In this document: positions 1-64,000 of the stretch, one piece after another
Numbering within the stretch: the stretch's first letter is position 1
Layout of the letters: every line of letters begins with the position of its first letter
DNA from: Streptomyces ficellus
Lineage (GTDB): Bacteria > Actinomycetota > Actinomycetes > Streptomycetales > Streptomycetaceae
Direction: 5' to 3'
Assembly: GCF_009739905.1 (NCBI RefSeq)
Contig: NZ_CP034279.1
Coordinates: forward strand, 682,001 to 746,000
DNA length: 64,000 nt
Notes under the pieces: generated by a model
Told to the model about the DNA's origin: nothing
Seen by the model: only the letters and a program-made list of their open reading frames with translations
The model's database searches: none
Made by a program: the position numbers and the translations under genes

Positions 1-121
1 CAACTGCGTTCTGCGCCCGCGGCGTTGCAAGGCCGGTGGGGTGCGGTACTGTGAGTGCAGCGTCGCGTGCCGGTGGCAGACCGTGTCAGGCATGGAGGCG
101 CCGAATCGAAGGAGGTCGACG

Positions 122-157
122 ATGCACTCGTCGCACCCTTCGCTCTCGCGTGACTGA
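122..157 (+). other. possible 11-codon leader ORF overlapping the hemerythrin start
   Basis: An ATG at 122 sits 7 nt after a strong AGGAGG-like ribosome binding site near 110-115 and opens an 11-codon frame that stops at 157, overlapping the GTG at 150 in another frame. The best ribosome binding site therefore serves the short frame, and the hemerythrin gene may be translated by coupling. It could equally be chance or a frameshift in the true 5' end. Confidence 0.3.
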
Positions 158-620
158 GCGCGAGACGACCAGGCTCGTCGCCTGGAGCCAAGAACTCCGC
201 CGGGTGCACCACCGCCTGCGGGAAGCATTGTCCGTAACCCGCGCCTCTCTTGCCGACGGCACTCCGGGCGAGGCGGCCACCCGGGAACTCCTGCTGTACT
301 GCCATGGCTTCTGCACGGCTCTCGACGGCCATCACCAGGGCGAAGACCGTACGCTGTTCCCGGCCATCGCGGCTGCGCACCCCGAGCTGCGCCCGGTGCT
401 GCGCTCGCTGGAGCAGGATCACTCGATGATCGCCCACCTGGTCGGCAGTCTCCGGGCCGCGGTCGACCGGGCCGCGCCGCCCGAGGAGCTCGATCAGCAC
501 CTCGAAGGCATCGCCGCGATCATGGAGAACCACTTCCGCTACGAGGAGCGGCAACTGCTCACCGTGCTCGAAACCCTTGAGCTGGCAGCCGTACCCGGTG
601 AAGTGCTGGGCCCGCTGTGA
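150..620 (+). CDS. hemerythrin HHE domain protein
   Basis: A 156-residue all-helical protein with the spaced metal ligands of the hemerythrin fold: His20/21, His52, His61/62 with Glu65 (motif HHQGED), His91 (motif EQDH), and His128 with Glu132/133 (motif NHFRYEE). Proteins of this family hold a di-iron centre that binds oxygen or reacts with NO or peroxide in the cytoplasm; the ligand here is not known. I chose the GTG at 150 because the 38 residues encoded upstream of it, back to a GTG at 36, are Arg-rich and unlike the family. The gene stands alone and converges on the AAA ATPase gene. Confidence 0.8.
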   Translation: MTERETTRLVAWSQELRRVHHRLREALSVTRASLADGTPGEAATRELLLYCHGFCTALDGHHQGEDRTLFPAIAAAHPELRPVLRSLEQDHSMIAHLVGSLRAAVDRAAPPEELDQHLEGIAAIMENHFRYEERQLLTVLETLELAAVPGEVLGPL

Positions 621-654
621 CCGGGCAGCGGTCGGCGGTGGCGGGCCCACCCTT

Positions 655-671
655 GCAGTGGCAATCACTGC
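655..671. terminator. weak hairpin between convergent genes
   Basis: GCAGTG, a 5-nt loop, then CACTGC form a 6-bp stem in the 141-bp gap between the convergent hemerythrin and AAA ATPase genes. There is no T tract, and the stem is short. Confidence 0.3.
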
Positions 672-761
672 TGCTGCATGTACTACGGGCTCCGCGGCGC
701 GCCTCAGCAGAGGCTGACTGTCACTGCACTCCCCCACCCTCGTTGCGGCCGGGCGGGCGGC

Positions 762-3700
762 TCACCGGTGGCGGGGGCCCGTGGTCCGGGTGATGGCGGT
801 CTCGACGGCCGCTATCCGGTCGGCGAGCAGGCCGAGCGCGGCCACCGCCCGGCCGAGGGCGTCGTCACCGCTGCCGCTCAGAGCCTGGGAGCGGATGTAG
901 GCCGATGTCACGGCCTCCCATCTCGCCCGCTGCTCTTCGGTGAGGGTGCCGCGCAGGGCGGTGAGCTTGAGCAGGTTGGCTTCCGCGCCGGTGGTGAGGG
1001 TCTGGGCCTCGGCCGCGTAGTGGTCGTCGACCACCGCGGCCAGCTCGGCGTCGTTCAGGGCCGGGGAGACACGTGCGGCGATCTTGTTCATGTTGCGGTA
1101 CGAGCCCTGGAGCTGGAAGGGCGGTTCCGAACGGCCGGTGTCGTCCTGGCTCGCGGAGGCGATGTAGGCGGCGTTGACCGCGAGGACCGTTTCCCGGGCC
1201 GTGAGCAGGTGGCGCAGCACGGCCAGGATCGGCTCCAGCTCTGCGGGCGCGTACGGGTAAGTGAGCCGGTCGCGGCGGGCGGTGGGGTCCCCGGCGGCCA
1301 TGTCCAGCAGCAGTTCCAGGTCGGCGCGCTCGCGGCCGGCGAGCGGGGCGAGGAGCGGGTGGGAGGTCAGCGCGTTCTCGATGAAGCTCAGGGCGAAGGC
1401 GTTCTCCTTGCCGGTCAGTACATCGCCGAGGTTCCAGACGTCGGCGCGGTTGGCGAGCATGTCGGGCACGCGGAAGCGCTGTCCGGTCTCGGTGTAGGGG
1501 TTGCCGGCCATGCAGACGGCGAAGCGCTTGCCTCGCAGGACGTGGCCGTCGAGGGTGCGGGTGGCGTCGCACAGCGGGACGAACTTCTGGAGCAGCTCGG
1601 GCGAGGTGTGCTGGATGTCGTCCAGGTACAGCAGGACGTTGTTGCCGGCCGCCAGTGCGAAGTGGATCTTCTCGAGCTCACGGTGGGCGGCGGCGTTCGG
1701 CGCCTCTGCCGGGTCGAGGGAGGTCACGTCGTGGCCGAGGGCGGGGCCGTCCACCTTCACGAGCAGCAGGCCGAGGCGGTCGGCGACGTACTCCACGAGG
1801 GTCGTCTTGCCGTACCCGGGCGGTGAGAGGAGCAGCAGCAGCCCGTTGGTGTCGGCCCGCTTGCCCTCGCCCACGGCACCGATCTGCTTGGCGAGGTTGT
1901 CCCCGATCAGCGGCAGGTACACCTCGTCGACGAGCCGGCCCCGCACGAACGAGGACATGACGCGCGGCCGGTACTCGTCCAGGCGCAGACGTCGGCGCTC
2001 GTCGGCCACCAGCGCGTTCCTGCGCTGCTGGTACGCGCGGAAAGCGGGAACCACCCGGTGGGCGAAGTCACCCGTCCTGGCCAGGAATTCGTCGAGGCGG
2101 AGGAGGAGAGTGCCCCGGTCGATCCTCGGGTGCGTGCCGAGCAGGCCCTCCACGCGGGCGGTCGGCGCGCGGTCCACGGCCTGGCGCGGGAGCTCCGGGC
2201 ACACCTCGATCGCCACCGCTTCGGCGAGGTCGCCCGGATCCACGTCCTCGCCGCTCGAGGCCGCGTACGGGAAGAGCCAGCCCTCCACCAGCCGTCGCGC
2301 GGCCGCCGCGTCCCCGTCGGCGAGGAGGGTGCGTACATCCTCGGCGTACGGCGAGGAGCCCACCGCCCGGTGGAACTTCTCCAGCAGCGTGCGGGCAGCG
2401 GGGCCGGTCGTGAAGGAGCCGCCGGCCGCCAGTTCCTCGACGAGGTACTCGGCCGCGGGACCGGTCAGTGCTCCGGCCTCGGACAGTTCACCGCGCAGCG
2501 CGTCCAGGGCCGGTGCCGTGCCGAAAGTGTCCCGGGCCCGGACCAGCGACGCGGCCTCGCGCGTCCATGCCTCCCGGCCGGCGGCGGTCGTTCCGTGGGC
2601 CCAGAAGAGCTGGGCGGCGGCCCTGTCGGCGGCCGGGTACCGCAGCAGCCCGGCCCGCTCGTGCAGCCTCAGCAGGACGGCCAGGACGGCGGCCGCGTCG
2701 TGGTCGTGGACGCCTCGCTCGTAGCCCTCGTCGTAGGCGGCCTCGGCCGCTCGCCTGGCCAGGTCGGGCAGGTCGGCTTCCGCGAGGGACTCGGCGCCGT
2801 GCTCGGACAGCAGCCGCGCGGCGAGGTGTTCGGCGCGGTAGACGTCGGCGTTCTCGGAGGGCAGGAGCTGGTCCCAGTAGGGGCGGGTGTCGGCGAAGCC
2901 GGGGTCGGTGACCGGGTGGCGGTAGTCGGTGCCGGTCAGCGCGAAGGCCAGGCCGCCGTCCGTGTGCGGTACGAGCGTGAGCTCCGGCGGGCGGGTGGTG
3001 ACGGCGAAGCCGTGGCTGCCGAGCCGGATGGTGTCGCCGCCGTCCGCGTACAGCTCGGTACGGTCCCGCAGGGCACGTCCGGCTTCCTGGCGGGCGGCCC
3101 CCAGCCGGCCCGCCAGCTCCTCGGCCCGCACCTGGTCGCCGAGGTCGCGCAGTTCGGCGGCGGTGCGGCGGACCTTCTCGACCATCGGGTCGGAGGTGAA
3201 GTAGGTGTTGACCTCGTCGGGGCTGCCCAGGCCGGCCACTCGGCGGGCGATCGTCTCCAGGACGCGGGAGGCGGAGGTGGCGAGGCGTTCGGCGCGCCGG
3301 GCGCGGGCGTCCTGGAGGGCCTGCTTGCGGCCCGCGAGGGCGTCGTGGACCTCGGCGCGCTTGTCGGTGATCTCCGTGAGGAAGCCGTCGTGGTCGGCGA
3401 AACGTGACTCCAGGTTGTCCAGCTGGAGCAGCAGCCGGGCGAGCTGCGCGTCACATGCCTCCGGGGTGTCGGCCGCGGCCAGGGCACCGGTGACGGACTG
3501 GCCGAGGAGGGCGAACTCGGCTGCGAACGCGGCCCGTCCCTCCTGGTCGAGGAGTTCACGGCGGCGGGCGGCGAGGAGGGCGCGGACGCGGTTGAGGCCG
3601 CCCAGCACCTCGGCGATCCGCTCCAGGATGGCCGTACGGGCGGTCGCGTCGCCGATGTCCAGGCCGGCGACCACCTCGGTGAGCGTCTGGAGGCCGAGGA

Positions 3701-5537
3701 CCTGCGCGTCGAGCCGCTCGGTGACCGTCGCTGCCTCGGCGGTCGTGGTGATCGCCCCGGCATCCGCGGTGAGCCGCTCCACCTCCGCGTGCTGGGCGGT
3801 GAAGGCGTCGTCGCGCCGGAGGAAGGCGACCGCCCGCTGAGCGGTCGAGGTGATGTGCGTCCCGGCGTCCTCGGCGAGCGCGTCCACTGCCGCGGTGTCC
3901 GCGTACCGCATCTCCTTGAGTGTGACCATGCGGCCCTGCGCACGGCGCAGTTCGGTGATGCGCTCGATCCACTCCTCGGCCGTGGCCGGTGCCTCACCGC
4001 GGACCCGCCGCACCAGCCGCTGAAGGTCCTCCCCGGCGTGTGCGAGGGCCTCGGCGGCCTGTGCGCCGAGGGCCTGTACGGTCTCGAACTCGCGCAACAC
4101 CTGCTCGGCGGTCGCCCGCACCTCCTCCAGGGGAGCGCGCAGGTCGCCCGTCTCCGCGTCGCCCAGCCAGGGGAAGCGGTCAGCCGTCCGGGTGCAGGCG
4201 GTGACCAGCGCGGCGTACATCTCGCCGGTGGTGGTGGTCTCGGTGACCTGCCGGGCGATGGCGAGGCAGTCCGAGATGCCGCGGACCAGGTCGGCGTTGC
4301 CGATGCGGGCGAGCGGCCCGTCGCCCTCGGGGACGACCCCGGACACGTACGGCGTCCGCCACAGCTGCACCGGGTGGACGCGCGCGGGCTCGCCGGACTC
4401 GGCGCGCAGTGCGGCGAGCGTGCCGTCATCGAGGAGCGCGTGACCACGGCACGCGATCGGGGTGGCGATCTCCTTGCGGATGAGGTGGTACGGCAGCAGC
4501 AGGGTGCGCCCGTCCGCGCCGGTGTGGAATACGTAGAGCACGTCCTCGCCGTTGGGCGAGCGGACGGCCGCCTCGAATTCCATGCCGGAGACGTCCGTGT
4601 CGAACGTCTTCACCGTCCCGGTGGCCAGGCAGTAGCCGCCGGGGAAGACGATGCCCTGGTCGTCGGGCAGGCGGCGGCACGACGGTCCGATGCCGTCCAG
4701 CCGGACCACGGACTTGGTGAGCGTGTGGAAGACCAGGTGGCGCCAGGTCTCCTCCTTGTAGGGGCGGACGCGCAGCAGGACCAGAACGCCGACGATCGCG
4801 TACGCCACCTCCGCGTCCGCCAGCGACTGAAGGGGCTCGTCGACCGGCTCGCTGTATATGCCCTCACCGGTCTCGGTGTCGTTCTCGGTCTTCACGGTGA
4901 GCGTGCCGCCGACCGTGGAGACGAAGACCGTGCCGTCGGCCAAGGCGATGTGCGGGTGCCGCCCGAGGACGTGGTCGTCCCGGGTGGCCTCGGTCCACGT
5001 GAAGTCGTACGGGGCGGGGAGGACGTGGTCGCGCTCGCCCCGGGCGTCGAGGAACCGCACCTCGCCGGACGGGGCGAGGGACCAGCGCAGGACACGGATG
5101 TCCTCGGCCTGGGCCCCGGTCCGGAACACGGCCAGCAGCTTGCCGTCCACGTGCCGCAGCCGCAGCAGCCGCGCGCCCCGGTAGTAGCGGTGCAGGGCGG
5201 CGAACTCGGCGACGAACGTGGGGTCGTCGAGCAGGCCGGGCACCGCGTCGTCCGGGAGGCGGTTCAGGTCGGGGTCGTGGAGCGCGAAGACGTCATCGGG
5301 CGACGCTGCCTCGTACCCGACCAGCAGCACGTCGCCGACCGCGACGACGTCCCGGGCCACGAGGTCCCGCTCCGTGCGGATGTGGCCGGTGGCGGTGAGG
5401 GCGAGTTCGTGGGCGCCGAAGGCCGCGACACGCGCGGTGTTCAGGGCTTCGGCGCGGCGGGCCAGTTCGCCGGCCCGCGCGTCGAGGCGGTCGCGCAGCA
5501 CCTCGTACGTCCCGGCGTCCGTCACCGTCGTGTTCAT
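762..5537 (-). CDS. giant AAA-family ATPase (often annotated DNA repair ATPase)
   Basis: A 1591-residue protein. Residues 1-430 are beta-rich, with repeated strands that recall a propeller-like sensor. Residues 430-850 are Ala/Glu/Arg-rich and likely coiled coil. The ATPase core is near the C-terminus: Walker A PPGYGKTT with Lys1244 and Walker B LLYLDDIQ with Asp1306/1307, followed by a sensor-like MAGNP. It starts 91 bp after the flotillin gene in the same direction, so it is probably the last gene of a three-gene operon. Relatives are labelled DNA repair ATPases, but I see no nuclease or DNA-binding motif. A chaperone-like or membrane-remodelling ATPase working with the flotillin is as plausible. 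The true substrate is unknown. Confidence 0.8.
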   Translation of the reverse strand: MNTTVTDAGTYEVLRDRLDARAGELARRAEALNTARVAAFGAHELALTATGHIRTERDLVARDVVAVGDVLLVGYEAASPDDVFALHDPDLNRLPDDAVPGLLDDPTFVAEFAALHRYYRGARLLRLRHVDGKLLAVFRTGAQAEDIRVLRWSLAPSGEVRFLDARGERDHVLPAPYDFTWTEATRDDHVLGRHPHIALADGTVFVSTVGGTLTVKTENDTETGEGIYSEPVDEPLQSLADAEVAYAIVGVLVLLRVRPYKEETWRHLVFHTLTKSVVRLDGIGPSCRRLPDDQGIVFPGGYCLATGTVKTFDTDVSGMEFEAAVRSPNGEDVLYVFHTGADGRTLLLPYHLIRKEIATPIACRGHALLDDGTLAALRAESGEPARVHPVQLWRTPYVSGVVPEGDGPLARIGNADLVRGISDCLAIARQVTETTTTGEMYAALVTACTRTADRFPWLGDAETGDLRAPLEEVRATAEQVLREFETVQALGAQAAEALAHAGEDLQRLVRRVRGEAPATAEEWIERITELRRAQGRMVTLKEMRYADTAAVDALAEDAGTHITSTAQRAVAFLRRDDAFTAQHAEVERLTADAGAITTTAEAATVTERLDAQVLGLQTLTEVVAGLDIGDATARTAILERIAEVLGGLNRVRALLAARRRELLDQEGRAAFAAEFALLGQSVTGALAAADTPEACDAQLARLLLQLDNLESRFADHDGFLTEITDKRAEVHDALAGRKQALQDARARRAERLATSASRVLETIARRVAGLGSPDEVNTYFTSDPMVEKVRRTAAELRDLGDQVRAEELAGRLGAARQEAGRALRDRTELYADGGDTIRLGSHGFAVTTRPPELTLVPHTDGGLAFALTGTDYRHPVTDPGFADTRPYWDQLLPSENADVYRAEHLAARLLSEHGAESLAEADLPDLARRAAEAAYDEGYERGVHDHDAAAVLAVLLRLHERAGLLRYPAADRAAAQLFWAHGTTAAGREAWTREAASLVRARDTFGTAPALDALRGELSEAGALTGPAAEYLVEELAAGGSFTTGPAARTLLEKFHRAVGSSPYAEDVRTLLADGDAAAARRLVEGWLFPYAASSGEDVDPGDLAEAVAIEVCPELPRQAVDRAPTARVEGLLGTHPRIDRGTLLLRLDEFLARTGDFAHRVVPAFRAYQQRRNALVADERRRLRLDEYRPRVMSSFVRGRLVDEVYLPLIGDNLAKQIGAVGEGKRADTNGLLLLLSPPGYGKTTLVEYVADRLGLLLVKVDGPALGHDVTSLDPAEAPNAAAHRELEKIHFALAAGNNVLLYLDDIQHTSPELLQKFVPLCDATRTLDGHVLRGKRFAVCMAGNPYTETGQRFRVPDMLANRADVWNLGDVLTGKENAFALSFIENALTSHPLLAPLAGRERADLELLLDMAAGDPTARRDRLTYPYAPAELEPILAVLRHLLTARETVLAVNAAYIASASQDDTGRSEPPFQLQGSYRNMNKIAARVSPALNDAELAAVVDDHYAAEAQTLTTGAEANLLKLTALRGTLTEEQRARWEAVTSAYIRSQALSGSGDDALGRAVAALGLLADRIAAVETAITRTTGPRHR

Positions 5538-5628
5538 GCTCTCCCGCTCCCTCGTGTGCGTGGTGAAAAGAGTCCGGAGCTGCCGCCCCCCGCGCGGCAG
5601 CTCCGGAGGTCTTCGGGACCTCGACCGG

Positions 5629-7677
5629 TCAGCTCTTGGTGGCGGCGCCGTTCAGGTCCGCGAGCTCGGCCACCGGCATGTCGGCCAGGCCCAGCTGGCG
5701 TGCCTTGCCGATCAGCTCGTCCAGCCGGCCGGACCCGTCGGGCATGAGCTTCATCAGCAGGGTGGACACGGTCAGGTTCTGTACATCGGCGGTGGACACC
5801 GACCCGAGTACCTTCGTGAGGTCCTCGGTGAAGGAGGCGGAGCCGTCCAGCCACGGTCCGGCCAGCGCCCGGGCGGTCTGCGAGCTGTCCATGAACCCGT
5901 CGACGCTCTTTCCGAGGGAGATGGCCCCGACGACCCGGTCGAAGAAGGCCGACTCGCCTCCGACGATGTTGATGTCGGCGTTCTCCAGTCCGGTGGCGAG
6001 CACGGCCGCCTGCGCTTCGGCGACCTGCCGCTGAACGTCGATCCCGGCGAGCCGGATGTCCTTCTCCGCCTCCAGGCGCAGCCGGAACTCCTCGTGGGTG
6101 CGCGACGCCTCGTCCAGCGCGGCCATGGCCGCCGCCTTCTCGGTGAGGCCCGCCGCCTCGGCCTTGAGCTTCTCGCCGATGGCGGTGGCCTCGGCCAGCG
6201 CCTTCTCCCGGGTACCGGCTGCCTCGGCGCGCAGCCGTGCCTCGGTCGCCCCGGCCTCCGCGCGGCTGGCCTTCTCGATGGCGTCGGCTTCCTTCTCCCG
6301 TACCTGCACGGCGGCCAGGCCCTCGGCGGCGGTCTCTGCCTGGATGCCCTCGGCGAGGCGGACCTTGGCGCGGGCGTCCAGGTCGGCGGCCTTGTGACGG
6401 GCCTCGGCCAGCGTCAGCTCCTCGGCCGCCCGGTGGACGGCGGCCTGCTCGGCGGCTTCGGCGGCCTTGATGTCCTTGACCAGCTGCTCCTGCGCCTCGG
6501 CCTCGGCGGCGATGATCACCGCTTGCCGCTTGCGCTCGGCCTCCTCGACCGCGCGGAGCTTCTTGATCGACTCCTCCTGTTCGGCGACCGTCCGGTCCAC
6601 CGCGACCCGCTCCCGGATCACCTCGGCGATCTCGCGGCGCTCGGCCTCGACCTCCTTCTCGGCGGAGATGCGGGTCAGTTCGGTCTCCCGGTCGCGGGCG
6701 ATGACTTCGAGCAGGCGGTCCTTCTCGATGCGCTCGTTCTCGACGGCGATGACCCGCTCGCGGTTCTTCTGCGCGACGGCCACCTCGCGGGCCTGGTTCT
6801 CGCGCTGGATGCCCAGCTGTTCCTCGGTCTTGAGGAAGGCGCCCTGCGCGCGCAGCCGCTCCTCCTCGACCACCCGGGCGGTCTCGGCCTCTTCCCTGGC
6901 CCGTACGGTGTCGATCTCCCGCTTCTGCTTGATCTCGGCGTCGGCCTGCCGGCGCTCCAGCTCCAGGATCGCCTCGCGGGCGTCGACGTTCTGCCGGGTG
7001 ATCTCCTTCTCCTCCGTGCGCTGGAACTCGTTGGTGCGCACGTGCTCGACGGCCGTCAGCTCGGTGATCTTCCGGATGCCCTGGGCGTCGAGGATGTTGG
7101 AGGCGTCGAGCTGGGCGAGCGGCGTCTGCTCCAGGTAGTCGATCGCCGCGTCCTCCAGGCTGTAGCCGTTCAGATCGGTGCCGATGACCTGGATGATCCG
7201 GTCCCGGAACTCGTCGCGCTTGGTGTAGAGGTCGGTGAAGTCCAGCTGCTTGCCGACCGTCTTCAGCGCCTCGGAGAACTTGGCGTTGAACAGCTCCTGC
7301 AGCGTGGCCTGGTCGCTGGCGCGGGCCGTGCCGATGGCCTGGGCGACCTTGATGACGTCCTCGACGGTCTTGTTGACGCGTACGAAGAACGAGATGCGGA
7401 TGTCGGCGCGGATGTTGTCCCGGCAGATCAGACCGTCCCGGCCGGTGCGGGAGATGTCGATGGTCTTCACCGAGATGTCCATGACCTCGGCCTTGTGCAG
7501 GACGGGCAGGACGACTTGTCCGGTGAAGGTGACGTCGACCTTCCGCATCTTCGACACGATCAGCGCTTTGCCCTGCTCCACTTTGCGGAACAGCCGGCTG
7601 ATCACGAACAGCATGGCGATGGCGATGAGCAGGACGACGGCGACGAGCACGCCGATGCCCCAGGAGATGGCATCCAT
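5629..7677 (-). CDS. flotillin / SPFH-domain membrane scaffold (YqiK-like)
   Basis: A 682-residue protein with one N-terminal membrane segment (residues 5-27), an SPFH/band-7 domain (about 30-210), and a long Ala/Glu-rich coiled coil (about 220-500) typical of flotillins. The last 150 residues include a phrase close to flotillin tails. Flotillins oligomerise on the inner face of the membrane and organise microdomains. The ATG at 7677 is preferred: the frame stays open far upstream, but the extra sequence overlaps the NfeD-like gene and is not family-like. It lies 50 bp after the NfeD-like gene, matching the YqiJ-YqiK pairing of other bacteria. Confidence 0.9.
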   Translation of the reverse strand: MDAISWGIGVLVAVVLLIAIAMLFVISRLFRKVEQGKALIVSKMRKVDVTFTGQVVLPVLHKAEVMDISVKTIDISRTGRDGLICRDNIRADIRISFFVRVNKTVEDVIKVAQAIGTARASDQATLQELFNAKFSEALKTVGKQLDFTDLYTKRDEFRDRIIQVIGTDLNGYSLEDAAIDYLEQTPLAQLDASNILDAQGIRKITELTAVEHVRTNEFQRTEEKEITRQNVDAREAILELERRQADAEIKQKREIDTVRAREEAETARVVEEERLRAQGAFLKTEEQLGIQRENQAREVAVAQKNRERVIAVENERIEKDRLLEVIARDRETELTRISAEKEVEAERREIAEVIRERVAVDRTVAEQEESIKKLRAVEEAERKRQAVIIAAEAEAQEQLVKDIKAAEAAEQAAVHRAAEELTLAEARHKAADLDARAKVRLAEGIQAETAAEGLAAVQVREKEADAIEKASRAEAGATEARLRAEAAGTREKALAEATAIGEKLKAEAAGLTEKAAAMAALDEASRTHEEFRLRLEAEKDIRLAGIDVQRQVAEAQAAVLATGLENADINIVGGESAFFDRVVGAISLGKSVDGFMDSSQTARALAGPWLDGSASFTEDLTKVLGSVSTADVQNLTVSTLLMKLMPDGSGRLDELIGKARQLGLADMPVAELADLNGAATKS

Positions 7678-7727
7678 GAGAAATCCCCGGATCGAAGGGT
7701 GGGAGCTGAAGCGGGAGGGGCGGCGGG

Positions 7728-8333
7728 TCAGCCGCGGGGGTCCAGCGCCGCGTCGAAGGGCGCGACCCAGAAGAAGGCGCCGGCGTCGTCGTACGCGTAC
7801 AGCAGCCCCGTGCTGCCGAGCGCCAGCGGACTGCCGTCGTTCTGACGGACCTGGACGACGGCGGTGGAGCCGTCCCGCGCGGCGACCTCGGCCTGGCCGA
7901 AGTCCGCGTCCACCCGCCCGGTGCGGATGGTGCAGGTCGACCCGACGAAGTCGTGCAGGGACGGCCCGGGTTCGTCGGGGAACAGCTTGGCCAGGGGGCG
8001 TACGAGCGCCCGGGTCATACGCCACGAGCCGGCGAGCGAGGCACACGACAGAGCGGCGCCGAGCAGGTGGACCAGGGCGGCCGGCCATCCCGCACGGGCG
8101 AGGAGCACGGACCCGGTGAAGCTGAGGAACCAGGACAGGGCGATCAGCAGCGAGGCCGACACCGCCACGGGCACGCCGCCCTGGCTCAGCGCGTCGGTGT
8201 CCACGTCCGCGTCGAACCTGTCCGTGTCCGCCGCACCCACCAGCACCAGCAGCCAGAAGCCGACGACCACCACGAGAGCCGCGGTGAAGACCACGGTGGG
8301 GAACGTGGTGGCGGCCTGCCAGAACTCGTCCAT
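7728..8333 (-). CDS. NfeD-like / YqiJ-like membrane protein with OB fold
   Basis: A 201-residue protein with three predicted membrane helices (about 12-34, 52-72, 77-98) and a C-terminal beta-rich OB-type domain (about 130-200). NfeD-family proteins pair with flotillins, and this gene is immediately upstream of one, so it probably acts as its membrane partner. The ATG at 8333 has a GGGGGA ribosome binding site 5 nt before it. It is the first gene of the leftward operon; the promoter should lie in 8334-8570, which is shared with the divergent regulator. Confidence 0.8.
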   Translation of the reverse strand: MDEFWQAATTFPTVVFTAALVVVVGFWLLVLVGAADTDRFDADVDTDALSQGGVPVAVSASLLIALSWFLSFTGSVLLARAGWPAALVHLLGAALSCASLAGSWRMTRALVRPLAKLFPDEPGPSLHDFVGSTCTIRTGRVDADFGQAEVAARDGSTAVVQVRQNDGSPLALGSTGLLYAYDDAGAFFWVAPFDAALDPRG

Positions 8334-8570
8334 GACGCTCCCCCCTGCCTCGCCCGACGCGACACGATGATTTCCTGGTTCCGGCATCACCCTGGTGAAC
8401 CGGCCCCGGTCCATTCATGCTGGCAGGACGGCACACCGGTTCACACTGCCGTCCTCCGGCAATCTTTACGCGCCCTTGATGCCGGTGGTGACCCCCGGCC
8501 GACGCATGTCACCCTTGACGCCCACGCGTCAGGAAACCGTCAGCGGCGCGTCGGCAACGAGGGAGGGGCC

Positions 8571-9632
8571 ATGGCCGAGCAGGGTGGAGTCGAGCAGTAT
8601 CTGGAGGGGTATGCCCGGATACTGGTCGGGGTCTGCGCCACCGGCCGGCGGCTGAACCGGGACGAGCGGGAAGCGCTGCGCGGGCAGGGCGAACGGGCCG
8701 CGGAGGCCGGCATCGGGCTCCGTCTCATGGTGCGCGCACACCTCGCCGCCGCCCAGAACGTACGGGCGGAGCTGCGTGGCGCCGTCGCCGACCACCTGCT
8801 GTCGGCGGTGGAGCAGGCGGTAGACGCCTTCGCCGAAGGCCACGAGCGGGCGCAGCGGCTCGCGATCCGCCAGCAGGAGGCGGCCCGCCGGGAGTTCGTC
8901 GACGACCTGCTCCATGGGCGCAGTGACGTGGGCCGTCTCGCCGAACGGGCGGAGCGGTTCGGCCTGTTGCTGTCACACGCCCACGCGGTGGCGGTGGCAC
9001 AGGGCCCGGAGCCGTACGACGACGGCTATGCCGTCACCCGCAGCGTGGAGTCGTCCCTCGCGGCGCGTTTCGGGGACCGCCGCATCCTGCTGACCACGAA
9101 GAACGGCCGGCTCATCTGCATCGCGCCGGGCGACCAGTCGGACGTCCTGGCCTTCTTCGCCAAGCAGGCGCACGCCGCCACCGACGGCGGCCGGGTGGCC
9201 ATCGGCCGGGCCCATCCCGGAGTCGGTGGGGTCGTCCACTCCTACGAGGAGGCGCTCAACGCCCTGGACCTGGCGGAGCGCATGAACCTGGAGGACCCGG
9301 TGCTCCGCGCCGCCGACCTCCTGGTGTACCCGGTGCTCACCCGCGACCGGCAGGCCATGGCCGACCTGGTGCGCACGGTGCTCGGCCCGCTGAAGCAGGC
9401 CCGCGGCGGCGCCCAGCCACTGATCGACACCCTCACCGCGTACTTCGACACCGGCTGCGTGGCGGCCGAGGCGGCCCGGCAGCTGTCCTTGAGCGTGCGG
9501 GCGATGACGTACCGGCTGGAGCGGATCCACCGGCTGACGGGCGCCGATCCCGGCAACCCCGTCGACCGCTACACGCTCCAGACCGCGGTCGTCGGCGCCC
9601 GGCTGCTGGACTGGCCGGAACAGGATCTCTGA
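8571..9632 (+). CDS. PucR/CdaR-family transcriptional regulator
   Basis: A 353-residue protein. The N-terminal half is helical with no obvious ligand domain. A GGDEF-like middle region (about 160-270) is followed by a C-terminal helix-turn-helix of the PucR type (about 295-350; motifs SVRAMTYRLERI and LTG). Such proteins usually sense a small molecule and control transport or catabolism. The ATG at 8571 follows GGGAGGGGCC, a good ribosome binding site. It is divergent from the flotillin operon, sharing a 237-bp gap, and upstream of the AGCS symporter, either of which it might regulate. Confidence 0.85.
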   Translation: MAEQGGVEQYLEGYARILVGVCATGRRLNRDEREALRGQGERAAEAGIGLRLMVRAHLAAAQNVRAELRGAVADHLLSAVEQAVDAFAEGHERAQRLAIRQQEAARREFVDDLLHGRSDVGRLAERAERFGLLLSHAHAVAVAQGPEPYDDGYAVTRSVESSLAARFGDRRILLTTKNGRLICIAPGDQSDVLAFFAKQAHAATDGGRVAIGRAHPGVGGVVHSYEEALNALDLAERMNLEDPVLRAADLLVYPVLTRDRQAMADLVRTVLGPLKQARGGAQPLIDTLTAYFDTGCVAAEAARQLSLSVRAMTYRLERIHRLTGADPGNPVDRYTLQTAVVGARLLDWPEQDL

Positions 9633-10346
9633 TCCTCGCTCCGTCGGTCACCGAGTGTCACGTCAGAGAATAGGGCAAAGCGGCTGCGCGGATCACCCGG
9701 TTTCCGGCCACCTCGACAGGCTGCACGAGATCGTCCACCGGCGCCCGCCCGGGACGTCATGCGTGAGGATGTGCCGCCGTTCACGCGTCACGAGCACGGC
9801 GCGCGTCGGATGGAGTCCTCATAGTGGCTGTCACGGCAGCCCTCTTTCACTGCCATGACCCGGCAGCTATATAGCCAATTTTTTGCCGGTCGCCGGCAAG
9901 GAGGGCCTCGGCGCGCCCTTCAAGGGATGGATGGTCGAGGCGGCGCCCCGGACTCGCCCCGAGCCGGGTGGTCGAACCGTCGCGGGAGCAGGCCCCTCGC
10001 CCGAGCACCTCCCCGACCGACGTCCGATGAACGGATCAAGCCATCCGTATAACGGTCTGGTTTCGTTCGCTGGCACTTTCGAAAATTACTCATGGTTATG
10101 TGATCCAGGTCACTAAAGAACCCGTAAAGGCCGTGGTAGAACTGCCCAACTCCGCTGGTGGCACCACCCCTCGCCACACACGGAGCGGCCGGCACGCACC
10201 GGCAGCACGACCAGGGTGATCACGTGCCGAGTCCGCGGTACGCGAGCCCAGGGTCGCCGATCGGACAACGGCGTTCGCTCAAAGACCGCACATCTTCCCG
10301 GCGCAACCTCCCGCGCGCCGGTCCCTGCGCCATCGAGGTAACCACC
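9633..10346. other. 714-bp intergenic region upstream of the AGCS symporter
   Basis: No convincing gene. The region has a local low-GC patch at 9860-9890, including the 10-bp palindrome GCTATATAGC (9866-9875) and an inverted repeat TTGCCGG-TCG-CCGGCAA (9883-9899), and a second low-GC stretch at 10077-10125 holding a Crp-like site. The short open frames here have no ribosome binding site and no protein-like sequence. It probably holds the symporter promoter and a long leader. Confidence 0.6.
10099..10113. promoter_or_regulatory. candidate Crp-type operator
   Basis: TGTGA-TCCAGG-TCAC fits the general CRP consensus TGTGA-N6-TCACA and the Streptomyces Crp consensus GTG-N6-GNCAC. It lies in a low-GC stretch about 233 bp upstream of the symporter GTG. 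No binding data are available here. Confidence 0.45.
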
Positions 10347-11885
10347 GTGTCACTCGACTCCATCACCACGTCCGTCGACGAAGCCGTCAGCGGATTCTTC
10401 GAGCCCATAGCAACCTGGCTCGGGGAAGTCGTCTTCTACTCCGTCCCCGTGGGCGGTACGGAGCTGCCCCTCATCGTCGCCTGGCTCGTCGTCGCGGGTC
10501 TGGTCTTCACCGCTTGGTTCGGACTGGTCCAGGTCCGCAAGTTCAAGCTCGCCGTCGACGTGGTGAGAGGAAAGTACGACGAGAAGGGGTCGGCCGGTGA
10601 GGTCAACCACTTCCAGGCGCTGACCGCCGCCGTCTCCGGCACGGTCGGTCTCGGCAACATCGCCGGTGTGGCCGTCGCCGTCTCCATCGGCGGCCCCGGC
10701 GCCACCTTCTGGATGATCCTCTGCGGACTGCTGGGCATGGCCACCAAGTTCGTCGAGGTCACCCTGGGCGTGAAGTACCGCGAGGTGCACGCCGACGGCA
10801 CCGTCTCCGGCGGCCCGATGCACTACCTGCCCAAGGGCCTGGCCGACCGCTTCGGCAAGAACGGCAAGACCCTCGGCAAGATCCTCGCGGTCCTCGCCTC
10901 CTTCTTCGTGCTGTTCTTCGGCCTCTTCGGCGGCAACCTCTTCCAGGTCAACCAGTCCTACGCGCAGCTCGTCTCCGTCACCGGTGGCGAGGACGGCCTC
11001 ATGGGCTCGTCGGCCGGTGCCCTGTTCTTCGGCATCCTGGTCGCCGCGCTCGTCGGCATCGTCCTGCTCGGCGGCATCCGCTCGATCGCCAACGTGACCA
11101 GCAAGCTCGTCCCCGCCATGGCCGGTATCTACATCGCCGCCTGCCTGGTCGTCATCCTGGTCCACGTCAGCGCCGTCCCGGCCGCCGTCACCACGATCAT
11201 CGAGGGCGCCTTCAACCCGCAGGGCGTCGCCGGCGGTGTCCTCGGCGCGCTGATCATCGGCTTCAAGCGGGCCGCGTTCTCCAACGAGGCCGGTCTCGGC
11301 TCCGCCCCGATCGCCCACTCCGCGGTGAAGACGAAGCACCCCGCCAGCGAGGGCCTGGTCGCCCTGCTGGAGCCGTTCATCGACACCGTCGTCATCTGCA
11401 CGATGACCGCGCTGACCATCGTCATCGCCAACCCGGCCAGCTATGTCGAGCTCCGTCAGGGCGGTGAGTCCATCGGCGGCGTCACCATCACCTCGGACGC
11501 CTTCGCCACCGTGCTGCCCTGGTTCCCGTACATCCTCACTCTCGCCGTGATGCTGTTCGCCATCTCCACGGTGCTGACCTGGGGCTACTACTGCATGAAG
11601 GCCTGGACGCACCTCTTCGGCCGCAGCAAGGCCAGCGAACTGACCTTCAAGGTCTGCTACACGCTCTTCGCGGTCGCGGGCTCCCTGCTGACGCTCCAGA
11701 CCCTGATCGACATGGCCGACGCGGTGCTCTTCATGCTCGCCGTCATCAACATCATCGGCCTGTACCTCCTCGCCCCGGTCGTCAAGCGCGAACTGAACTC
11801 CTTCCTCGAGTACGTCCGCGCCCGCAACGCCGGTGAGATCACCGAGGACGACGAAGACCAGGAGCCGGTGAAGACCACCGTCTGA
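10347..11885 (+). CDS. alanine/glycine:cation symporter (AGCS family)
   Basis: A 512-residue membrane protein with about 11 hydrophobic segments. It carries the AGCS signature GTVGLGNIAGVA near residue 100, GGPMHYL, and GAAF-type sequence (KRAAFSNEAGLGSAP) in the middle. Family members import alanine or glycine with Na+ or H+. I chose the GTG at 10347 because the 63 residues encoded before it are Arg/Pro-rich and unlike the family. The C-terminus is acidic (EDDEDQEP). It is a single-gene unit ended by a strong hairpin at 11935-11973. Confidence 0.9.
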   Translation: MSLDSITTSVDEAVSGFFEPIATWLGEVVFYSVPVGGTELPLIVAWLVVAGLVFTAWFGLVQVRKFKLAVDVVRGKYDEKGSAGEVNHFQALTAAVSGTVGLGNIAGVAVAVSIGGPGATFWMILCGLLGMATKFVEVTLGVKYREVHADGTVSGGPMHYLPKGLADRFGKNGKTLGKILAVLASFFVLFFGLFGGNLFQVNQSYAQLVSVTGGEDGLMGSSAGALFFGILVAALVGIVLLGGIRSIANVTSKLVPAMAGIYIAACLVVILVHVSAVPAAVTTIIEGAFNPQGVAGGVLGALIIGFKRAAFSNEAGLGSAPIAHSAVKTKHPASEGLVALLEPFIDTVVICTMTALTIVIANPASYVELRQGGESIGGVTITSDAFATVLPWFPYILTLAVMLFAISTVLTWGYYCMKAWTHLFGRSKASELTFKVCYTLFAVAGSLLTLQTLIDMADAVLFMLAVINIIGLYLLAPVVKRELNSFLEYVRARNAGEITEDDEDQEPVKTTV

Positions 11886-11934
11886 CCGCCCCCCGGCGGC
11901 CCGGCCCCTGGGGGCCCCGCCGAAGGCAGGGGGA

Positions 11935-11973
11935 GGGCCCGTACACACCTCGCGCCGTGGTGTGTACGGGCCC
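11935..11973 (+). terminator. strong hairpin after the AGCS symporter
   Basis: A perfect 15-bp stem (arm GGGCCCGTACACACC) with a 9-nt loop begins 50 bp after the symporter stop codon. There is no clear T tract, which is usual in Streptomyces. The stem is strong enough to end transcription. Confidence 0.8.
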
Positions 11974-12173
11974 GCTCGTCATGCCCGTGGGCCGCGTTTC
12001 AGCAGGTGAAACGGGGTATGGCGGGTCGTGCGGCAGGCGGCTAGGGTGTCAACAACGCGTCAACGCCCCGTTCCGTGGGCGGCTTGATCACGACGCGCGG
12101 TGTGCCGGGAAGTCTGGTCGGCGTCCCTGGGCCCGTATGCCCTCAAGCCGATCGATCTCCTGGAGGCCCGTCC

Positions 12174-13472
12174 ATGGCTGCCGCCCCTCGCGAGCGTTCC
12201 CCCTTCCTCGGTCTGCTCCCCCTCCCGGAGCGCAACGCCGTGGTCCAGGCCCTGAGGACGGAGACCGTCGGCGGGCTGGTCCTCCTCGCCGCCGCAGTCG
12301 TGGCGCTCATCTGGGCGAACACCCCCTGGAGCGGGGTCTACGAGCAGATACGGGACTTCCACTTCGGCATACCCGCCCTCGGCCTGGACCTCTCGGTCGA
12401 GCACTGGACCGCCGACGGGTTGCTGGCCGTCTTCTTCCTGGTCGCCGGCATCGAGCTCAAGCGAGAACTGGTCGTCGGAGAGCTCCGCACCCCCGCCACC
12501 GCCGCTCTCCCGGTCGTCGCCGCCCTGTGCGGCATGATCGTGCCGGCCGCGGTCTACGCCGCCACGGTCACCGCCGGTGGAGGCAGCCTCGAGGGCTGGG
12601 CCGTGCCGATGGCCACCGACATCGCCTTCGCGCTCGCCGTCCTCGCCGTGCTCAGCACCCATCTGCCCGCCTCGCTGAGGGCCTTCCTGCTCACTCTCGC
12701 CGTCGTCGACGATCTCGGCGCGATCCTGATCATCGCGATCTTCTTCACCAGCGACCTGAACTTCGTCGCCCTCGGTGGGGCCTTCGCCGGCCTGGCCCTC
12801 TTCTACGTCCTCCAGCGCTTCCGCGTACGCGGCTGGTGGTGGTACGTGCCGCTCGGCGTCGTCACCTGGGCCCTGATGTACAACGGCGGCGTCCACGCCA
12901 CCGTCGCCGGCGTCGCCATCGGCCTGATCCTGCGCACCACCCGCGACCGGGACGAGACCGCGTCCCCCGCCGAGCGGACCTCCCACCTGCTCCACCCGGT
13001 CTCCGCGGGCGTCGTGGTCCCCCTGTTCGCGCTCTTCGCCGCCGGCGTCGGCGTCTCGGGCGCCGCCCTGGGAGAGGTCTTCACTCGCCCCGAACCGCTG
13101 GGCGTCGTGCTGGGCCTCGTCCTCGGCAAGACCCTCGGCATCTTCGCAGGCACCTACCTCGCCGCCCGCTTCACCAAGGCGAAGCTGAACCCCGAACTGG
13201 CCTGGGCGGACGTCTTCGCACTCGCGGTACTGGCCGGAATCGGCTTCACCGTCGCCCTGCTCATCGGGGAGCTGGCCTTCCCCGACCCTGCCGCGTCCGA
13301 GCGCATCAAAGCCGCGGTCCTGATCGGCTCCCTCCTCGCCGCCGGCCTGGCCGCCCTCCTCATCAAGCGGCGCAACGGCATCTACCGCCGCATGTACGAG
13401 GAGGAGAACCGCGACGACGACCACGACGGCATCCCCGACATCTACCAGCGAGCCGACACCCTCGGGCGTTGA
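12174..13472 (+). CDS. nhaA: Na+/H+ antiporter NhaA
   Basis: A 432-residue membrane protein of the NhaA family with about 12 hydrophobic segments. It has the family phrases FFLVAGIELKREL (about 85-97), MATDIAFALAVLAVL with an ion-binding Asp, and VVDDLGAILIIAIFF with the paired Asp of the transport site. It exchanges Na+ for H+ across the cytoplasmic membrane. The ATG at 12174 follows TGGAGG with 7-nt spacing. The C-terminus is hydrophilic and acidic. It is the last intact gene before the left pirin-derived repeat, so its downstream neighbour was probably pirin before the island inserted. Confidence 0.92.
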   Translation: MAAAPRERSPFLGLLPLPERNAVVQALRTETVGGLVLLAAAVVALIWANTPWSGVYEQIRDFHFGIPALGLDLSVEHWTADGLLAVFFLVAGIELKRELVVGELRTPATAALPVVAALCGMIVPAAVYAATVTAGGGSLEGWAVPMATDIAFALAVLAVLSTHLPASLRAFLLTLAVVDDLGAILIIAIFFTSDLNFVALGGAFAGLALFYVLQRFRVRGWWWYVPLGVVTWALMYNGGVHATVAGVAIGLILRTTRDRDETASPAERTSHLLHPVSAGVVVPLFALFAAGVGVSGAALGEVFTRPEPLGVVLGLVLGKTLGIFAGTYLAARFTKAKLNPELAWADVFALAVLAGIGFTVALLIGELAFPDPAASERIKAAVLIGSLLAAGLAALLIKRRNGIYRRMYEEENRDDDHDGIPDIYQRADTLGR

Positions 13473-13478
13473 GGCCTC

Positions 13479-13504
13479 GGTGCCGATCGGCCTTGTACGG
13501 CACC
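13479..13504 (+). terminator. possible nhaA terminator
   Basis: GGTGCCG and CGGCACC form a 7-bp stem with a 12-nt loop, 7 nt after the nhaA stop. Modest stability. Confidence 0.35.
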
Positions 13505-13543
13505 CCGCCCCGGCAGAGGAACCGGCCCTGTCTCGTCACCGCG

Positions 13544-13710
13544 GCTCAGCGCACCCTCCCCCGCGGTTTCAGCGCCACCGGCGGGAGTGCGGGGGCCGGG
13601 AGGCGGCCGCCGTCGTAGCCGTGCACTTCGCCGAAGCGGGTGCCGGTCGTCCAGTCGTCGCGGGCGCGGGCGATCTCGTCGTGGGAGCGGCCCACGAAGT
13701 TCCACCACAT
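13544..13710. repeat. left 167-bp direct repeat (attL-like), pirin 3' end copy
   Basis: These 167 bp match 55560-55726 in the same orientation with three differences: CC versus TT near 13575, and G versus A near 13622. Identity ends abruptly on both sides. In both places the repeat covers the stop codon and last 54 codons of pirin. With an integrase fragment just inside, it looks like one junction of an integrated element. Confidence 0.9.
13546..13710 (-). pseudogene. orphan C-terminal fragment of pirin
   Basis: This encodes the last 54 residues and stop of pirin (starts MWWNFVGRSHDE, ends KPRGRVR) without the cupin core or any start region. It differs from the intact copy at 55562-56527 by His for Tyr and Ala for Thr. 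The differences suggest that the two 3' ends come from different strains, which fits an element that brought its own pirin end. It is probably not expressed. Confidence 0.88.
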
Positions 13711-13805
13711 ACCGCGTCCTCCAGGCATCCATGCAGGTCAGACGCACCTCGAACCATCGGCGGTCAGCAAACCGTCAGCATCGGTCTCCGAGGAGTCTCC
13801 AGCAC

Positions 13806-13964
13806 ATGGCGAGCAAGACCCTGGCCCGCGGTATGGGCACGTTCTTCAAGGACTGCGAGCACCCGCAGTCGCGGTGGTCGAAGTGCCCCCACCTGTACAA
13901 GGTGCGGTACCGGGATGCGGCGGGCAAGCAGGTGGAGGAGTCGGGCTTCGCCGCCCAGGACGAC
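13806..13964 (+). pseudogene. truncated phage-type (tyrosine recombinase) integrase, N-terminus only
   Basis: An ATG at 13806 after GAGGAG opens a frame whose first 53 residues (MASKTLARGMG, then CPHLYKVRYRDAAGKQ) match the N-terminus common to actinobacterial phage-type integrases, which bind arm sites. Family-like sequence stops near 13962, where a junction or frameshift leads to unrelated sequence. The core-binding and catalytic domains are missing. It reads inward from the left repeat, the usual place for an integrase gene. Confidence 0.72.
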
Positions 13965-14331
13965 CATCAACAGCCGCGACTGGGACGAGGTACGCGCTGC
14001 CCGGGCAACGGCCGCGTGCCCTGACCCCGCGCCTCTCTGGGAAGTACTCCTCGAAGCCACGCAGAACGACCAGACGACCCTCCAGCGTGTGAGCCCGCTC
14101 ATCCGGGTTCTCATCACCTGCGCTCCCGCCTCCCTCCCGGACAAGCTGACCGACCGGCTGGCCCCAGCACTTCGCGATGCCACACCCGACAGCGCCACAG
14201 CGCTCGGCCGTGCCGTGGGGTGCGCACCAGACCTGGCCGGCAGGCTGCGTCGCACTCTGTACGGTCAAAGCAAGACAGCCGCCGAGAAGGAGCGCACCGC
14301 CGCGTTCAAGAACGCTGCGGGAGTTCGGTGA
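13963..14331 (+). pseudogene. unrecognised C-terminal gene fragment
   Basis: After the integrase remnant another frame carries about 120 residues of protein-like sequence (contains SRDWDEVRAARA and PLWEVLLEATQND) ending at a TGA at 14331, with no start or ribosome binding site of its own. I do not recognise the family. It may be the 3' end of a gene fused to the integrase remnant by deletion, or a translated-looking accident. Confidence 0.4.
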
Positions 14332-14407
14332 CACGCGCGGCACGGCAGTGCGGCACAGAGGTTCGCGTTGGAGCCGAAAGCCGCAGCTGTCCGCGGACCA
14401 TGCCGCT

Positions 14408-17098
14408 TCACGTCCCCGACCGCCGCCGGACGTGTCGGCGCAGTTCGTCCGTACCCCACACGAGAACGGGGAACGTCAAGATGATCAGCACCACGTCGAG
14501 GGGCAGGGCCTCGGTGCCGAAGAGGCCCTGGACGGGCGGGAAGTAGATCAGGATGGCGGTGAAGACGACCTCGAAGGCGATGCCGGCCAGCAACAGCGGG
14601 TTGGTCAGGAGGCCGATCTCGCGGAGAGAGGCATGGTCGGTCCGGGCGGCGAAGGCAGTACCGATCTGGCACGTCACGATGCCGGCGAACGTGGCGGTGG
14701 TGGCCGTGACATAGGCGTCGTGCAAAGCGCTGCCCGGTCCGGTGGGGTCTCCCGGCTGCCAGCCGGCCCGCCACAAGACGTAGAAGAAGGCGGACATGGC
14801 CAGGGCGGCGGAGACCACGCCGAGGTAGCCCCAGCTACGGATCAGCATGTCGCGGGAGATCACGCCTTGGGAGCGCTTCCTCGGCGGGCGTGTCATGGCC
14901 CCGGGCTCGGCGCGTTCCCGGCCCAGGGCCAGGGCCGGGAGGGTCTCGGTCCCCAGGTCGATGGCGAGGATCTGGAGAACGGTCAGCGGAAGCGGAATGG
15001 CGCCGCCGGAGAGGGCGAAGACCGCGAAGGGCACTACCTCGGGGGTCAGGTGGGCGAAGATGTAGACGATGAACTTTCGGACGTTGTCGTAGACCCGGCG
15101 GCCCGCTTCGATCGCGGTGACGATCGTGGCGAAGTTGTCATCGGTGAGCACCATGGTGGCGGCCTCACGGGCGACGTCGGTTCCGGATCGGCCCATGGCT
15201 ACGCCGATGTGGGCGCGATGCAGTGCGGGAGCGTCGTTGACGCCGTCCCCGGTCATCGCGACGACCTGTCCGTGGTGGCGCAAGGCATCCGCGACCTTGA
15301 GCTTGGTTTCGGGGGACGAACGGGCGAAGACAATCTCCGTGTCACTGTTGGATGCGAGCAGTTCGTCGAGTTCCGGGTCGCTGACCGTCTCCGCCTCCGG
15401 GACCACGCGTAGCGCGGGTTCGCCGATGCCGACTTCCCGCGCGACGGCGGCGGCGGTGGCTCCGTTGTCGCCGGTCACGATGTGTACCCGGACGCCTGCT
15501 TCGTGGCATCGCCGTACCGCAGCGGCCACTTCGGGTCGTGGCGAATCGTAGAGGCCGACCAAGCCCATGAGACGGAGGCCGGCTTCGGCGTCCTCACGGC
15601 GGCCCGGAAGCGCGTCCGGCGCGAGCTCGCGCGTCGCGACGGCCAGGACGCGCATGCCGTGTCGTGCCATGTCGTCGGCCGCGGCCCGAGCTTCCCGAAC
15701 GGTCAGGTCGGCCGGCATGCCCGGGTCGGTGACCGTACGGGCCAGGATCGCTTCCGGTGCTCCCTTGGTGATGAGTAGCAGGTGGTCGCCCTCACTGTCG
15801 GGCGGGTGAACGACGGACATCATCCGGAGGCGGGGATCGAACCGGTACACGGTTCGCCGCTGTGCGTGTCTTGCGTCAAGGTCAGGGCAGACATCGAGCC
15901 CGGCCGCACCGGCAACCAACGCGATCTCCGTCGGATCACCGCGCAGTCGTCCTTCGGCATCGCGGGTCACCGTCGTACAGTCCGCCGCTGCGCGGGCCAG
16001 TTCCTTGACCCACGGACCTCCCTCACTTCCGTGTCCGGGGGTCCACAGGCTCTGGAGCCGCATCTTGTTCTGTGTCAGCGTTCCGGTCTTGTCGGTGCAG
16101 ATGACGTTGGTGGAGCCGAGTGTTTCCACCGCGCTGAGCCTCTTGACCACCGCGCCTCGGCGCGCCAGCGATCTGACCCCCACGGCGAGAGCGAGGGTGA
16201 TGATGGGCAGCAGACCTTCGGGGACGTTGGCGACAAGGAGTCCGATGGCGAACATCAGGGCGTCGGTGAGCGGCAGCCCCACCGCCACACCGGTTACCAG
16301 GAACACCGCCCCCATGGCGACTGCTGCCGCGGCGATGAGCCAGGCAACTCTTTTGACCTGCTGCTCCAGTGGGCTCTGCTCCCGGCGCGTGCGCTGGCTG
16401 AGCGCTGCGATGCGACCAAGCTCCGTACAGTTCCCCGTGGCGTAGACGACGGCTTGCGCTTGGCCACCCGTGCAGGTCGTCCCGCTGAACACCAGATCGG
16501 GTTCCTGGAGCAGCGGTAGTCCCTGCACCGCGGGGCCGGTCACGCGCTCGGCCGGTGCGGACTCCCCCGTCAGCATGGAGAGGTCGGTCTCGATCGCACC
16601 CTGAGTCAGCCGGGCATCGGCAGGGACCTTGTTGCCTTCCTCGAGGAGCAGCAGGTCTCCCGGCACGAGTGTGCGTGCTTCGACGGTCTGCTGATGGCCG
16701 TTGCGGATGACCTCCGCGTGCTCGGGCACGTACCGAGCGAGAGTCTCCACGGCGCGCTCGGCTTGCCGCTCCTGCAGCAGCGCGAAGGCCGCGTTCACCA
16801 GGATCACCACGATGATGGCCCACCCGAGGACCTCGATGCCGGCTACGAAGGCGAGGGCTGCGGCGGCCCAGAGCAGGAGGGCGAGCGGGTGCGCCAGTTG
16901 CTGAACCAGCTCCCGGCTTATGGAAGTCCGCTCCTTCACCTGGACCTCGTTGGGCCCGTGCACGGTCAGTCGTCGGTCCGCCTCTCGACCTGACAAGCCT
17001 TCGGCTCCGGTGCCGAGTTCACGGCGGAGCAGGGACAGCGGTTCGCGCGGGTCCGGGCTGATCGTCGCCGGCGCTCCGGGAGCGGACAGGTGCGTCAT
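14408..17098 (-). CDS. P2-type cation-transporting ATPase (PEGL type)
   Basis: An 896-residue ATPase. It has an N-terminal cation-ATPase domain, actuator loop TGES (177-180), membrane-4 motif ANVPEGLL (291-297), phosphorylation site DKTGTLT with Asp336, and hinge motif GDGVND. The C-terminal membrane helices are present, so it looks complete. The sequence around PEGL and [11 protein letters not shown] is closest in style to Na+/K+- and Ca2+-type P2 ATPases, but the ion cannot be fixed from sequence alone. It starts 27 bp after a universal stress protein gene and is probably cotranscribed with it. The pairing recalls CtpF in the mycobacterial DosR regulon. Confidence 0.88.
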
Positions 17099-17125
17099 GG
17101 GACAGCCTCCGCACGTGTCAGGACA

Positions 17126-18004
17126 TCAGTTCCACTGCGGTACGAGTGCCACCGGGCAGGCGGCATAGTGCAGCAGCGCGTGGTTCACCCGGCCGAGGTG
17201 CAGACCGCTGCGGTTGAGCCTGCGCTGGGCTCCGACGACCAGCAGGTCGGTTGCTTCCGAGTGCTTGAGGAGGACGTCTCGGGCCGACCCCTCCTCCACG
17301 ATGCGGTGGACGTCGACCGACGGGAATTCGCCGGCGGACTGCTTCAGTGCCTCATCCAGCAGGACCCTCGTACGGGGCGCTTGCTGGTCCTCGTGGCGCG
17401 GGAGGTCGAGGAGCTTGCTGATGGACGTCCGTGGGGGACGGTGCCAAGCCATCACCGCATCGAGGGCGCAGCCGCGGGCCGCCGCGACTTCGAAGGCGAA
17501 GCGCACCGCTGCCGAGCTGCTTTCGGCATCCGCGACACCGAGCAGAATCTGTTCGTACCGGTCCGCGGAAGGCAGGTCGCCGTCCCGGACGACCACCACG
17601 GGGCACTGTGCACGGGCAGCGACGACCAGGCTGACGGAACCCAGCAGAAGATCCTTCAGCTCACCACGGCCTCGTGCCCCGGTGACCAGTGCCGAAGCGT
17701 TGCGTCCGGCGTTCAACAGGGCGGTGACGGCGTCGCCGCACACGAGTTCGGCGGTCACCTTCAGATCCGGCCTGTGCGTCCGAGCCCGCTCCCGAGCAGC
17801 GTCGATCACGTGCTGCGCGATGTCCTGCCCACAGGGAGTCTCCGCACCGATCTCCAGGCCGCACGCGGGTTCCCTGTCGTCCGTCATCGTCGCATGCACG
17901 ATCTTCAGGGGCAGGGCCAACCGGGCTGCTTCATCCACCGCCCAGTCCAGCGCGCGAAGGCTGGAGGCAGATCCGTCCACTCCAACAACGAGGGGCAACC
18001 ACAT
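17126..18004 (-). CDS. tandem universal stress protein
   Basis: A 292-residue protein with two Usp domains. The first has the ATP loop G-2x-G-9x-G-S (GARGRGELKDLLLGS). The second has a degenerate loop (GAQRRLNRSGL). Both end in the usual beta strand (CPVVVV; CPVALVP). Such proteins bind ATP and protect cells in stasis or low oxygen. The ATG at 18004 follows GGTGGAG; upstream in-frame sequence is not Usp-like. It is the first gene of an operon with the P-type ATPase. Operator-like palindromes lie at 18102 and 18186. Confidence 0.88.
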   Translation of the reverse strand: MWLPLVVGVDGSASSLRALDWAVDEAARLALPLKIVHATMTDDREPACGLEIGAETPCGQDIAQHVIDAARERARTHRPDLKVTAELVCGDAVTALLNAGRNASALVTGARGRGELKDLLLGSVSLVVAARAQCPVVVVRDGDLPSADRYEQILLGVADAESSSAAVRFAFEVAAARGCALDAVMAWHRPPRTSISKLLDLPRHEDQQAPRTRVLLDEALKQSAGEFPSVDVHRIVEEGSARDVLLKHSEATDLLVVGAQRRLNRSGLHLGRVNHALLHYAACPVALVPQWN

Positions 18005-18101
18005 GGTCTCCACCACCTTCTTGTTGGTACCGGACGTGTCACTCAAGGCCACCGTCACACTGCGCGTACGTGGGTACGAGAGGCGGATGGGGCAGTGACA
18101 A

Positions 18102-18115
18102 GGGCCATCCGGCCC
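18102..18115. promoter_or_regulatory. DosR-like box 1, GGGCC-ATCC-GGCCC
   Basis: A perfect 5-4-5 palindrome, 98 bp upstream of the leftward universal stress protein ATG at 18004, inside the divergent region shared with the flavodoxin gene. It is inferred to bind the response regulator encoded at 50512-51240. Confidence 0.65.
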
Positions 18116-18185
18116 CGCTGATCCTGGGGACGGGAACGCGAATCTCCCGAGCCAGGAGCGCCTGCTTGCCGCATGGCATGGAGGA

Positions 18186-18199
18186 GGGCCATTCGGCCC
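18186..18199. promoter_or_regulatory. DosR-like box 2, GGGCC-ATTC-GGCCC
   Basis: A second perfect copy, 84 bp (about eight helical turns) from box 1 and 129 bp upstream of the rightward flavodoxin start. Each divergent gene may use one box. Confidence 0.62.
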
Positions 18200-18327
18200 C
18201 GAGCTCTGCCTCACAGGCCCTTCAACGTGCCCGCACCTCAGCGCACCCTCGGAAGTGGAACCACTCGCACACCGGACGGAACGCGTTCAGCACACCGCCC
18301 GGCGCTCGGAGAAGGACGGTGAAGACA

Positions 18328-18834
18328 GTGCCCAGGAAGGTACTGGTCACCTATGGGACCAAGAACGGTTCGACCGCCGAGATCGCCGACTTCATCGCCT
18401 CCGTCCTGCGGGACGAGGGGCTGGAGGCGGAGACCCGGCCACCGTCGGAGGTGACCGACGTCGCGTCCTACGACGCGGTCGTGATCGGCGGAGCGCTCTA
18501 CATGGGCCGCTGGCACCGGGACGCCAGGCGCTTCGCCCGGCAGCACCGCCAGGCGCTGCGGGAACGGCCGGTCTGGCTCTTCAGCAGCGGCCCGCTGGAC
18601 CCTTCGGCCTCGGAGCGGGAGATCCCCCCCGTCCCGGGCGCCCGGCGGGCACAGCGTCGCATCGACGCGCGTGATCACGTCACCTTCGGCGGTCGGCTCC
18701 AGGCCGGAGCAAAGGGCCGCATGGCCAAGGCGATCCTCGACGAGGACCGTGGCGGTGACTTTCGTGACTTGCCCCGCGTCGCGGAGTGGGCCGCCGGCGT
18801 GGCCACCGGGATCAGGGCCCCGGAAGAGGGATGA
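18328..18834 (+). CDS. flavodoxin-domain protein (HemG-like)
   Basis: A 168-residue protein starting with a strand and the FMN phosphate loop VTYGTKNGSTAEIA (about 7-20). This is followed by the flavodoxin pattern SYDAVVIGGALYMGRWH (about 52-68) and WLFSSGPLD. It resembles the menaquinone-dependent protoporphyrinogen oxidase/flavodoxin group. It is a likely FMN electron carrier or oxidoreductase in the cytoplasm. The GTG at 18328 gives a normal N-terminus, with GAAGGA 11 nt upstream; the GTG at 18319 is too close to that site. A decayed Rv1733c-family gene follows at once. Confidence 0.8.
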   Translation: MPRKVLVTYGTKNGSTAEIADFIASVLRDEGLEAETRPPSEVTDVASYDAVVIGGALYMGRWHRDARRFARQHRQALRERPVWLFSSGPLDPSASEREIPPVPGARRAQRRIDARDHVTFGGRLQAGAKGRMAKAILDEDRGGDFRDLPRVAEWAAGVATGIRAPEEG

Positions 18835-18837
18835 ACC

Positions 18838-19379
18838 CCATGCCTGCGCCGGTCTGGACACGCGATGGCTCGAGCATCCCCCGCGCCGGCGGGTGGACGC
18901 TCTCGAAGCGCGGCCGCGCACCGGCGGTCGGCGCGCGTGCCGGCTGGTACGCGTACGACCACGACCGGACCACCGCAGCCGTGCAGGAGGCATCACGACG
19001 TCCTGTGCGGGCGGAAGTGCTGGAGAACGCGCCCGCGTCCTCCCCTCTCCGCACCGAGGAGACGGGGCGCCCGGCACGGGTGCCCGTACGGGTCCGCTGG
19101 ACCATCACCGACGGGCACTACGCCACGGGGGCCGTCTCGGTGCCGCCGGGAACCGGCCGGGGGAGCACACGGAGATCTGGCTGGACCGGAAGGGACAGGT
19201 CGTGACCGCGCCGCTGAACGACCGCGACGTCTGGGCGGGCGCGCTGGCCGTCGGCCTGTCGGGCGGCGCCCCTGACCGCGGGCGCCGGTGCGGTCGCCGC
19301 GGCGGCCGTGCGTGGAGCCTGCGATCGGCACCGCACGGCCAACTGGGCGAGCGATGGGGACCAGGTGGGACCGGAATGA
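18838..19379 (+). pseudogene. decayed Rv1733c-family membrane protein
   Basis: Three frames together spell parts of a family known from the DosR regulon (Rv1733c). Frame one gives GWYAYDHDRTTAAVQEA, VRAEVLENAP and VRVRWTITDG. Frame two, from about 19150, gives RPGEHTEIWLDRKGQVV. Frame three, from about 19260, gives LTAGAGAVAAAAVRGACDRH and ends at a TGA at 19377-19379. At least two frameshifts separate them. The usual N-terminal membrane helix is missing. The second helix (Ala/Val-rich, near the end) is readable only after correcting the frame. Sequencing error could explain one shift but hardly the missing N-terminus. Confidence 0.68.
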
Positions 19380-19465
19380 AGGCGCCGTCTTGTCTGAACC
19401 GCGCCTCGAGACAACCGAACGCCGCGCCGGTGCGGACCGGCGGGCCCGAGCCGAGGAGGCTTGCG

Positions 19466-20113
19466 ATGACCGCGTCACCCCACACCGTGGCCGACGTCAT
19501 GACCCACACCGCCGTGGCGGTGGGCGGCCGGGCGTCGTACAAGGAGATCGTCGAGCTGATGAACCAGTGGAAGGTCAGCGCCCTGCCCGTGCTGGCGGGC
19601 GAAGGCCGTGTCATCGGAGTGGTGTCGGAAGCCGACCTGCTGCCCAAGGAGGAGTACCGCGTCGACGACGGGATCCTGCGCGACCGGCCCATCGCCGACA
19701 CTGCCAAGGCCGGCGCGGTGTACGCGGAGGACCTCATGTCGAGCCCCGCCGTCACCGTCCACGCGGACGCCACCATCGCCGAAGCCGCCCGGATCATGGC
19801 GAGGCGGCACGTCAAGCGCCTGCCCGTGGTGGACAGCCTCGGCCTTCTGGAGGGTGTCGTCAGCAGGGGCGACCTGCTGAAGGTCTTCCTGCGGTCCGAC
19901 GAGGACATGGCGTCCGAGATCCGCAGCACCGTCCTCCCGGACCTGCCGGCCGCGGCTCGGGTGGACGTGGCGGTCGAGGACGGTGTGGTGACGTTGCGCG
20001 GCGAGCTGCGGGACCGGGCGCTGCTGCCGCTGCTGGCCAGGGCGATCAGGGCCGTGGAAGGAGTCGTGGACATCCGGGTCGACCTGCGCAGTCCAGAGGT
20101 GGTCGCGCGCTGA
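19466..20113 (+). CDS. CBS-pair protein with C-terminal BON domain (Hrp1-like)
   Basis: A 215-residue protein with two CBS motifs (about 8-65, VSALPVLAGEGRVIGVVSEADLL region; and 90-148, VKRLPVVDSLGLLEGVVSRGDLL region) and a BON-like domain (about 150-210, VEDGVVTLRGEL). CBS pairs usually bind adenine nucleotides and signal energy state; BON domains bind membranes or proteins. A mycobacterial CBS protein, Hrp1, is a strong DosR target. The ATG at 19466 follows GAGGAGG. It is probably read from the flavodoxin promoter through the decayed gene. A second paralogue is at 34935-35609. Confidence 0.88.
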   Translation: MTASPHTVADVMTHTAVAVGGRASYKEIVELMNQWKVSALPVLAGEGRVIGVVSEADLLPKEEYRVDDGILRDRPIADTAKAGAVYAEDLMSSPAVTVHADATIAEAARIMARRHVKRLPVVDSLGLLEGVVSRGDLLKVFLRSDEDMASEIRSTVLPDLPAAARVDVAVEDGVVTLRGELRDRALLPLLARAIRAVEGVVDIRVDLRSPEVVAR

Positions 20114-20129
20114 CGGCGCGCTGTCGCAC

Positions 20130-20176
20130 GCGCGTGGGTGGCGCCCGCATGCGCGATGCGGGCGCCACCCACGCGC
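20130..20176. terminator. very strong bidirectional hairpin
   Basis: A perfect 21-bp stem with a 5-nt loop (20151-20155) sits between the convergent CBS and DUF1918 genes and should stop transcription from both sides. Confidence 0.88.
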
Positions 20177-20182
20177 ATGCCG

Positions 20183-20440
20183 TCACAGGTGTCTGATGTG
20201 GGCGTCGGGCCCCGGGAAGAACAACGTGACCTTTCCGGTGTCGGACCAGCGCACGTCGTAGGGCGGACTGCCGTCGTCATGGTGCAGGCCGACCACTTCC
20301 CCGTCCCGACGCACCACCCCTACGGTCGGTCCTTCGACGATGATCTGGTCGCCGAGCCGTGCACGCGCTCGTCTGTCTGCGTTCCTCTCCAGCCCGGTCC
20401 TGCTCTCCGTGACCAGGTGTGGATGACTCGTCCGGGCCAT
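20183..20440 (-). CDS. DUF1918 small protein
   Basis: An 85-residue protein with the DUF1918 pattern: ARLGDQIIVEG, a short charged turn, GSPPYDVRWSDTG, and a final LFFPGPDA. The fold is a small SH3-like barrel; the function is unknown. The ATG at 20440 follows GGGAGAGGAGAGG, a strong ribosome binding site. It is last in the leftward group of two Usp genes and a P-type ATPase. A DosR-like box at 20546-20559, 106 bp upstream and inside the ATPase 3' end, suggests a promoter of its own. Confidence 0.82.
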   Translation of the reverse strand: MARTSHPHLVTESRTGLERNADRRARARLGDQIIVEGPTVGVVRRDGEVVGLHHDDGSPPYDVRWSDTGKVTLFFPGPDAHIRHL

Positions 20441-20526
20441 GGCCCTCTCCTCTCCCGTACTCGTCGTGAAGGGCGACATACGGCCGCCACCTTCATCGTC
20501 CGGCGGTGCCCGTGCCGGCTCCAGGG

Positions 20527-23211
20527 TCACGAGGGTCGATGGCTGGGGCCGTCCGGCCCTCTGGGCGGTGCCGGCGCTGGATCAGCGTGCTTCCGCCGCG
20601 GCGTCGACAGCTCGCCCAGGCGCCCGCTCAGCCGTGCGGCCAGGAAGCCGAGCCCGGCTCCTGCCAGTGCCAGAGCGACCTCTCGCCAGCCAAGGGGAAC
20701 GGTGCCGAGAAGAGTGCGCAAGGCCGGAAGGTACAGCGCGGCCGCGGCGAGACCCGCCGATGCGGCGACCGCTGCCGGCAGGAACAGATTTTCCCTGGTC
20801 AGCAGCCGGTCCCGCAGCCCGAGCACGACTCCCAATTGGGCCAGGAGCAGGGACAGGAACAGCACGCTCTGCCACGGCGCCGCGGTCGCGCGCGCGACCA
20901 GTGCCGCTGTCAGCGACCCCGCGGTGACCACCAGTGCGAGGAACAGTAGCCGCTGCCACAGGCCGTCCCCGAGGACGTGCTGGTCGGGCGGACGAGGTGC
21001 CCGCCTCATCGTCCCCTTCGCCACCGGCTCGGCGCCCATCGCTACCCCGGTGAGGCCGTGCGTCAGCAGATTGATCCAGAGGATCTGCCCGGCACGCAGC
21101 GGCAGGGGCAGGCCGAGCAGCGGGCCCAGGAGCATGACCAGGATTTCGGCGGCTCCTCCGGCCAGCCCGTACAGCAGGAAGCGCCGGATGTTGTCGTAGA
21201 CCCTCCGCCCTTCCTCGACGGCACTGACGACGGTCGACAGCTCGTCGTCCGTCAGCACCAGGTCGGCGGCCTGTCGTGCCACTTCGGTGCCCCTCCGCCC
21301 CATGGCAACGCCGATGTCGGCCTGACGCAGAGCCGGCCCGTCATTGACGCCATCGCCCGTCATGGCGGTCACGTGGCCCCGGGCTCGCCACGCCTGCACG
21401 ATGTCGAGCTTCTGCTTGGGGTCCGTGCGCGCGAAGACCCGCACGTCGGTGAGGTCCGGCACTTGCCCGGCGGTCAGTGCCTGCCCGGTGACGACCTCTC
21501 GGGGGTCGGCCCCGGTGATCAGGCCGACGCGCCCGGCTATGGCGCTCGCGGTCGCCGGGTGATCACCTGTGATCAGTACGGGGGTGATACCCGCGGCCCT
21601 ACAGTCGGCCAGGGTGCCGGCCGCGGCCGCTTTCGGCGGGTCGGCGAGCGCGGCGAGGCCGAGGAGGCGGAGTCCTGCTTCCGCGTCCGTGACGCGACTC
21701 GGTACGTCACCGCGCTCCGCGGACGCGACGGCGAGGACCCGGAAGCCCTGCGCGGCGAGCGCGGCAGCCTCACCACGAGCGCTTTGGAGCAGCGGAAGGG
21801 GCTCGTTGAGGACGACGGGATCAAGGACCGCTTCCGGCGCGCCCTTGAGGCAGACCAGCAACCGGCCGTCCGGAGTGTCGTGCACTGTGGTCATTCTCTT
21901 GCGGACGCTGTCGAACGGTTCCTCGTCCGTCCTCGGACAGCGGGCCCGCAGTTCCTGTTGTTCAAGGCAGCCCGCTTTGGCCGCGGCGGTGAGCAGGGCG
22001 GCCTCGGTGGGGTCGCCGATTGCCGTCCAGCGCCCGTCACCGCTCGAGTGCGGTACAGGCGCGGGAGGCCGCAGCTCGGCGTCGTTGCACAGCGCTGCGA
22101 CGGTCAGCAGTCCGCGGATCGGGCGGAGTTCTTCGCTGCGGGCGGCCCGGTCTTCCACTCTGACCTCGCCGGTGGGTTCATAGCCCGCGCCGGTCAAGGA
22201 GACCTCCCCCGCAGGCGTCCACACATGTTCGACGACCATGCGACCCTCGGTGAGCGTGCCCGTCTTGTCCGTCGCGAGTACGGTCACGGAGCCCAGCGTC
22301 TCGACGGCGGACAGGCGTCGGACGAGGGCGTGCCGGGCGGCCATGCGGCGGGCGCCGAGAGCGAGGGCCAGGGTGACGACCGCCGGGAGTGATTCGGGGA
22401 CCGCCGCGACCGCGAGGCTGATCGCCGTCACGGCCATCGTGGCCGGGGACGTGCCTCGGAGAAGGCCGAGCACGAAGACGACCAGGCACAGGGCGAGAGT
22501 CACCACGGCGAGCACACGGCCGAGTGCGGCGAGGCGGCGCTGCAGCGGCGTGGGTTCCGGCCGGGTGTCAAGCATCCGTGCGATACGGCCGAGGGCGCTG
22601 TCGGCCCCCGTGGCGGTCACGCGTGCGGTTCCCCGGCCTCGGACCACGATGGTGCCGGCGCGCAGGACCGCCTCCTCCGGCCGCTCGGACTGCGGGGACT
22701 TGTCCACGGGGACCGACTCGCCGGTCAGCATGGACTCGTCAATCAGCAGGGCCGCGGCGTGGACGAGCCGGGCATCCGCCGGCACGATGTCCCCCTCGCT
22801 CAGGACGAGGACATCGTCGGGCACGACGTCCGTGGACGGCACCTCCTTGTCGACCCCTCCGCGCCGTACGCGTGCGGTCGGCGCCGACATGGCCGAGAGG
22901 GCGGCCACCGCGTGATCGGCTCTGACCTCCTGCACCACTCCGACCGTCGTGTTGACCAGCACGACAAGCGCGATGACGGCCGAGTCCGTGTAGTCGCCGA
23001 TCGCGAGGGTCAGGGCGATGGCTCCGAGCAGCACCATGATCAGGGGGTCACGCAGCTGTGCGAAGACGCGCGAATGCAGCGGGACCGCTCGCTGCGCGGT
23101 CACCACGTTGGGGCCGTGTGCGGCGAGGCGGTGGGCGGCCTGATCGTCGGCCAGCCCTTGCAGGCGTTCCCTCGCTGTGCCGGGCGCCGCGTGAGTCGGA
23201 GCGGATCGCAT
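20527..23211 (-). CDS. P2-type cation-transporting ATPase (PESL type, CtpF-like)
   Basis: An 894-residue ATPase. It has an N-terminal cation-ATPase domain, TGES (163-166), membrane-4 motif AAVPESLPAVV (269-279), DKTGTLT with Asp315, and GDGVND in the P domain. A full set of C-terminal helices is present. The PE(G/S)LP motif fits Ca2+/Mn2+-type P2A pumps and mycobacterial CtpF. It lies 57 bp after a Usp gene in what looks like a usp-usp-ATPase-DUF1918 operon. The ion is not proven. Confidence 0.88.
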   Translation of the reverse strand: MRSAPTHAAPGTARERLQGLADDQAAHRLAAHGPNVVTAQRAVPLHSRVFAQLRDPLIMVLLGAIALTLAIGDYTDSAVIALVVLVNTTVGVVQEVRADHAVAALSAMSAPTARVRRGGVDKEVPSTDVVPDDVLVLSEGDIVPADARLVHAAALLIDESMLTGESVPVDKSPQSERPEEAVLRAGTIVVRGRGTARVTATGADSALGRIARMLDTRPEPTPLQRRLAALGRVLAVVTLALCLVVFVLGLLRGTSPATMAVTAISLAVAAVPESLPAVVTLALALGARRMAARHALVRRLSAVETLGSVTVLATDKTGTLTEGRMVVEHVWTPAGEVSLTGAGYEPTGEVRVEDRAARSEELRPIRGLLTVAALCNDAELRPPAPVPHSSGDGRWTAIGDPTEAALLTAAAKAGCLEQQELRARCPRTDEEPFDSVRKRMTTVHDTPDGRLLVCLKGAPEAVLDPVVLNEPLPLLQSARGEAAALAAQGFRVLAVASAERGDVPSRVTDAEAGLRLLGLAALADPPKAAAAGTLADCRAAGITPVLITGDHPATASAIAGRVGLITGADPREVVTGQALTAGQVPDLTDVRVFARTDPKQKLDIVQAWRARGHVTAMTGDGVNDGPALRQADIGVAMGRRGTEVARQAADLVLTDDELSTVVSAVEEGRRVYDNIRRFLLYGLAGGAAEILVMLLGPLLGLPLPLRAGQILWINLLTHGLTGVAMGAEPVAKGTMRRAPRPPDQHVLGDGLWQRLLFLALVVTAGSLTAALVARATAAPWQSVLFLSLLLAQLGVVLGLRDRLLTRENLFLPAAVAASAGLAAAALYLPALRTLLGTVPLGWREVALALAGAGLGFLAARLSGRLGELSTPRRKHADPAPAPPRGPDGPSHRPS
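20546..20559. promoter_or_regulatory. DosR-like box, GGGCC-GTCC-GGCCC
   Basis: A perfect palindrome inside the last codons of the ATPase gene and 106 bp upstream of the DUF1918 ATG, at the distance seen for other boxes. Because it overlaps coding sequence it could be coincidental. Confidence 0.45.
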
Positions 23212-23268
23212 GTGGCTTCTCCTGCCCGTCGACCGGCTTCCGGCCTGCCCGGACCGTTCAGGTATTGA

Positions 23269-24129
23269 TCAGGGGACAGTGATCACGGGGCAGTGCGCAC
23301 GGTGCAGCAGCCCGTGCACCACCGAGCCCAGGCGCATGCCGGTGTATCCGCCGCGTCCACGCCGTCCGACGACCACGGCCAAGGCGTCCTCGGACGCCTG
23401 CGCCAGCCGTTCGACCGGGTGGCCACGCAGGACCTCCCCTGTCACAGGAACGTCCGGGTACTTGCGTGTCCAGACGGAGAGGGCTTCGTCGAGCAGTCGG
23501 CTCCGTTCGTCCAGCGCCGCCTGATGGTCGCCGAACGCGATGACGGGCCGCTGCCATACCCACACCGCCTGCACCGCAGCGCCGCGCAGACTCGCCTCCT
23601 CGAAGGCGAACTCCAGGGCGGCCTGTGACGGTTCGCTGCCGTCGACGCCGACGACCAGGCGACCAGGGTGGTGTGCCGTGTGCTCGGCTTCCCTGACGAC
23701 GACCACAGGGCATTCTGCCTGTGCGCTGAGCGGAACGATCACCGAGCCGGCGCTGAGGATCTCCTCCGGGCGGCTGAGCCGGCGGGAGCCGACGACCACC
23801 AGGCGGGCGTGTGCCGATGCTTGCCGACGCAGAACCGCGGCGGGCATGCCGTCGAGGAGTTGCGTCGTCACGGGCAGGTCCGGCCGCAGGGTGCGCACCG
23901 TGTCCACTGCCGTGGCGAGGGCCTTCTCGCCCTGTGCCCGCAGCGACATGTACTGCGGAGTCGTGTCCACGTGCTGGGTGTCGTGCATGGGAGGTATCGA
24001 CAGCAGCAGCCGCAGGGGCAGGCCCCTGCGCACCGCCTCGTCGGCTGCCCACGCCAGAACGGGCACCGAGACCTCGCGGGGATCGATGCCCACGAGTATC
24101 TCGTTGTGGCTTGCCGATGAGTGCGTCAT
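23269..24129 (-). CDS. tandem universal stress protein (ATP loop in second domain)
   Basis: A 286-residue double Usp. Unlike the other tandem Usp proteins of this window, the canonical loop is in the second domain (GRRGRGGYTGMRLGS), while the first has lost it (GSRRLSRPEE). Its ATG at 24129 overlaps the stop of the upstream usp gene (TGATG), so the two are translationally coupled. A P-type ATPase gene follows 57 bp later. Confidence 0.88.
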   Translation of the reverse strand: MTHSSASHNEILVGIDPREVSVPVLAWAADEAVRRGLPLRLLLSIPPMHDTQHVDTTPQYMSLRAQGEKALATAVDTVRTLRPDLPVTTQLLDGMPAAVLRRQASAHARLVVVGSRRLSRPEEILSAGSVIVPLSAQAECPVVVVREAEHTAHHPGRLVVGVDGSEPSQAALEFAFEEASLRGAAVQAVWVWQRPVIAFGDHQAALDERSRLLDEALSVWTRKYPDVPVTGEVLRGHPVERLAQASEDALAVVVGRRGRGGYTGMRLGSVVHGLLHRAHCPVITVP

Positions 24130-25034
24130 CACGCCTCCTCTTCGCCGTTTGCGCCCCTGCGGGGCACGATCAGGACCGGGCAATGCGCGTGGTGCAACAC
24201 GGCGTGAGCCACATGTCCAAGACTGGGGCCGAGGCCCATGGACCGTCGTCGAGCGCCCATGACCAGTACATCCGTGTGCCGGCTCGCTTCGACGAGTACG
24301 CCGGCGGCAGACGTTCCACTCGCCACCTCCGTCGTGAGCGCCAGGCTCGGGAAGGCACGGCGCAGTGGCTCGGCGAGCGCTTCCATGCGCCGGACGTGTT
24401 CCCGCGCCATCTCGTCCAGGCCGTCGAGCATCGTGGCCACGCTCCCGGCGTGTGCCAGGGGGTTCCACATGCTCAGCACGCGCAGCGTGGCCTTGCGGAG
24501 CTGTGCCTCTTGGGCCGCTTGCCCCAGCCAGTCGCGGTCGTGCGTGCCACGAACCGCGGCCGTGACAACCCCGGTGTCAGGCGCGTCGGGTTCTCCCCGT
24601 ACCACCACGACGGGCAGCCGGGACCGGGCGGCCACTTCGAGCCCGACGGATCCGAGCATGAGCGTGCCGAAACCGCCGAGACCGCGGTTGCCGACCACGA
24701 GGGTGTCGTGGGGACCGGCGGACATGCGGAGGGCGGACACGGGGTCCTTGCGGCTGAGCTCTCTGACGACGGTGAGATCCGGGAACCGCTCCTGCGCCGC
24801 CTGGGCGGTGTCGAGGAGCAGCTCCCGGCCGGCGTCGTGGATCTGATCGATCGCTACGGCGGACGCGAACAGCGTCAGACGGTCGAGGTCCGCCGCGTAC
24901 ACGATGCGCAGTGGCCGACGACGCCGGTCCGCCTCGGCCGCCGCCCACAGCGCGGCCCTCCTGGCGGGTGCGGAGCCGTCGACACCGACGACGACCGTTC
25001 CGAGGTCCGGGGCACCGGGAGTGTCGGTGTTCAT
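24129..25034 (-). CDS. tandem universal stress protein
   Basis: A 301-residue double Usp. The first domain has the loop GNRGLGGFGTLMLGS; the second has the degenerate GARRRSMGLGPSLG. Both domains end in CPVLIV/LPVVVV strands. It is the first gene of the leftward operon. Its ATG at 25034 is preceded by GGAGGGAACC, a good ribosome binding site. A perfect DosR-like box lies 84 bp upstream. Confidence 0.88.
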   Translation of the reverse strand: MNTDTPGAPDLGTVVVGVDGSAPARRAALWAAAEADRRRRPLRIVYAADLDRLTLFASAVAIDQIHDAGRELLLDTAQAAQERFPDLTVVRELSRKDPVSALRMSAGPHDTLVVGNRGLGGFGTLMLGSVGLEVAARSRLPVVVVRGEPDAPDTGVVTAAVRGTHDRDWLGQAAQEAQLRKATLRVLSMWNPLAHAGSVATMLDGLDEMAREHVRRMEALAEPLRRAFPSLALTTEVASGTSAAGVLVEASRHTDVLVMGARRRSMGLGPSLGHVAHAVLHHAHCPVLIVPRRGANGEEEA

Positions 25035-25117
25035 GGTTCCCTCCTCCGGAGGACTCGTCGTACCTCCACGCTGTCACCGCGGGACTGGCGGGGGCAGGGC
25101 CGCACAGGTCCCTGGCA

Positions 25118-25131
25118 GGGCCGAAGGGCCC
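25118..25131. promoter_or_regulatory. DosR-like box, GGGCC-GAAG-GGCCC
   Basis: A perfect palindrome 84 bp upstream of the usp ATG at 25034. A near match with 5-nt spacing (GGGCC-GCACA-GGTCC) lies at 25097-25111. Confidence 0.65.
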
Positions 25132-25172
25132 TGTTCCTCCCTGGCGGCGTCCGGGCCGTTGCATACCCCACT

Positions 25173-25186
25173 CGGCCCTGTGGGCC
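25173..25186. promoter_or_regulatory. variant box, CGGCC-CTGT-GGGCC
   Basis: An imperfect copy 92 bp upstream of the nicotinate phosphoribosyltransferase ATG. It shares the pattern GGCCC-nn-TGGGCCCTGC with the site at 51434 upstream of a flavoprotein gene, which suggests a second version of the operator. Confidence 0.45.
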
Positions 25187-25277
25187 CTGCAGGACCGTGT
25201 TCGACGCTGGAAGGGCGGGAGGCCGACCCACCCGGGACGCCCGCCCGCCCTCACGCGGCGAGAGGACGGTGAGCACG

Positions 25278-26696
25278 ATGTCGCACGTCACGACCACAGA
25301 CCTCTACGAAGTGACCATGGCCCTGTCCTACCTCAAGGAGGGCATGGACGGGACCGCGACGTTCAGCCTCTTCGTACGTGACCTGCCGCCCGATCGCGGC
25401 TTCCTGGTCAGCGCCGGACTGGAATCGGCACTCGACTACCTGACCGACTTCCGTGTCACTCGGGGCGACGCCGAGGACTTCGCCGCCGTGCTGCACCGCC
25501 CGCGCCGCGACCTGGAGCCGCTCGTCGGTCTCGCCTTCCGGGGTGAGGTGCGCGCCGTCCCGGAGGGACGTGTCGTCCTCGCCGGAGAGCCGCTCATGGA
25601 GGTCACGGCGCCCCTGCCGCAAGCGCAGTTGGTGGAGACGTACCTCCTGAGCCAGATCAACCACCAGACAACGGTCGCGTCCAAGGCCGTCCGTTGCGTT
25701 CTGGCAGCAGCGGGCCACCCAGTCGTCGACTTCTCTCTGCGCCGCACCCATGGTCCGCAAGCAGGCATGCAGGCGGCCCGCGTCGGCGCGATGACCGGCT
25801 TCGCCGGAACGAGCAATGTCGCCGCGGCGACCCGCTGGGGCATGCACGCGTCGGGCACCATGGCGCACTCGTACATCGAGGCGTTCCCGGACGAGGAGGC
25901 GGCCTTCAGAGCGTTCGCCCGGGCCCACCCCGGCCCGGTCACCTTCCTCGTCGACACGTACGACACCCCGGGCGGTGTCGCCGCGGCGGCGCGGGTCCTC
26001 ACCGGCCTGCGCCGTGGAACAGGTTGCGCGATTCGCCTCGACAGTGGTGACCTGGGCGCCCTGGCACGGCAGGCGCGTGCGGCGCTCGACGCAGCCGGTC
26101 TGGGGGATGTGGCGATCATCGCCAGCGGGGGGCTGGACGAGTACGGCATCGATGCCCTCGTCCGCTCGGGTGCCCCCGTCGACGTCTACGCGGTGGGTAC
26201 CCGTGTCGGCACGTCGGCCGACGCCCCGTACCTCGATTCGGCCTACAAGCTGGTGGAGTACGACGGCCGGCCCGTCATGAAACTGTCGTCCGCCAAGGCG
26301 ACCGCACCAGGGCGCAAGCAGGTCTTCCGTACCGTGGGGCAGCCCGACCGTCTCGCGCTGCGGGGCGAGTCACCTCCGGCGGGCGCGGAGCCACTGCTGC
26401 GCACCGTCATGCGTGACGGACGCAGGACCGGCCCGCCGGACGACCTCGCCGCGGCCCACGCGCGGCTCACCGGCGACTTGGCCACCCTTCCGGAGCCCGC
26501 GCTGCGCATCCACAACCCCGAGCCGTCCCGGCCGCAGATCTCGCACCGGCTCTCGCGGCTGACGACCGAGGTACGCCGGCGGCTGCAAGCCGGTGTGCAC
26601 GACGGCTCGTCGCGCGACCGATCCAGCGGCGAGCCGCCCCTCACAGACCGTGAAGAAGCCCCGCGGGGGGTCCACGCGACGAAGAACAGGAGCTGA
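25278..26696 (+). CDS. pncB: nicotinate phosphoribosyltransferase
   Basis: A 472-residue enzyme that joins nicotinate to PRPP in NAD salvage. Family marks are the start [25 protein letters not shown] and MAHSYIEAF in the middle, and the phosphate-binding RLDSGDLG and [12 protein letters not shown]. The frame is open far upstream, but only the part from the ATG at 25278 is family-like; a GTG at 25269 is a possible alternative. The last 45 residues are polar and divergent. It is followed 5 bp later by a DUF4389 gene. NAD salvage would help redox balance in dormancy. Confidence 0.88.
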
Positions 26697-26701
26697 TTGT
26701 C

Positions 26702-27355
26702 ATGACGACGTTCCCCGCGACCTACGAACCGGTCCGCGTCAGGGGCGTACTGGACGATCCCCTTTCCCGGTGGCTGTGGTTGGTGAAGTGGATTCTGGTG
26801 ATCCCGCACTACCTGGTGCTGTTCTTCCTGTGGATCGCGTTCTGCCTGACGTCCGTGGTCGCGTTCTTCGCGATCCTGTTCACCGAGCGCTACCCGCGCC
26901 CGCTCTTCGACTTCAATCTCGGCGTACTGCGCTGGACCTGGCGGGTCTCCTACTACGCGTACGGCGCCCTCGGCACCGACCGGTACCCGCCCTTCACACT
27001 GGGAGAAGTGCCGGACTATTGCGCGACGTTGAGCATCACGTACCCGGAGCGGCTTTCCCGTGGCCTGGTGCTGGTGAAGTGGTGGCTGCTCGCGATCCCC
27101 CACTACATCGTGATCGGCTTCTTCCTGGGCGGGGTGCGCGTCGGCCTGTGGTCCGGTGGGCTGATCGCCGTCCTGGCCCTCATCTCGGTCGTCACGCTCG
27201 CCTTCACCGGCCGGTACCCCCGCGATCTCCACGCGCTGATCATGGGACTCAACCGGTGGGTGCTGCGGGTCGCCGCCTACGCCGGGCTCATGACGGACAA
27301 GTATCCGCCCTTCCGGCTGGACCTGGGAGGTGACGAACCCGTGCTCACGGCGTGA
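26702..27355 (+). CDS. DUF4389 membrane protein
   Basis: A 217-residue protein with two DUF4389 repeats, each with hydrophobic helices (about 22-48 and 118-150) and the family phrases [13 protein letters not shown] and [13 protein letters not shown] followed by TERYPR/TGRYPR and DKYPPF. The function of the family is unknown. The ATG at 26702 follows AGGAG, 5 bp after the stop of the phosphoribosyltransferase gene, so the two share a transcript, which ends at the hairpin 27369-27401. Confidence 0.88.
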
Positions 27356-27368
27356 GCTTCACGCTTTT

Positions 27369-27401
27369 CCCTGGCGCCGGCCCGAGCAGCCGGCGCCAGG
27401 G
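27369..27401 (+). terminator. hairpin after the DUF4389 gene
   Basis: A perfect 13-bp stem (arm CCCTGGCGCCGGC) with a 7-nt loop, 13 bp after the stop. The last bases of its right arm are also the first bases of the DosR-like box at 27399. Confidence 0.75.
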
Positions 27402-27412
27402 ACTTTCGGCCC
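27399..27412. promoter_or_regulatory. DosR-like box, GGGAC-TTTC-GGCCC
   Basis: 98 bp upstream of the usp ATG at 27510. The left half GGGACT is identical to a half of the mycobacterial DosR box, which links the GGGCC form of this region to the mycobacterial one. Confidence 0.62.
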
Positions 27413-27509
27413 CGTGCGTGCCCGGTCGGCCCCTGCCCGTCCACTCCCTGACCGGCGAGGCTGGACATGTGACCGAAAGGTACAGCCCTCCAGCCCGGAG
27501 GAGGCTCCC

Positions 27510-28385
27510 ATGAGCGGCAACATCACCGTCGGCGTCGACGGGTCGCCGGAGAGCCTCACAGCCGTCCGGTGGGCAGCGCATGAGGCGGAGCTGCGGCAGG
27601 CGCCGCTGCGCCTCGTCCAGGGGGGCGAACGGCCTGTCCCCTCCATGCCCTTCTCCCCGTACGCGTCGACGCGGTCCCGCCAAGCGGACCGGATCCTGCG
27701 ATCGACAGCGGAGGAGGTGCGAAGCCGGTACCCCGGATTGACGGTCACCACGGAGCGGCTCACATGCCGGGCCGATCACGCGCTCATCGCCGAGGCCAAT
27801 GAATCCGGCGACGTGGACCTGATGGTCCTCGGGTCCAGGGGACTCGCCGGCATGGACGGTTTCCTGATCGGACCCGTGGGCCTGGCGGTCGTCGGCGCGT
27901 CCGAGCGGCCCGTGGTTCTCGTACGTCCCGGCACGGTCCCGCTGACCGGAAGCGGCGACGTCGTGGTCGGCGTCGACCTCCACGAGTCGCCTGCCGCACT
28001 GCTCGGCTTCGCGTTCAGGGAGGCGTCCCGACGACAGCGAACCCTTCGTGTCGTCAACGTGTGGGGGGTGCCCGCCACGTACGGCCTGCCGGAGGACGCC
28101 GCCCCGGAAACCGGGCTCGAGTTCCACGCGGTGGTGGACAAGACCCTCGAAGAAGCACTCGCCCCCTGGCAGCGGGAATTCCCGGCGGTCCCCGTGGTGG
28201 CGCGGGCCGTTACCGGCGTAGTTGGAGCCCAATTGGTGTACGCGTCCGTCGGCGCCGACCTGCTGATCGTCGGCCGTCACGAGCGAAGAGCCCCCATGGG
28301 ACCACGCATGGGTCATGTGGTGCACGCGGTGATCCACCACGCCGCCGCTCCCGTTGTCGTGGTACCGCAGACCCGCCATCCATGA
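27510..28385 (+). CDS. tandem universal stress protein
   Basis: A 291-residue double Usp. The first domain has GSRGLAGMDGFLIGP, so the final Ser of the ATP loop is Pro. The second is degenerate (GRHERRAPMGPRMG). The ATG at 27510 follows GGAGGAGG. The nitroreductase gene starts 24 bp after the stop and is probably cotranscribed. Confidence 0.88.
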   Translation: MSGNITVGVDGSPESLTAVRWAAHEAELRQAPLRLVQGGERPVPSMPFSPYASTRSRQADRILRSTAEEVRSRYPGLTVTTERLTCRADHALIAEANESGDVDLMVLGSRGLAGMDGFLIGPVGLAVVGASERPVVLVRPGTVPLTGSGDVVVGVDLHESPAALLGFAFREASRRQRTLRVVNVWGVPATYGLPEDAAPETGLEFHAVVDKTLEEALAPWQREFPAVPVVARAVTGVVGAQLVYASVGADLLIVGRHERRAPMGPRMGHVVHAVIHHAAAPVVVVPQTRHP

Positions 28386-28409
28386 CCGCATCTCCCGGAG
28401 GTGGCCTCG

Positions 28410-29387
28410 ATGCCCACTCGTACACCTGACACGATGTCCGTGACCTCCTGGGTCACCGACGCGACCCTGGCGCCGTCCATGCACAATGCCCAGCCCTGGC
28501 TGTTCCACTACAGCCGGGCCGATGGGGCGCTGTCGCTGCGCATGGACGCTGCGCGCACGATGCCGCACACCGACCCCTCCACCCGCGGGCTGCACATCGG
28601 ATGCGGTGCCGCGCTGTTCAACCTGCGGGTCGCTGCGGCACACGCGGGTTGGGAGGCGCGGATCCGGTTGATGCCGGAGGTCACCGACCCCGAACTGCTG
28701 GCAGTGACGACCTTCGTACAGTCAGGGGAGAACAACGACGTCGCAGACCTGTATCCGGCGCTCCGCAGGAGGCACACGAGCAGGGAACCGTTCAGTGACG
28801 AGACGGTCCCCGAAGCCGTACTCGACGGACTGCGCGGTGCCGCGCGGGCCGAGGGGGCACGTCTCGACCTGCCGGGCGACTGGCAGATCGAGACGATGCT
28901 CGAGCTCGTGTGGGACGCCGAGCACGCGGAGGAACTGTCCCCGGGCGTGCGTGAGGAGATCGCCCGCTGGACCGCCGGCACGGAGAGCGCGAGGCCCGAG
29001 GGCATCCCGTCCTACGCGCTGGGCCCCCGCCGCTACGACGGACGGGCGCCCGTCCGCGACTTCGCCGGCGGCCGTCAGGTCGAAGGCCGTCGCTCCGCGG
29101 TTTTCGAGCAGTCGCCCTGTCTGGCGGTTCTGGGCACGCGGGAGGACGAGAGGAAGGACTGGCTGCGCGCCGGCCAGGCTACGGAGCGGGTTCTGCTGCA
29201 GGCGACGCATGACGGGCTGTCCACGTCCCTCAGCTCCCAGCCCCTCGAATGGCCGGAGCTGCGCTGGGCCATTCGTGAGCCGACGTCGGGGACGGGCCAC
29301 CCGCAGATGCTGATCCGACTCGGTTACGGTCCCGAAGTCCCCGCAACCCCGCGCAGGCCCGTTTCCGAGGTCCTGGTCGTCACGTGA
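28410..29387 (+). CDS. Acg-type nitroreductase family protein
   Basis: A 325-residue protein of the Acg-like branch of the nitroreductase superfamily. The start region ATLAPSMHNAQPWLF is the FMN-binding segment; RRHTSREPF and GLSTSLSSQPLEWPELR are other family phrases. Related mycobacterial genes (acg/Rv2032, Rv3131) belong to the DosR regulon; Acg proteins may sequester FMN rather than reduce nitro compounds. The ATG at 28410 follows GGAGG with 8-nt spacing. It is cotranscribed with the upstream usp and convergent with the HTH flavoprotein gene. Confidence 0.85.
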   Translation: MPTRTPDTMSVTSWVTDATLAPSMHNAQPWLFHYSRADGALSLRMDAARTMPHTDPSTRGLHIGCGAALFNLRVAAAHAGWEARIRLMPEVTDPELLAVTTFVQSGENNDVADLYPALRRRHTSREPFSDETVPEAVLDGLRGAARAEGARLDLPGDWQIETMLELVWDAEHAEELSPGVREEIARWTAGTESARPEGIPSYALGPRRYDGRAPVRDFAGGRQVEGRRSAVFEQSPCLAVLGTREDERKDWLRAGQATERVLLQATHDGLSTSLSSQPLEWPELRWAIREPTSGTGHPQMLIRLGYGPEVPATPRRPVSEVLVVT

Positions 29388-29411
29388 CGGTCCATGTTCA
29401 CGAGGTCTGTG

Positions 29412-30101
29412 TCACTGGTCCCGCACGACGATCCGGCGGCCGGTCACCCGACGGGGCGTCACCGTGATCCACAAGTCCCTGGCACCGCCCGCCCACGGCG
29501 TGCTGCGGCTGTGCGCCTCCAGTCTCTCCACGGCGCGGGGTTCGGTGACCGTACGGGCCTCACCGACGACGAGGACGCTCCAGCCCCGGCTGAACGCGTC
29601 GTCGATGCGGTCCACCTCGAAGGCGACCTCGTGTCCGGCGGCGCAGGCCGGCGCGGCGTCCGGGGACGTCCGATAGGCAACGTCTCCTCCGAGCACCGTG
29701 TAATTGACCGGGAGGATGGCCGGTCCTGCTTCGGTGGTCACCCCGACGCGGCCCACCCCGTTGCCGCCGAGCAACTGCCAGCACTCCGGTTCGCCGAGCT
29801 CCACCAGCTCCGGGTGGTACGCAGCCTGACCGATGCCCGGAGGCAGGTCGGCCTTGCCACCGGTCAGCTCGTCGACGCTCGTTTCAAGGGCGTCGGCCAG
29901 CCGGAGCAGAAAGCCGATGCCGTGCGTGGCCGGATGCGTCTCCAGGTAATGGATGTACTCCGGTGCCGCACCGGTGCGCATGGCGAGGTCCTCGTACGAC
30001 ACTCCGAGCTGCTCGCGGCGCGCCGCCACTCGCCTGCCCAGGTCACCACCCCTGGCCCGCGGCCCGGACGGCCCCGCACCGGTCTGCGGTCGGTCGGACA
30101 T
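29412..30101 (-). CDS. XRE-type HTH fused to a pyridoxamine-phosphate-oxidase-like split barrel
   Basis: A 229-residue fusion. Residues 20-75 form a helix-turn-helix of the XRE/Cro type (RRVAARREQLGVSYEDLA, then RLADALETSVDEL). Residues 85-225 form an FMN- or F420-binding split barrel (GRVGVTTEAGPAILPVNY, then FSRGWSVLVVGEA). It could be a transcription factor that reads flavin or redox state, or an enzyme with a DNA-binding domain used otherwise. It starts with ATG at 30101, 96 bp after pyruvate phosphate dikinase, and is likely the end of that operon. Confidence 0.82.
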   Translation of the reverse strand: MSDRPQTGAGPSGPRARGGDLGRRVAARREQLGVSYEDLAMRTGAAPEYIHYLETHPATHGIGFLLRLADALETSVDELTGGKADLPPGIGQAAYHPELVELGEPECWQLLGGNGVGRVGVTTEAGPAILPVNYTVLGGDVAYRTSPDAAPACAAGHEVAFEVDRIDDAFSRGWSVLVVGEARTVTEPRAVERLEAHSRSTPWAGGARDLWITVTPRRVTGRRIVVRDQ

Positions 30102-30197
30102 GACGACTCACACTCCTGTCTCGGTGGCGCCGGAGACCACAGCGGCCCGCGCCCCTCCACGCTAGGCAGTCACCAAGGTGGTCGCACCAGGAGCCCT

Positions 30198-32909
30198 TCA
30201 CCTGCCTGTCTGGGCCCCGGTGGCGTGTAGGGCCGCACGTCCGGCTTCGAGCCGGGCGATGGGCACCCGGAAGGGGGAGCACGACACGTAGTCCAGGCCC
30301 GCCTCGTGGAAGAAGTGGACGGAGTCCGGGTCACCGCCGTGTTCCCCGCATACGCCGATCTTCAGCCCGGGCCGGGTCGCCCTGCCTTCGGCGACGGCGA
30401 TCTCGACCAGACGTCCCACACCTTCGCGGTCGATGGTCTCGAACGGGGAGGTCTGGAAGATGCCCTGGTCGAGGTAGGCGGAGAAGAACGCGGCCTCGAC
30501 GTCGTCGCGGGAGAAGCCCCACGTCGTCTGGGTGAGGTCGTTCGTGCCGAACGAGAAGAACTCCGCGTCCTCGGCGATCCGGCCCGCCGTGAGAGCGGCG
30601 CGCGGCAGTTCGATCATGGTCCCGACCGGGCAGTCCAGAGGGATGCCGCTGCCGCCGGAGACCCGCTCCAGTACGCGGGCGACTTCCGCCCGTACCAGCC
30701 GGAGCTCCTCCACCGCGTCGACCAGCGGCACCATGATCTCGGCGCGCGGATCGCCGCCGGCCCGTTTGCGGGCCACGACGGCCTCGGCGACGGCACGCAC
30801 CTGCATGGCCACGAGCCCGGGAACGACCAGCCCCAGCCGTACGCCACGCAGACCCAGCGTGGGGTTCGTCTCATGCATCCGGGTGACCGCCGCCAGCAGT
30901 TCGGTCTCGTGGGCGTCCGGTGGCCGCCCCTGGGCGTCGTGCCGGGCGACGCGTACGGACAGCTCGGTCAGGTCGGGCAGGAACTCGTGCAGGGGTGGAT
31001 CGAGCAGCCGGATGGTCACGGGCAGCCCGTCCATCGCTTCGAGGATGCCGATGAAATCCTCGCGTTGCAGGGGCAGGAGGGCGTTGAGCGCCGCTTCCCT
31101 CCCGGCGTCGTCATGCGCCAGGATCATCGCCTCGACCAGGGGACGGCGGTCGCCGAGGAACATGTGCTCGGTGCGGCACAGACCGATCCCCTGCGCCCCG
31201 AACCGCCGGGCGCGGGCGGCGTCCTCCGGTGTGTCGGCGTTGGCCCGCACCTCCAGGCGCCGCACCTCGTCCGCCTGCCCCATCAGCCGGTGCACATCGC
31301 GGACGACCTGCGTGGCCGGCTCCCTGGGCGGCTGTCCGCCGTCTTCGAAGTACCGCATCACCGGAGAGTCCACGAGGGGCGCGGCGCCCAGGAACACCAG
31401 GCCCTCGGACCCGTCCACGGAGATGACGGTGCCTTCCCGCACGGTGCCCGAGGAGCCCGAGGAGGTCGAGAAGAGCCGCCCGTCCGGGTCGACGGTGAGG
31501 TCCTCGGCGCCGCACACGCAGACCTTGCCCATGCCCCGGGCGACGACGGCCGCGTGGCTCGTCTTCCCGCCGCGGCTGGTGAGCACGGCCTCGGCGGCGA
31601 TCATGCCGGGCAGGTCGTCCGGGGTCGTCTCCTGGCGTACCAGGACGACCTTCTCCCCGCCGTCGGACCGGCGGACCGCTTCGGCCGAGTCGAACACCAC
31701 GGCCCCGACGGCCGCGCCCGGCGAGGCGGGGATGCCCCGGGCCAGCACCTCGCGCGTACCGGAGGTGTCGAAGCGGGGGAACATCAGCCGGGCCAGCCCT
31801 GGACCGTCGACCCGGGCCAGCGCCTCCTTCTCGGAGATGAGCCCCTCGTCGGCCAACTGGCCCGCGATGGCGAACGCGGCCTGCGAGGTGCGTTTGCCGA
31901 CCCGGGTCTGCAGCATCCACAGCGTGCCGCGCTCGATGGTGAACTCGATGTCGCACAGGTCGCTGTAGTGCTCTTCCAGCCGCCGCATGCAGTCGCGCAG
32001 CCGGGCGAAGGAGGCCGGGTCGAGGCTTTCCAATCGCTGGAGGGGCACGGTGTTGCGGATGCCGGCGACGACGTCCTCGCCCTGGGCGTTTCGCAGGTAG
32101 TCGCCGTAGACGCCGGGGCGGCCGGTCGCCGGATCGCGGGTGAAGGCGACACCGCTGCCCGAGTCGGGGCCCAGGTTGCCGAACACCATCGTCTGGACGG
32201 TGACGGCGGTGCCCAGGTCGTCGGGGATGTGCTCGCGGCGCCGGTAGATCCGGGCCCGCTCGCCGTTCCACGAGGTGAACACGGCGAGGACGGCACGCCG
32301 TAGCTGCTCGGCGGGGTCCTGTGGGAACTCCTCGCCGGTGTCATCCAGGATCACGTCCTGGTACGTCTCGACCAGCCGGATCAGGTCGCTGGTGTCGAGC
32401 CGGGTGTCGTCGGCGACATGGTGCTGCTTCTTGATTCCGGCCAGAGCCTTCTCGAACCGTGCGCTGTCGACGCCCATGACGGTACTGCCGAACATCTGCA
32501 CGAGGCGGCGGTAGGAGTCCCAGGCGAACCGTTCCCGTTCGGGGGTCTTGCCCAGGCCGAGGACGGACAGGTCGTTCAGGCCGATGTCGAGGATGGTGTC
32601 CATCATGCCCGGCATGGAGAACCGGGCTCCGGAGCGGACGGAGAGCAGCAGCGGGTCGTCCACCTGGCCGAGCCGCCGCCCCGCGGCGCGTTCCAGGGCG
32701 GCGAGGTGTTCGCCGACCTGGCGCCCGAGCTCGGGTGGAGGCTCCCCGGTGGCCAGGAAGACCCGGCACGCTTCCGTGGTGATCGTGAAGCCGGGCGGTA
32801 CGGGCAGATTGATGCGGGCCATCTCCGCGAGATTGGCGCCCTTGCCACCCAGTAGGTCGGCCATGTGCCGATCGCCCTCGGCGAAGTCGTACACGTACTT
32901 GAACTCCAT
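30198..32909 (-). CDS. ppdK: pyruvate, phosphate dikinase
   Basis: A 903-residue enzyme that interconverts pyruvate + ATP + Pi and phosphoenolpyruvate + AMP + PPi. The N-terminal ATP-grasp part has LLGGKGANLAEM and GVAFTRDPATG. The swivelling domain has GGKTSHAAVVARGMGK with the phospho-His. The C-terminal PEP barrel has GLCRTEHMF and IGVCGEHGGDP. The ATG at 32909 matches the usual start (MEFKYVYDF); a TTG 7 codons upstream is less likely. It follows a usp gene by 67 bp. In low oxygen it could use PPi to make ATP or PEP. A PPDK is also known in the OsdR region of S. coelicolor. Confidence 0.92.
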   Translation of the reverse strand: MEFKYVYDFAEGDRHMADLLGGKGANLAEMARINLPVPPGFTITTEACRVFLATGEPPPELGRQVGEHLAALERAAGRRLGQVDDPLLLSVRSGARFSMPGMMDTILDIGLNDLSVLGLGKTPERERFAWDSYRRLVQMFGSTVMGVDSARFEKALAGIKKQHHVADDTRLDTSDLIRLVETYQDVILDDTGEEFPQDPAEQLRRAVLAVFTSWNGERARIYRRREHIPDDLGTAVTVQTMVFGNLGPDSGSGVAFTRDPATGRPGVYGDYLRNAQGEDVVAGIRNTVPLQRLESLDPASFARLRDCMRRLEEHYSDLCDIEFTIERGTLWMLQTRVGKRTSQAAFAIAGQLADEGLISEKEALARVDGPGLARLMFPRFDTSGTREVLARGIPASPGAAVGAVVFDSAEAVRRSDGGEKVVLVRQETTPDDLPGMIAAEAVLTSRGGKTSHAAVVARGMGKVCVCGAEDLTVDPDGRLFSTSSGSSGTVREGTVISVDGSEGLVFLGAAPLVDSPVMRYFEDGGQPPREPATQVVRDVHRLMGQADEVRRLEVRANADTPEDAARARRFGAQGIGLCRTEHMFLGDRRPLVEAMILAHDDAGREAALNALLPLQREDFIGILEAMDGLPVTIRLLDPPLHEFLPDLTELSVRVARHDAQGRPPDAHETELLAAVTRMHETNPTLGLRGVRLGLVVPGLVAMQVRAVAEAVVARKRAGGDPRAEIMVPLVDAVEELRLVRAEVARVLERVSGGSGIPLDCPVGTMIELPRAALTAGRIAEDAEFFSFGTNDLTQTTWGFSRDDVEAAFFSAYLDQGIFQTSPFETIDREGVGRLVEIAVAEGRATRPGLKIGVCGEHGGDPDSVHFFHEAGLDYVSCSPFRVPIARLEAGRAALHATGAQTGR

Positions 32910-32976
32910 GCGCCCACACCCGTCTGTCAATGGCGGCGGCCGGGTCTCCGGGTTGTCTGCCGATCCGGCTCGGCGT

Positions 32977-33855
32977 CTACTCGTGAGGGATCACCGCCAC
33001 CGGAGCCGCCGAGTGGTGCAGCACCGAATGGACCACCGGCCCGATGTGGCCTCCCAGCCGCGAGTGCCGGCGCCGGAGACCGACCACGATGAGCCGGGAG
33101 TCCGCTTCCGCCGCCGTCTCGACCAGGTCCTGCGCCGGGTGCCCCTGACGGCACCGCGTGCTGACAGGGACGCCGGGGTACTTCTCGGTCCACGGGGCCA
33201 CGGCCGCTTCGAGCTGCTTCCGCTGTTCCGCTCCGACCTCGTCCAGGAGCATCGGCAGCACGCCGCTCGTGTTCGGCCCGTAGCTGGGCGGCAGGGTCCA
33301 GCTGTGCACGATCCGCAGTCCACAGCCGTAGCGGTCGGCCGAGCCGAAGGCGAAGGCAAGCACGTCTTCGCCGGACACAGGCAGGTCCAGGCCGAGCACG
33401 ACATCGCCGGATCGACGAGCGGACTCCGTCTCCTCGCTCTCGGGTGCCCGGACCAGGACGACGGGGCGCTGTGCGCGGGCCAGGACGGCCAGGGAAACCG
33501 AACCGGCGATGAAGCCGGTCATGCCACCGATGCCGCGGGACCCGAGAACCAGAAGGTCCGCCCGCTCACCCTCCTCGGTCAGAACCGCGACAGGGTCACC
33601 CCCGAGCTGAGACGTCTCCAGCCGCACGTCCGGATGCGTGCGGCGCACACGCTCCTCCGCGGAGTGAAGCAGGGTCTCGGCCCACCGGCGCTGCGTCTCC
33701 GGCTCCACATAGCGCGTGACGACGTCCACGTCGGTGCTCCACGCGTGGACGACGCGCAGAAGCCGTGCCCGGCTGAGGGCCTCACCTGCGGCCCACTCCA
33801 CGGCTGCCAGGCTCTCGCGGGAACCGTCGATACCGACGGTGACAGTGCGGGTCAT
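32977..33855 (-). CDS. tandem universal stress protein
   Basis: A 292-residue double Usp. The first loop is canonical (GSRGIGGMTGFIAGS); the second is degenerate (GLRRRHSRLGGHIG). The ATG at 33855 is 66 bp from the nearest edge of a perfect DosR-like box. It is the first gene of an operon with ppdK and the HTH flavoprotein. Confidence 0.88.
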   Translation of the reverse strand: MTRTVTVGIDGSRESLAAVEWAAGEALSRARLLRVVHAWSTDVDVVTRYVEPETQRRWAETLLHSAEERVRRTHPDVRLETSQLGGDPVAVLTEEGERADLLVLGSRGIGGMTGFIAGSVSLAVLARAQRPVVLVRAPESEETESARRSGDVVLGLDLPVSGEDVLAFAFGSADRYGCGLRIVHSWTLPPSYGPNTSGVLPMLLDEVGAEQRKQLEAAVAPWTEKYPGVPVSTRCRQGHPAQDLVETAAEADSRLIVVGLRRRHSRLGGHIGPVVHSVLHHSAAPVAVIPHE

Positions 33856-33920
33856 GATGGGCTCCTCTCGAGAGGCCGTGCTTCCACTTCCAGATTCGTC
33901 CACTGCGGCGCTGCGTGCGA

Positions 33921-33934
33921 GGGCCGGAGGGCCC
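33921..33934. promoter_or_regulatory. DosR-like box, GGGCC-GGAG-GGCCC
   Basis: A perfect palindrome 66 bp upstream of the usp ATG at 33855, with a second site 20 bp further away. Confidence 0.65.
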
Positions 33935-33940
33935 GGCGCA

Positions 33941-33954
33941 GGACCCTTGGACCC
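33941..33954. promoter_or_regulatory. secondary box, GGACC-CTTG-GACCC
   Basis: One mismatch in each half. It starts 20 bp (two helical turns) after the perfect box, the kind of spacing that allows cooperative binding of DevR-type dimers. Confidence 0.5.
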
Positions 33955-34363
33955 TCCCGGCTGACGTGGGCCAGGTCCGTTCGCCGGGTTCCCGCGCCCT
34001 CACGGCCCCAGACCGGAGAGCGGCGGTGGCGCAGGGTGGCATTGAGGTCCTCGGAGCCATGGGAGCCATCATGATCACCGCCCTTGTGCCCATCCTTCGA
34101 TCGCCCACGGTCCGCTCCGCCTCATCCGGGCCGTTCCCGCCCGAGCCGATCAGTCGCCCCCTTCGGCCCGGGCGGCTCATGGGCGCTGACCGCCGCTGGA
34201 GTCTCCGTCACGTGCTCGGCATGAGGCCGAGCGGGCCTCCGGCGTCATCCGGCGCGGGCACCTGGGCCGGAAGGGTGCGGAGCTGTTCCGTCCGCTCGGC
34301 TGCCATTACGAGGGCTACCGGGACCGGGCGGACACAGCCGTGTGGGCAGAGGGCATCGGCCGG

Positions 34364-34377
34364 GAGCCGGAAGGCCG
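34364..34377. promoter_or_regulatory. weak DosR-like box, GAGCC-GGAA-GGCCG
   Basis: One mismatch in each half, 92 bp upstream of the single-domain usp ATG at 34470. Confidence 0.35.
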
Positions 34378-34469
34378 AACCGACCGGACGGAGCAGTCCG
34401 GCTTGGCACAGACCATGCGACACGTACAGCGTGGAGGAGTATCAACCCCGGTGAGAGGGCGAAACGGTC

Positions 34470-34919
34470 ATGGCAAGCAGTGAATCGGTCCCCCGGGTCG
34501 TCGTCGGGGTCGACGGTTCCGCGTCGTCGCAAGCAGCGCTGCGATGGGCGGCCCGGCATGCTCAGCTCATCGGCGGCATGGTGGAGGCGGTCTGTGCCTG
34601 GGACACGCCTTCCGAGGCCGGGTGGGTGGGTCCGGCCACGGAACCCGGCTTCGACCTGGAGCAGGCGCGCCGCGGTTTCGCCGAGGAGATCCGGGCGGTC
34701 TTCGGGGACCACAAGCCGGTAGAAGTACGGGAAGAGCTGGTCCGGGGCGATCCGTCGGAGGTTCTGGTACGAGCGTCCGAAGGGGCCGAGCTGCTCGTGG
34801 TGGGCAGCCGAGGACGCGGAGGCTTCGCCCGCGCCATGCTGGGCTCCGTCAGCCAGCGCTGCGCTCAGCACGCCGCCTGCCCGGTGGTCGTGGTGCGTCC
34901 CACCGGCAAGGAGAAGTGA
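34470..34919 (+). CDS. single-domain universal stress protein
   Basis: A 149-residue Usp with one domain, the only short form here. The ATP loop is canonical (GSRGRGGFARAMLGS) and the final strand is CPVVVV. It is close to classic ATP-binding UspA-like proteins and probably forms dimers. The ATG at 34470 is preceded by GAGAGGGCGAAA. It converges on the second CBS-BON gene with a 15-bp gap. Confidence 0.88.
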   Translation: MASSESVPRVVVGVDGSASSQAALRWAARHAQLIGGMVEAVCAWDTPSEAGWVGPATEPGFDLEQARRGFAEEIRAVFGDHKPVEVREELVRGDPSEVLVRASEGAELLVVGSRGRGGFARAMLGSVSQRCAQHAACPVVVVRPTGKEK

Positions 34920-34934
34920 GCTCCTGGCCGTGCG

Positions 34935-35609
34935 TCACTGTCGCGTCGCGACGTCGACCACCATCGGCGCGATGAGGTCACAGCGCACGTCCACGACGCC
35001 TTCCACGGCCCGCGTCAGGCGCTCGGCGACGGGGATCAGGGCGGCGTCGCGGACAGATCCGGTGAGCGTCACGCACCCCTTCTCGACCTCCACGTGGATC
35101 CCGCCGCGGGAGACGGGAAAGAAGCGGTCGACCACGTCGCGCCTCACCTCGGATGCAAGGTCCGCGTCCGTCCGGAGGAAGACCTTGAGCAGGTCGGACC
35201 GGCTCACGACCCCCTTGAGGACACCCTGATCGTCGACGACCGGCAGGCGCTTCACCCGGTGCTGCGCCATCAGGCGGGCGGCCTGAGGCAGCGTGGCGCC
35301 GGCAGGGACCGTGACCGGGGGACTGGACATCAGGTCCCGTGCGGTGACGGCACCGGCCTTGGCGTAGTCCGCGAGGCGCTCCTTCTGGCCGGTCATCGTG
35401 GGCTCCTGGTCGCGCAGCTCCTCCTTGGCCAGGAGGTCAGCTTCGGACACAACACCGACGACGCGCCCTTCGCCTTCCAGGACGGGCACCGCGGTGACCC
35501 GCCACTTCCTCATGGCGGCCACGATCTCTTTGAACCGGGCGTCCATCCCCACCGCGACGACGGTCGAGGTCATCACGTCGTTGACGGTGTGCGGTGATCT
35601 GCTGTTCAC
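34935..35609 (-). CDS. CBS-pair protein with C-terminal BON domain (Hrp1-like)
   Basis: A 224-residue paralogue of the protein at 19466-20113, with two CBS motifs (about 8-65 and 92-150) and a BON-like region (155-220, VEKGCVTLTGSV). The GTG at 35609 follows GGGAG with 6-nt spacing and gives the same N-terminus as the paralogue (SPHTVNDVM against SPHTVADVM). A perfect DosR-like box lies 90 bp upstream. It probably senses nucleotides in the cytoplasm. Confidence 0.88.
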   Translation of the reverse strand: MNSRSPHTVNDVMTSTVVAVGMDARFKEIVAAMRKWRVTAVPVLEGEGRVVGVVSEADLLAKEELRDQEPTMTGQKERLADYAKAGAVTARDLMSSPPVTVPAGATLPQAARLMAQHRVKRLPVVDDQGVLKGVVSRSDLLKVFLRTDADLASEVRRDVVDRFFPVSRGGIHVEVEKGCVTLTGSVRDAALIPVAERLTRAVEGVVDVRCDLIAPMVVDVATRQ

Positions 35610-35698
35610 TGCACGCTCCCTTCGGGAGTGCACCGGCGAGGCGCCGGGCTGAGTGGGTTCCTCACCTTCAGCGTGCGCGTGGTGTACGCGGCGCGACA

Positions 35699-35712
35699 GG
35701 GCCGAGCGGCCC
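35699..35712. promoter_or_regulatory. DosR-like box, GGGCC-GAGC-GGCCC
   Basis: A perfect palindrome 90 bp upstream of the CBS-BON GTG at 35609, in the 135-bp gap after the next usp gene. Confidence 0.65.
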
Positions 35713-35744
35713 GCCGTACGGCCCTCCGGCACGTCGGTTCCGTG

Positions 35745-36620
35745 TCAGAGGTGCTGAGGCACCACCGCGACCGGGCAAGAGGCATGGTGCAGGACCGTGT
35801 GCGCGACCCTGCCCAGCTGCATGCCGAACTGGCCGTGCCGGCGACGGGCGCCGACGACCAGCAGGTCGGCTGCGGCAGAGCGCGCGAGCAGGACTTTGCG
35901 CGCGGGGCCTTCGACCGTGGCCCGCCGCACCCTGACACGTGGATGGTCGCTCATGGCCGCCTTCAGAGCCTCGTCGAGCCGGGTCGAAGCCTCGTCCTCG
36001 TAGTGGCGGGCAGGGTCGCCCGCCAGCAGCGGATGGTCCGTGGTCGCGTGGGCGGGACGTCGCCAGGTGCGCACGACGTCCAGGGTGCAGTCCCTCAGCT
36101 CCGCCTCGCGGAAGGCGAACCGGACCGCCGCGGAATCGATGTCGGCGTCCCCGACTCCGAGGGTGATCCGCTCGTGGGTGCCTGCCAGTCCAGCCTTGTC
36201 CCCCCGTACCACGATCACCGGACAGTGCGCCCGAGCGGCCACGGCCAGGCTCACCGAACCGAGCAGGAGACCGGCGATGTCGCCGTGGCCTCGTGAGCCG
36301 GTGACGAGGGCGAAGGCATGGCGGCTTTCCCCCAGCAGCGCATCCACCGCGTCCTCCGGCAGGACATCGGTGACGACCTTGAGGTCGGGGGTACGGCGCA
36401 TGACGCGCTCCGCCGCGGTTCCCGCGATGTTCTCGGCGAAGACCTGCCCGTCGGGACGGCCGAGGCCGGTCGCGAGGGCGGCGCCTTCGTAACGCTGCCA
36501 GAGGGACGCGTACACCAGGCGTAGCGGCAGACCCTGGCGGAGCGCCTCGTCAGCCGCCCAGTCGGTCGCCTGGAAGCTGGGGTCCGAACCGTCCACGCCG
36601 ACAACCAGGGGCGACTCCAT
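35745..36620 (-). CDS. tandem universal stress protein
   Basis: A 291-residue double Usp. The first loop is canonical (GSRGHGDIAGLLLGS); the second is degenerate (GARRRHGQFGMQLG). The ATG at 36620 (MESPLVVGVDGS) is chosen; a GTG three codons upstream at 36629 is possible. It is close in sequence to the usp at 17126, including the phrase TERVMRRTPDLKV-like region and CPVAVVP end. It is divergent from the GNAT/CoA-ligase gene. Confidence 0.87.
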   Translation of the reverse strand: MESPLVVGVDGSDPSFQATDWAADEALRQGLPLRLVYASLWQRYEGAALATGLGRPDGQVFAENIAGTAAERVMRRTPDLKVVTDVLPEDAVDALLGESRHAFALVTGSRGHGDIAGLLLGSVSLAVAARAHCPVIVVRGDKAGLAGTHERITLGVGDADIDSAAVRFAFREAELRDCTLDVVRTWRRPAHATTDHPLLAGDPARHYEDEASTRLDEALKAAMSDHPRVRVRRATVEGPARKVLLARSAAADLLVVGARRRHGQFGMQLGRVAHTVLHHASCPVAVVPQHL

Positions 36621-36691
36621 CGTCCCCACCGCCTTTCACGCAGGGTCGTACGTCTCGTTCTCAGGATCGCGCGCGCCGGCCACCCCGTGTA

Positions 36692-36705
36692 GGGCCGGTC
36701 GGGCC
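36692..36705. promoter_or_regulatory. DosR-like box, GGGCC-GGTC-GGGCC
   Basis: The left half is perfect. The right half has one mismatch at 4-nt spacing, or is perfect (GGCCC) at 5-nt spacing. It lies between divergent genes: 72 bp from the usp ATG at 36620 and 83 bp from the GNAT fusion ATG at 36788. Confidence 0.55.
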
Positions 36706-36787
36706 CCATGGATGCCCGCCCGGACCACGAGTCCTCACGGCCCACCGGCGCACGCTGGAGGTGAGCACTCAGGAGGAGGGCCGGATC

Positions 36788-39472
36788 ATGACGACTGCCG
36801 AACCGTTCACACACGCACTGCTGACGGACGGCGCCACGGTGCGCATACGCCGGGCCGTTCCCGAGGACGCGGAGCGAGTGCTGACCTTCTACGACGCCAT
36901 GTCGCCGGAGAACCTGCGGTTGCGCTTCTTCTCGACGGGACGTCGCTCGGCCGAGCTCGCCGCCGCCCGGGTGGCCGCGGCACCGAAGGACGACTATCAG
37001 GCGCTGCTGGCCGAGGCCGGGGACAGGGTTCTCGGCATCGCGGACTACTCGAGGGAACCCGGGACGACCACGGCGGACATCTCCCTCGCCGTCGCGGACG
37101 ACCAGCACGACCGGGGGCTGGGCACGCTGCTGCTGGAACACCTCGTCTCCGTGGCGCGCGGCGCGGGCATCACCGCGTTCACGGCCGACGCGCTCTCCGC
37201 CAACCACGCGGTGCTGAAGGTCTTCTCGGACCTGGGACTGCGGGCGAGGCGCCACTTCGACGGCCCGGAAGTGCGCTACGCGATCGACCTGGCCCAGACG
37301 GACGCCTACCTGTCCGCCACGGACAGGCGCGGGCTCGTCGCCGATGTCGCAAGCCTGACGCCCCTGTTGAAGCCGCGATCGGTCGTGGTCGTCGGGGCCG
37401 GCCGAACGCCGGGCTCCGTCGGACGAGCCGTCCTGCGCAACGCGCGTTCCGGTGGGTTCGCCGGCTTGCTCCGGGCCGTCAATCCGCACGCCGACATCAT
37501 CGAATGGGTGGCCAGCCACCCCTCGGTGCGTTCCCTGCCGTACGTGCCGGACCTGGCCGTCCTGGCTCTCCCGGCACCCGCCGTACCCCAGGCGGCCAAG
37601 GAGTGCGGTGAGGCGGGTGTCCGCGCGCTTCTGGTGCCCTCTTCCGGCCTCACGCGCGAGCAGTCGGTGGAGCTGCTGGCGCACTGCCGCAGTTACGGGA
37701 TGCGCATGGCCGGCCCCAACTGTCTGGGCCTGCTGAACACCGCGCCCGACGTCCGGCTCAACGCCACGTTCGCGGCGCGTCCGCCGCTGCCCGGCACGGC
37801 CGGAGTGGCCGTCCAGTCCGGTGGGGTCGGCATCGCGGTGCTCGACGGACTGTCCCGGCTCGGGATCGGTGTGTCGACGTTCGTCTCCCTCGGCGACAAG
37901 TACGACGTGAGCGGCAACGACCTGCTGCGGTGGTGGGAGACCGACGGCCACACCGACCTTGCGGTGCTGCACTTGGAGTCGTTCGGCAACCCCCGCGCGT
38001 TCTCGCGCACCGCCCGCCGGGTCGCCAGGACCATGCCCATTCTCACCGTTGACGCGGGCCGGTCGGACGCGGGGCGCCGGGCCGCGGCCTCCCACACCGC
38101 GGCCGCCGCCACCCCGACCATGACGCGGGGAGCGCTCTTCACCCAGGCGGGCATCATCGCCACGCACACCATCGGTGAACTCCTGGACACCGCCGCGCTG
38201 CTGAAGGCGCAGCCGCTGCCCGATGGTGATCGCGTGGCCGTGGTGACGAACGCGGGCGGCGCGGGCGTGCTCGCGGCCGACGCGTGCGACGAGGCAGGGC
38301 TGACCGTGCCCGTGCTGAGCGAGGTGACCACGACGGAACTGCTGGCGGACCTCCCCCGAGGTGCGAGCGCCGCCAACCCCGTGGACACGACGGCAGGGGT
38401 CGGCGAGGACCAGTTGCGGCGCTGCGTCGACCGGCTGGCCCGGTGCGGAGAGGTCGACACCGTGCTCGTGGTCCTGGTGCCGACCGCCGTGGCCACTGCC
38501 GTCGGTGACGACCTGGTCGGAGCGCTGGTCCACCAGCCGTCGCCCCGGCCGCGACCGGTGGTCGCGGTGCTGCCTTCGCAGAGCACCCGTGTCGAGCTGC
38601 TGCCGGTCCACGAGGGCGGGCGCGTCCCAGCCTTCGGGGACGCACAGGACGCCGCACGTGCCCTGGCCCACGCGGTGACGCGCGCCAGGTGGCTGGCCCG
38701 GCCCGTCGGCGCCGTCCCCGCGCCGGCCGACGTCGACAGCGTGGCGGCACGCGAGGTGGTCGCTCGCTTCCTGGGCAATCATCCCGAGGGCGGCTGGCTC
38801 GACCCCACGACGGCGGCGGAGCTGCTGGGCCACTACGCGTTCCCGGTGTCCCCGTGGGCCTGGGCGTCGGACGAGGCCGAGGCGGTCCAGGCGGCCGAAC
38901 GGCTCGCCGGGGCGGACGGAGCCGTGGTGATGAAGGCGTACTGGCCCGGACTTGTACACAAGAGCGCTCTCGGGGCCGTCGTCCTCGACCTGCGCGGTCC
39001 CGAACAAGTACGCGCCGCCTACGGGGACTTGACCCGGCGCTTCGGTGACCACATGACCGGTGTGGTCGTCCAACCGCTCGCCGGCCGCGGAACCGAGCTG
39101 TTCGCGGGAGTCGTCCAGGACGCGGTGTTCGGGCCTCTGGTGCTGTTCGGGCTGGGCGGTACGGCCACCGAGGTTCTCACCGACCACGCGGCACGGCTCG
39201 CGCCCCTGACCGACGTGGACGTGCGGGAGCTGATGCGGTCACCGCGCTGCGCCCCCCTGGTGTTCGGCCACCGAGGAGGCGGCCCCCTCGACGTGCCGGG
39301 TCTGGAGCAGGTGCTGCTCCGTCTGTCCCGGATGGCGTGCGACCTGCCTGAACTGGCCGAGATGGACTTCAACCCCGTCCTGGCGCGCGCGGAGTCCGTC
39401 GTGGTGGTGGACGCCCGTGTCCGGCTGCGGCCGGCCCGTCCCGTCGACCCCTATCTGCGCAGGCTCCGCTGA
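36788..39472 (+). CDS. GNAT acetyltransferase fused to ADP-forming acyl-CoA synthetase (Pat-like)
   Basis: An 894-residue fusion. Residues 15-165 are a GNAT domain (RIRRAVPEDAERVL; CoA loop DRGLGT). Residues 190-640 are the CoA-binding and succinyl-CoA-ligase-like parts (VVVVGAGRTPGSVGRAVL, AGPNCLGLLN, SHTAAAATPTMTRGA). Residues 670-890 are an ATP-grasp domain (VVMKAYWPGLVHKS). Related fusions acetylate lysines of acyl-CoA synthetases and other proteins; the synthetase half may be a sensor rather than an active ligase. The order, GNAT first, is that of actinobacterial versions. The ATG at 36788 follows AGGAGGAGGG. Confidence 0.87.
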   Translation: MTTAEPFTHALLTDGATVRIRRAVPEDAERVLTFYDAMSPENLRLRFFSTGRRSAELAAARVAAAPKDDYQALLAEAGDRVLGIADYSREPGTTTADISLAVADDQHDRGLGTLLLEHLVSVARGAGITAFTADALSANHAVLKVFSDLGLRARRHFDGPEVRYAIDLAQTDAYLSATDRRGLVADVASLTPLLKPRSVVVVGAGRTPGSVGRAVLRNARSGGFAGLLRAVNPHADIIEWVASHPSVRSLPYVPDLAVLALPAPAVPQAAKECGEAGVRALLVPSSGLTREQSVELLAHCRSYGMRMAGPNCLGLLNTAPDVRLNATFAARPPLPGTAGVAVQSGGVGIAVLDGLSRLGIGVSTFVSLGDKYDVSGNDLLRWWETDGHTDLAVLHLESFGNPRAFSRTARRVARTMPILTVDAGRSDAGRRAAASHTAAAATPTMTRGALFTQAGIIATHTIGELLDTAALLKAQPLPDGDRVAVVTNAGGAGVLAADACDEAGLTVPVLSEVTTTELLADLPRGASAANPVDTTAGVGEDQLRRCVDRLARCGEVDTVLVVLVPTAVATAVGDDLVGALVHQPSPRPRPVVAVLPSQSTRVELLPVHEGGRVPAFGDAQDAARALAHAVTRARWLARPVGAVPAPADVDSVAAREVVARFLGNHPEGGWLDPTTAAELLGHYAFPVSPWAWASDEAEAVQAAERLAGADGAVVMKAYWPGLVHKSALGAVVLDLRGPEQVRAAYGDLTRRFGDHMTGVVVQPLAGRGTELFAGVVQDAVFGPLVLFGLGGTATEVLTDHAARLAPLTDVDVRELMRSPRCAPLVFGHRGGGPLDVPGLEQVLLRLSRMACDLPELAEMDFNPVLARAESVVVVDARVRLRPARPVDPYLRRLR

Positions 39473-39478
39473 TCGAGG

Positions 39479-41071
39479 TCACGTCCGGCCCGCCCATGTC
39501 TCCGCTGCGCCGATCAGACCCAGCCAGCCGTTCAGCCCGGCCACGTCCGGAGCCCCGCACGTGAAGCCGACATGGCCGTCCGGGCGAACGGCCATCAGCC
39601 CGCGCCCCGGGCTGTTCATCAGCCGAAGGACGTCGAGGTACGGTCCGTGGGTCGCGTCCGGCAGCGGTTCGGCGTCCCGTTGCAGGAGCAGGTGCACACC
39701 GGGGCGGGCCAGCAGATCGTGCAGCCGCCGCGGAGGCCCCCCGACACTGACGGTCGCGTCCGGCAGGCGGTCTCCCGGGTGAGGAGCACCACGGAGGCGC
39801 GGTGCTCCCTTCACCGACAGGGGGCTGCGCCGGTAGTCGACCCGCAGCTGGGAGATGACGCGGATGCCTTCAGCGACAAGCCGTCGTCGATCCAGGAGGA
39901 CCGGCACGACGGGCGCGCCGTGAGGAGCCGCGACCGCGCGCAGCCACGACGGGACGCGTCCGGTCGACGCCTCGGCCCAGAACGCGGCGTGCGTCAGGAG
40001 CAGACGCCGGCAGGCAACCGGTCTGCGTTCCCTGTCGTAGGAGTCGAGCAGTGCGCCGGTGTCGAGCTGGTCCGCCGGTTCGCGTTCGGCGGCGCCGATG
40101 GCGAAGCCGAGCTTCCAGCCCAGGTTCACCGCGTCCTGGATTCCGGCGTTCATACCCTGGCCGGTGGCTGGAGAGTAGTTGTGAGCCGCGTCCCCCAGGA
40201 GGAAGAGCCGCCCGCGGCGGAACCTCCGCGCCAGGCGGTACTGCAGCGGCACCCGGGCGGACCACACGAGCCGCTCGATGCGTGCGTCCGTACCGGCATC
40301 GCTCAGGAGCTGCTGCAGTTCCGCGCGAGGGACCGCTGGACCGGGCTGGCCGAACCTTGCCGAGGGACCGGAAGTGGAATCGGAGGCCCGCGTGGCCAGC
40401 AGCCGCCAGGCGGCCTGCTCCCCGAGCGGGAAAAGGAGCAGCAGTCCCTGGCGTCCTGCGAAGGCTTCGGCTCCGTCACCTCCGGATCCCCGGCTGAGGT
40501 CGATGTCGGCGAGGACCGCCTCCACCGCGTAGGGCCTGCCGTACCAACCGATTCCGGCGCAGGCCCGCACGGTACTGGCCGGGCCGTCGCAGCCCGCGAC
40601 GAAAGGACACCGGATCATGTCCGTGCCCGTCCTGGAGCGCAGGACGGCGTCAGCGCCGTGCCTCCCCTCACGCACGGCGACCAGTTCGGTACCTCGCTCC
40701 ACCTCCACCCCACGGCCGGCGAGGGCGGTCGCCAGCACCCTCTCGACGTCCGCCTGCCGGATCAGTGACAGATGCGGAAAGGCCGTGTCCGGCAGCGCGA
40801 GGTCCGCCAGTCCGGCCCTCACGACCTGCGGCCCGAGATGGAGACCGACCGTCGGGGCGGTGTCCGCCAGACCCAGCAGGGCGTCCGTGACACCGAGCGG
40901 GCGCAGGGCCTCCAGGGTGCGCGGGTGCAGGATGAGTGCGCGGGAGGGCCGGAACGCTTCGGGGCGTCGCTCGACGACGCGGACGCGTGCGCCGTGGCAG
41001 TGGGCCTGCAGCGCCAACGTGAGGCCGGTCGGACCGGCCCCGACCACGAGGACGTCCACCGCTCCCGTCAC
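39479..41071 (-). CDS. FAD-dependent aromatic-type monooxygenase
   Basis: A 530-residue class A flavoprotein monooxygenase. It has the dinucleotide fold VLVVGAGPTGLTLALQA near the start, the DG motif CDGPASTVR, the GD motif LGDAAHNYSPATGQGMN, and a C-terminal thioredoxin-like part. The family adds oxygen to phenols or polyketides using NAD(P)H; the substrate here is unknown. The GTG at 41071 overlaps the stop of the small gene upstream (GTGA), so the two are coupled. An alternative GTG at 41095 lies inside that gene. It converges on the GNAT fusion gene with a 6-bp gap. Confidence 0.83.
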   Translation of the reverse strand: MTGAVDVLVVGAGPTGLTLALQAHCHGARVRVVERRPEAFRPSRALILHPRTLEALRPLGVTDALLGLADTAPTVGLHLGPQVVRAGLADLALPDTAFPHLSLIRQADVERVLATALAGRGVEVERGTELVAVREGRHGADAVLRSRTGTDMIRCPFVAGCDGPASTVRACAGIGWYGRPYAVEAVLADIDLSRGSGGDGAEAFAGRQGLLLLFPLGEQAAWRLLATRASDSTSGPSARFGQPGPAVPRAELQQLLSDAGTDARIERLVWSARVPLQYRLARRFRRGRLFLLGDAAHNYSPATGQGMNAGIQDAVNLGWKLGFAIGAAEREPADQLDTGALLDSYDRERRPVACRRLLLTHAAFWAEASTGRVPSWLRAVAAPHGAPVVPVLLDRRRLVAEGIRVISQLRVDYRRSPLSVKGAPRLRGAPHPGDRLPDATVSVGGPPRRLHDLLARPGVHLLLQRDAEPLPDATHGPYLDVLRLMNSPGRGLMAVRPDGHVGFTCGAPDVAGLNGWLGLIGAAETWAGRT

Positions 41072-41634
41072 GTCGTGTCCTGGACGCGCCACCACGCCTC
41101 GGTGCCGTCCGGCCCCAGGCCCTCCGCCCGCCCGGGATCGGCGAGGAAGTCGTCACGGCGCAACCCGGGCAGTACGGCGTATCGGATCGACCCCGGCACA
41201 CTGACCAGCGCCAGCACCCGCCACAGGCATCGCGCATAGTGCTCGGCGCGATCCGGGCCGTCCCACTCGTACACACCGCGGTAGCGGTCACGCTCGTCGT
41301 GGGCGAGCCACAGTTTGGAGGCGAACCCCGGAAAGCCGACGAACAGCGGAGTGTTCAGCAGGCTTTCCTTTCGGAAGAGGGCGTGGCCGGGCCCGCCGAC
41401 CAGGCGCAGTCGGAAGACGACCACCAGCGTGCAGGGATTCTTCGCCAGGCCACTGCCGAGGCGGGTCTCCCTGTACACCCGGGCCGAAGTGCCGTCCTCG
41501 AAATGGAGCCGCATGCCCAGCCGTTCCTTCGGCACGTGGACTCGGCATCGCGTGAGCAGCGCGGAAGAGGCGAGGAAGCAGTCGGCGACACCGAGCCATG
41601 CCTCTCCATGACCAAGGGGTCGTTGTTCACCCAT
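41068..41634 (-). CDS. conserved hypothetical protein coupled to the monooxygenase
   Basis: A 188-residue protein I cannot assign with confidence. The C-terminal half (FPGFASKLWLAHDERDRYRGVYEWDG region, then SVPGSIRYAVLPG) is reminiscent of small alpha-beta-barrel monooxygenase-like proteins that read through a substrate or flavin site. There is no signal peptide. The ATG at 41634 follows GGAGG with 8-nt spacing. It sits between a usp gene (32 bp upstream) and the monooxygenase gene (overlapping), so the three form one operon. Confidence 0.7.
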   Translation of the reverse strand: MGEQRPLGHGEAWLGVADCFLASSALLTRCRVHVPKERLGMRLHFEDGTSARVYRETRLGSGLAKNPCTLVVVFRLRLVGGPGHALFRKESLLNTPLFVGFPGFASKLWLAHDERDRYRGVYEWDGPDRAEHYARCLWRVLALVSVPGSIRYAVLPGLRRDDFLADPGRAEGLGPDGTEAWWRVQDTT

Positions 41635-41666
41635 GGTGGTGGCCTCCTCCCGAAGACTTGGAAGGT

Positions 41667-42566
41667 CTAGGGGTTGTGCGGCACCACGGCCAACGGACAG
41701 GCCGCGTGATGGATCATCGCGTGCGTCACGGGTCCCAGGCGCATGCCGGCGTCAGCGCGGTGACCGACGACGAGGAGACTGGCGTCCTCGGCGGCCAGCC
41801 GCAGGCTGGGGGCGGCGCGCTCCTCGACCAGCCGCTCCGTAACCGCCACCTCCGGGTACTTCTCGCGCCACGGGTGCAGTACGGCGGCGAGGGACAGCCT
41901 CGTCGCGTTCCGCATGGTGTCGGCCTCCGCCGGCGACACCGGGCCGCCCGTCCGACCGTGGGGGCGCAGAGCGGGCGCTTTCCACGCGTACACCGCCGTC
42001 AGCGATGTCGCCCTCACCTTCGCCGCCTCGAAGGCGAACGACAGCAGTTCCTCACCGGGATGCTCCAGGTCGAGGCCGAGGACGACCCGCCGGAACGGTG
42101 CCCTTGGGGCCGACCCGCCGTAGGGGGCACGTGCACGTTCGTCCTGTGCCCGCTCGCCGGCGCGGACGAGCACAACCGGGCCGCGCGCCCGAGCCGTGAC
42201 GTCCAGCGCCACAGAGCCGACCATGAAACCCTCCAGGCTGCTGAACCCATGAGATCCGAGGGCCAGCAAGCGGGAGGACTCCGCCGCCGCCAGAAGGGCG
42301 GGGACCGGTGCCTCAGCGATGCGGTGGGGGACGAGACGCAGGCCGGGGTGATCCGCCAGAAGCCTCCTGGAGATGAAGTCCAGTGCCCGGTCCTCACGCT
42401 CGGCCGGCACGTCGATCTCCGGCAGGTGCGTACGCGGTGTCGGTTCGTAGCCGGCCTGCAGCAGGGTCAGGGGCAAGCCCCTGAGCACCGCCTCACGGGC
42501 GGCCCACGCGGCGGCGGCGTTGCTCTCGGCGGAGCCGTCCACGCCTACGGTGATCGTCTTGCGCAT
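41667..42566 (-). CDS. tandem universal stress protein
   Basis: A 299-residue double Usp. The first loop is nearly canonical (GSHGFSSLEGFMVGS); the second is shortened (GHRADAGMRLGP). An insertion with GGSAPRAPFRR links the domains. The ATG at 42566 follows GAGAGG. It is the first gene of an operon with the small protein and the monooxygenase. Confidence 0.87.
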   Translation of the reverse strand: MRKTITVGVDGSAESNAAAAWAAREAVLRGLPLTLLQAGYEPTPRTHLPEIDVPAEREDRALDFISRRLLADHPGLRLVPHRIAEAPVPALLAAAESSRLLALGSHGFSSLEGFMVGSVALDVTARARGPVVLVRAGERAQDERARAPYGGSAPRAPFRRVVLGLDLEHPGEELLSFAFEAAKVRATSLTAVYAWKAPALRPHGRTGGPVSPAEADTMRNATRLSLAAVLHPWREKYPEVAVTERLVEERAAPSLRLAAEDASLLVVGHRADAGMRLGPVTHAMIHHAACPLAVVPHNP

Positions 42567-42902
42567 GATGCGCCTCTCGGTCGCGTCGTGGCTGTACGGC
42601 GGCCCCCGGCGACCATGTCGACGTGGCAGGGACAGCCACCGCAAGAGGCGAAAGGAGCCCATCCGCTTCTCGCGGATCCTGATTGCGCGGTGCACGGTTC
42701 ATGACCGCTCCCCCGCGCCTCTGATGGGGCTCCTTCCGCCAATTCCAGGTAAACACCGTCACCGCCTGGCCACTAGGGCCTACCGGCCCCTTCACGTACG
42801 CAGCCGACGCGGTGGCACGGCCGGCGACGGACGGTCCCGGGTTCTTCGCCGCAGGGAAGACCGTGCGCGGACGATCGCCACGCAACCGCCCGTTGGTTCC
42901 CG
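42567..42902. other. 336-bp gap between a usp gene and the alcohol dehydrogenase gene
   Basis: No gene seen. A perfect DosR-like box is at 42776-42789. The stretch 42730-42770 has lower GC (AATTCCAGGTAAAC), which may be promoter sequence. Confidence 0.55.
42776..42789. promoter_or_regulatory. DosR-like box, GGGCC-TACC-GGCCC
   Basis: A perfect palindrome but 210 bp upstream of the usp ATG, further than the other boxes. This implies a long leader or a start upstream of the one I chose. Confidence 0.55.
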
Positions 42903-43973
42903 CTAGGCCGCGACATTGACCTCGTCGTGCTTGGCGCCGCCCAGCACCACCTTGAGCGCTCCGGTGTGCGCCGCGCCGGAAAAGACCTCGTACGCCTCCT
43001 CCATCTGCCCCAGCTCGAACCGGTGGGTCACCATCGCCGACGCGGCTGGAAGTCGCCCGGCGGCCATCATGCGCAGCAGCAGCGGAGTGGAGTGGGTGTC
43101 GACGAGCCCCGTGGTGATCGTGACGTCCTTGATCCACAGGTCTTCGAGGTGGAGGGCCGCCGGCTTGCCGTGGACGCCGACGTTGGCGACGTGGCCTCCG
43201 GGCCGGACCATGCGCGTGCACTGCTCGAACGCCTCGGGCACCCCGACGGCCTCGACCACCACGTCGGCACCCAGGCCGTCGGTGAGGTCCATGACCAGCT
43301 GCTCCGGGTCCTCGGCGGCGCTGACGGCGGCGTCCGCACCCATGGAGCGTGGCGCTTCCAGCCGGGATTCCGCGAGATCCACCGCGATGATGCGCCCGGG
43401 GGTGTACAGCTGGGCGGTCGCGATGGTGGCGAGTCCGATCGGCCCGGCCCCGACCACGACGACCGTGTCCCCCGGGCGCACATGCCCGTTGAGCACGCCG
43501 ACCTCGTAGCCCGTGGGGAAGATGTCGGCCAGCAGGACCGCGTCCTCACTGGTGACGGCACTCGGCAGCGGGTGCACCGAGAGGTCGGCGAAGGGTACGC
43601 GGACGTACTCGGCCTGGGTGCCGTCGATGAGGTGCCCGAGCACCCAGCCGCCGCCACCCCGGCACTGCCCGTAGCGGTTCTCCCGGCAGAACCCGCAGCG
43701 GCCGCAGGCGGCGATGCAGGAGATCAGAACCCGGTCCCCGGGCCGGACCGTCCGTACGTCGCTGCCGACCTCCACGACCTCGCCCACCGCCTCGTGGCCC
43801 AGGACCGTTCCGGGGGTCACCTCAGGCACGTCGCCCTTGATGATGTGCAGGTCGGTACCGCAGATGGTGACGGCCTCGACGCGGATCACCGCATCGGCCG
43901 CGTCCTTGATACCGGGGTCGGGCACGTCCTCCCAGGACGTCTGACCGGGACCCTGGAACACCAATGCCTTCAT
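42903..43973 (-). CDS. zinc-dependent alcohol dehydrogenase
   Basis: A 356-residue medium-chain dehydrogenase. Catalytic zinc ligands are Cys38 (ICGTDLH) and His60-Glu61 (LGHEAVGE). Structural zinc ligands are Cys90, Cys93, Cys96 and Cys104. The NAD(P) fold shows VVVVGAGPIGLA near 171-182. It probably oxidises or reduces an alcohol or aldehyde and could dispose of reducing power when oxygen is low. The ATG at 43973 follows GAGAAGGACG. It is divergent from the beta-CASP gene; tandem DosR-like boxes lie between them. Confidence 0.9.
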   Translation of the reverse strand: MKALVFQGPGQTSWEDVPDPGIKDAADAVIRVEAVTICGTDLHIIKGDVPEVTPGTVLGHEAVGEVVEVGSDVRTVRPGDRVLISCIAACGRCGFCRENRYGQCRGGGGWVLGHLIDGTQAEYVRVPFADLSVHPLPSAVTSEDAVLLADIFPTGYEVGVLNGHVRPGDTVVVVGAGPIGLATIATAQLYTPGRIIAVDLAESRLEAPRSMGADAAVSAAEDPEQLVMDLTDGLGADVVVEAVGVPEAFEQCTRMVRPGGHVANVGVHGKPAALHLEDLWIKDVTITTGLVDTHSTPLLLRMMAAGRLPAASAMVTHRFELGQMEEAYEVFSGAAHTGALKVVLGGAKHDEVNVAA

Positions 43974-44038
43974 GACGTCGTCCTTCTCTCGGATTCGCGG
44001 TACAGAACCACGGTCACGCCGCCACGCCCGCGACGCTG

Positions 44039-44052
44039 GGGCCGATCGGCCT
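44039..44052. promoter_or_regulatory. DosR-like box, GGGCC-GATC-GGCCT
   Basis: One mismatch in the outermost right base. It is 66 bp upstream of the alcohol dehydrogenase ATG, the same distance as the box upstream of the usp-ppdK operon. Confidence 0.6.
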
Positions 44053-44059
44053 TCGGAAG

Positions 44060-44073
44060 GGGACGGTCGGACC
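44060..44073. promoter_or_regulatory. DosR-like box, GGGAC-GGTC-GGACC
   Basis: 21 bp after the previous box and 65 bp upstream of the beta-CASP ATG. It uses the GGGAC half found in the mycobacterial box. The pair sits symmetrically between two divergent genes. Confidence 0.55.
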
Positions 44074-44137
44074 CCTCTCTCTCCGGGTGGGCGGTGCCAC
44101 TCTGGTACCGGGGCCGAAGGCCGGAGGTGGAACGATC

Positions 44138-45574
44138 ATGGGTGTGGCTCCTCTTGACCGGGCAGCGGTGACGCCCGCCAAGCCCAGGCCGGCCTTGCTG
44201 ACGTTCCTCGGGGGCGTCGGGACCGTTACCGGCAGCCGGTTCCTCGTCGAGAGCGATCACACACGCGTCCTGCTCGACTGTGGTCTCTTCCAGGGTCTCG
44301 CCGACCTGCGACGGCGCAACTGGCGCCCCCTCCCCCGCGTCGCCGCGGATGTCCACGCCGTCGTCGTCACGCACGCGCACCTGGACCATTGCGGGTATCT
44401 GCCCCGGCTGGTCCGCCACGGGTTTCGCGGCCCCATCCTCATGACCGCCTACACGGCCCGCCTCACGGAGATCGTCCTGCGGGACAGCGCCCATCTGCAG
44501 ATGGAGGCGGCCCAGCACGCCAACGAGCACGGCTGGTCGAAGCACAGGCCCGCCAAGCCGCTGTACGACAACCAGGACGTGGAGCGCACGCTCAAGCTCT
44601 TCGATCCCGTGCCGGTCGGCAGCACGGTGGAGATCGAGGCGGGCACCACCCTGACCCTGCACCACGCGGGCCACATCCTCGGTTCGGCCTGGGCCCGCCT
44701 GACTCTCGAGGACGGGCACACCCTGGCCACCAGCGGAGACCTGGGCCGCCCCGGCCACCCCCTGCTGCGACCCGCCGAACCGTTCTCCGGGGCGGACGTG
44801 CTGCTGGTGGAATCCACGTACGGCAACCGCCGGCACGACGACGAAACGGCGCGGGCAGGGTTCGCCGACGTCATCACCCGCACGCTCGCGCGCGGTGGGA
44901 CCGTCGTGATACCCGCCTTCGCACTCGACCGCACGGAGGTCGTCCTGCACGAACTGTCGGAGCTCCGCCGCGCAGGCACGCTGCCGGCCGACGTGCCCGT
45001 GTTCGTCGACAGTCCCATGGCTCTGGCCGCACTCGACGTCTACCGGGACGCGGTCGCCGCTCAAGCGGCCGAACTACGACCGGAGATCGCCGGTCACGGC
45101 GCCGCGGACCTGCATCCCGAGCCCTTCCTGGCCGCCCGCACCGTCCAGGAATCCATCGCCATCAGCGAGCGGGAAGGCCCCGCGGTGATCGTCTCCTCCG
45201 CCGGCATGGCCACGGGCGGCCGAGTGCTGCACCACCTGAGCCGACTTCTCCCGGACCCACGCAACGCCGTCGTCATCGTCGGCTTCGCCGCCGCGGGAAC
45301 GCGGTCCCGCGAGCTGGTCGACGGCGCCCGCACGCTCAAGATGTTCGGTGAATACCTACCGGTGCGAGCCGGGATCGCCAACGTCCCCCACTTCTCGGCC
45401 CACGCCGACGCGGCACAGATCATCGACTGGCTGCGGGAGGCGCCGGCCCCCCACACCACATACCTCGTCCACGGCGAGCCGGACGCCGCCGACGCCCTAC
45501 GCTCTCGCATCGACCGGGAACTGAACTGGACGGCAGTGGTCCCCCGGTCCGGCGAAGCGGTCCTGGTGCGATGA
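44138..45574 (+). CDS. metallo-beta-lactamase / beta-CASP family nuclease
   Basis: A 478-residue protein with the metal site [13 protein letters not shown] (His79, His81, Asp83, His84), a second metal region ([22 protein letters not shown]), the beta-CASP domain, and the motifs [15 protein letters not shown] and FSAHAD. This is the CPSF/RNase J-like group, so it probably cuts RNA. Genes of this type occur near dormancy genes. The ATG at 44138 follows GGAGG with 9-nt spacing; an earlier GTG at 44087 would overlap the operator region. It converges with the GH65 gene. Confidence 0.87.
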
Positions 45575-45581
45575 CCGCTCC

Positions 45582-48002
45582 TCACGGCTGAACCAGCGTG
45601 AGCACCGTCGAATCCCCCGGCTCCACGGTCACGGCACGGTCGGGCAGCCGGATGTCGATCGGTGACATGTCCGAAGGCGGCACACTGATCCGCAGGCTGC
45701 CCGGGCGGACCCGGAGCTGGACACCCCAGTGCCCTTGGTAGCGGACGGAGAAGCCGTACTCGGTGAATCGCGGCGACGGCACGGGGTCGAGCCACAGGGC
45801 GCCTCCCCGGGTTTCCAGGCCGGTGAGGCCGCGCTGCACGAGGTCGATGGTCCCCGCCATGGCGCCCAGGTGGATGCCCTCTTCCGTTGTACCGCCCTGA
45901 AGGTCGGCCACGTCGCCTTCCAGGGCTTCTTGGACGTATGCCCACGCATCGTCCCGGCGTACGCGTGCCAGTACCCAGCCGTGGACCAGCCCGCTGAGCG
46001 TCGAGCCGTGGCTGGTGCGGTGCAGGTAGTAGTCGACCGTACGGCTCCAGGTCACGTCGTCCAGTCCGTAACCCAGTCGGCTGAAGATGGCGGCCAGCTC
46101 GGGCGGCGAGAAGAGGTAACCGAGCATGAGGACGTCTGCTTGCTTGGACGCCTGGTACCGGTTGACCGTGTCACCCTCGGCCTCCAGGATCCGGTCCAGG
46201 CGGCGGACGTTGCCGTAACGGGCGCGGTAACCCTCCCAGTCGAGTTCGGCCAGTTCACCGAAGCCCTCGAACTGGCTGATCACGCCGCCGTGGAAGGGCA
46301 CGCGGAGCTTGCGCGACACCTCCTCCCACAGAGCCAGCTCCGTGTGGTCGAGGCCGGTCCGTTCGCACAGTTCCACGCGGCGCGGTGCGGGGAGCTCCCG
46401 GAGTACGTGCAGAGCCCGGGTGAGCACCCAGGCAGCGCAGACGTTGGTGTAGGCGTTGTCGTCCAGGCCGGGAGTGTGGGAGCCCGGGTAGGAGTCGTGA
46501 TACTCGTCGGGCCCCAGCACTCCGCGGATGCGGTATCGCCGGGTGTCGGCGTCGTAGGTGGCGGAGTCGGCCCAGAAGCGGGCGATCTGTGTCAGCATCT
46601 CGGCGCCCTTGGTGTGCAGGAACTCACTGTCCCCACTCGCCTCGTAGTACTTCCACACGTTGTACGCGATGGCCGAACCCACGTGGTGCTGGAGGTGCGA
46701 GTGGTCTGGCAGCCAGTGCCCGGAGCGGGGGTTGAGGTGCAGTTGCTGGGTTTCCTCGCGGCCGTCGCTGCCGCTCTGCCACGGGTAGAGGGCTCCCTTC
46801 CTGCCTGCGTCGCGCGCCGCGTTCAGCGCTCGCGGCAGTCGTCGATGCCGGTAGAGCAACAGGGCACGCGACACCTCGGGCAGATGCAGGTTCAGGTACG
46901 GCAGGACGAACAGCTCGTCCCAGAAGACGTGGCCGCGGTACGCCTCGCCGTGGAGGCCCCTTGCCGGGACGCCGACGTCCAGTTCGGCGGTGTGCGGCGA
47001 CAGCGTCTGAAGCACATGGAAGAGGTGCAGCCGCAGGACTCGGCCGGCATCGCCCGGCACGTCCAGGTCCGACCGGCGCCACAGTTGAAGCCAGGCTGCT
47101 CTGTGTGACTCCATCAGCGCCGGAAAGGACGGTGCGCGTCCGACCGCGTCGATCGCCGCGTGGAGCGGATCGCTGATGGCGGGGTCCCTGGACGTGTACA
47201 GGGCGATGACCTTGTCGACCGCGTGGGCACCACCCGTCGCGGAAAGCCGCAGGCGCAGGCGCTGGACGGCCCGCAACGGCTCATGTGCTGTGCCGGCCTC
47301 GACCACGCCAGTGTCGGCCGTCGTACGGGCCGCCAGGCCGATCCGGATGTCCGAGGTACTGGTCCTGCACCGCAGCCACGTGGTGTCGGATGGGCCGTCC
47401 CCAGCGTTCACATGAACCAGGTGCCGGCCGTCGAGCTGCTGGTAGCGGGCGACACCGCTGTTGGTCACGGAGCCGTCGAGGGCGGCTTCCACCTCGATGT
47501 CGCCGGACCACCCGCCTTCGGCGGTGAACTCGGTCCGCAGAGCCGCAAGGTGGGGATCCCCCATGTGTACGAGGCGGAGCTGGCGTACCGCGAGCACGCG
47601 ACCGTCGGCCTCGTACTTCGTCGTGCGCTCCAGGGTTCCGGTGCGCAGGTCGAGATGCTGACGGTGCTCGCGCAGGGCCCCGCTGTCGGGGGTGAACCAC
47701 GGGGTGTCGCCCTGCGGGCTGGACATCCGGAACCGTAGCGGCAGCCAGTTCGGCAGGTTGACGATGTCCTCGTTCTCGACCTGACGGCCCGCGACGGTCG
47801 AGGTGAGCCTGTCGTAGCAGCCGGCGACGTACGTACCGGGGTAGTGCACCTCGTCGGCCGCACACTCGGGTGCCGCGCCCCTGGTCGCCATGTAACCGTT
47901 GCCGAGGGTGCACAACGCCTCACGCAAACGCTCCCGACCGGGCTCGTACCCTTCGTACTCCCAGGTGTGGTTCGTCTCCGGCATGTTCTCCGGCATCGTC
48001 AT
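45582..48002 (-). CDS. glycoside hydrolase family 65 phosphorylase
   Basis: An 806-residue GH65 enzyme. It has an N-terminal beta-sandwich (1-270), a helical linker, and an (alpha/alpha)6 barrel with FWDELFVLPYL (360-370), the catalytic acid Glu500 in LGPDEYHDS, a phosphate-binding SKQADVLML, and a small C-terminal sheet. These enzymes split maltose, trehalose or kojibiose with phosphate to give beta-glucose 1-phosphate; sequence does not fix which. The ATG at 48002 overlaps the stop of the mutase gene (ATGA). The neighbour is the natural partner for beta-glucose 1-phosphate. Confidence 0.9.
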   Translation of the reverse strand: MTMPENMPETNHTWEYEGYEPGRERLREALCTLGNGYMATRGAAPECAADEVHYPGTYVAGCYDRLTSTVAGRQVENEDIVNLPNWLPLRFRMSSPQGDTPWFTPDSGALREHRQHLDLRTGTLERTTKYEADGRVLAVRQLRLVHMGDPHLAALRTEFTAEGGWSGDIEVEAALDGSVTNSGVARYQQLDGRHLVHVNAGDGPSDTTWLRCRTSTSDIRIGLAARTTADTGVVEAGTAHEPLRAVQRLRLRLSATGGAHAVDKVIALYTSRDPAISDPLHAAIDAVGRAPSFPALMESHRAAWLQLWRRSDLDVPGDAGRVLRLHLFHVLQTLSPHTAELDVGVPARGLHGEAYRGHVFWDELFVLPYLNLHLPEVSRALLLYRHRRLPRALNAARDAGRKGALYPWQSGSDGREETQQLHLNPRSGHWLPDHSHLQHHVGSAIAYNVWKYYEASGDSEFLHTKGAEMLTQIARFWADSATYDADTRRYRIRGVLGPDEYHDSYPGSHTPGLDDNAYTNVCAAWVLTRALHVLRELPAPRRVELCERTGLDHTELALWEEVSRKLRVPFHGGVISQFEGFGELAELDWEGYRARYGNVRRLDRILEAEGDTVNRYQASKQADVLMLGYLFSPPELAAIFSRLGYGLDDVTWSRTVDYYLHRTSHGSTLSGLVHGWVLARVRRDDAWAYVQEALEGDVADLQGGTTEEGIHLGAMAGTIDLVQRGLTGLETRGGALWLDPVPSPRFTEYGFSVRYQGHWGVQLRVRPGSLRISVPPSDMSPIDIRLPDRAVTVEPGDSTVLTLVQP

Positions 48003-48793
48003 TCCTCGAAGGAGTCGGTGAGCAGTTCGGAAAGGTCGTCGACCACGGTGTCCGCACCTCGGCCGAGCAGCGCGGCACGCGTGCCGGACCCGGCGCTGCG
48101 GTCCACGCCGACCACCAGGCGAAAGCCACCTCGTCTGCCCGCCTCCACTCCCGCCAGGGAGTCCTCGATCACGGCCGTCCGACCGGGCGGAAGGCCCAGC
48201 CGGTCCGCCGCCTCGAGGAAGAGGTCGGGAGCCGGTTTTCCCGGCAGTCCGAGGCGGGACGCTTCGGCTCCGTCCACCACGGCGGCGAAGTACGGCAGGA
48301 CACCGGACAGGCTGAGCAGATCCCTGGCGTGCCGGGAAGCGGACGCGGCCGCCATGGCCACCCCGCGCCCCCGCAGATGCCGCAGCAGGAGCAGGGTGCC
48401 CGGGTACGCCTCGATTCCCCCCGCCCGGAGCTGGTCGGTGAAGAGCTGCTCCTTGTATGCGGCCACGGCACCCACGGTGTCCGTACCGGGGGGATCCGTG
48501 AGAGCGCCGAGCGGCAGGGCGAGGCCGCGTGAGGCGAGGAAGGAAGCGGCACCGTCCATGCGGGACTTGCCGTCGACGTACCGCAGGTAGTCGTCCCTGT
48601 CGAACGGCCGCCGTTCGTACGGGTCGGCCGGAGGGTGGGCCTTCAGGCAGGCATCGAAGGATGCCTTCCACGCGGCCGCATGAACACGTGCCGAGTCGGT
48701 GATCACGCCGTCCGTGTCGAAGACGACACCTGCCACGCGGCGCATGCAGCCGGAGGGAGCTGCCGCCTGCCCCGCGGACGGGCCGGCGTTCAC
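47999..48793 (-). CDS. beta-phosphoglucomutase-like HAD hydrolase
   Basis: A HAD-superfamily protein with the nucleophile motif VVFDTDGVITDS (first Asp), a helical cap, motif II AAASASRHA, and motif III KPAPDLFLEAA followed by VIEDSLAGVEAG. This matches beta-phosphoglucomutases, which convert beta-glucose 1-phosphate to glucose 6-phosphate. The second residue of the nucleophile pair is Thr-Asp rather than the usual Leu-Asp. The start is uncertain: GTG at 48793 or ATG at 48745, neither with a strong ribosome binding site. It is coupled to the GH65 gene. Confidence 0.85.
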   Translation of the reverse strand: MNAGPSAGQAAAPSGCMRRVAGVVFDTDGVITDSARVHAAAWKASFDACLKAHPPADPYERRPFDRDDYLRYVDGKSRMDGAASFLASRGLALPLGALTDPPGTDTVGAVAAYKEQLFTDQLRAGGIEAYPGTLLLLRHLRGRGVAMAAASASRHARDLLSLSGVLPYFAAVVDGAEASRLGLPGKPAPDLFLEAADRLGLPPGRTAVIEDSLAGVEAGRRGGFRLVVGVDRSAGSGTRAALLGRGADTVVDDLSELLTDSFEE

Positions 48794-48987
48794 TGGCGAC
48801 CGCGGCGGTGCCAGGACTGTGCCGAGCTGCCTCTGTTCAAGTCCAGCCTCCAGTCACTAGCTGCCGAACCCCGTTCCACGCCGGGTGCTCTGTGTTCCAT
48901 AGTGCCAATTGCGCGCAGGCCGGCTGGACAGGACACAAGGCGGGAGCGGAAGGGGATCGCCGGAGTGGGGCCCGTCATGAGCCCCCG

Positions 48988-49424
48988 TCTCCACGACGGC
49001 GACGACCGGGCGGCTCGCCCGCGCGGTACCGCGTCTTCGCTGACCCGTATGGCAAGGGCCGGGCGGATTGCGGCCGCGCGGCGTGCCGTTCCGATGGTGG
49101 CCAGCAGGAAGGCAGCGAAGGTCGCGGCCGCCAGGACGCCAATGCTGGTCGACTCGAGGGGGAATCCTCCGTCGAGCCCCTCGAACGCGGCGCTGTTGCG
49201 GTACATCAGCCATGTGATCAGCACCCCGAGCAGCGATCCGAGCACGATGCCCTCTACGGCGATGACGGCGCTCTCCCACAGGAAGGAGCGCTTTACCATC
49301 CAGGCCCTGAAGCCGAGGGCGCGCAGGATGCCGATCGTGTGCTGCCGTTCGCGTACGGCGCGACCATGACCATTCCGAGGCCGGTGACGCCCACCAGGAG
49401 CCCCAGAGCGAGGAAGCCCCGCAT
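48988..49424 (-). pseudogene. C-terminal remnant of an FtsX-like ABC permease
   Basis: On the minus strand a frame from 49424 reads RGFLALGLLVGVTGLGMVMV, then a one-base deletion near 49371 shifts it; the next frame gives ERQHTIGILRALGF, VKRSFLWESAVIAVEG and ATIGTARRAAAIRPALAIR. This is the last two or three membrane helices of an FtsX/MacB-type permease. The ATP-binding partner and the front of the permease are missing. It is a relic between the mutase gene and the next usp. Confidence 0.72.
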
Positions 49425-49463
49425 CGGCGGGAGTGGTGATGGGCCCGGGCGGACTGGTCTTGA

Positions 49464-49477
49464 GGGCCGAACGGCCC
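49464..49477. promoter_or_regulatory. DosR-like box, GGGCC-GAAC-GGCCC
   Basis: The longest symmetric copy: arms extend to 7 bp each (GAGGGCC and GGCCCTC). It is 88 bp upstream of the usp ATG at 49566. Confidence 0.68.
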
Positions 49478-49565
49478 TCTGCACGGAGCTCGCACTCGTC
49501 GATGCTGAGTGGCAGAGGGCGGGCCGCGATGGCCGTGCCCGTCGAACCGTACGGAGGCCATCACC

Positions 49566-50438
49566 ATGACCCGCGCCATTGCTGTAGGGGTGGATGGATC
49601 ACCGGAAAGCCTGGCGGCGGCCGATTGGGCGGCAGGCGAAGCGTCGCTCCGAGGGGTACCGCTGCGTATCGTGCACGCCTGGCTCTGGCAGCCGTTGGAC
49701 GTGCCCGTCGTCCAGGACCGGGAAACCCAAGCCAAGTCCGCCAACGCCGTCCTGCGTGAGGCCCGGACGCACGTGGCCGCCCGGCACCCCGGCCTTGCCG
49801 TGACTGCGGAAGTGGTGGCGGACACGGCGGTTTCCGCTCTCCTCGGCGAGGCGGAGCGGTCCGAGATGCTGGTGCTCGGTTCGCGCGGACACGGCGCCCT
49901 CCTCGGCTTTCTGCTCGGCTCGTACGGCCAGCAGGTGATCGCCGCCGCCACCCGGCCCGTGGTGTCGGTCCGCGCGCGGGACAAGGACGCGCGGGAGCCG
50001 GAGGGCGGCGAGGTCGTCGTGGGCCAGCAGGGCACGCCGGCGGACAGCGACGCGGTGCTGGCATTCGCCTTCGAGGCAGCAGCCGCACGAGGCGCGGTGG
50101 TGCGCGCGGTGCGGGCCTGGAGCCTGCCTCCTGTCTATGCCTACAGTCCCGGTTCGATGTATCTGGCGGACCAGGCCGGAGGGCTGGAACCGTTCGAGAA
50201 GAAGGCATTGGGAGAGGCGCTCGCTCCTTGGCGGGAGCGGTTCCCGGATGTGCCGGTGATCGAGCACGTCGAGATCGGCAGTGCCGGACAGGTGCTGCTC
50301 TCGGCCGCCTCACGTGCACGGTTGCTCGTAGTCGGTCGTCGGGTACACCGCTCCCCCGTCGGGACCCGCATCGGGTCGGTCGCCCACGCCGCCCTGCACC
50401 ATGCCACCTGCCCCGTCGCGGTCGTCCCGCACCCCTGA
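49566..50438 (+). CDS. tandem universal stress protein
   Basis: A 290-residue double Usp. The first loop is canonical (GSRGHGALLGFLLGS); the second is degenerate (GRRVHRSPVGTRIGS). The ATG at 49566 follows GGAGG with 8-nt spacing. It is a single-gene unit next to the regulators and converges on the response regulator gene over a strong hairpin. Confidence 0.88.
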   Translation: MTRAIAVGVDGSPESLAAADWAAGEASLRGVPLRIVHAWLWQPLDVPVVQDRETQAKSANAVLREARTHVAARHPGLAVTAEVVADTAVSALLGEAERSEMLVLGSRGHGALLGFLLGSYGQQVIAAATRPVVSVRARDKDAREPEGGEVVVGQQGTPADSDAVLAFAFEAAAARGAVVRAVRAWSLPPVYAYSPGSMYLADQAGGLEPFEKKALGEALAPWRERFPDVPVIEHVEIGSAGQVLLSAASRARLLVVGRRVHRSPVGTRIGSVAHAALHHATCPVAVVPHP

Positions 50439-50453
50439 GAGCCGCCGCGACCG

Positions 50454-50482
50454 CCGGCCCCGCCCGAGGAGGGCGAGGCCGG
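50454..50482. terminator. bidirectional hairpin between usp and response regulator
   Basis: Twelve-base arms with one internal mismatch and a 5-nt loop (50466-50470), 16 bp after the usp stop and 30 bp from the convergent regulator stop. Confidence 0.7.
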
Positions 50483-50511
50483 GAGCTGTCGCGGTCGGCC
50501 GGACCTTCGGC

Positions 50512-51240
50512 TCAGCTCCGCCGTCGGCCGTCCCGGGTCGCGGTCGAGCCGCTGTGGCCTCCTTGGTCAGCCAGTGCTTGGGTGGCGATGACCGCGGCCT
50601 GCACCCGGCGTTCCACGCCCAGCTTGGCCAGGAGCCGGGAGATGTTGTTCTTGACCGTCTTTTCGGCGAGGTAGAGCTCCTTGCCGATCTCGCGGTTGGT
50701 GAGCCCCTCGCCGACCAGGGCGAGAATCTCCCGCTCCCGATCCGTCAGCCCGGGCAAACCCTGCGGATGCTCTTCCTTGGGAGAGCCGCCCCTCAGCCGG
50801 GCCATCACCCGAGCCGTGGCACCGGGGTCGAGCATCGATTGGCCGGACGCGACCGTGCGCACGGCGTTGACCAGGTCGGTGCCGGTGATCTGTTTGAGGA
50901 CATACCCGGATGCGCCCGCCATGATCGCGTCGAGCAGCGCTTCTTCGTCGTCGAAGGAGGTCAGCATCAGGCAGGCGAGGTCCGGCATCCGAGAGCGCAG
51001 CTCCCGGCAGACGCTCACACCGTCCCCGTCCGGCAGACGCACGTCCAGAACGGCCACCTGCGGGCGCAGGGCCGGAATGCGAACCAGTGCCTGTTCCGCC
51101 GTGCCCGCTTCGCCGACCACGGTCAGGTCCGGTTCGGCGTCCAGGAGGTCGTGCACCCCACGGCGCACCACCTCGTGGTCGTCGAGAAGGAACACCGTGA
51201 CCGGTGCGTCCTCGGTGGAGCTGCTGCTGCTGTCCGTCAT
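50512..51240 (-). CDS. DevR/OsdR-like response regulator (NarL family)
   Basis: A 242-residue regulator. The receiver has Asp20/21, phospho-acceptor Asp66 ([13 protein letters not shown]), Thr94 and Lys116. The LuxR-type helix-turn-helix (165-220) has [16 protein letters not shown] and the recognition helix [17 protein letters not shown], almost the same as in mycobacterial DevR/DosR. This makes a DosR-like operator likely. The ATG at 51240 follows GGAG with 8-nt spacing. A perfect box 79 bp upstream suggests autoregulation. The partner kinase is probably at 52047-53765. Confidence 0.92.
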
Positions 51241-51318
51241 CACATGCTCCATATTCGATGAGTCCGCCCGCGCGGGCGGACCTATCAGCATGGTGCGCGC
51301 ATGCGGGGCGAACGGACA

Positions 51319-51332
51319 GGGCCGGATGGCCC
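51319..51332. promoter_or_regulatory. DosR-like box, GGGCC-GGAT-GGCCC
   Basis: A perfect palindrome with arms that extend to 7 bp (CAGGGCC, GGCCCTG), 79 bp upstream of the response regulator ATG. It may be used for self-control. Confidence 0.66.
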
Positions 51333-51433
51333 TGATGCGCGGCTACCGGTGCCGCGCGCCTCTCCGTCTTCACCACACCGCTCGTCCATGCCTGTGTCCC
51401 CGTGCCATCCGGAGAAGACCGGCCCTCCTGCAT

Positions 51434-51447
51434 TGGCCCATTGGGCC
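51434..51447. promoter_or_regulatory. variant box, TGGCC-CATT-GGGCC
   Basis: An imperfect copy 87 bp upstream of the flavoprotein ATG at 51534, sharing GGCCC-nn-TGGGCCCTGC with the site at 25173. Confidence 0.45.
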
Positions 51448-51533
51448 CTGCCGGGGGTGCGACGACCGCGAGACGCTGACTGTCAGGTACCCCGTTTCCC
51501 CGGAGCGGTAAGCCGGAGCAGAAGGTGGGCACG

Positions 51534-52046
51534 ATGAACGACGCAGCCACGCATCGAACGGTGGGCGGCCACGATGGGGCGGTGGCACCCCGGCACCTGG
51601 CACCGCTCGACCGCGACGAAGCCCTGAGGTTGCTGGGCACCGTTTCGCTGGGGCGCATCGTCTTCAGCCAGCAGGCCCTGCCGGCTGTCCGGCCGGTCAA
51701 CCACCTCATGGACGGTGAGGACATCGTCGTCCGGTTGCACGACGGCGCGTCGCTCGCCTCCATCGTGGCTCCGACCGACGCCACGGGGGTCGTGGTGGCC
51801 TACGAGGCGGACGTCATCGACCCGGTGACGCATCTCGGCTGGAGCGTCGTCGTCACCGGATACGCCCGCCTGGTCACCGACGAACGTGACCTCGCCCGCT
51901 ATGCGGCGGCCCTCCGCCCCTGGGCGCAGCACGACGCGATGAATGCGGCGCTGCGCATCCGGCCGGACCTGGTCACCGGCTCACGGCTCATCGCGGAGCC
52001 GGCGCACCCTGCACCGCGTACGGAACGTACCGTCGACGACTCGTGA
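51534..52046 (+). CDS. pyridoxamine-phosphate-oxidase-like split-barrel flavoprotein
   Basis: A 170-residue split barrel (ALRLLGTVSLGRIVF, PAVRPVNHLMDG, WSVVVTGYARLV). It resembles the C-terminal half of the HTH fusion at 29412-30101 but lacks the HTH. It probably binds FMN or F420 and acts in redox chemistry. The ATG at 51534 follows GAAGGTGGG. It lies between the response regulator gene and its likely kinase gene, divergent from the first and ending one base before the stop of the second. Confidence 0.83.
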   Translation: MNDAATHRTVGGHDGAVAPRHLAPLDRDEALRLLGTVSLGRIVFSQQALPAVRPVNHLMDGEDIVVRLHDGASLASIVAPTDATGVVVAYEADVIDPVTHLGWSVVVTGYARLVTDERDLARYAAALRPWAQHDAMNAALRIRPDLVTGSRLIAEPAHPAPRTERTVDDS

Positions 52047-53765
52047 TCATCCCGGCTGGGCGACCGGCGCCCGCCAGAGGAGTCTGGTGCCGCCTTCGGC
52101 CGGCGCCTGGACATCGAAGGCCCCACCCACACTCCTGGCCCGCTCCTCCAGGTTACTCAGCCCGCTGCGCCTGCCGTCGGCCGGAATGCCCCTGCCGTTG
52201 TCCGTGACGATGAGGACGACCTCGTCCGCCGTGGCCTGCAGGGACACCTCGACGCGTGTCGCGTGCGCGTGGCGGGCCACGTTGCTCAGCGCTTCGCCCA
52301 GGGCTGCCATGACGTGGTCGGCCACCTGCGGCGGGACATCGGTGTCGAGCAGGCCCTCCATGCTCAGGCGTGGCGGGAAGCCGAGCGTGGTGCCGGCCTC
52401 GCCCACGGCACGCGCCACGCGAGCGCGAAGGCTCGGACCCGTGTCCTCGTCACGGGCCCGCAATCCGAAGATCGTGGAACGAATGATCTTGATCGTTTCG
52501 TCGAGATCTCCGACGGCACGCGAGACGCGTTCGGCGGCGCCCTCGTGCTGGACGAGCCGTGCGGCGCTCTGCAGGGTCATCCCGGTCGCGAACAGCCGTT
52601 GGATGGCGAGGTCGTGCAGGTCCCGCGCGATGCGGTCCCGGTCCTCCAGCAGCGCAAGCTGTTCGGCGTCGTTGCGCCGCTCGGCCAGCTCCAGGGCGAG
52701 CGCGGCCTGACCCGCGAACGCCCGCAGCGGTTCGAGCTCCCCCTCGGTGAACACCGGCTCACCCACGGAACGTGCCAGCAGCAGAACGCCCCGGATGTCC
52801 CTCGTCTCGGTGCCCAGGGGAACGGCCACGGCCGGGCCGAGACCGTCGAAGCGACGGGGCGCGGCCGTGTACCGGTCGTCCTCAGCCAGCCCTGTCGTGG
52901 TCACTGGCGTGCCCGCCCGGTAGGCGGCCCCGGACAGGGTGCCCCGGACGGGCACCACCAGGCCCCGCCGGGGCTCGTCGTCGGCACCGATCGCGAGTTC
53001 CACGACGAGGTCGTCCGTACCGGCGACGGGCACGGACACATCCGCGAGCTGTGCACCGGTGATGTCCTGGGCGCGGCGGGCAATCAATTCCAGCACGTCC
53101 AGCCGGGGGCTCCCGGAAAGGAGGCTGTTGGTGATCTCCGCGTTCGCCTGCAGCCAGCGCTGCTGTCGCTGAGAGGCTTCGTAGAGTCGGGCATTGTCGA
53201 TCGCCACACCCGCGGCCACCGACAGCGTGGCGATCACCGACTCGTCCTCGGCGTCGAAGTCCGCACCACCGTGCTTGTCCGTGAGGTAGAGGTTGCCGAA
53301 GACCTCGTCGCGTACGCGGATGGGGACGCCGAGGAACGTACGCATCGGCGGGTGGTGCGCGGGGAAGCCGTACGACGCCTCGTGGGTGCCGAGATCGGTG
53401 AGCCGCAGCGGCTCCGGGTTGCGAATGAGCTCGCCCAGGATGCCGTGCCCGGCCGGCAGCGGCCCGATCCTGGCGATCTCCGCCTCCGTCAGCCCGACGG
53501 TGAGGAACTGCGACAGTGTCCGGCCGTCGGGGCCGATCACACCCAGCGCTCCGTACTGGGCGTCGACGAGCAGCGCCGCCGCTTCCACGATCCGCCGCAG
53601 CACCTGGGGAAGGTCCAACTCCCGACCGACCGAGACGACGGCCTCCAGCAGGCTGTGCACCCGGTCCCTGGTGCCGAGAGCCGCGTTGATGCGCGCCTGA
53701 AGCTCCTCCAGCAATTCGTCGAGCCGCATCTGGGGCATCCGCGACAGCGGCTCCTCCACGCTCAC
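52047..53765 (-). CDS. DevS/DosT-like GAF sensor histidine kinase
   Basis: A 572-residue kinase with two GAF domains (about 50-195 and 215-365), a HisKA_3 dimerisation helix with phospho-His384 (IARDLHDLAIQRLF), and a HATPase domain (GEALSNVARHA 490-500; TDNGRGIP). The first GAF has FPAHHPPMRTFLGVP; His138 aligns with the haem-ligand His149 of DosS, and Tyr160 (NLYLTDK) with its distal Tyr171. It may therefore sense O2, NO or CO through haem. There is no membrane segment. The GTG at 53765 follows GGAGGAGG. It probably phosphorylates the regulator at 50512-51240. Confidence 0.9.
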   Translation of the reverse strand: MSVEEPLSRMPQMRLDELLEELQARINAALGTRDRVHSLLEAVVSVGRELDLPQVLRRIVEAAALLVDAQYGALGVIGPDGRTLSQFLTVGLTEAEIARIGPLPAGHGILGELIRNPEPLRLTDLGTHEASYGFPAHHPPMRTFLGVPIRVRDEVFGNLYLTDKHGGADFDAEDESVIATLSVAAGVAIDNARLYEASQRQQRWLQANAEITNSLLSGSPRLDVLELIARRAQDITGAQLADVSVPVAGTDDLVVELAIGADDEPRRGLVVPVRGTLSGAAYRAGTPVTTTGLAEDDRYTAAPRRFDGLGPAVAVPLGTETRDIRGVLLLARSVGEPVFTEGELEPLRAFAGQAALALELAERRNDAEQLALLEDRDRIARDLHDLAIQRLFATGMTLQSAARLVQHEGAAERVSRAVGDLDETIKIIRSTIFGLRARDEDTGPSLRARVARAVGEAGTTLGFPPRLSMEGLLDTDVPPQVADHVMAALGEALSNVARHAHATRVEVSLQATADEVVLIVTDNGRGIPADGRRSGLSNLEERARSVGGAFDVQAPAEGGTRLLWRAPVAQPG

Positions 53766-54051
53766 TGCGCCTCCTCCGCCACCGTCCGCTCTGCATTCCA
53801 GCGTATCGGCCCACAGCGGCGGTCCGGGGGTTGCGCACGCGGCAGAACATGGCCGCCCGTGGACGGCCGTACGCATGGCGCCCTCAGAGCAGAGGCTGAT
53901 CGGCACCGGACGACGACCATGCGGTCCCTGCCCGGGAGACGCTGAAGAAGCCAGCCACTTCACGGGACGGGCCTCCCTGACCACCTGGCTTGGGAACCTC
54001 AGACCTCGCCGGTATCGGTGCCGGGAATGCTGCACCACAGCTGCGAGAGTT

Positions 54052-55059
54052 TTACGGGCGAGTGGCCGGTGGCACGAGGGTGTTGTCGCTGGTGTGCCCT
54101 GCGAGATAGTCCTCGATGTTACGCACGGTGGTGTCGATGATCTGTCCGACGGCGTCCTGCGTGAAGTAAGCCTGGTGGGAGGTGATCAGCACGTTCCGGA
54201 ACGTCATCAGGCGGGCAAGAACGTCATCGGTCATCACCTCCAGGGACTTGTCGAGGAAGAAGACACCGGCTTCCTCCTCGTAGACGTCCAGCCCCACACC
54301 GTCGAGGCGGCCGGCACGCAGCGTCTCCACCAGGGCCGGTGCGTCGATAAGGCCGCCGCGGCTGGTGTTGATCAGGATGGCGTCGCGTTTCATGAGCCCC
54401 AGTGCGGCGGCGTCCACCAGGTGATGGGTATCCGGCACCAGCGGCACGTGCAGGCTGATCAGGTCGGCCTCCGCGAACAGCCGGTCTCGCTCGACGTACT
54501 CCATGCCCAGCTTTCGGCATTCGGCATTCTCGGTGAGGTCCCAGCCGAGCAGGCGCATGCCGAAGCCGTGGGCGATCCGGGTGAAGGCGGTGCCGATCTT
54601 GCCCGTACCCAGGACGCCGACGGTACGGCCGTGCAAGTCACGTCCCATCAGACCGGTGAGCCGGAAATCGAATTCCCGGGTCCGGCCCGTCGCCCGGACC
54701 AAGCGGCGGTTCACCGCGAGGGCCAAGGCCCAGGCGAACTCGGCCACGGCGTACGGGGAGTAGTACGACACCCGGGCCACACCGATGCCGAGCCTGCGGG
54801 CCTCTTCGACGTCGATGTTGTTGTAGCCGGTGGAGCGCTGAACGATCATCCGTGTGCCGCCCTGGGCGAGGATCCGCAGGACACCCGCGTCCAGCGCGTC
54901 GTTCACGCTACTGCTGACGATCTCGTAACCGGTGGCCGTCGGCGCGGTGTCGTCGTTGAGGAACAGCTCGAGGCAGCGCAGACGGCTCCGTCCCTCAAGC
55001 GCCGTCTCCAACAGCGGACGCTCGTCGGGCAGCACCCCGTACGCGACGATCTCAGCCAT
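54052..55059 (-). CDS. D-lactate dehydrogenase-like 2-hydroxyacid dehydrogenase
   Basis: A 335-residue D-isomer 2-hydroxyacid dehydrogenase. The NAD loop is VLGTGKIGTAF (about 149-159). The catalytic residues are the Arg in NTSRGG, the Glu in DVYEEEAGVFF and the His in SHQAYFT. The stretch from DVYEEE to SHQAYF follows fermentative LdhA closely. It would reduce pyruvate to D-lactate and recycle NAD when respiration stops. The ATG at 55059 follows GAGAGGAG. I see no DosR-like box upstream. It is the last gene before the right repeat. Confidence 0.88.
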   Translation of the reverse strand: MAEIVAYGVLPDERPLLETALEGRSRLRCLELFLNDDTAPTATGYEIVSSSVNDALDAGVLRILAQGGTRMIVQRSTGYNNIDVEEARRLGIGVARVSYYSPYAVAEFAWALALAVNRRLVRATGRTREFDFRLTGLMGRDLHGRTVGVLGTGKIGTAFTRIAHGFGMRLLGWDLTENAECRKLGMEYVERDRLFAEADLISLHVPLVPDTHHLVDAAALGLMKRDAILINTSRGGLIDAPALVETLRAGRLDGVGLDVYEEEAGVFFLDKSLEVMTDDVLARLMTFRNVLITSHQAYFTQDAVGQIIDTTVRNIEDYLAGHTSDNTLVPPATRP

Positions 55060-55559
55060 GGCCCTGCTCCTCTCCCGTGACCGCTGCGCAAGACGTCCAG
55101 CGCAGCAACCAGGCGTTTGGAACGATCAGCGAACAGCTCCGGGGCAGGAGCACACGACCGACCGAGCTCACCAGCATGCCGCCAGACGCTCCGATCCCCG
55201 CAGCCACTCACCTGGCGCCTTGGGCGTGCAGCCCTGATGGCCCAACACCGGGCCGGCGTGCGTACCACCAGCGGTCCGAGAAGGACTCACGAGGAACAGT
55301 CTTGTGGGATAACCACAAGACCGTACTTTGTCGTGGATGACGTCTCCCACCCCCGGTGCCAGCAGACGGCCGGCTACCTGACGACTCATCAGCAGTGTCA
55401 GCATTGGGTCTACTAAGCCGACCACAGACGACCACATCTGAGAACCCCGGTCGCGCGCACCAGAGGCTGCCGGAGCGGCGAGGAACCAAATCCGCTCTCG
55501 AGTAAGGGGCCAAGTTGCCACGTTCGGGTACGCACTCGACCCCGCCCCACATCATTGCA
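55060..55559. other. 500-bp non-coding right end of the island
   Basis: No plausible gene. GC is visibly lower than elsewhere (55290-55420). It holds a 9-bp inverted repeat at 55299-55321 and a GTCAGCAT sequence at 55396 similar to one inside the left repeat at 13774. These could be integrase or excisionase arm sites. Confidence 0.5.
55299..55321. repeat. 9-bp inverted repeat near the right island end
   Basis: GTCTTGTGG, a 5-nt spacer GATAA, then CCACAAGAC. The symmetry is perfect. It has no GC-rich clamp or T tract, so it looks more like a protein-binding site than a terminator. Confidence 0.5.
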
Positions 55560-55726
55560 GCTCAGCGCACCCTCCCCCGCGGTTTCAGCGTTACCGGCGG
55601 GAGTGCGGGGGCCGGGAGGCGGCCGCCGTCGTAGCCGTACACTTCGCCGAAGCGGGTGCCGGTCGTCCAGTCGTCGCGGGCGCGGGCGATCTCGTCGTGG
55701 GAGCGGCCCACGAAGTTCCACCACAT
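55560..55726. repeat. right 167-bp direct repeat (attR-like)
   Basis: The partner of 13544-13710, in the same orientation and 42,016 bp away. Here the repeat is the 3' end of an intact pirin gene, so insertion did not break the gene. Confidence 0.9.
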
Positions 55727-56527
55727 GACGATCTCCTCCTCGAAGGGCTCGCCGCCCAGGAGCATCAGGCCCGCGTCCGAGGTGGCGCGCAGAGGGAGGG
55801 AGGTGCGGCCGCAGCCGAGGTAGAGCATCGAGCCGGGCAGGACGGGGACGTCGTCGACGTGGGCCTCGCCGGACATGGAGAGGACCGCGTACTCGAAGTC
55901 GGGGTCGAGCGGCAGGTTCGTTTCCGTGCCGCCGGTGAGCGTGAGGTCGGCGCCGACCAGAGGGCTGTAGATGGTGCCGGGTGAGCGTGCGCCGTCGAGG
56001 TCGCCGAGGATGACGGTGGCCGTCAGGCCGGGCGCCGTGACGTGGGGGAGGTCCGCGTGGTGCTGGAAGTGGGGCTCGACGTGGCGGTGGGCGTCGGGCA
56101 GGGCCACCCACAGCTGGGCGCCGTGCAGGAAGCGGGCGTGGGGGCGGGGGCTCTCCTCGGAGTGGGAGATGGCCTGGCCGGAGGTCATCAGGCCCAGTTC
56201 GCGCGGGCGTACCGTCTGGAGGCTGCCCGTGCTGTCGCGGTGCAGGACCTCGCCCTCGTGGAGCCAGCTGACGGTCTGGAGGCCCATGTGCGGGTGGGGC
56301 GGCACCTGCATGCCGGGTTCGTCGGCGATGTCGTCGGGCCCGTAGTGGTCGACGAACGCCCAGGCGCCGACCATGCGGCGGCCGAGGTTGGGCAGCAGGC
56401 GGCGCACCTCGGTGGATTCACCGAGCTGTACGCGGCGGGGGCTGAGGAGCTCGCGCACCGGCTCCGCGACGACGAATCCGCGGCCGCCGCACACGGACGG
56501 CACGGCCTGACGATCAAGGTTGCTCAT
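55562..56527 (-). CDS. pirin family protein
   Basis: A 321-residue bicupin of the pirin family. The N-terminal cupin has the metal-site motif PPHPHMGLQTVSWL and a later GEVLHRDSTGS, with HSEESP further on. The C-terminal cupin ends in the repeat-encoded 54 residues. Pirins hold iron and act as quercetin-2,3-dioxygenases or redox-sensing cofactors. The ATG at 56527 is chosen because upstream in-frame sequence belongs to the opposite strand of the phosphatase gene. Its 3' end appears to come from the island. Confidence 0.9.
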   Translation of the reverse strand: MSNLDRQAVPSVCGGRGFVVAEPVRELLSPRRVQLGESTEVRRLLPNLGRRMVGAWAFVDHYGPDDIADEPGMQVPPHPHMGLQTVSWLHEGEVLHRDSTGSLQTVRPRELGLMTSGQAISHSEESPRPHARFLHGAQLWVALPDAHRHVEPHFQHHADLPHVTAPGLTATVILGDLDGARSPGTIYSPLVGADLTLTGGTETNLPLDPDFEYAVLSMSGEAHVDDVPVLPGSMLYLGCGRTSLPLRATSDAGLMLLGGEPFEEEIVMWWNFVGRSHDEIARARDDWTTGTRFGEVYGYDGGRLPAPALPPVTLKPRGRVR

Positions 56528-56638
56528 GCCGCCCAACCTAACCGTGCGCGTATGTCGGGCGTGAGGGTTTGTCAGGCTCGGTACGCAGCGGGTCACACCA
56601 CCCGTTCGCCGGGGCAACATGGGGCATAAAGCGGGCAT

Positions 56639-58276
56639 ATGACGTGCCATATGGACACTCACCTGCCCGAGCTCCGGGCCGCAGCCCGCCGTATGGGGCG
56701 CCGTCACTTCCTGACCGTGGCCGGTGCCGCCGCCGCGCTGGCGTTCACCACGCACCTGCCGGCCGCCGGTGCGGCGAGCCGTACCGCGCTGGACGCCCGG
56801 AAGATCAGCGCGTACCCCTTCACCCTGGGCATCGCCTCGGGCGACCCGCTGCCGGACTCCGTCCTGCTGTGGACGCGGCTCGCGCCCGCCCCGTTCGAAC
56901 CGGACGGCGGGCTGCCGGCGCAGCGGGTGGAGGTGCAGTGGGAGGTGGCGTACGACGAGCAGTTCTACGCCCTCGTCAGGAGCGGGACCGCGACCGCCCA
57001 CCCGGAGTACGCCCACAGTGTCCACGTGGAGGTCCCGGGGCTCGACGAGGACCGCTCGTACTACTACCGCTTCCGCGCGGGCACCTGGATCAGCCCGGTG
57101 GGCCGGGCCCGTACCGCTCCCTCCCCCAGCTCCTTCTGGGTGCCGTCCATGAGCTTCGCCGCGGTCGCCTGCGCCGCCTACTTCGACGGGTACTACACCG
57201 CCTACAAGCACGTCGCGGACGAGGACGTGGACATGGTGGTGCACCTGGGCGACTACATCTACGAGTACGGCGTCGACTCGGCCGGCGGCCACCGCGGGTA
57301 CACCGACCGGAAGCTGCCCGCGCACTTCAACACCGAGACGGTCACCCTCCAGGACTACCGGCTGCGTTACGCGCTCTACAAGAACGACGCCGACCTGCAG
57401 GCGGCGCACGCCGCGCACCCGTTCGTCGTGACCTGGGACGACCACGAGACGGAGAACAACTACGCGGGGGCGGTCGCGGAGAACGGCGTACCGCCGGAGG
57501 AGTTCCTGCTGCGCCGCGCCGCCGCGTACCGCGCCTACTGGGAGAACCTGCCGCTGCGTCCGCCGCAGAAGCCGGCCGGTGCCGACATGCGGCTGTACCG
57601 GCGGCTGCGGTTCGGGCGGCTGGCCCAGTTCGACATCCTGGACACCCGCCAGTACCGCTCCGACCAGGCGTACGGGGACGGCTGGCAGGCTCCCGGGCCG
57701 CTGACGATGGACCCCTCGCGCACGATGACCGGGGCCGAGCAGGAGCGCTGGCTGCTGGACGGGTGGAAGACCTCGGACGCGGTGTGGAACATCGTGCCCC
57801 AGCAGGTCACCTTCGCCCAGCGGCGGGACGTCCCCACGGCGGACTACCGGCTCTCGATGGACGCCTGGGACGGGTACGCCGCCTCCCGCAAACGCCTCCT
57901 CGACGGGGCGACCGCCGCGGGGGTGGACAACCTGATGGTGCTGTCCGGTGACGCGCACGTCGGGTACGGCTTCGACCTGAAGGCCGACTTCGACAACCCG
58001 GCCTCCCGGGTCGTCGGTACGGAGATCTCCACGACGTCCCTCACCAGCGGCCGGGACGGCGCCCAGAAGCCCGGCAACTGGATCAGCCTCACCCAGGCCA
58101 ACCCGCACCTGAAGTTCTACGACGGACGCCGTGGCTACACCGTCGTGCGGCTGGGCCAGAGCAGCGCCGGGATCGACTTCAGGACGGTGTCCGCCGTCAC
58201 CAGGCCGGGCGGCACGCTCAGCACGGCCGCCTCCTTCACGACGAGCGCGGGCACGCCCGGCCTCCAGCCCGCGTGA
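56639..58276 (+). CDS. phoD: Tat-exported PhoD-like alkaline phosphatase/phosphodiesterase
   Basis: A 545-residue secreted enzyme. The signal has the twin-arginine motif RRHFLTVAGAAAALAF (about 21-36). The mature part has the PhoD N-terminal beta domain (FTLGIASGDPLPDSVLLWTRL) and metal-site motifs VVHLGDYIYEYG, TWDDHETENNY and LSGDAHVGY. It releases phosphate from esters or teichoic acid outside the cell. The ATG at 56639 or the one at 56651 may be used; neither has a strong ribosome binding site. It is divergent from pirin. Confidence 0.9.
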   Translation: MTCHMDTHLPELRAAARRMGRRHFLTVAGAAAALAFTTHLPAAGAASRTALDARKISAYPFTLGIASGDPLPDSVLLWTRLAPAPFEPDGGLPAQRVEVQWEVAYDEQFYALVRSGTATAHPEYAHSVHVEVPGLDEDRSYYYRFRAGTWISPVGRARTAPSPSSFWVPSMSFAAVACAAYFDGYYTAYKHVADEDVDMVVHLGDYIYEYGVDSAGGHRGYTDRKLPAHFNTETVTLQDYRLRYALYKNDADLQAAHAAHPFVVTWDDHETENNYAGAVAENGVPPEEFLLRRAAAYRAYWENLPLRPPQKPAGADMRLYRRLRFGRLAQFDILDTRQYRSDQAYGDGWQAPGPLTMDPSRTMTGAEQERWLLDGWKTSDAVWNIVPQQVTFAQRRDVPTADYRLSMDAWDGYAASRKRLLDGATAAGVDNLMVLSGDAHVGYGFDLKADFDNPASRVVGTEISTTSLTSGRDGAQKPGNWISLTQANPHLKFYDGRRGYTVVRLGQSSAGIDFRTVSAVTRPGGTLSTAASFTTSAGTPGLQPA

Positions 58277-58354
58277 CTGCGGCCCGCGGGCGCGGGGTCA
58301 CCCGTTCGGCGCCACCCACGGGCACTTCGGGCCCGCCCGGCTTTGCATGGGGCC

Positions 58355-58786
58355 ATGGGCGACCTCACCTACCGCGCGGGACCTGCTGTGGCGGCGGCCC
58401 TGTTGTGCCTGGCCGGATGCTCCGTCGCCGCCCCCTCGCCCCGGGAGAGGGCGGTGGCCGCGATCGACGCGCTCTGCGAGGACCTCGGGGCGCTGCGGAT
58501 GAACGCGGGCAGGCTGAACGACCTCAGCCCGCGGTCGAAGGGGCGGGACGAACTGCGGGACCTGCGGGAGGAGGTCGCCCACGACCTCGACCTCGTGACG
58601 CGCAGTGCGCGGGACGTGCGCAAGGCCCGGGCGCGCGGGGTCTCGGCCGCGTACGACCGGGTCAGCAGGGCCATCGACGACCTGCCCGGGGGCGCGACGG
58701 GCGCCCAGGCGTCGTCGCGGATCAGGCCCCACCTGGAGGCGCTGGACCGGGCCATCGCCGTCTCCCAGGCGTCCGTGAAGTGCTGA
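58355..58786 (+). CDS. small lipoprotein of unknown function
   Basis: A 143-residue protein with a lipoprotein signal: hydrophobic segment then lipobox LAGC with Cys22. The mature part is Arg/Asp-rich and predicted helical. I do not recognise the family. The ATG at 58355 is preferred over a TTG at 58343. It follows phoD by 78 bp and precedes the ClC gene by 49 bp in the same direction. Confidence 0.7.
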   Translation: MGDLTYRAGPAVAAALLCLAGCSVAAPSPRERAVAAIDALCEDLGALRMNAGRLNDLSPRSKGRDELRDLREEVAHDLDLVTRSARDVRKARARGVSAAYDRVSRAIDDLPGGATGAQASSRIRPHLEALDRAIAVSQASVKC

Positions 58787-58835
58787 CGCGCCGGCGTACG
58801 GGCGCGCCGGTGCGCCGGATCCGGGGGTGGGGGTC

Positions 58836-60188
58836 GTGAACGGGCGGACCATGGGGAGTTCCGCGCCGACGCCCGGGCCGGATGAGCCGCTGCTGCGCCG
58901 CCGGTACGCCCGTCTGCTGCTGCTGGCGACGGCCATGGGCGTGCCGATCGCGCTGGCCTGCTTCTTCTTCGTGGGTGCTCAGCACGCGCTCCAGCACGCC
59001 GTTTGGGAAGACCTGCCCGAGGCGGTCGGCTACGCCGAACCCCCGTGGTGGTGGCCGCTGCCGGCGCTGCTGCTGGCCGGGTTGCTGCTGGCCCCGGTCG
59101 TCACCCGTGTGCCGGGTGGCGGCGGGCACCTCGCGGTCCACGGCCTCGCCAAGGCGCCCAGCGAGCCGGCGGCCGTGCCGGGGGTGGTCTTCGCGGCTCT
59201 GGCAACCCTGCCCCTGGGTGTGGTGCTGGGACCGGAGGCGCCCCTGATGGCTCTGGGGAGCGGGCTGGCCCTGCTGGCCATGCGGCGGACGCGGCGGGAG
59301 GCGGACCCCAGGACGGCGATGGTGCTGGGGACCGCCGGGTCGACCGCCGCGATCTCGACGATCCTGGGCGGTCCGCTCGTGGCGGCCGTCCTGGTCGTGG
59401 AGGCGGCCGCGCTCGCCGGGCCGCAGTTGGTGACCCTGCTCCTGCCCTGCCTCCTCGCGAGCGCGGCGGGCGCGCTGGTGTTCACGGGGTTCGGCCACTG
59501 GACGGGGCTGAAGATCGGTGCGCTCACCGTGCCCAAGGTGCCGCCGGCCGCCAACCCGGACGCCGGTGACTTCCTGTGGGGGATCCCTCTGGCGGTGGGG
59601 GTGGCCCTGGTCGTCTCGGTGCTGCACCGGCTCGGGGACGTCACGGCGGTCTGGACGGCGCGGCGCACGGCCGTGCGCACGGTGGTGTGCGCCGTGGCGG
59701 CGGGCGTGTGCGTCGCCGCGTACGCGCTGATCACCGGGCGGTCACCGGCGGAGGCGGCCCTGTCGGGCGAGGAGACGCTGGGGGCGCTGGCGGGGGATCC
59801 GGGGTCGTGGCCGGTCGCCGCCCTGCTCGTCCTGGTCGTCTGCAAGGGGCTGGCCTGGGGCGTGTGCCTGGGCAGCCTGCGGGGCGGGCCCATCTTCCCG
59901 GCGGTGCTGCTGGGCGCGGCGATGGGGGTGGCGTGCGCGGGGCTGCCGGGCCTCGGGGCGGCGCCCGGACTGGCGGCGGGGATCGCCACGGCGACGGCCA
60001 CGGTGACCCGGTTGCCGCTGGCGAGCAGTGTGCTGGCCGTCCTGCTGCTCGGCCGGGACGGGGCCGATCAGATGCCGCTGATCGTGGTGTGTTCCGTGGT
60101 CGGTTTCCTCACCGCCCGGCTCGTCGAGGACAGGACCGGGCCGAAACCCGTGGCCGGCGGCGCAGCGCCCGCCGGGGCCGCCCGGTGA
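58836..60188 (+). CDS. ClC-family chloride channel/transporter
   Basis: A 450-residue membrane protein with ClC features: GPEAPLMALGSG in place of the usual GREGP segment, and GGPIFPAVLLGAAMG matching the GxFxP region near residue 350. About ten hydrophobic helices. It moves chloride or exchanges it for protons. The start is uncertain among GTG 58827, GTG 58836 and ATG 58851; GTG 58836 has a G-rich ribosome binding site at a suitable distance. Confidence 0.83.
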   Translation: MNGRTMGSSAPTPGPDEPLLRRRYARLLLLATAMGVPIALACFFFVGAQHALQHAVWEDLPEAVGYAEPPWWWPLPALLLAGLLLAPVVTRVPGGGGHLAVHGLAKAPSEPAAVPGVVFAALATLPLGVVLGPEAPLMALGSGLALLAMRRTRREADPRTAMVLGTAGSTAAISTILGGPLVAAVLVVEAAALAGPQLVTLLLPCLLASAAGALVFTGFGHWTGLKIGALTVPKVPPAANPDAGDFLWGIPLAVGVALVVSVLHRLGDVTAVWTARRTAVRTVVCAVAAGVCVAAYALITGRSPAEAALSGEETLGALAGDPGSWPVAALLVLVVCKGLAWGVCLGSLRGGPIFPAVLLGAAMGVACAGLPGLGAAPGLAAGIATATATVTRLPLASSVLAVLLLGRDGADQMPLIVVCSVVGFLTARLVEDRTGPKPVAGGAAPAGAAR

Positions 60189-60216
60189 GGCCCGCCGGGG
60201 TCGCCCGGGGCGCCGG

Positions 60217-60768
60217 GTGAAAGGTCCCGCCGGGGCGGAGGGGGCGTACCGGTCGAGGGCACGGCCGCTGACCGTGCTGAGCGCGGCCGCGCTGGTGGCG
60301 GCGTACTTCCTGCTGCCGCTGGACTCCCTCGGGCCTCATCGCCCCGCCGTGAGCTGGTCGGTGTTCCTCGTGTCCGTGGGCGTGGTGGCCGTGCTCCTGC
60401 TGCGGCAGATCACAGCCGTGACGCTGGAACGGCGCGACACCCGGCCGGGTCTGGTGATCCCCCTGCTCATGTGCCTGTCGGTGCTGGTCTTCGCCGCCGC
60501 GTACTACGGGCTGGCGAAGCAGCCGGGCGAGTTCGCGGGGCTGAGGACCAGGCTGGACGCGCTCTACTTCACCCTGGTCACCCTGGCGACGATCGGCTTC
60601 GGGGACATCACGCCCCAGGGGCAGGGAGCACGGTTCGTGACGATGCTTCAGATCCTGTTCAACTTCGTGTTCCTCACCGCCGCGGCGACCTCGCTGACCC
60701 GGCACGTGCGCGGCCGGGTCGGCGAGCGCCATGGGCGGCGCGGGGGCCCGGGGGATCAGCCGCGGTAG
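60217..60768 (+). CDS. two-helix potassium channel protein
   Basis: A 183-residue protein with four hydrophobic segments. The last pair flanks a pore loop with selectivity filter TIGFGD (in TLATIGFGDITPQG), so it is an ion channel of the KcsA-like pore class. No RCK domain is attached. The GTG at 60217 is the likely start. It lies 28 bp after the ClC gene in the same direction, suggesting one ion-transport unit, and its 3' end overlaps the convergent oxidoreductase gene by 13 bp. Confidence 0.85.
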   Translation: MKGPAGAEGAYRSRARPLTVLSAAALVAAYFLLPLDSLGPHRPAVSWSVFLVSVGVVAVLLLRQITAVTLERRDTRPGLVIPLLMCLSVLVFAAAYYGLAKQPGEFAGLRTRLDALYFTLVTLATIGFGDITPQGQGARFVTMLQILFNFVFLTAAATSLTRHVRGRVGERHGRRGGPGDQPR

Positions 60769-62186
60769 CCCTCCAGCAGCCGGAGCCACACCTCGCTGAT
60801 CGTGGGGTACGCGGGGACGGCGTGCCAGAGGCGGGCGACCGGGACCTCGGCGGTGACGGCGATGGTGGCCGAGTGGAGGAGTTCGCCCACCGCCGGGCCG
60901 ACGAGGGTGACGCCGAGCAGGATCTCGCGTTCCAGGTCGACGACCATCCGGGCGCGGCCCCGGTAGCCGTCCGCGTAGAGGCCGGAGCCGGCGACGCCCG
61001 CCAGGTCCTGGTCGACCGCCCGGACGCGGTGCCCGGCCGCCTCCGCCTCGGCGAGGGTGAGACCGACGGACGCGGCCTCCGGGTCGCAGAAGACGACCTG
61101 GGGCACGGCGGCGTGGTCGGCGGTCGCGGAGTGCGCGCCCCACGGGCCGGTGTCCGGCGGGGCTGCCCCGTCGGCGCGGACGCCGATGGCGGCCCCGGCG
61201 ATCCGCGCCTGGTACTTGCCCTGGTGGGTGAGCAGGGCACGGCGGTTGACGTCGCCGACCGCGTACAGCCAGTCGGTGCCCCCGACCAGGCAGGTGTCGT
61301 CGACGGACAGCCAGGAACCGGGTTCGAGGCCGACGGTCTCCAGGCCGAGGTCGTCCGTGCGCGGGGCGCGGCCGGTGGCGAAGAGGATCTCGTCGGCCTC
61401 CAGGCGGGTGCCGTCGTCCAGGGCGACCGTGACCGGACCGCCGGGTTCCGGCCGCTCGACGGCGGTGACGGAGACGCCGGTACGGATGTCGGCGCCGGCC
61501 TCGGTGAGGGCGTCCGCCACGTGCTCGCCGACGAAGGGCTCCATCCGCGGGAGCAGGCCCCCGCCGCGTACCAGGAGGGTGACGGCGGAGCCGAGCGCCT
61601 GCCAGGCGGTGGCCATCTCGGTGCCGACCACTCCCCCGCCGACCACGACGAGACGGCCCGGCGCCTGCTGGGCGCTGGTCGCCTCGCGGCTGGTCCAGGG
61701 GCGGGCGGCGGCGAGGCCCGGCAGGTCGGGCAGGACGGCGCGGCTGCCGGTGCAGACGGCGACGGCGTGCCGGGCGGTCAGGGTCTGCCGTGCACCGTCG
61801 GCCCCTTCGACGGTGACCCTCCTGGGGCCGTCGAGCCTGCCGCGACCGCGGTGGAGGCGGGCGCCGATGGAGTCCAGCCAGTCCACCTGGCCGTCGTCCT
61901 TCCAGTGCGACACGTGGCCGTCGCGGTGGGCGAGCACCGCGGGGGCGTCGAGCGGGCCCTGGACGGCTCCGCGCAGGCCGGGGACCTTGCGGGCGTCGGC
62001 GCGGGCGATCGCGGGGCGCAGCAGCGCCTTGCTGGGCATGCACGCCCAGTAGGAGCACTCGCCGCCCACCAGTTCGTTCTCGACCACCGCGACGCTCAGG
62101 CCCGCCGCGGCGGCCCGGTCGGCCACGTTCTCGCCGACGGGGCCTGCGCCCACGACGACGACGTCGTACTCCACCGTTTCAGTCAT
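60756..62186 (-). CDS. pyridine nucleotide-disulfide oxidoreductase
   Basis: A 476-residue flavoprotein. The FAD fold is VVVVGAGPVGEN (9-20). The redox pair Cys44-Cys49 lies in GGECSYWACMPSK, and the NAD(P) fold is VVVGGGVVGTEMA. A second FAD contact is YAVGDVN. The family includes mercuric and glutathione-type reductases. At the C-terminal end the usual catalytic HPT motif reads AYPTISE, so the His is Tyr, and its substrate may differ from lipoamide. The ATG at 62186 is followed at once by a family-like N-terminus. Confidence 0.87.
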   Translation of the reverse strand: MTETVEYDVVVVGAGPVGENVADRAAAAGLSVAVVENELVGGECSYWACMPSKALLRPAIARADARKVPGLRGAVQGPLDAPAVLAHRDGHVSHWKDDGQVDWLDSIGARLHRGRGRLDGPRRVTVEGADGARQTLTARHAVAVCTGSRAVLPDLPGLAAARPWTSREATSAQQAPGRLVVVGGGVVGTEMATAWQALGSAVTLLVRGGGLLPRMEPFVGEHVADALTEAGADIRTGVSVTAVERPEPGGPVTVALDDGTRLEADEILFATGRAPRTDDLGLETVGLEPGSWLSVDDTCLVGGTDWLYAVGDVNRRALLTHQGKYQARIAGAAIGVRADGAAPPDTGPWGAHSATADHAAVPQVVFCDPEAASVGLTLAEAEAAGHRVRAVDQDLAGVAGSGLYADGYRGRARMVVDLEREILLGVTLVGPAVGELLHSATIAVTAEVPVARLWHAVPAYPTISEVWLRLLEGYRG

Positions 62187-62308
62187 GGGGCCAGTCTGGT
62201 GGTACGTGTGCGCGGGGGCCACATGGGCAGTCGGAATAGCGCGGCTCCGGGCACGGTTGTCCGGGGTCCGGGGCGATCCCCCACGTAGATCGGGAAGAGG
62301 TAGGCAGC

Positions 62309-62677
62309 ATGGGCACCGTAGAGCTCACCAAGGACAACTTCGATCAGGTCGTGAGCGAGAACGACTTCATCCTGATCGATTTCTGGGCTGCTTGGTGCGG
62401 ACCGTGCCGCCAGTTCGCGCCGGTCTTCGAGAGCGCGTCCGAGCGCCATCCGGACCTGGTGTTCGCGAAGGTCGACACGGAGGCGCAGACGGAGCTGGCC
62501 GCGGCGTTCGAGATCCAGTCGATCCCCACGCTGATGATCGTCCGTGACAACGTCGCCGTGTTCGCCCAGCCCGGGGCGCTGCCCGAGCCGGCCCTGGAGG
62601 ACCTGATCGGGCAGGCGCGCCAACTGGACATGGACGAGGTGCGCAAGTCCATCGAGGAGGGCAAGGCCGGGGCATGA
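62309..62677 (+). CDS. thioredoxin
   Basis: A 122-residue thioredoxin with the active site WCGPC (Cys30, Cys33) and the cis-Pro region IPTLMI. It reduces protein disulfides in the cytoplasm. The ATG at 62309 follows GGGAAGAGG. It is divergent from the disulfide oxidoreductase gene 122 bp away, which might supply electrons, although that is not shown. It converges on the thiolase gene. Confidence 0.92.
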   Translation: MGTVELTKDNFDQVVSENDFILIDFWAAWCGPCRQFAPVFESASERHPDLVFAKVDTEAQTELAAAFEIQSIPTLMIVRDNVAVFAQPGALPEPALEDLIGQARQLDMDEVRKSIEEGKAGA

Positions 62678-62721
62678 CCCGGACGACGGCGCACTGACCG
62701 GCGGGACGCCCCGGAGGCGCG

Positions 62722-63912
62722 TCAGCGCTCCAGTACCAGTGCCAGGCCCTGGCCCACGCCGATGCAGAGCGCCGCGAGACCGGTGCCGGAGCCGGCGGCC
62801 GCGAGCTGGTGGGTCACCGCGCCGGCCAGGCGGGCGCCCGAGGCACCCAGCGGGTGGCCCACGGCGATGGCGCCGCCGCGCGGGTTGACCACCGACGGGT
62901 CCAGCTCGGGCCACTCGGCGAGGCAGCCCAGCGACTGCGCGGCGAACGCCTCGTTCAGCTCGAACGTGGTGAGGTCCGCGAAGGTGCGGCCCGCCTTGGT
63001 GAGGGCGCGCTGGACGGCCTCCACCGGTCCGAGGCCGAACAGCTGCGGCTCGATGCCGGTGACGGCCGAGGTGCGAATGCGGGCGAGCGGTTCGCGGCCG
63101 CAGGCCTTCAGCCCCGCCTCGTCGACGAGCAGCAGCGCGGCGGCGCCGTCGTTGAGCGGCGAGGCGTTGCCGGCCGTCACGGTGCCGGTGCCGTCGGTGC
63201 GGAAGGACGGCTTCAGCTTGGCCAGGGCCGCCATGGAGGTGCTGTCGCGGATGCACTCGTCACGGACGAGGTCCACGCCCGCGTACGGCACGACCTCACC
63301 GTCGTAGAGCCCTTCCGCCCAGGCGGCGGCGGCCTTCTGATGGCTCGCCAGCGCGAAGGCGTCCTGCTGTTCGCGGGTGATCGCGTGCTTGTCGGCGATC
63401 AGCTCGGCGCCCTCGCCGAGGGAGACGGTCCACTCGGCGGGCATCCTCGGGTTGGTCATGCGCCAGCCCAGCGTGGTCGAGTGGAGCTGCTGGTGCCCGG
63501 CGGGGAAGGCACGCTCGGGCTTCTGCAGCACCCAGGGCGCCCGGGACATCGACTCGACGCCGCCCGCCAGGACGACCGAGGCGTCCCCGACCGCGATGGC
63601 GCGGGCCGCCTGGATGACGGCTTCGAGGCCGGAGCCGCACAGGCGGTTGACGGTGACTCCCGGTACGGAGACGGGGAGACCGGCGAGCAGCACGGCCATG
63701 CGGGCCACATCGCGGTTGTCCTCGCCGGCGCCGTTGGCGTCGCCGAAGTAGACGTCGTCGAGGCGCGCGGGGTCGAGGCCGGGCGTACGGGCCATGAGCG
63801 CCTTGACGACGTGGGCGGCCAGGTCGTCCGGACGCACGGAGGCGAGGGCGCCGCCGAACTTGCCGATCGGCGTGCGGACGGCGTCGACGATGTAGACGTC
63901 GCGGGTGCTCAT
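62722..63912 (-). CDS. thiolase, 3-oxoadipyl-CoA-type acetyl-CoA acyltransferase
   Basis: A 396-residue thiolase with the nucleophile Cys92 (NRLCGSGLEAV), GGVESMSRAPW, the His motif GHPLGASGAR and the second Cys in CIGVGQG. The stretch GAGEDNRDVARMAVLLAGLP is typical of 3-oxoadipyl-CoA thiolases of the beta-ketoadipate pathway (PcaF), but no other gene of that pathway is in view, so a general acetyl-CoA acyltransferase remains possible. The ATG at 63912 follows GGGGAGAGCACCCG. Confidence 0.9.
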   Translation of the reverse strand: MSTRDVYIVDAVRTPIGKFGGALASVRPDDLAAHVVKALMARTPGLDPARLDDVYFGDANGAGEDNRDVARMAVLLAGLPVSVPGVTVNRLCGSGLEAVIQAARAIAVGDASVVLAGGVESMSRAPWVLQKPERAFPAGHQQLHSTTLGWRMTNPRMPAEWTVSLGEGAELIADKHAITREQQDAFALASHQKAAAAWAEGLYDGEVVPYAGVDLVRDECIRDSTSMAALAKLKPSFRTDGTGTVTAGNASPLNDGAAALLLVDEAGLKACGREPLARIRTSAVTGIEPQLFGLGPVEAVQRALTKAGRTFADLTTFELNEAFAAQSLGCLAEWPELDPSVVNPRGGAIAVGHPLGASGARLAGAVTHQLAAAGSGTGLAALCIGVGQGLALVLER

Positions 63913-64000
63913 CGGGTGCTCTCCCCTGACCTCGGCTGTTCGCCGGGGGAAGCGTCCTTCCTCCCCGGCCTCGCCCGAGTCTCCGTCCGGGGTCCGTCGC

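Follow-up and report, generated by a model that had tools for sequence, protein, structure and literature searches.

Genes of the pirin family are established phage integration targets, as the attB site of phage phiC31 lies in a pirin-like gene (PMC7890619, PMC6599336). The closest mechanistic precedent for the locus described here is PAISt of Streptomyces turgidiscabies (PMC4057263), an island with a large cargo that was integrated at the 3′ end of a protein-coding gene, bacA, by the tyrosine recombinase IntSt. Duplications of 138-141 bp of the bacA 3′ end form direct repeats in PAISt, and several att copies split the island into modules. Decayed AICEs of Streptomyces include integrase-less, att-flanked islands that have been proposed to be mobilisable in cis (PMC9513070). 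We analysed a 64-kb stretch of DNA, hereafter the window, that corresponds to C1:682001-746000 of a single-contig 7.08-Mb genome, and compared it with related Streptomyces genomes. A 42-kb segment of the window is very probably an att-bounded integrative island, formed by a tyrosine-integrase mechanism with a pirin gene as its target. A literature search found no tyrosine-integrase element at pirin; the landing site is apparently unreported, and the mechanism is of a known kind. The original prediction had called pirin a non-standard target, which holds for this particular site but not for the family, already known through the phiC31 attB.

Two direct repeats, at 13541-13710 and 55557-55726, are identical at 166 of 170 positions and have the same orientation. 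This agrees with the predicted 167-bp pirin-end repeats, 98% identical and 42,016 bp apart: the coding parts (13546-13710 and 55562-55726, both on the minus strand) each hold 54 pirin codons plus the stop and are spaced by 42,016 bp. All four mismatches lie in the stop-side half, and the 87 bp nearest the pirin body are identical. The left copy is a fragment adjoining nhaA, a Na+/H+ antiporter gene outside the left end (12174-13472, plus strand; Pfam PF06965), and the right copy is part of an intact pirin gene of 321 aa (55562-56527, minus strand), the presumed target. Judging by the repeat identity and the recurrence of the 54-codon unit, the left copy is probably attL, a truncated 3′ tail displaced from the host gene; the repeat identity and the tail divergence tests point to the right copy as attR, an element-borne tail with which the working pirin gene now ends. 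The right tail has Tyr and Thr for His and Ala in the left one, as claimed. Target direct repeats are thus found at both ends, with the pirin reading frame restored. Because 170 bp of near-complete identity are combined with a 54-codon tail that recurs in many genomes, a chance origin of the repeats is excluded.

The pirin homology of the left copy ends in the core GAAGTTCCACCACAT (13696-13710), as defined by the attL alignment of 21 tail copies. This core is present only there and at 55712-55726. The aligned left junctions have a common core, GTTCCACCACAT, or its variant CCAGTTCCAGAACAT, followed downstream by an arm that contains the repeat GGTCAGCAAACCGTCAGCAT. In the window, this left arm-type repeat has a single match (13762-13781, plus strand; 0 expected), and the right arm-type repeat, TCAGCAGTGTCAGCAT, lies at 55389-55404 (plus strand), one of exactly two window matches with 0 expected. 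The repeat class as a whole, TCAGCA-N-GTCAGCAT, is found exactly twice in the 64 kb (13764-13781 and 55389-55404), once inside each end, where none would be expected, so that arm-type sites flank the core. In other genomes, 23 of 32 tails have it on the side facing the integrase, and 37 of 115 pirin genes have it 114-182 bp past the stop, versus 34 of 2440 random chunks. Since the class occurs twice in the window and has the same placement in other genomes, both element arms appear to be preserved here. The right element end, from cargo to attR, spans 55208-55561: homology to the cargo in the nearest relative, genome G006, stops at 55207, and positions 55376-55465 resemble the flanks closest to pirin in other genomes. 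The palindrome CTTGTGG-N-CCACAAG near attR was rejected as a general feature, with an exact match in only one of 115 cases. Elsewhere, a tail on L169 (7807-7971) and five other displaced tails have a right-arm repeat beyond the tail, as the accretion of one element after another would lead one to expect.

The predicted integrase 5′ remnant just inside the left copy proved real. It is a 53-codon N-terminal stump of a tyrosine integrase (13806-13963, plus strand) beside attL. G006 has a longer remnant, to which the stump is 89% identical over 56 aa, and the stump can also be aligned with intact integrases of 384 aa. Intact relatives occur beside the same att site in other genomes; these 384-aa proteins have the R, K, YxxR, H and Y catalytic residues of tyrosine recombinases and match Pfam PF00589. 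Using the G006 integrase stump as the query, homologues were identified in 53 of 296 genomes. A pirin tail lies directly beside the integrase at 17 of the 23 loci with at least 54% identity, versus none of the seven more distant loci (Fisher p 8e-4). The G006 integrase itself (C12, near 408700-409130; L018/L039) is also broken, its codon 109 being fused, in opposite orientation, to a shortened pirin tail, and upstream of it is an excisionase-like helix-turn-helix gene. Two further genomes, G120 and G125 (L169, L158), each possess a pair of near-identical integrases of the family, facing one another at a distance of 4-6 kb; in G125, transposase-like genes lie in the gap.

Pirin tails that break off at the codon seen here are found in close relatives and widely in the genus. 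Tail-only pirin copies are present in 14 of 50 named genomes, including S. halstedii, S. exfoliatus, S. bikiniensis and S. antnestii; the other 36 have no clear tail copy. In the 15 genomes with pirin and a tail on one contig, all 16 tails lie on the strand and the 3′ side of pirin, 4.6-212 kb away. The exceptions to this placement are tails on other contigs or on the opposite arm. The truncated tails bound different gene sets across Streptomyces, so other cargo does occur at the same site, as the original prediction had asked to be checked. Its other check was for an empty site with nhaA adjoining pirin: this arrangement was found in none of 24 close genomes, where nhaA sits elsewhere. Both nhaA and the neighbouring symporter are accessory and located elsewhere, which makes them uninformative as empty-site markers. 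A compact pirin element of about 9.4 kb in S. lacrimifluminis has an intact 384-aa integrase. This element (L116:10964-20330) also encodes a protein weakly similar to a large terminase and a wHTH Hsp90-associated protein, and is perhaps a phage satellite or a defence island.

Sequence divergence within pirin is consistent with repeated replacement of its end. For the 54 codons that precede the core, identity at 4-fold sites is 0.76, versus 0.61 for the tail (33 disjoint close pairs, p 1.8e-6). The window pirin is 93% identical to that of G006 in the body and only 77% in the tail, and the corresponding 4-fold-site identities are 0.84 and 0.39. Pirin tails thus appear to evolve as if swapped, with replacement much more frequent there than in the gene body. 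The suggestion that the element had brought a replacement end from another strain needs a correction: the end did not come from a distant strain, as the two tails here are 98% identical whereas those in most other genomes differ by 11-30% (70-89% identity).

The att cores and arms, the integrase stump, the tail-integrase module, the cargo and its other location in G006 can be read directly from the sequence, and from them we infer an order of events. A circular element would have entered a subterminal pirin gene when a tyrosine integrase recombined its attP with the attB at codon 268. Because the final 54 pirin codons would also be present on the element, pirin would stay whole at the right end (attR), and the host's own tail would be displaced to the left end (attL). 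The integrase gene would have broken later, leaving 53 codons that abut a truncated cargo gene, with no homology at the junction. As its integrase is broken, the island is now probably immobile alone, and excision would need a related integrase in trans or a related element landing beside it. The predicted integrated element, bounded by pirin 3′ ends and with an integrase remnant inside the left copy, is strongly supported by the recurrent tails, the tail-integrase pairing and the arm repeats. Some points count against the island reading: no clean nhaA-pirin empty site was found, the tails are unusually alike and the cargo lacks excess divergence.

The cargo that the island now encloses looks like a self-contained regulon for oxygen stress and dormancy, complete with a regulatory pair of the DosR/DosT type. 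It starts with the 3′ part of a gene truncated by the integrase junction (13965-14387; 88.4% identical to G006 C8:736533-736950) and continues as a DosR/OsdR-type stress and dormancy cluster at 14408-55059. The cluster includes a DevR/OsdR-like response regulator (50512-51252, minus strand), which has M. tuberculosis DevR (3c3w, E 1.4e-78) as its best match among solved structures, and a DosT/DevS-like histidine kinase (52047-53765, minus strand), whose GAF domain best matches 2vzw and DevS structures (E 6.5e-49 and 7e-46). In addition to these regulators, the cargo contains two P-type ATPases, about nine universal stress proteins, CBS and flavodoxin proteins, a nicotinate phosphoribosyltransferase, a nitroreductase, a pyruvate phosphate dikinase (PPDK; 30198-32909, minus strand; TIGR01828, 1230 bits), an acetyltransferase-CoA ligase (GNAT-CoA ligase), GH65 and HAD proteins, an alcohol dehydrogenase, a metallo-beta-lactamase-fold protein, a pyridoxamine-oxidase-like protein and a 2-hydroxyacid dehydrogenase, several of these names coming from reading of the sequence alone. 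DevR-type boxes lie upstream of member genes: six of seven island matches are intergenic, where intergenic DNA makes up 12% of the island (p 2e-5), and the total number of boxes in the window is not above chance. The cargo belongs to the OsdRK type of cluster known from S. coelicolor (PMC5069765). No traB (FtsK-like) or replication-module gene was found among the annotated cargo proteins in the window. One universal stress protein gene (33915-34919) seems frameshifted, with two partial frames only. The window PPDK is full length, whereas G006 has only C-terminal fragments of it (L175, C8, about 5228-6021).

A largely syntenic cluster of 45.6 kb is located on another contig of G006 (C8:693261-738906). 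The flanks of that site lie 11 bp apart in the present genome, on the opposite arm (6,854,531/6,854,542), where the cluster is absent, and are contiguous in G001 and G007. Because its flanks adjoin in these three genomes, the G006 position itself appears to be derived. Synonymous identity to G006 at 4-fold sites is 0.73 overall for the cargo versus 0.75 for the backbone. As the cluster occupies a different locus in G006 and is no more diverged than the backbone, it appears to have moved within the lineage rather than to have been imported from far away.

How the cluster came to lie between the att sites, with the element or by joining it later, we infer from the same comparisons. Its entry as integrase cargo has a serious competitor, in which an older and smaller element left the att sites behind as fossils. 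On this view, ordinary recombination or a translocation within the chromosome arms brought in the dormancy cluster at a later time, and the cluster was never integrase cargo. We give this account somewhat less than an even chance. The junction fits it well, as integrase homology stops at 13963 and cluster homology begins at 13965, without shared homology and within a gene that is longer in G006. So do the G006 insertion between two genes that are neighbours elsewhere, by which the cluster relocates without pirin sites, and the cargo divergence that equals that of the backbone. Moreover, 667 kb of sampled interior of other pirin elements, not every one of which was fully covered, contained other genes and no dormancy cluster. 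Against later capture, a 107-kb pirin-to-tail interval of G226, in which the integrase is intact, encloses a cluster that has most kinds of gene found in the island, although the pirin of this genome is only 54% identical to the window pirin. In G242, a 42-kb interval of this kind encloses a dormancy cluster. S. antnestii and strain NRRL WC-3605 also have parts of the cluster directly 3′ of pirin. Dormancy clusters near pirin were found in two of 80 cases on the 3′ side versus none of 80 on the 5′ side, and 400 kb of control DNA, like the sampled element interiors, held none; these numbers do not establish an enrichment. The D-2-hydroxyacid dehydrogenase was discarded as a cluster marker, being unreliable and separate from the cluster in G242.

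Recent transfer of the whole island from a distant strain in one step, as the original prediction implied, is improbable. The gene set is indeed unlike its surroundings in composition, with GC3 of about 0.81-0.93 in island genes versus 0.91-0.97 in flanking genes, and the histidine kinase, response regulator and HAD part of the cluster is more diverged from G006 (4-fold 0.52-0.67) than the remainder. Most cargo genes, however, are as close to G006 as the backbone is, and the near-identity of the two tails also opposes a distant source; the set is therefore compositionally distinct but not foreign to the lineage. A local segmental duplication of the pirin end without any integration, which the original prediction named as a way in which it could be wrong, would account for a direct repeat covering part of one gene, but is contradicted by the recurrence of the 54-codon unit, break point, integrase and arm repeats in many genomes and retains almost no probability. 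Equally little can be said for a serine-integrase event of the phiC31 type: despite the pirin-like attB of that phage, the phiC31-like site of this genome (C1:3534896) lies in another pirin paralogue (gene 3534197-3535072; 34% identical), and the integrase adjoining the tail is a tyrosine recombinase.

Integration at pirin by a tyrosine integrase thus remains our preferred reading of the island. It describes a widely used landing site in the variable Streptomyces chromosome arms, for which the core, both arms and intact integrases have been identified. The site and its integrases are a candidate integration tool for these arms, and tail-only pirin copies may serve as a simple genomic marker of past element visits. 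A DosR-type regulon, usually regarded as a fixed stress programme, can apparently be enclosed in an integrative island and relocated. That the pirin-site integrase is a recurrent vehicle, moving whole oxygen-stress and dormancy regulons with their regulator between places and Streptomyces strains, is a tentative and rather doubtful extension; if true, it would explain the different places of the cluster in different species.

Each of the known systems matches this locus in part. Like the S. coelicolor OsdRK and M. tuberculosis DosR/DevR regulons (PMC5069765), the cargo combines a DevR-like regulator, a DosT/DevS-like GAF kinase, many universal stress genes and DevR-type boxes; unlike them, it is enclosed by integrase att sites, and we noticed no nitrate reductase operon in it. 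Integration of phiC31 uses a serine integrase and a site inside a different paralogue, and disrupts its target, whereas the target here is restored. PAISt shares the recombinase type, the protein-gene 3′ end, the direct repeats, the division of the island by several att copies and the large cargo, but its target is bacA with the core TTCATGAA instead of pirin with GTTCCACCACAT; the present island has a stress and dormancy regulon as cargo and a broken integrase. With AICEs and decayed AICEs (PMC9513070) the locus has in common a site-specific integrase, direct repeats, accretion, decay and integrase-less att-flanked remnants. The reported AICEs reside mostly in tRNA genes of the central region and the pirin sites in the arms, and by analogy the present state of the island fits the proposal that such decayed elements may be mobilised in cis.

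Follow-up and report, generated by a model that had tools for sequence, protein, structure and literature searches.

In the 64-kb stretch of DNA analysed here (the window), a zinc-dependent alcohol dehydrogenase-family gene and a beta-CASP metallo-beta-lactamase ribonuclease gene diverge from an intergenic region that carries two palindromes, and the question raised by this locus is which regulator would read the two sites and whether it would do so on behalf of one gene or of both. The first palindrome, GGGCCGATCGGCCT, lies at 44039-44052 and the second, GGGACGGTCGGACC, at 44060-44073. Both were confirmed in the sequence at the coordinates claimed for them in an earlier note on this DNA, with 21 bp from start to start and with outer edges 66 and 65 bp, respectively, from the start codons of the dehydrogenase gene (43973) and the beta-CASP gene (ATG at 44138). 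One half of each palindrome is imperfect, namely AGGCC in the first and GGTCC in the second. The dehydrogenase gene (42903-43973, minus strand) encodes a protein with the Pfam domains ADH_N and ADH_zinc_N, the best solved relative of which is 5yln (386 bits). Its neighbour (44138-45574, plus strand) is predicted to encode a ribonuclease of the TTHA0252 type, based on an MBL core, beta-CASP and RMMBL domains (Pfam Beta-Casp and RMMBL), and a metal-binding HxHxDH motif that aligns with TTHA0252 itself, the best solved relative (227 bits). An identity as the Cas14 of type VII CRISPR was considered for this protein, whose best NCBIfam match is a model of that kind, and rejected, since the match reaches 306.5 bits and the model's cut-off is 800. 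Among named relatives, Streptomyces apocyni (L030) is the nearest by both proteins, with protein identities of 96% and 90%.

DevR/DosR, which governs hypoxia and dormancy responses in mycobacteria, has an orthologue in Streptomyces coelicolor, OsdR. The 16-nt palindromic consensus that OsdR recognises there is AGGGCCGATCGGCCCT (Urem et al. 2016, PMC5069765), and both sites in the window match it. In the same source, OsdR bound the uspA site and six other regions in EMSAs, and the table of sites includes predicted ones before uspA, whose operon contains the dehydrogenase SCO0199, and before the zinc-containing dehydrogenase SCO0179 (PMC5069765). As OsdR/DevR-type boxes, which carry no strand, the two sites become S1 (44038-44053, GGGGCCGATCGGCCTT), proximal to the dehydrogenase gene, and S2 (44059-44074, GGGGACGGTCGGACCC), proximal to the beta-CASP gene. 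On a matrix built from the 26 site sequences in Table 1 of PMC5069765, most of which are predicted sites, S1 scores 17.4 and S2 scores 11.9, the latter being only moderate; the published sequences score 11.4-18.8 on this, their own matrix. Pairs in which both sites score at least 11.9 and lie 12-40 bp apart number one in the window, at 21 bp, and none in control stretches of the same genome, of which 20 were far (400 kb) and 10 nearer (200 kb), or in 60 simulated 64-kb sequences. With laxer limits (one site at least 10, the other at least 7), there are three pairs in the window, at spacings of 12, 20 and 21 bp; the 400 kb of far control DNA has four, including one at 21 bp, and the 200 kb nearer by has one.

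A matrix from published sites was used because loose patterns proved uninformative. Within the window, GGGMCSRTCGGMCY with two mismatches has 86 matches versus 62 expected, a number reached by 0 of 100 shuffles, and GGGHCNNNNGDCCC with one mismatch has 75 versus 94 expected, a number reached by 99 of 100 shuffles. Genome-wide, GGGMCSRNCGGMCY has 58 forward and 58 reverse matches versus 117 and 111 for the reversed pattern. Loose patterns were rejected as evidence, since a lone hit of this kind carries little meaning in such DNA and the genome as a whole shows no surplus; with the matrix, an excess is seen locally, in the OsdR island described below. Judged by the matrix and by the setting, S1 and S2 very probably serve as operators for OsdR, a response regulator of the DevR/DosR type whose gene lies 6.4 kb from them in the window.

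That setting includes other components of an OsdR system. The osdR gene (50512-51291, minus strand) encodes a DevR-type response regulator; among solved structures it is closest to DevR (3c3w, 267 bits), the next best reaching 145 bits. The osdK gene (52047-54038, minus strand) encodes a GAF sensor kinase of the DevS/DosT type, the first GAF domain of which matches DevS (2y8h, 160 bits) as well as the DosT structure 2vzw (170 bits) and has the segment HHPPMRTFLGVP in common with 2vzw. Because osdR, a DevS-like kinase and dense boxes occur together, the window is an OsdR island, holding universal stress protein (USP) genes as well, and the S1/S2 promoter region is one part of it. Boxes scoring at least 11.9 number 15 in the window versus 11 in the 400 kb of far control DNA and 6 in the 200 kb nearer by, or 23 per 100 kb versus about 3 per 100 kb in the 600 kb sampled elsewhere. 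Boxes of at least 16 number six in the window, one in the far and none in the nearer control DNA. Ten of the 15 boxes are flanked on one side by a -10-like hexamer at 33-35 bp; the background is 10.6% over the whole window and 13.6% for positions within 300 bp of boxes. One of the ten, at 20545-20560, is located within an ORF, at its 3' end, and faces the opposite way, and its hexamer may be a chance match.

The best box of the window, the near-perfect AGGGCCGAACGGCCCT (49463-49478, no strand, score 21.8), stands before a USP gene whose start is likely at 49566 and has the -10-like GATGCT at 33 bp. Another (51318-51333, no strand, score 16.1) is located upstream of osdR, with the -10-like CACCAT 33 bp away towards that gene, and osdR would probably be autoregulated through it. 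The true osdR start is likely the ATG at 51252, as a start at 51291 would overlap the predicted -10. A third box (42775-42790, no strand, score 14.9), upstream of the USP gene adjoining the dehydrogenase gene, is without a -10-like hexamer at 33-35 bp. Further strong boxes are spread across the island at 18101-18200, 20545-20560, 25117-25132, 27398-27413, 33920-33935, 35698-35713 and 36691-36706, and 6 of 8 have the hexamer at that distance on one side. The island also contains a glycoside hydrolase family 65 gene and, adjoining it on the same strand, a beta-phosphoglucomutase-like gene (45582-48793); their listed ORFs overlap, but as no family 65 domain begins before residue 239, the listed start is probably wrong and the overlap not real.

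Conservation of the sites was assessed in relatives obtained by a search with the beta-CASP protein, which gave 80 named loci (the best 80 of 423), and by searches with the dehydrogenase and beta-CASP proteins in 150 genomes of the genus. Among the loci up to L139, the two genes are divergent and adjacent in 16, the window included, which after removal of two duplicates leaves 14 distinct intergenic regions; these regions are related, and counts of them are not counts of independent events. A box of at least 7 is present at the S1 place in 13 of the 14, again including the window's own. Two such boxes at 20-21 bp occur in 7 regions, one box in 6, and none in 1 (L062), though both genes are present there, the beta-CASP match covering residues 4-327 only. 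In S. apocyni, boxes scoring 14.9 and 7.3 stand at both places, 21 bp apart, and both differ in sequence. Over the 14 regions, the best-pair score peaks at 21 bp (12.5), with 6.4 at 20 bp and 6.2 at 22 bp. The remaining spacings from 10 to 40 bp, which are a fair control, give -6.9 to 5.9 (highest at 30 bp); shuffles give about -9 to -12 and lie lower than those spacings because one strong box lifts every spacing. A peak at 21 bp corresponds to adjacent sites in helical phase.

A -10 element takes the form TANNNT. In 13 of the 14 regions (L062 being dropped), each represented by its best pair with a spacing of 20-22 bp, the hexamer xAxxxT was sought at all offsets between 14 and 59 bp, measured from the middle of the nearer box; the S2 position scores below 5 in 4 of the 13, where it is placed by spacing alone. 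On the dehydrogenase side, the hexamer is found at 33, 34 and 35 bp in 4, 8 and 1 regions, i.e., in 13/13, and on the beta-CASP side in 1, 8 and 3, i.e., in 12/13 (L036 being without), the window's own region counted both times. At all other offsets it is found in at most 2 of the 13. In the window, the predicted dehydrogenase -10 is GACCGT (44010-44015, minus strand), 33 bp from the S1 centre, with a predicted start at about 44003, and the predicted beta-CASP -10 is CACTCT (44098-44103, plus strand), 34 bp from the S2 centre, with a predicted start at about 44110; the predicted centres of S1 and S2 would then lie at about -42.5 and -43.5 of their respective promoters. With -10-like hexamers at 33-35 bp on either side, S1 and S2 would each overlie the -35 region of the gene they adjoin, and the symmetry of the sites that the earlier note pointed out would arise because each is the predicted -35-region site of one gene. 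The suggestion made there, that these are tandem operators through which a hypoxia-linked regulator may switch the two genes together, is supported by the consensus match, the presence of osdR and osdK in the window, the box density, the pair at 20-22 bp in relatives and the hexamers on both sides. The match and the island context are direct observations, as are the conservation of the box, its spacing and its distance from the -10.

The mechanism that would unite these features begins with low oxygen, or a related signal, upon which the DevS/DosT-like kinase OsdK would phosphorylate OsdR. Dimers of OsdR~P would then bind the two sites, probably in a cooperative manner, two turns apart and facing the same side of the helix. 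At each of the two weak promoters, the bound dimer would cover the -35 region (S1 for the dehydrogenase gene, S2 for the beta-CASP gene), with the box centre near -43 and a poor -10, the other dimer would lie one step upstream at about -64, and both genes would be switched on together. That cooperatively acting OsdR~P would activate both genes is highly probable, and it is from the sequence features above that we infer binding, cooperativity, activation rather than repression, the signal, and the co-switching of the dehydrogenase and beta-CASP genes. Also supported is a refinement of the first reading, whereby each gene would have its own promoter-proximal box and would use the other as a helper. 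The pairing of the two genes is not obligatory.

This last point emerges from loci at which one of the genes is missing, and the same loci bear upon the most serious rival, namely that only S1 functions, for the dehydrogenase gene, that S2 is a helper of that same promoter or is decaying, and that the ribonuclease gene is expressed from a promoter independent of both. A proximal box of at least 7 together with a -10 is present in 35 of 42 distinct regions upstream of a dehydrogenase gene, the 7 without being excluded, and 18 of the 35 have no intact divergent beta-CASP gene. A partner box of at least 5, located 20-22 bp further upstream, occurs at 10 of the 17 loci with a divergent beta-CASP gene and at 7 of the 18 where it is absent or a fragment; at control distances the means are 1.3% and 1.9%, respectively, and the maxima 12% and 11%. 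Because the partner box persists at those 7 loci, it does not need the ribonuclease gene, and a lone promoter would also profit from the pair, in keeping with cooperative binding. The persistence also speaks for the rival, as does the absence of a second clear box from 6 of the 14 divergent regions. Against the rival stand the -10-like hexamer found on the beta-CASP side in 12 of 13 regions, at 33-35 bp from where S2 lies, and the box pairs with a -10 at 4 beta-CASP loci (L031, L035, L071 and L185) of the 26 that have no divergent dehydrogenase gene. That no more than 4 of these 26 have such a pair counts against the two-gene reading; of the others, L188 has one box with a -10 and, by this test, 21 have none. 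An exclusive role for S1 is, on this balance, unlikely. In G038 (L118, L195) and G042 (L113, L199), only fragments of the beta-CASP gene are left next to a dehydrogenase gene that is still intact, which indicates that the ribonuclease is dispensable over evolution. The OsdR box is kept beside the dehydrogenase gene in these two genomes, which offer a natural series for asking which box serves which gene; beta-CASP gene fragments are also found in G034, G139 and G146.

Less probable still is that the sites are read by another regulator, either a paralogue 64% identical to OsdR or some other response regulator of the NarL type. The paralogue (G000:C1:3557606-3558286, L171) matches at 280 bits, the next best match being at 162, and is encoded far from the island; the genome has many more NarL-type regulators, and in S. 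coelicolor OsdK also partners with SCO3818 (PMC5069765). Arguing for OsdR instead are the location of osdR within the island, with a box of its own, and the binding of the S. coelicolor orthologue to consensus sites in vitro (PMC5069765). The paralogue could share OsdR boxes. All 150 genomes of the genus have a match to the OsdR protein, no orthology line being drawn, and the co-occurrence of osdR and the gene pair is therefore uninformative. The notion that the palindromes act as RNA or DNA structure (a terminator or leader hairpin) or reflect GC-rich chance is most improbable, for although the window is 71% GC and a 10-nt inverted repeat joins 44047-44056 and 44114-44123, that repeat is not kept in the closest named relative, L030 (compared by eye), on which ground a leader hairpin was dropped, both boxes lie upstream of both predicted starts, and the boxes surpass the controls in density, in constancy of spacing and in constancy of distance to the -10.

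With OsdR as the preferred regulator of S1 and S2, the beta-CASP gene may be viewed in a wider context. A box of at least 9 within 200 bp upstream was sought for the best 80 of 423 beta-CASP loci, two with fewer than 200 bases upstream being excluded. Groups were taken from record titles, save that L096 (titled Microtetraspora) was placed in the Streptomycetaceae, its protein being 78% identical. The box is present at 17 of 27 loci from Streptomycetaceae, 11 of 43 from other Actinomycetota and 0 of 8 from outside the phylum, versus shuffle rates of 2.8%, 2.1% and 2.1%, and rates in other 200-base pieces of the same loci of 5.2%, 2.8% and 0.2%. In the flanks of 44 loci from the other Actinomycetota, matches above 70 bits include 14 OsdK-like, 11 nitroreductase-like, 9 cation-ATPase-like, 8 OsdR-like and 5 USP. 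It is a tentative proposition, somewhat short of an even chance, that a TTHA0252/CPSF-like beta-CASP ribonuclease might be a recurrent direct target of DevR/OsdR-type regulators across the Actinomycetota. Weighing against it are the application of a Streptomyces-derived matrix to other genera, the restriction to the best 80 of 423 loci, the absence of the box at 32 of the 43 other loci, and the counting of one genus several times (Lentzea L055, L056 and L068).

The locus itself adds to the Streptomyces hypoxia/dormancy regulon a putative divergent promoter with predicted starts and testable spacing rules, namely 21 bp from box to box and 33-35 bp between a box and its -10. If the wider proposition is true, low oxygen would induce, together with the dormancy genes, a dedicated enzyme of global mRNA decay, such that entry into dormancy would entail clearing old messages as well as making new ones. 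An RNA-decay enzyme would also be a recurrent DevR/OsdR target that has gone unremarked in the open-access papers covered, none of those listed pairing beta-CASP, RMMBL or TTHA0252 with DosR or OsdR, and programmed mRNA clearance at dormancy would become directly testable in a harmless soil bacterium. The ribonuclease as a little-noticed, recurring target may be a fresher point than the paired operators, since that arrangement is of a known type.

Three known systems bear comparison with the locus. The beta-CASP protein has its closest solved relative in TTHA0252 of Thermus thermophilus. That enzyme is described as a 5'-3' exo-RNase, and when it is disrupted many mRNAs change, with 207 genes affected in log phase (PMC4229858). 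It differs in that the available text of that paper draws no link to hypoxia or DevR-type control. The OsdR regulon of S. coelicolor resembles the window in its consensus, its type of regulator, and its USP, PPDK, nitroreductase and dehydrogenase neighbours, and it includes divergent genes with a common OsdR-bound region, SCO0207/SCO0208 (PMC5069765). The site table of that paper names no gene as beta-CASP or ribonuclease, and its main text makes no mention of ribonuclease, RNase, lactamase, tandem or spacing (PMC5069765). The nearest precedent for the two operators themselves is the tgs1-Rv3131 pair of Mycobacterium tuberculosis, in which divergent genes are separated by two neighbouring sites that differ in affinity, one being high and the other low, and DevR acts on the divergent promoters via these sites, P and S, the second of which is filled cooperatively (PMC3029386). 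At the DevR promoters of M. tuberculosis analysed in that work, the start-proximal site overlaps the -35 (PMC3029386). The genes flanking that pair are different, and DevR binding has been demonstrated there (PMC3029386), whereas binding to S1 and S2 is predicted from sequence. The mechanism proposed for S1 and S2 would be that of tgs1-Rv3131, carried over to OsdR and to other genes.
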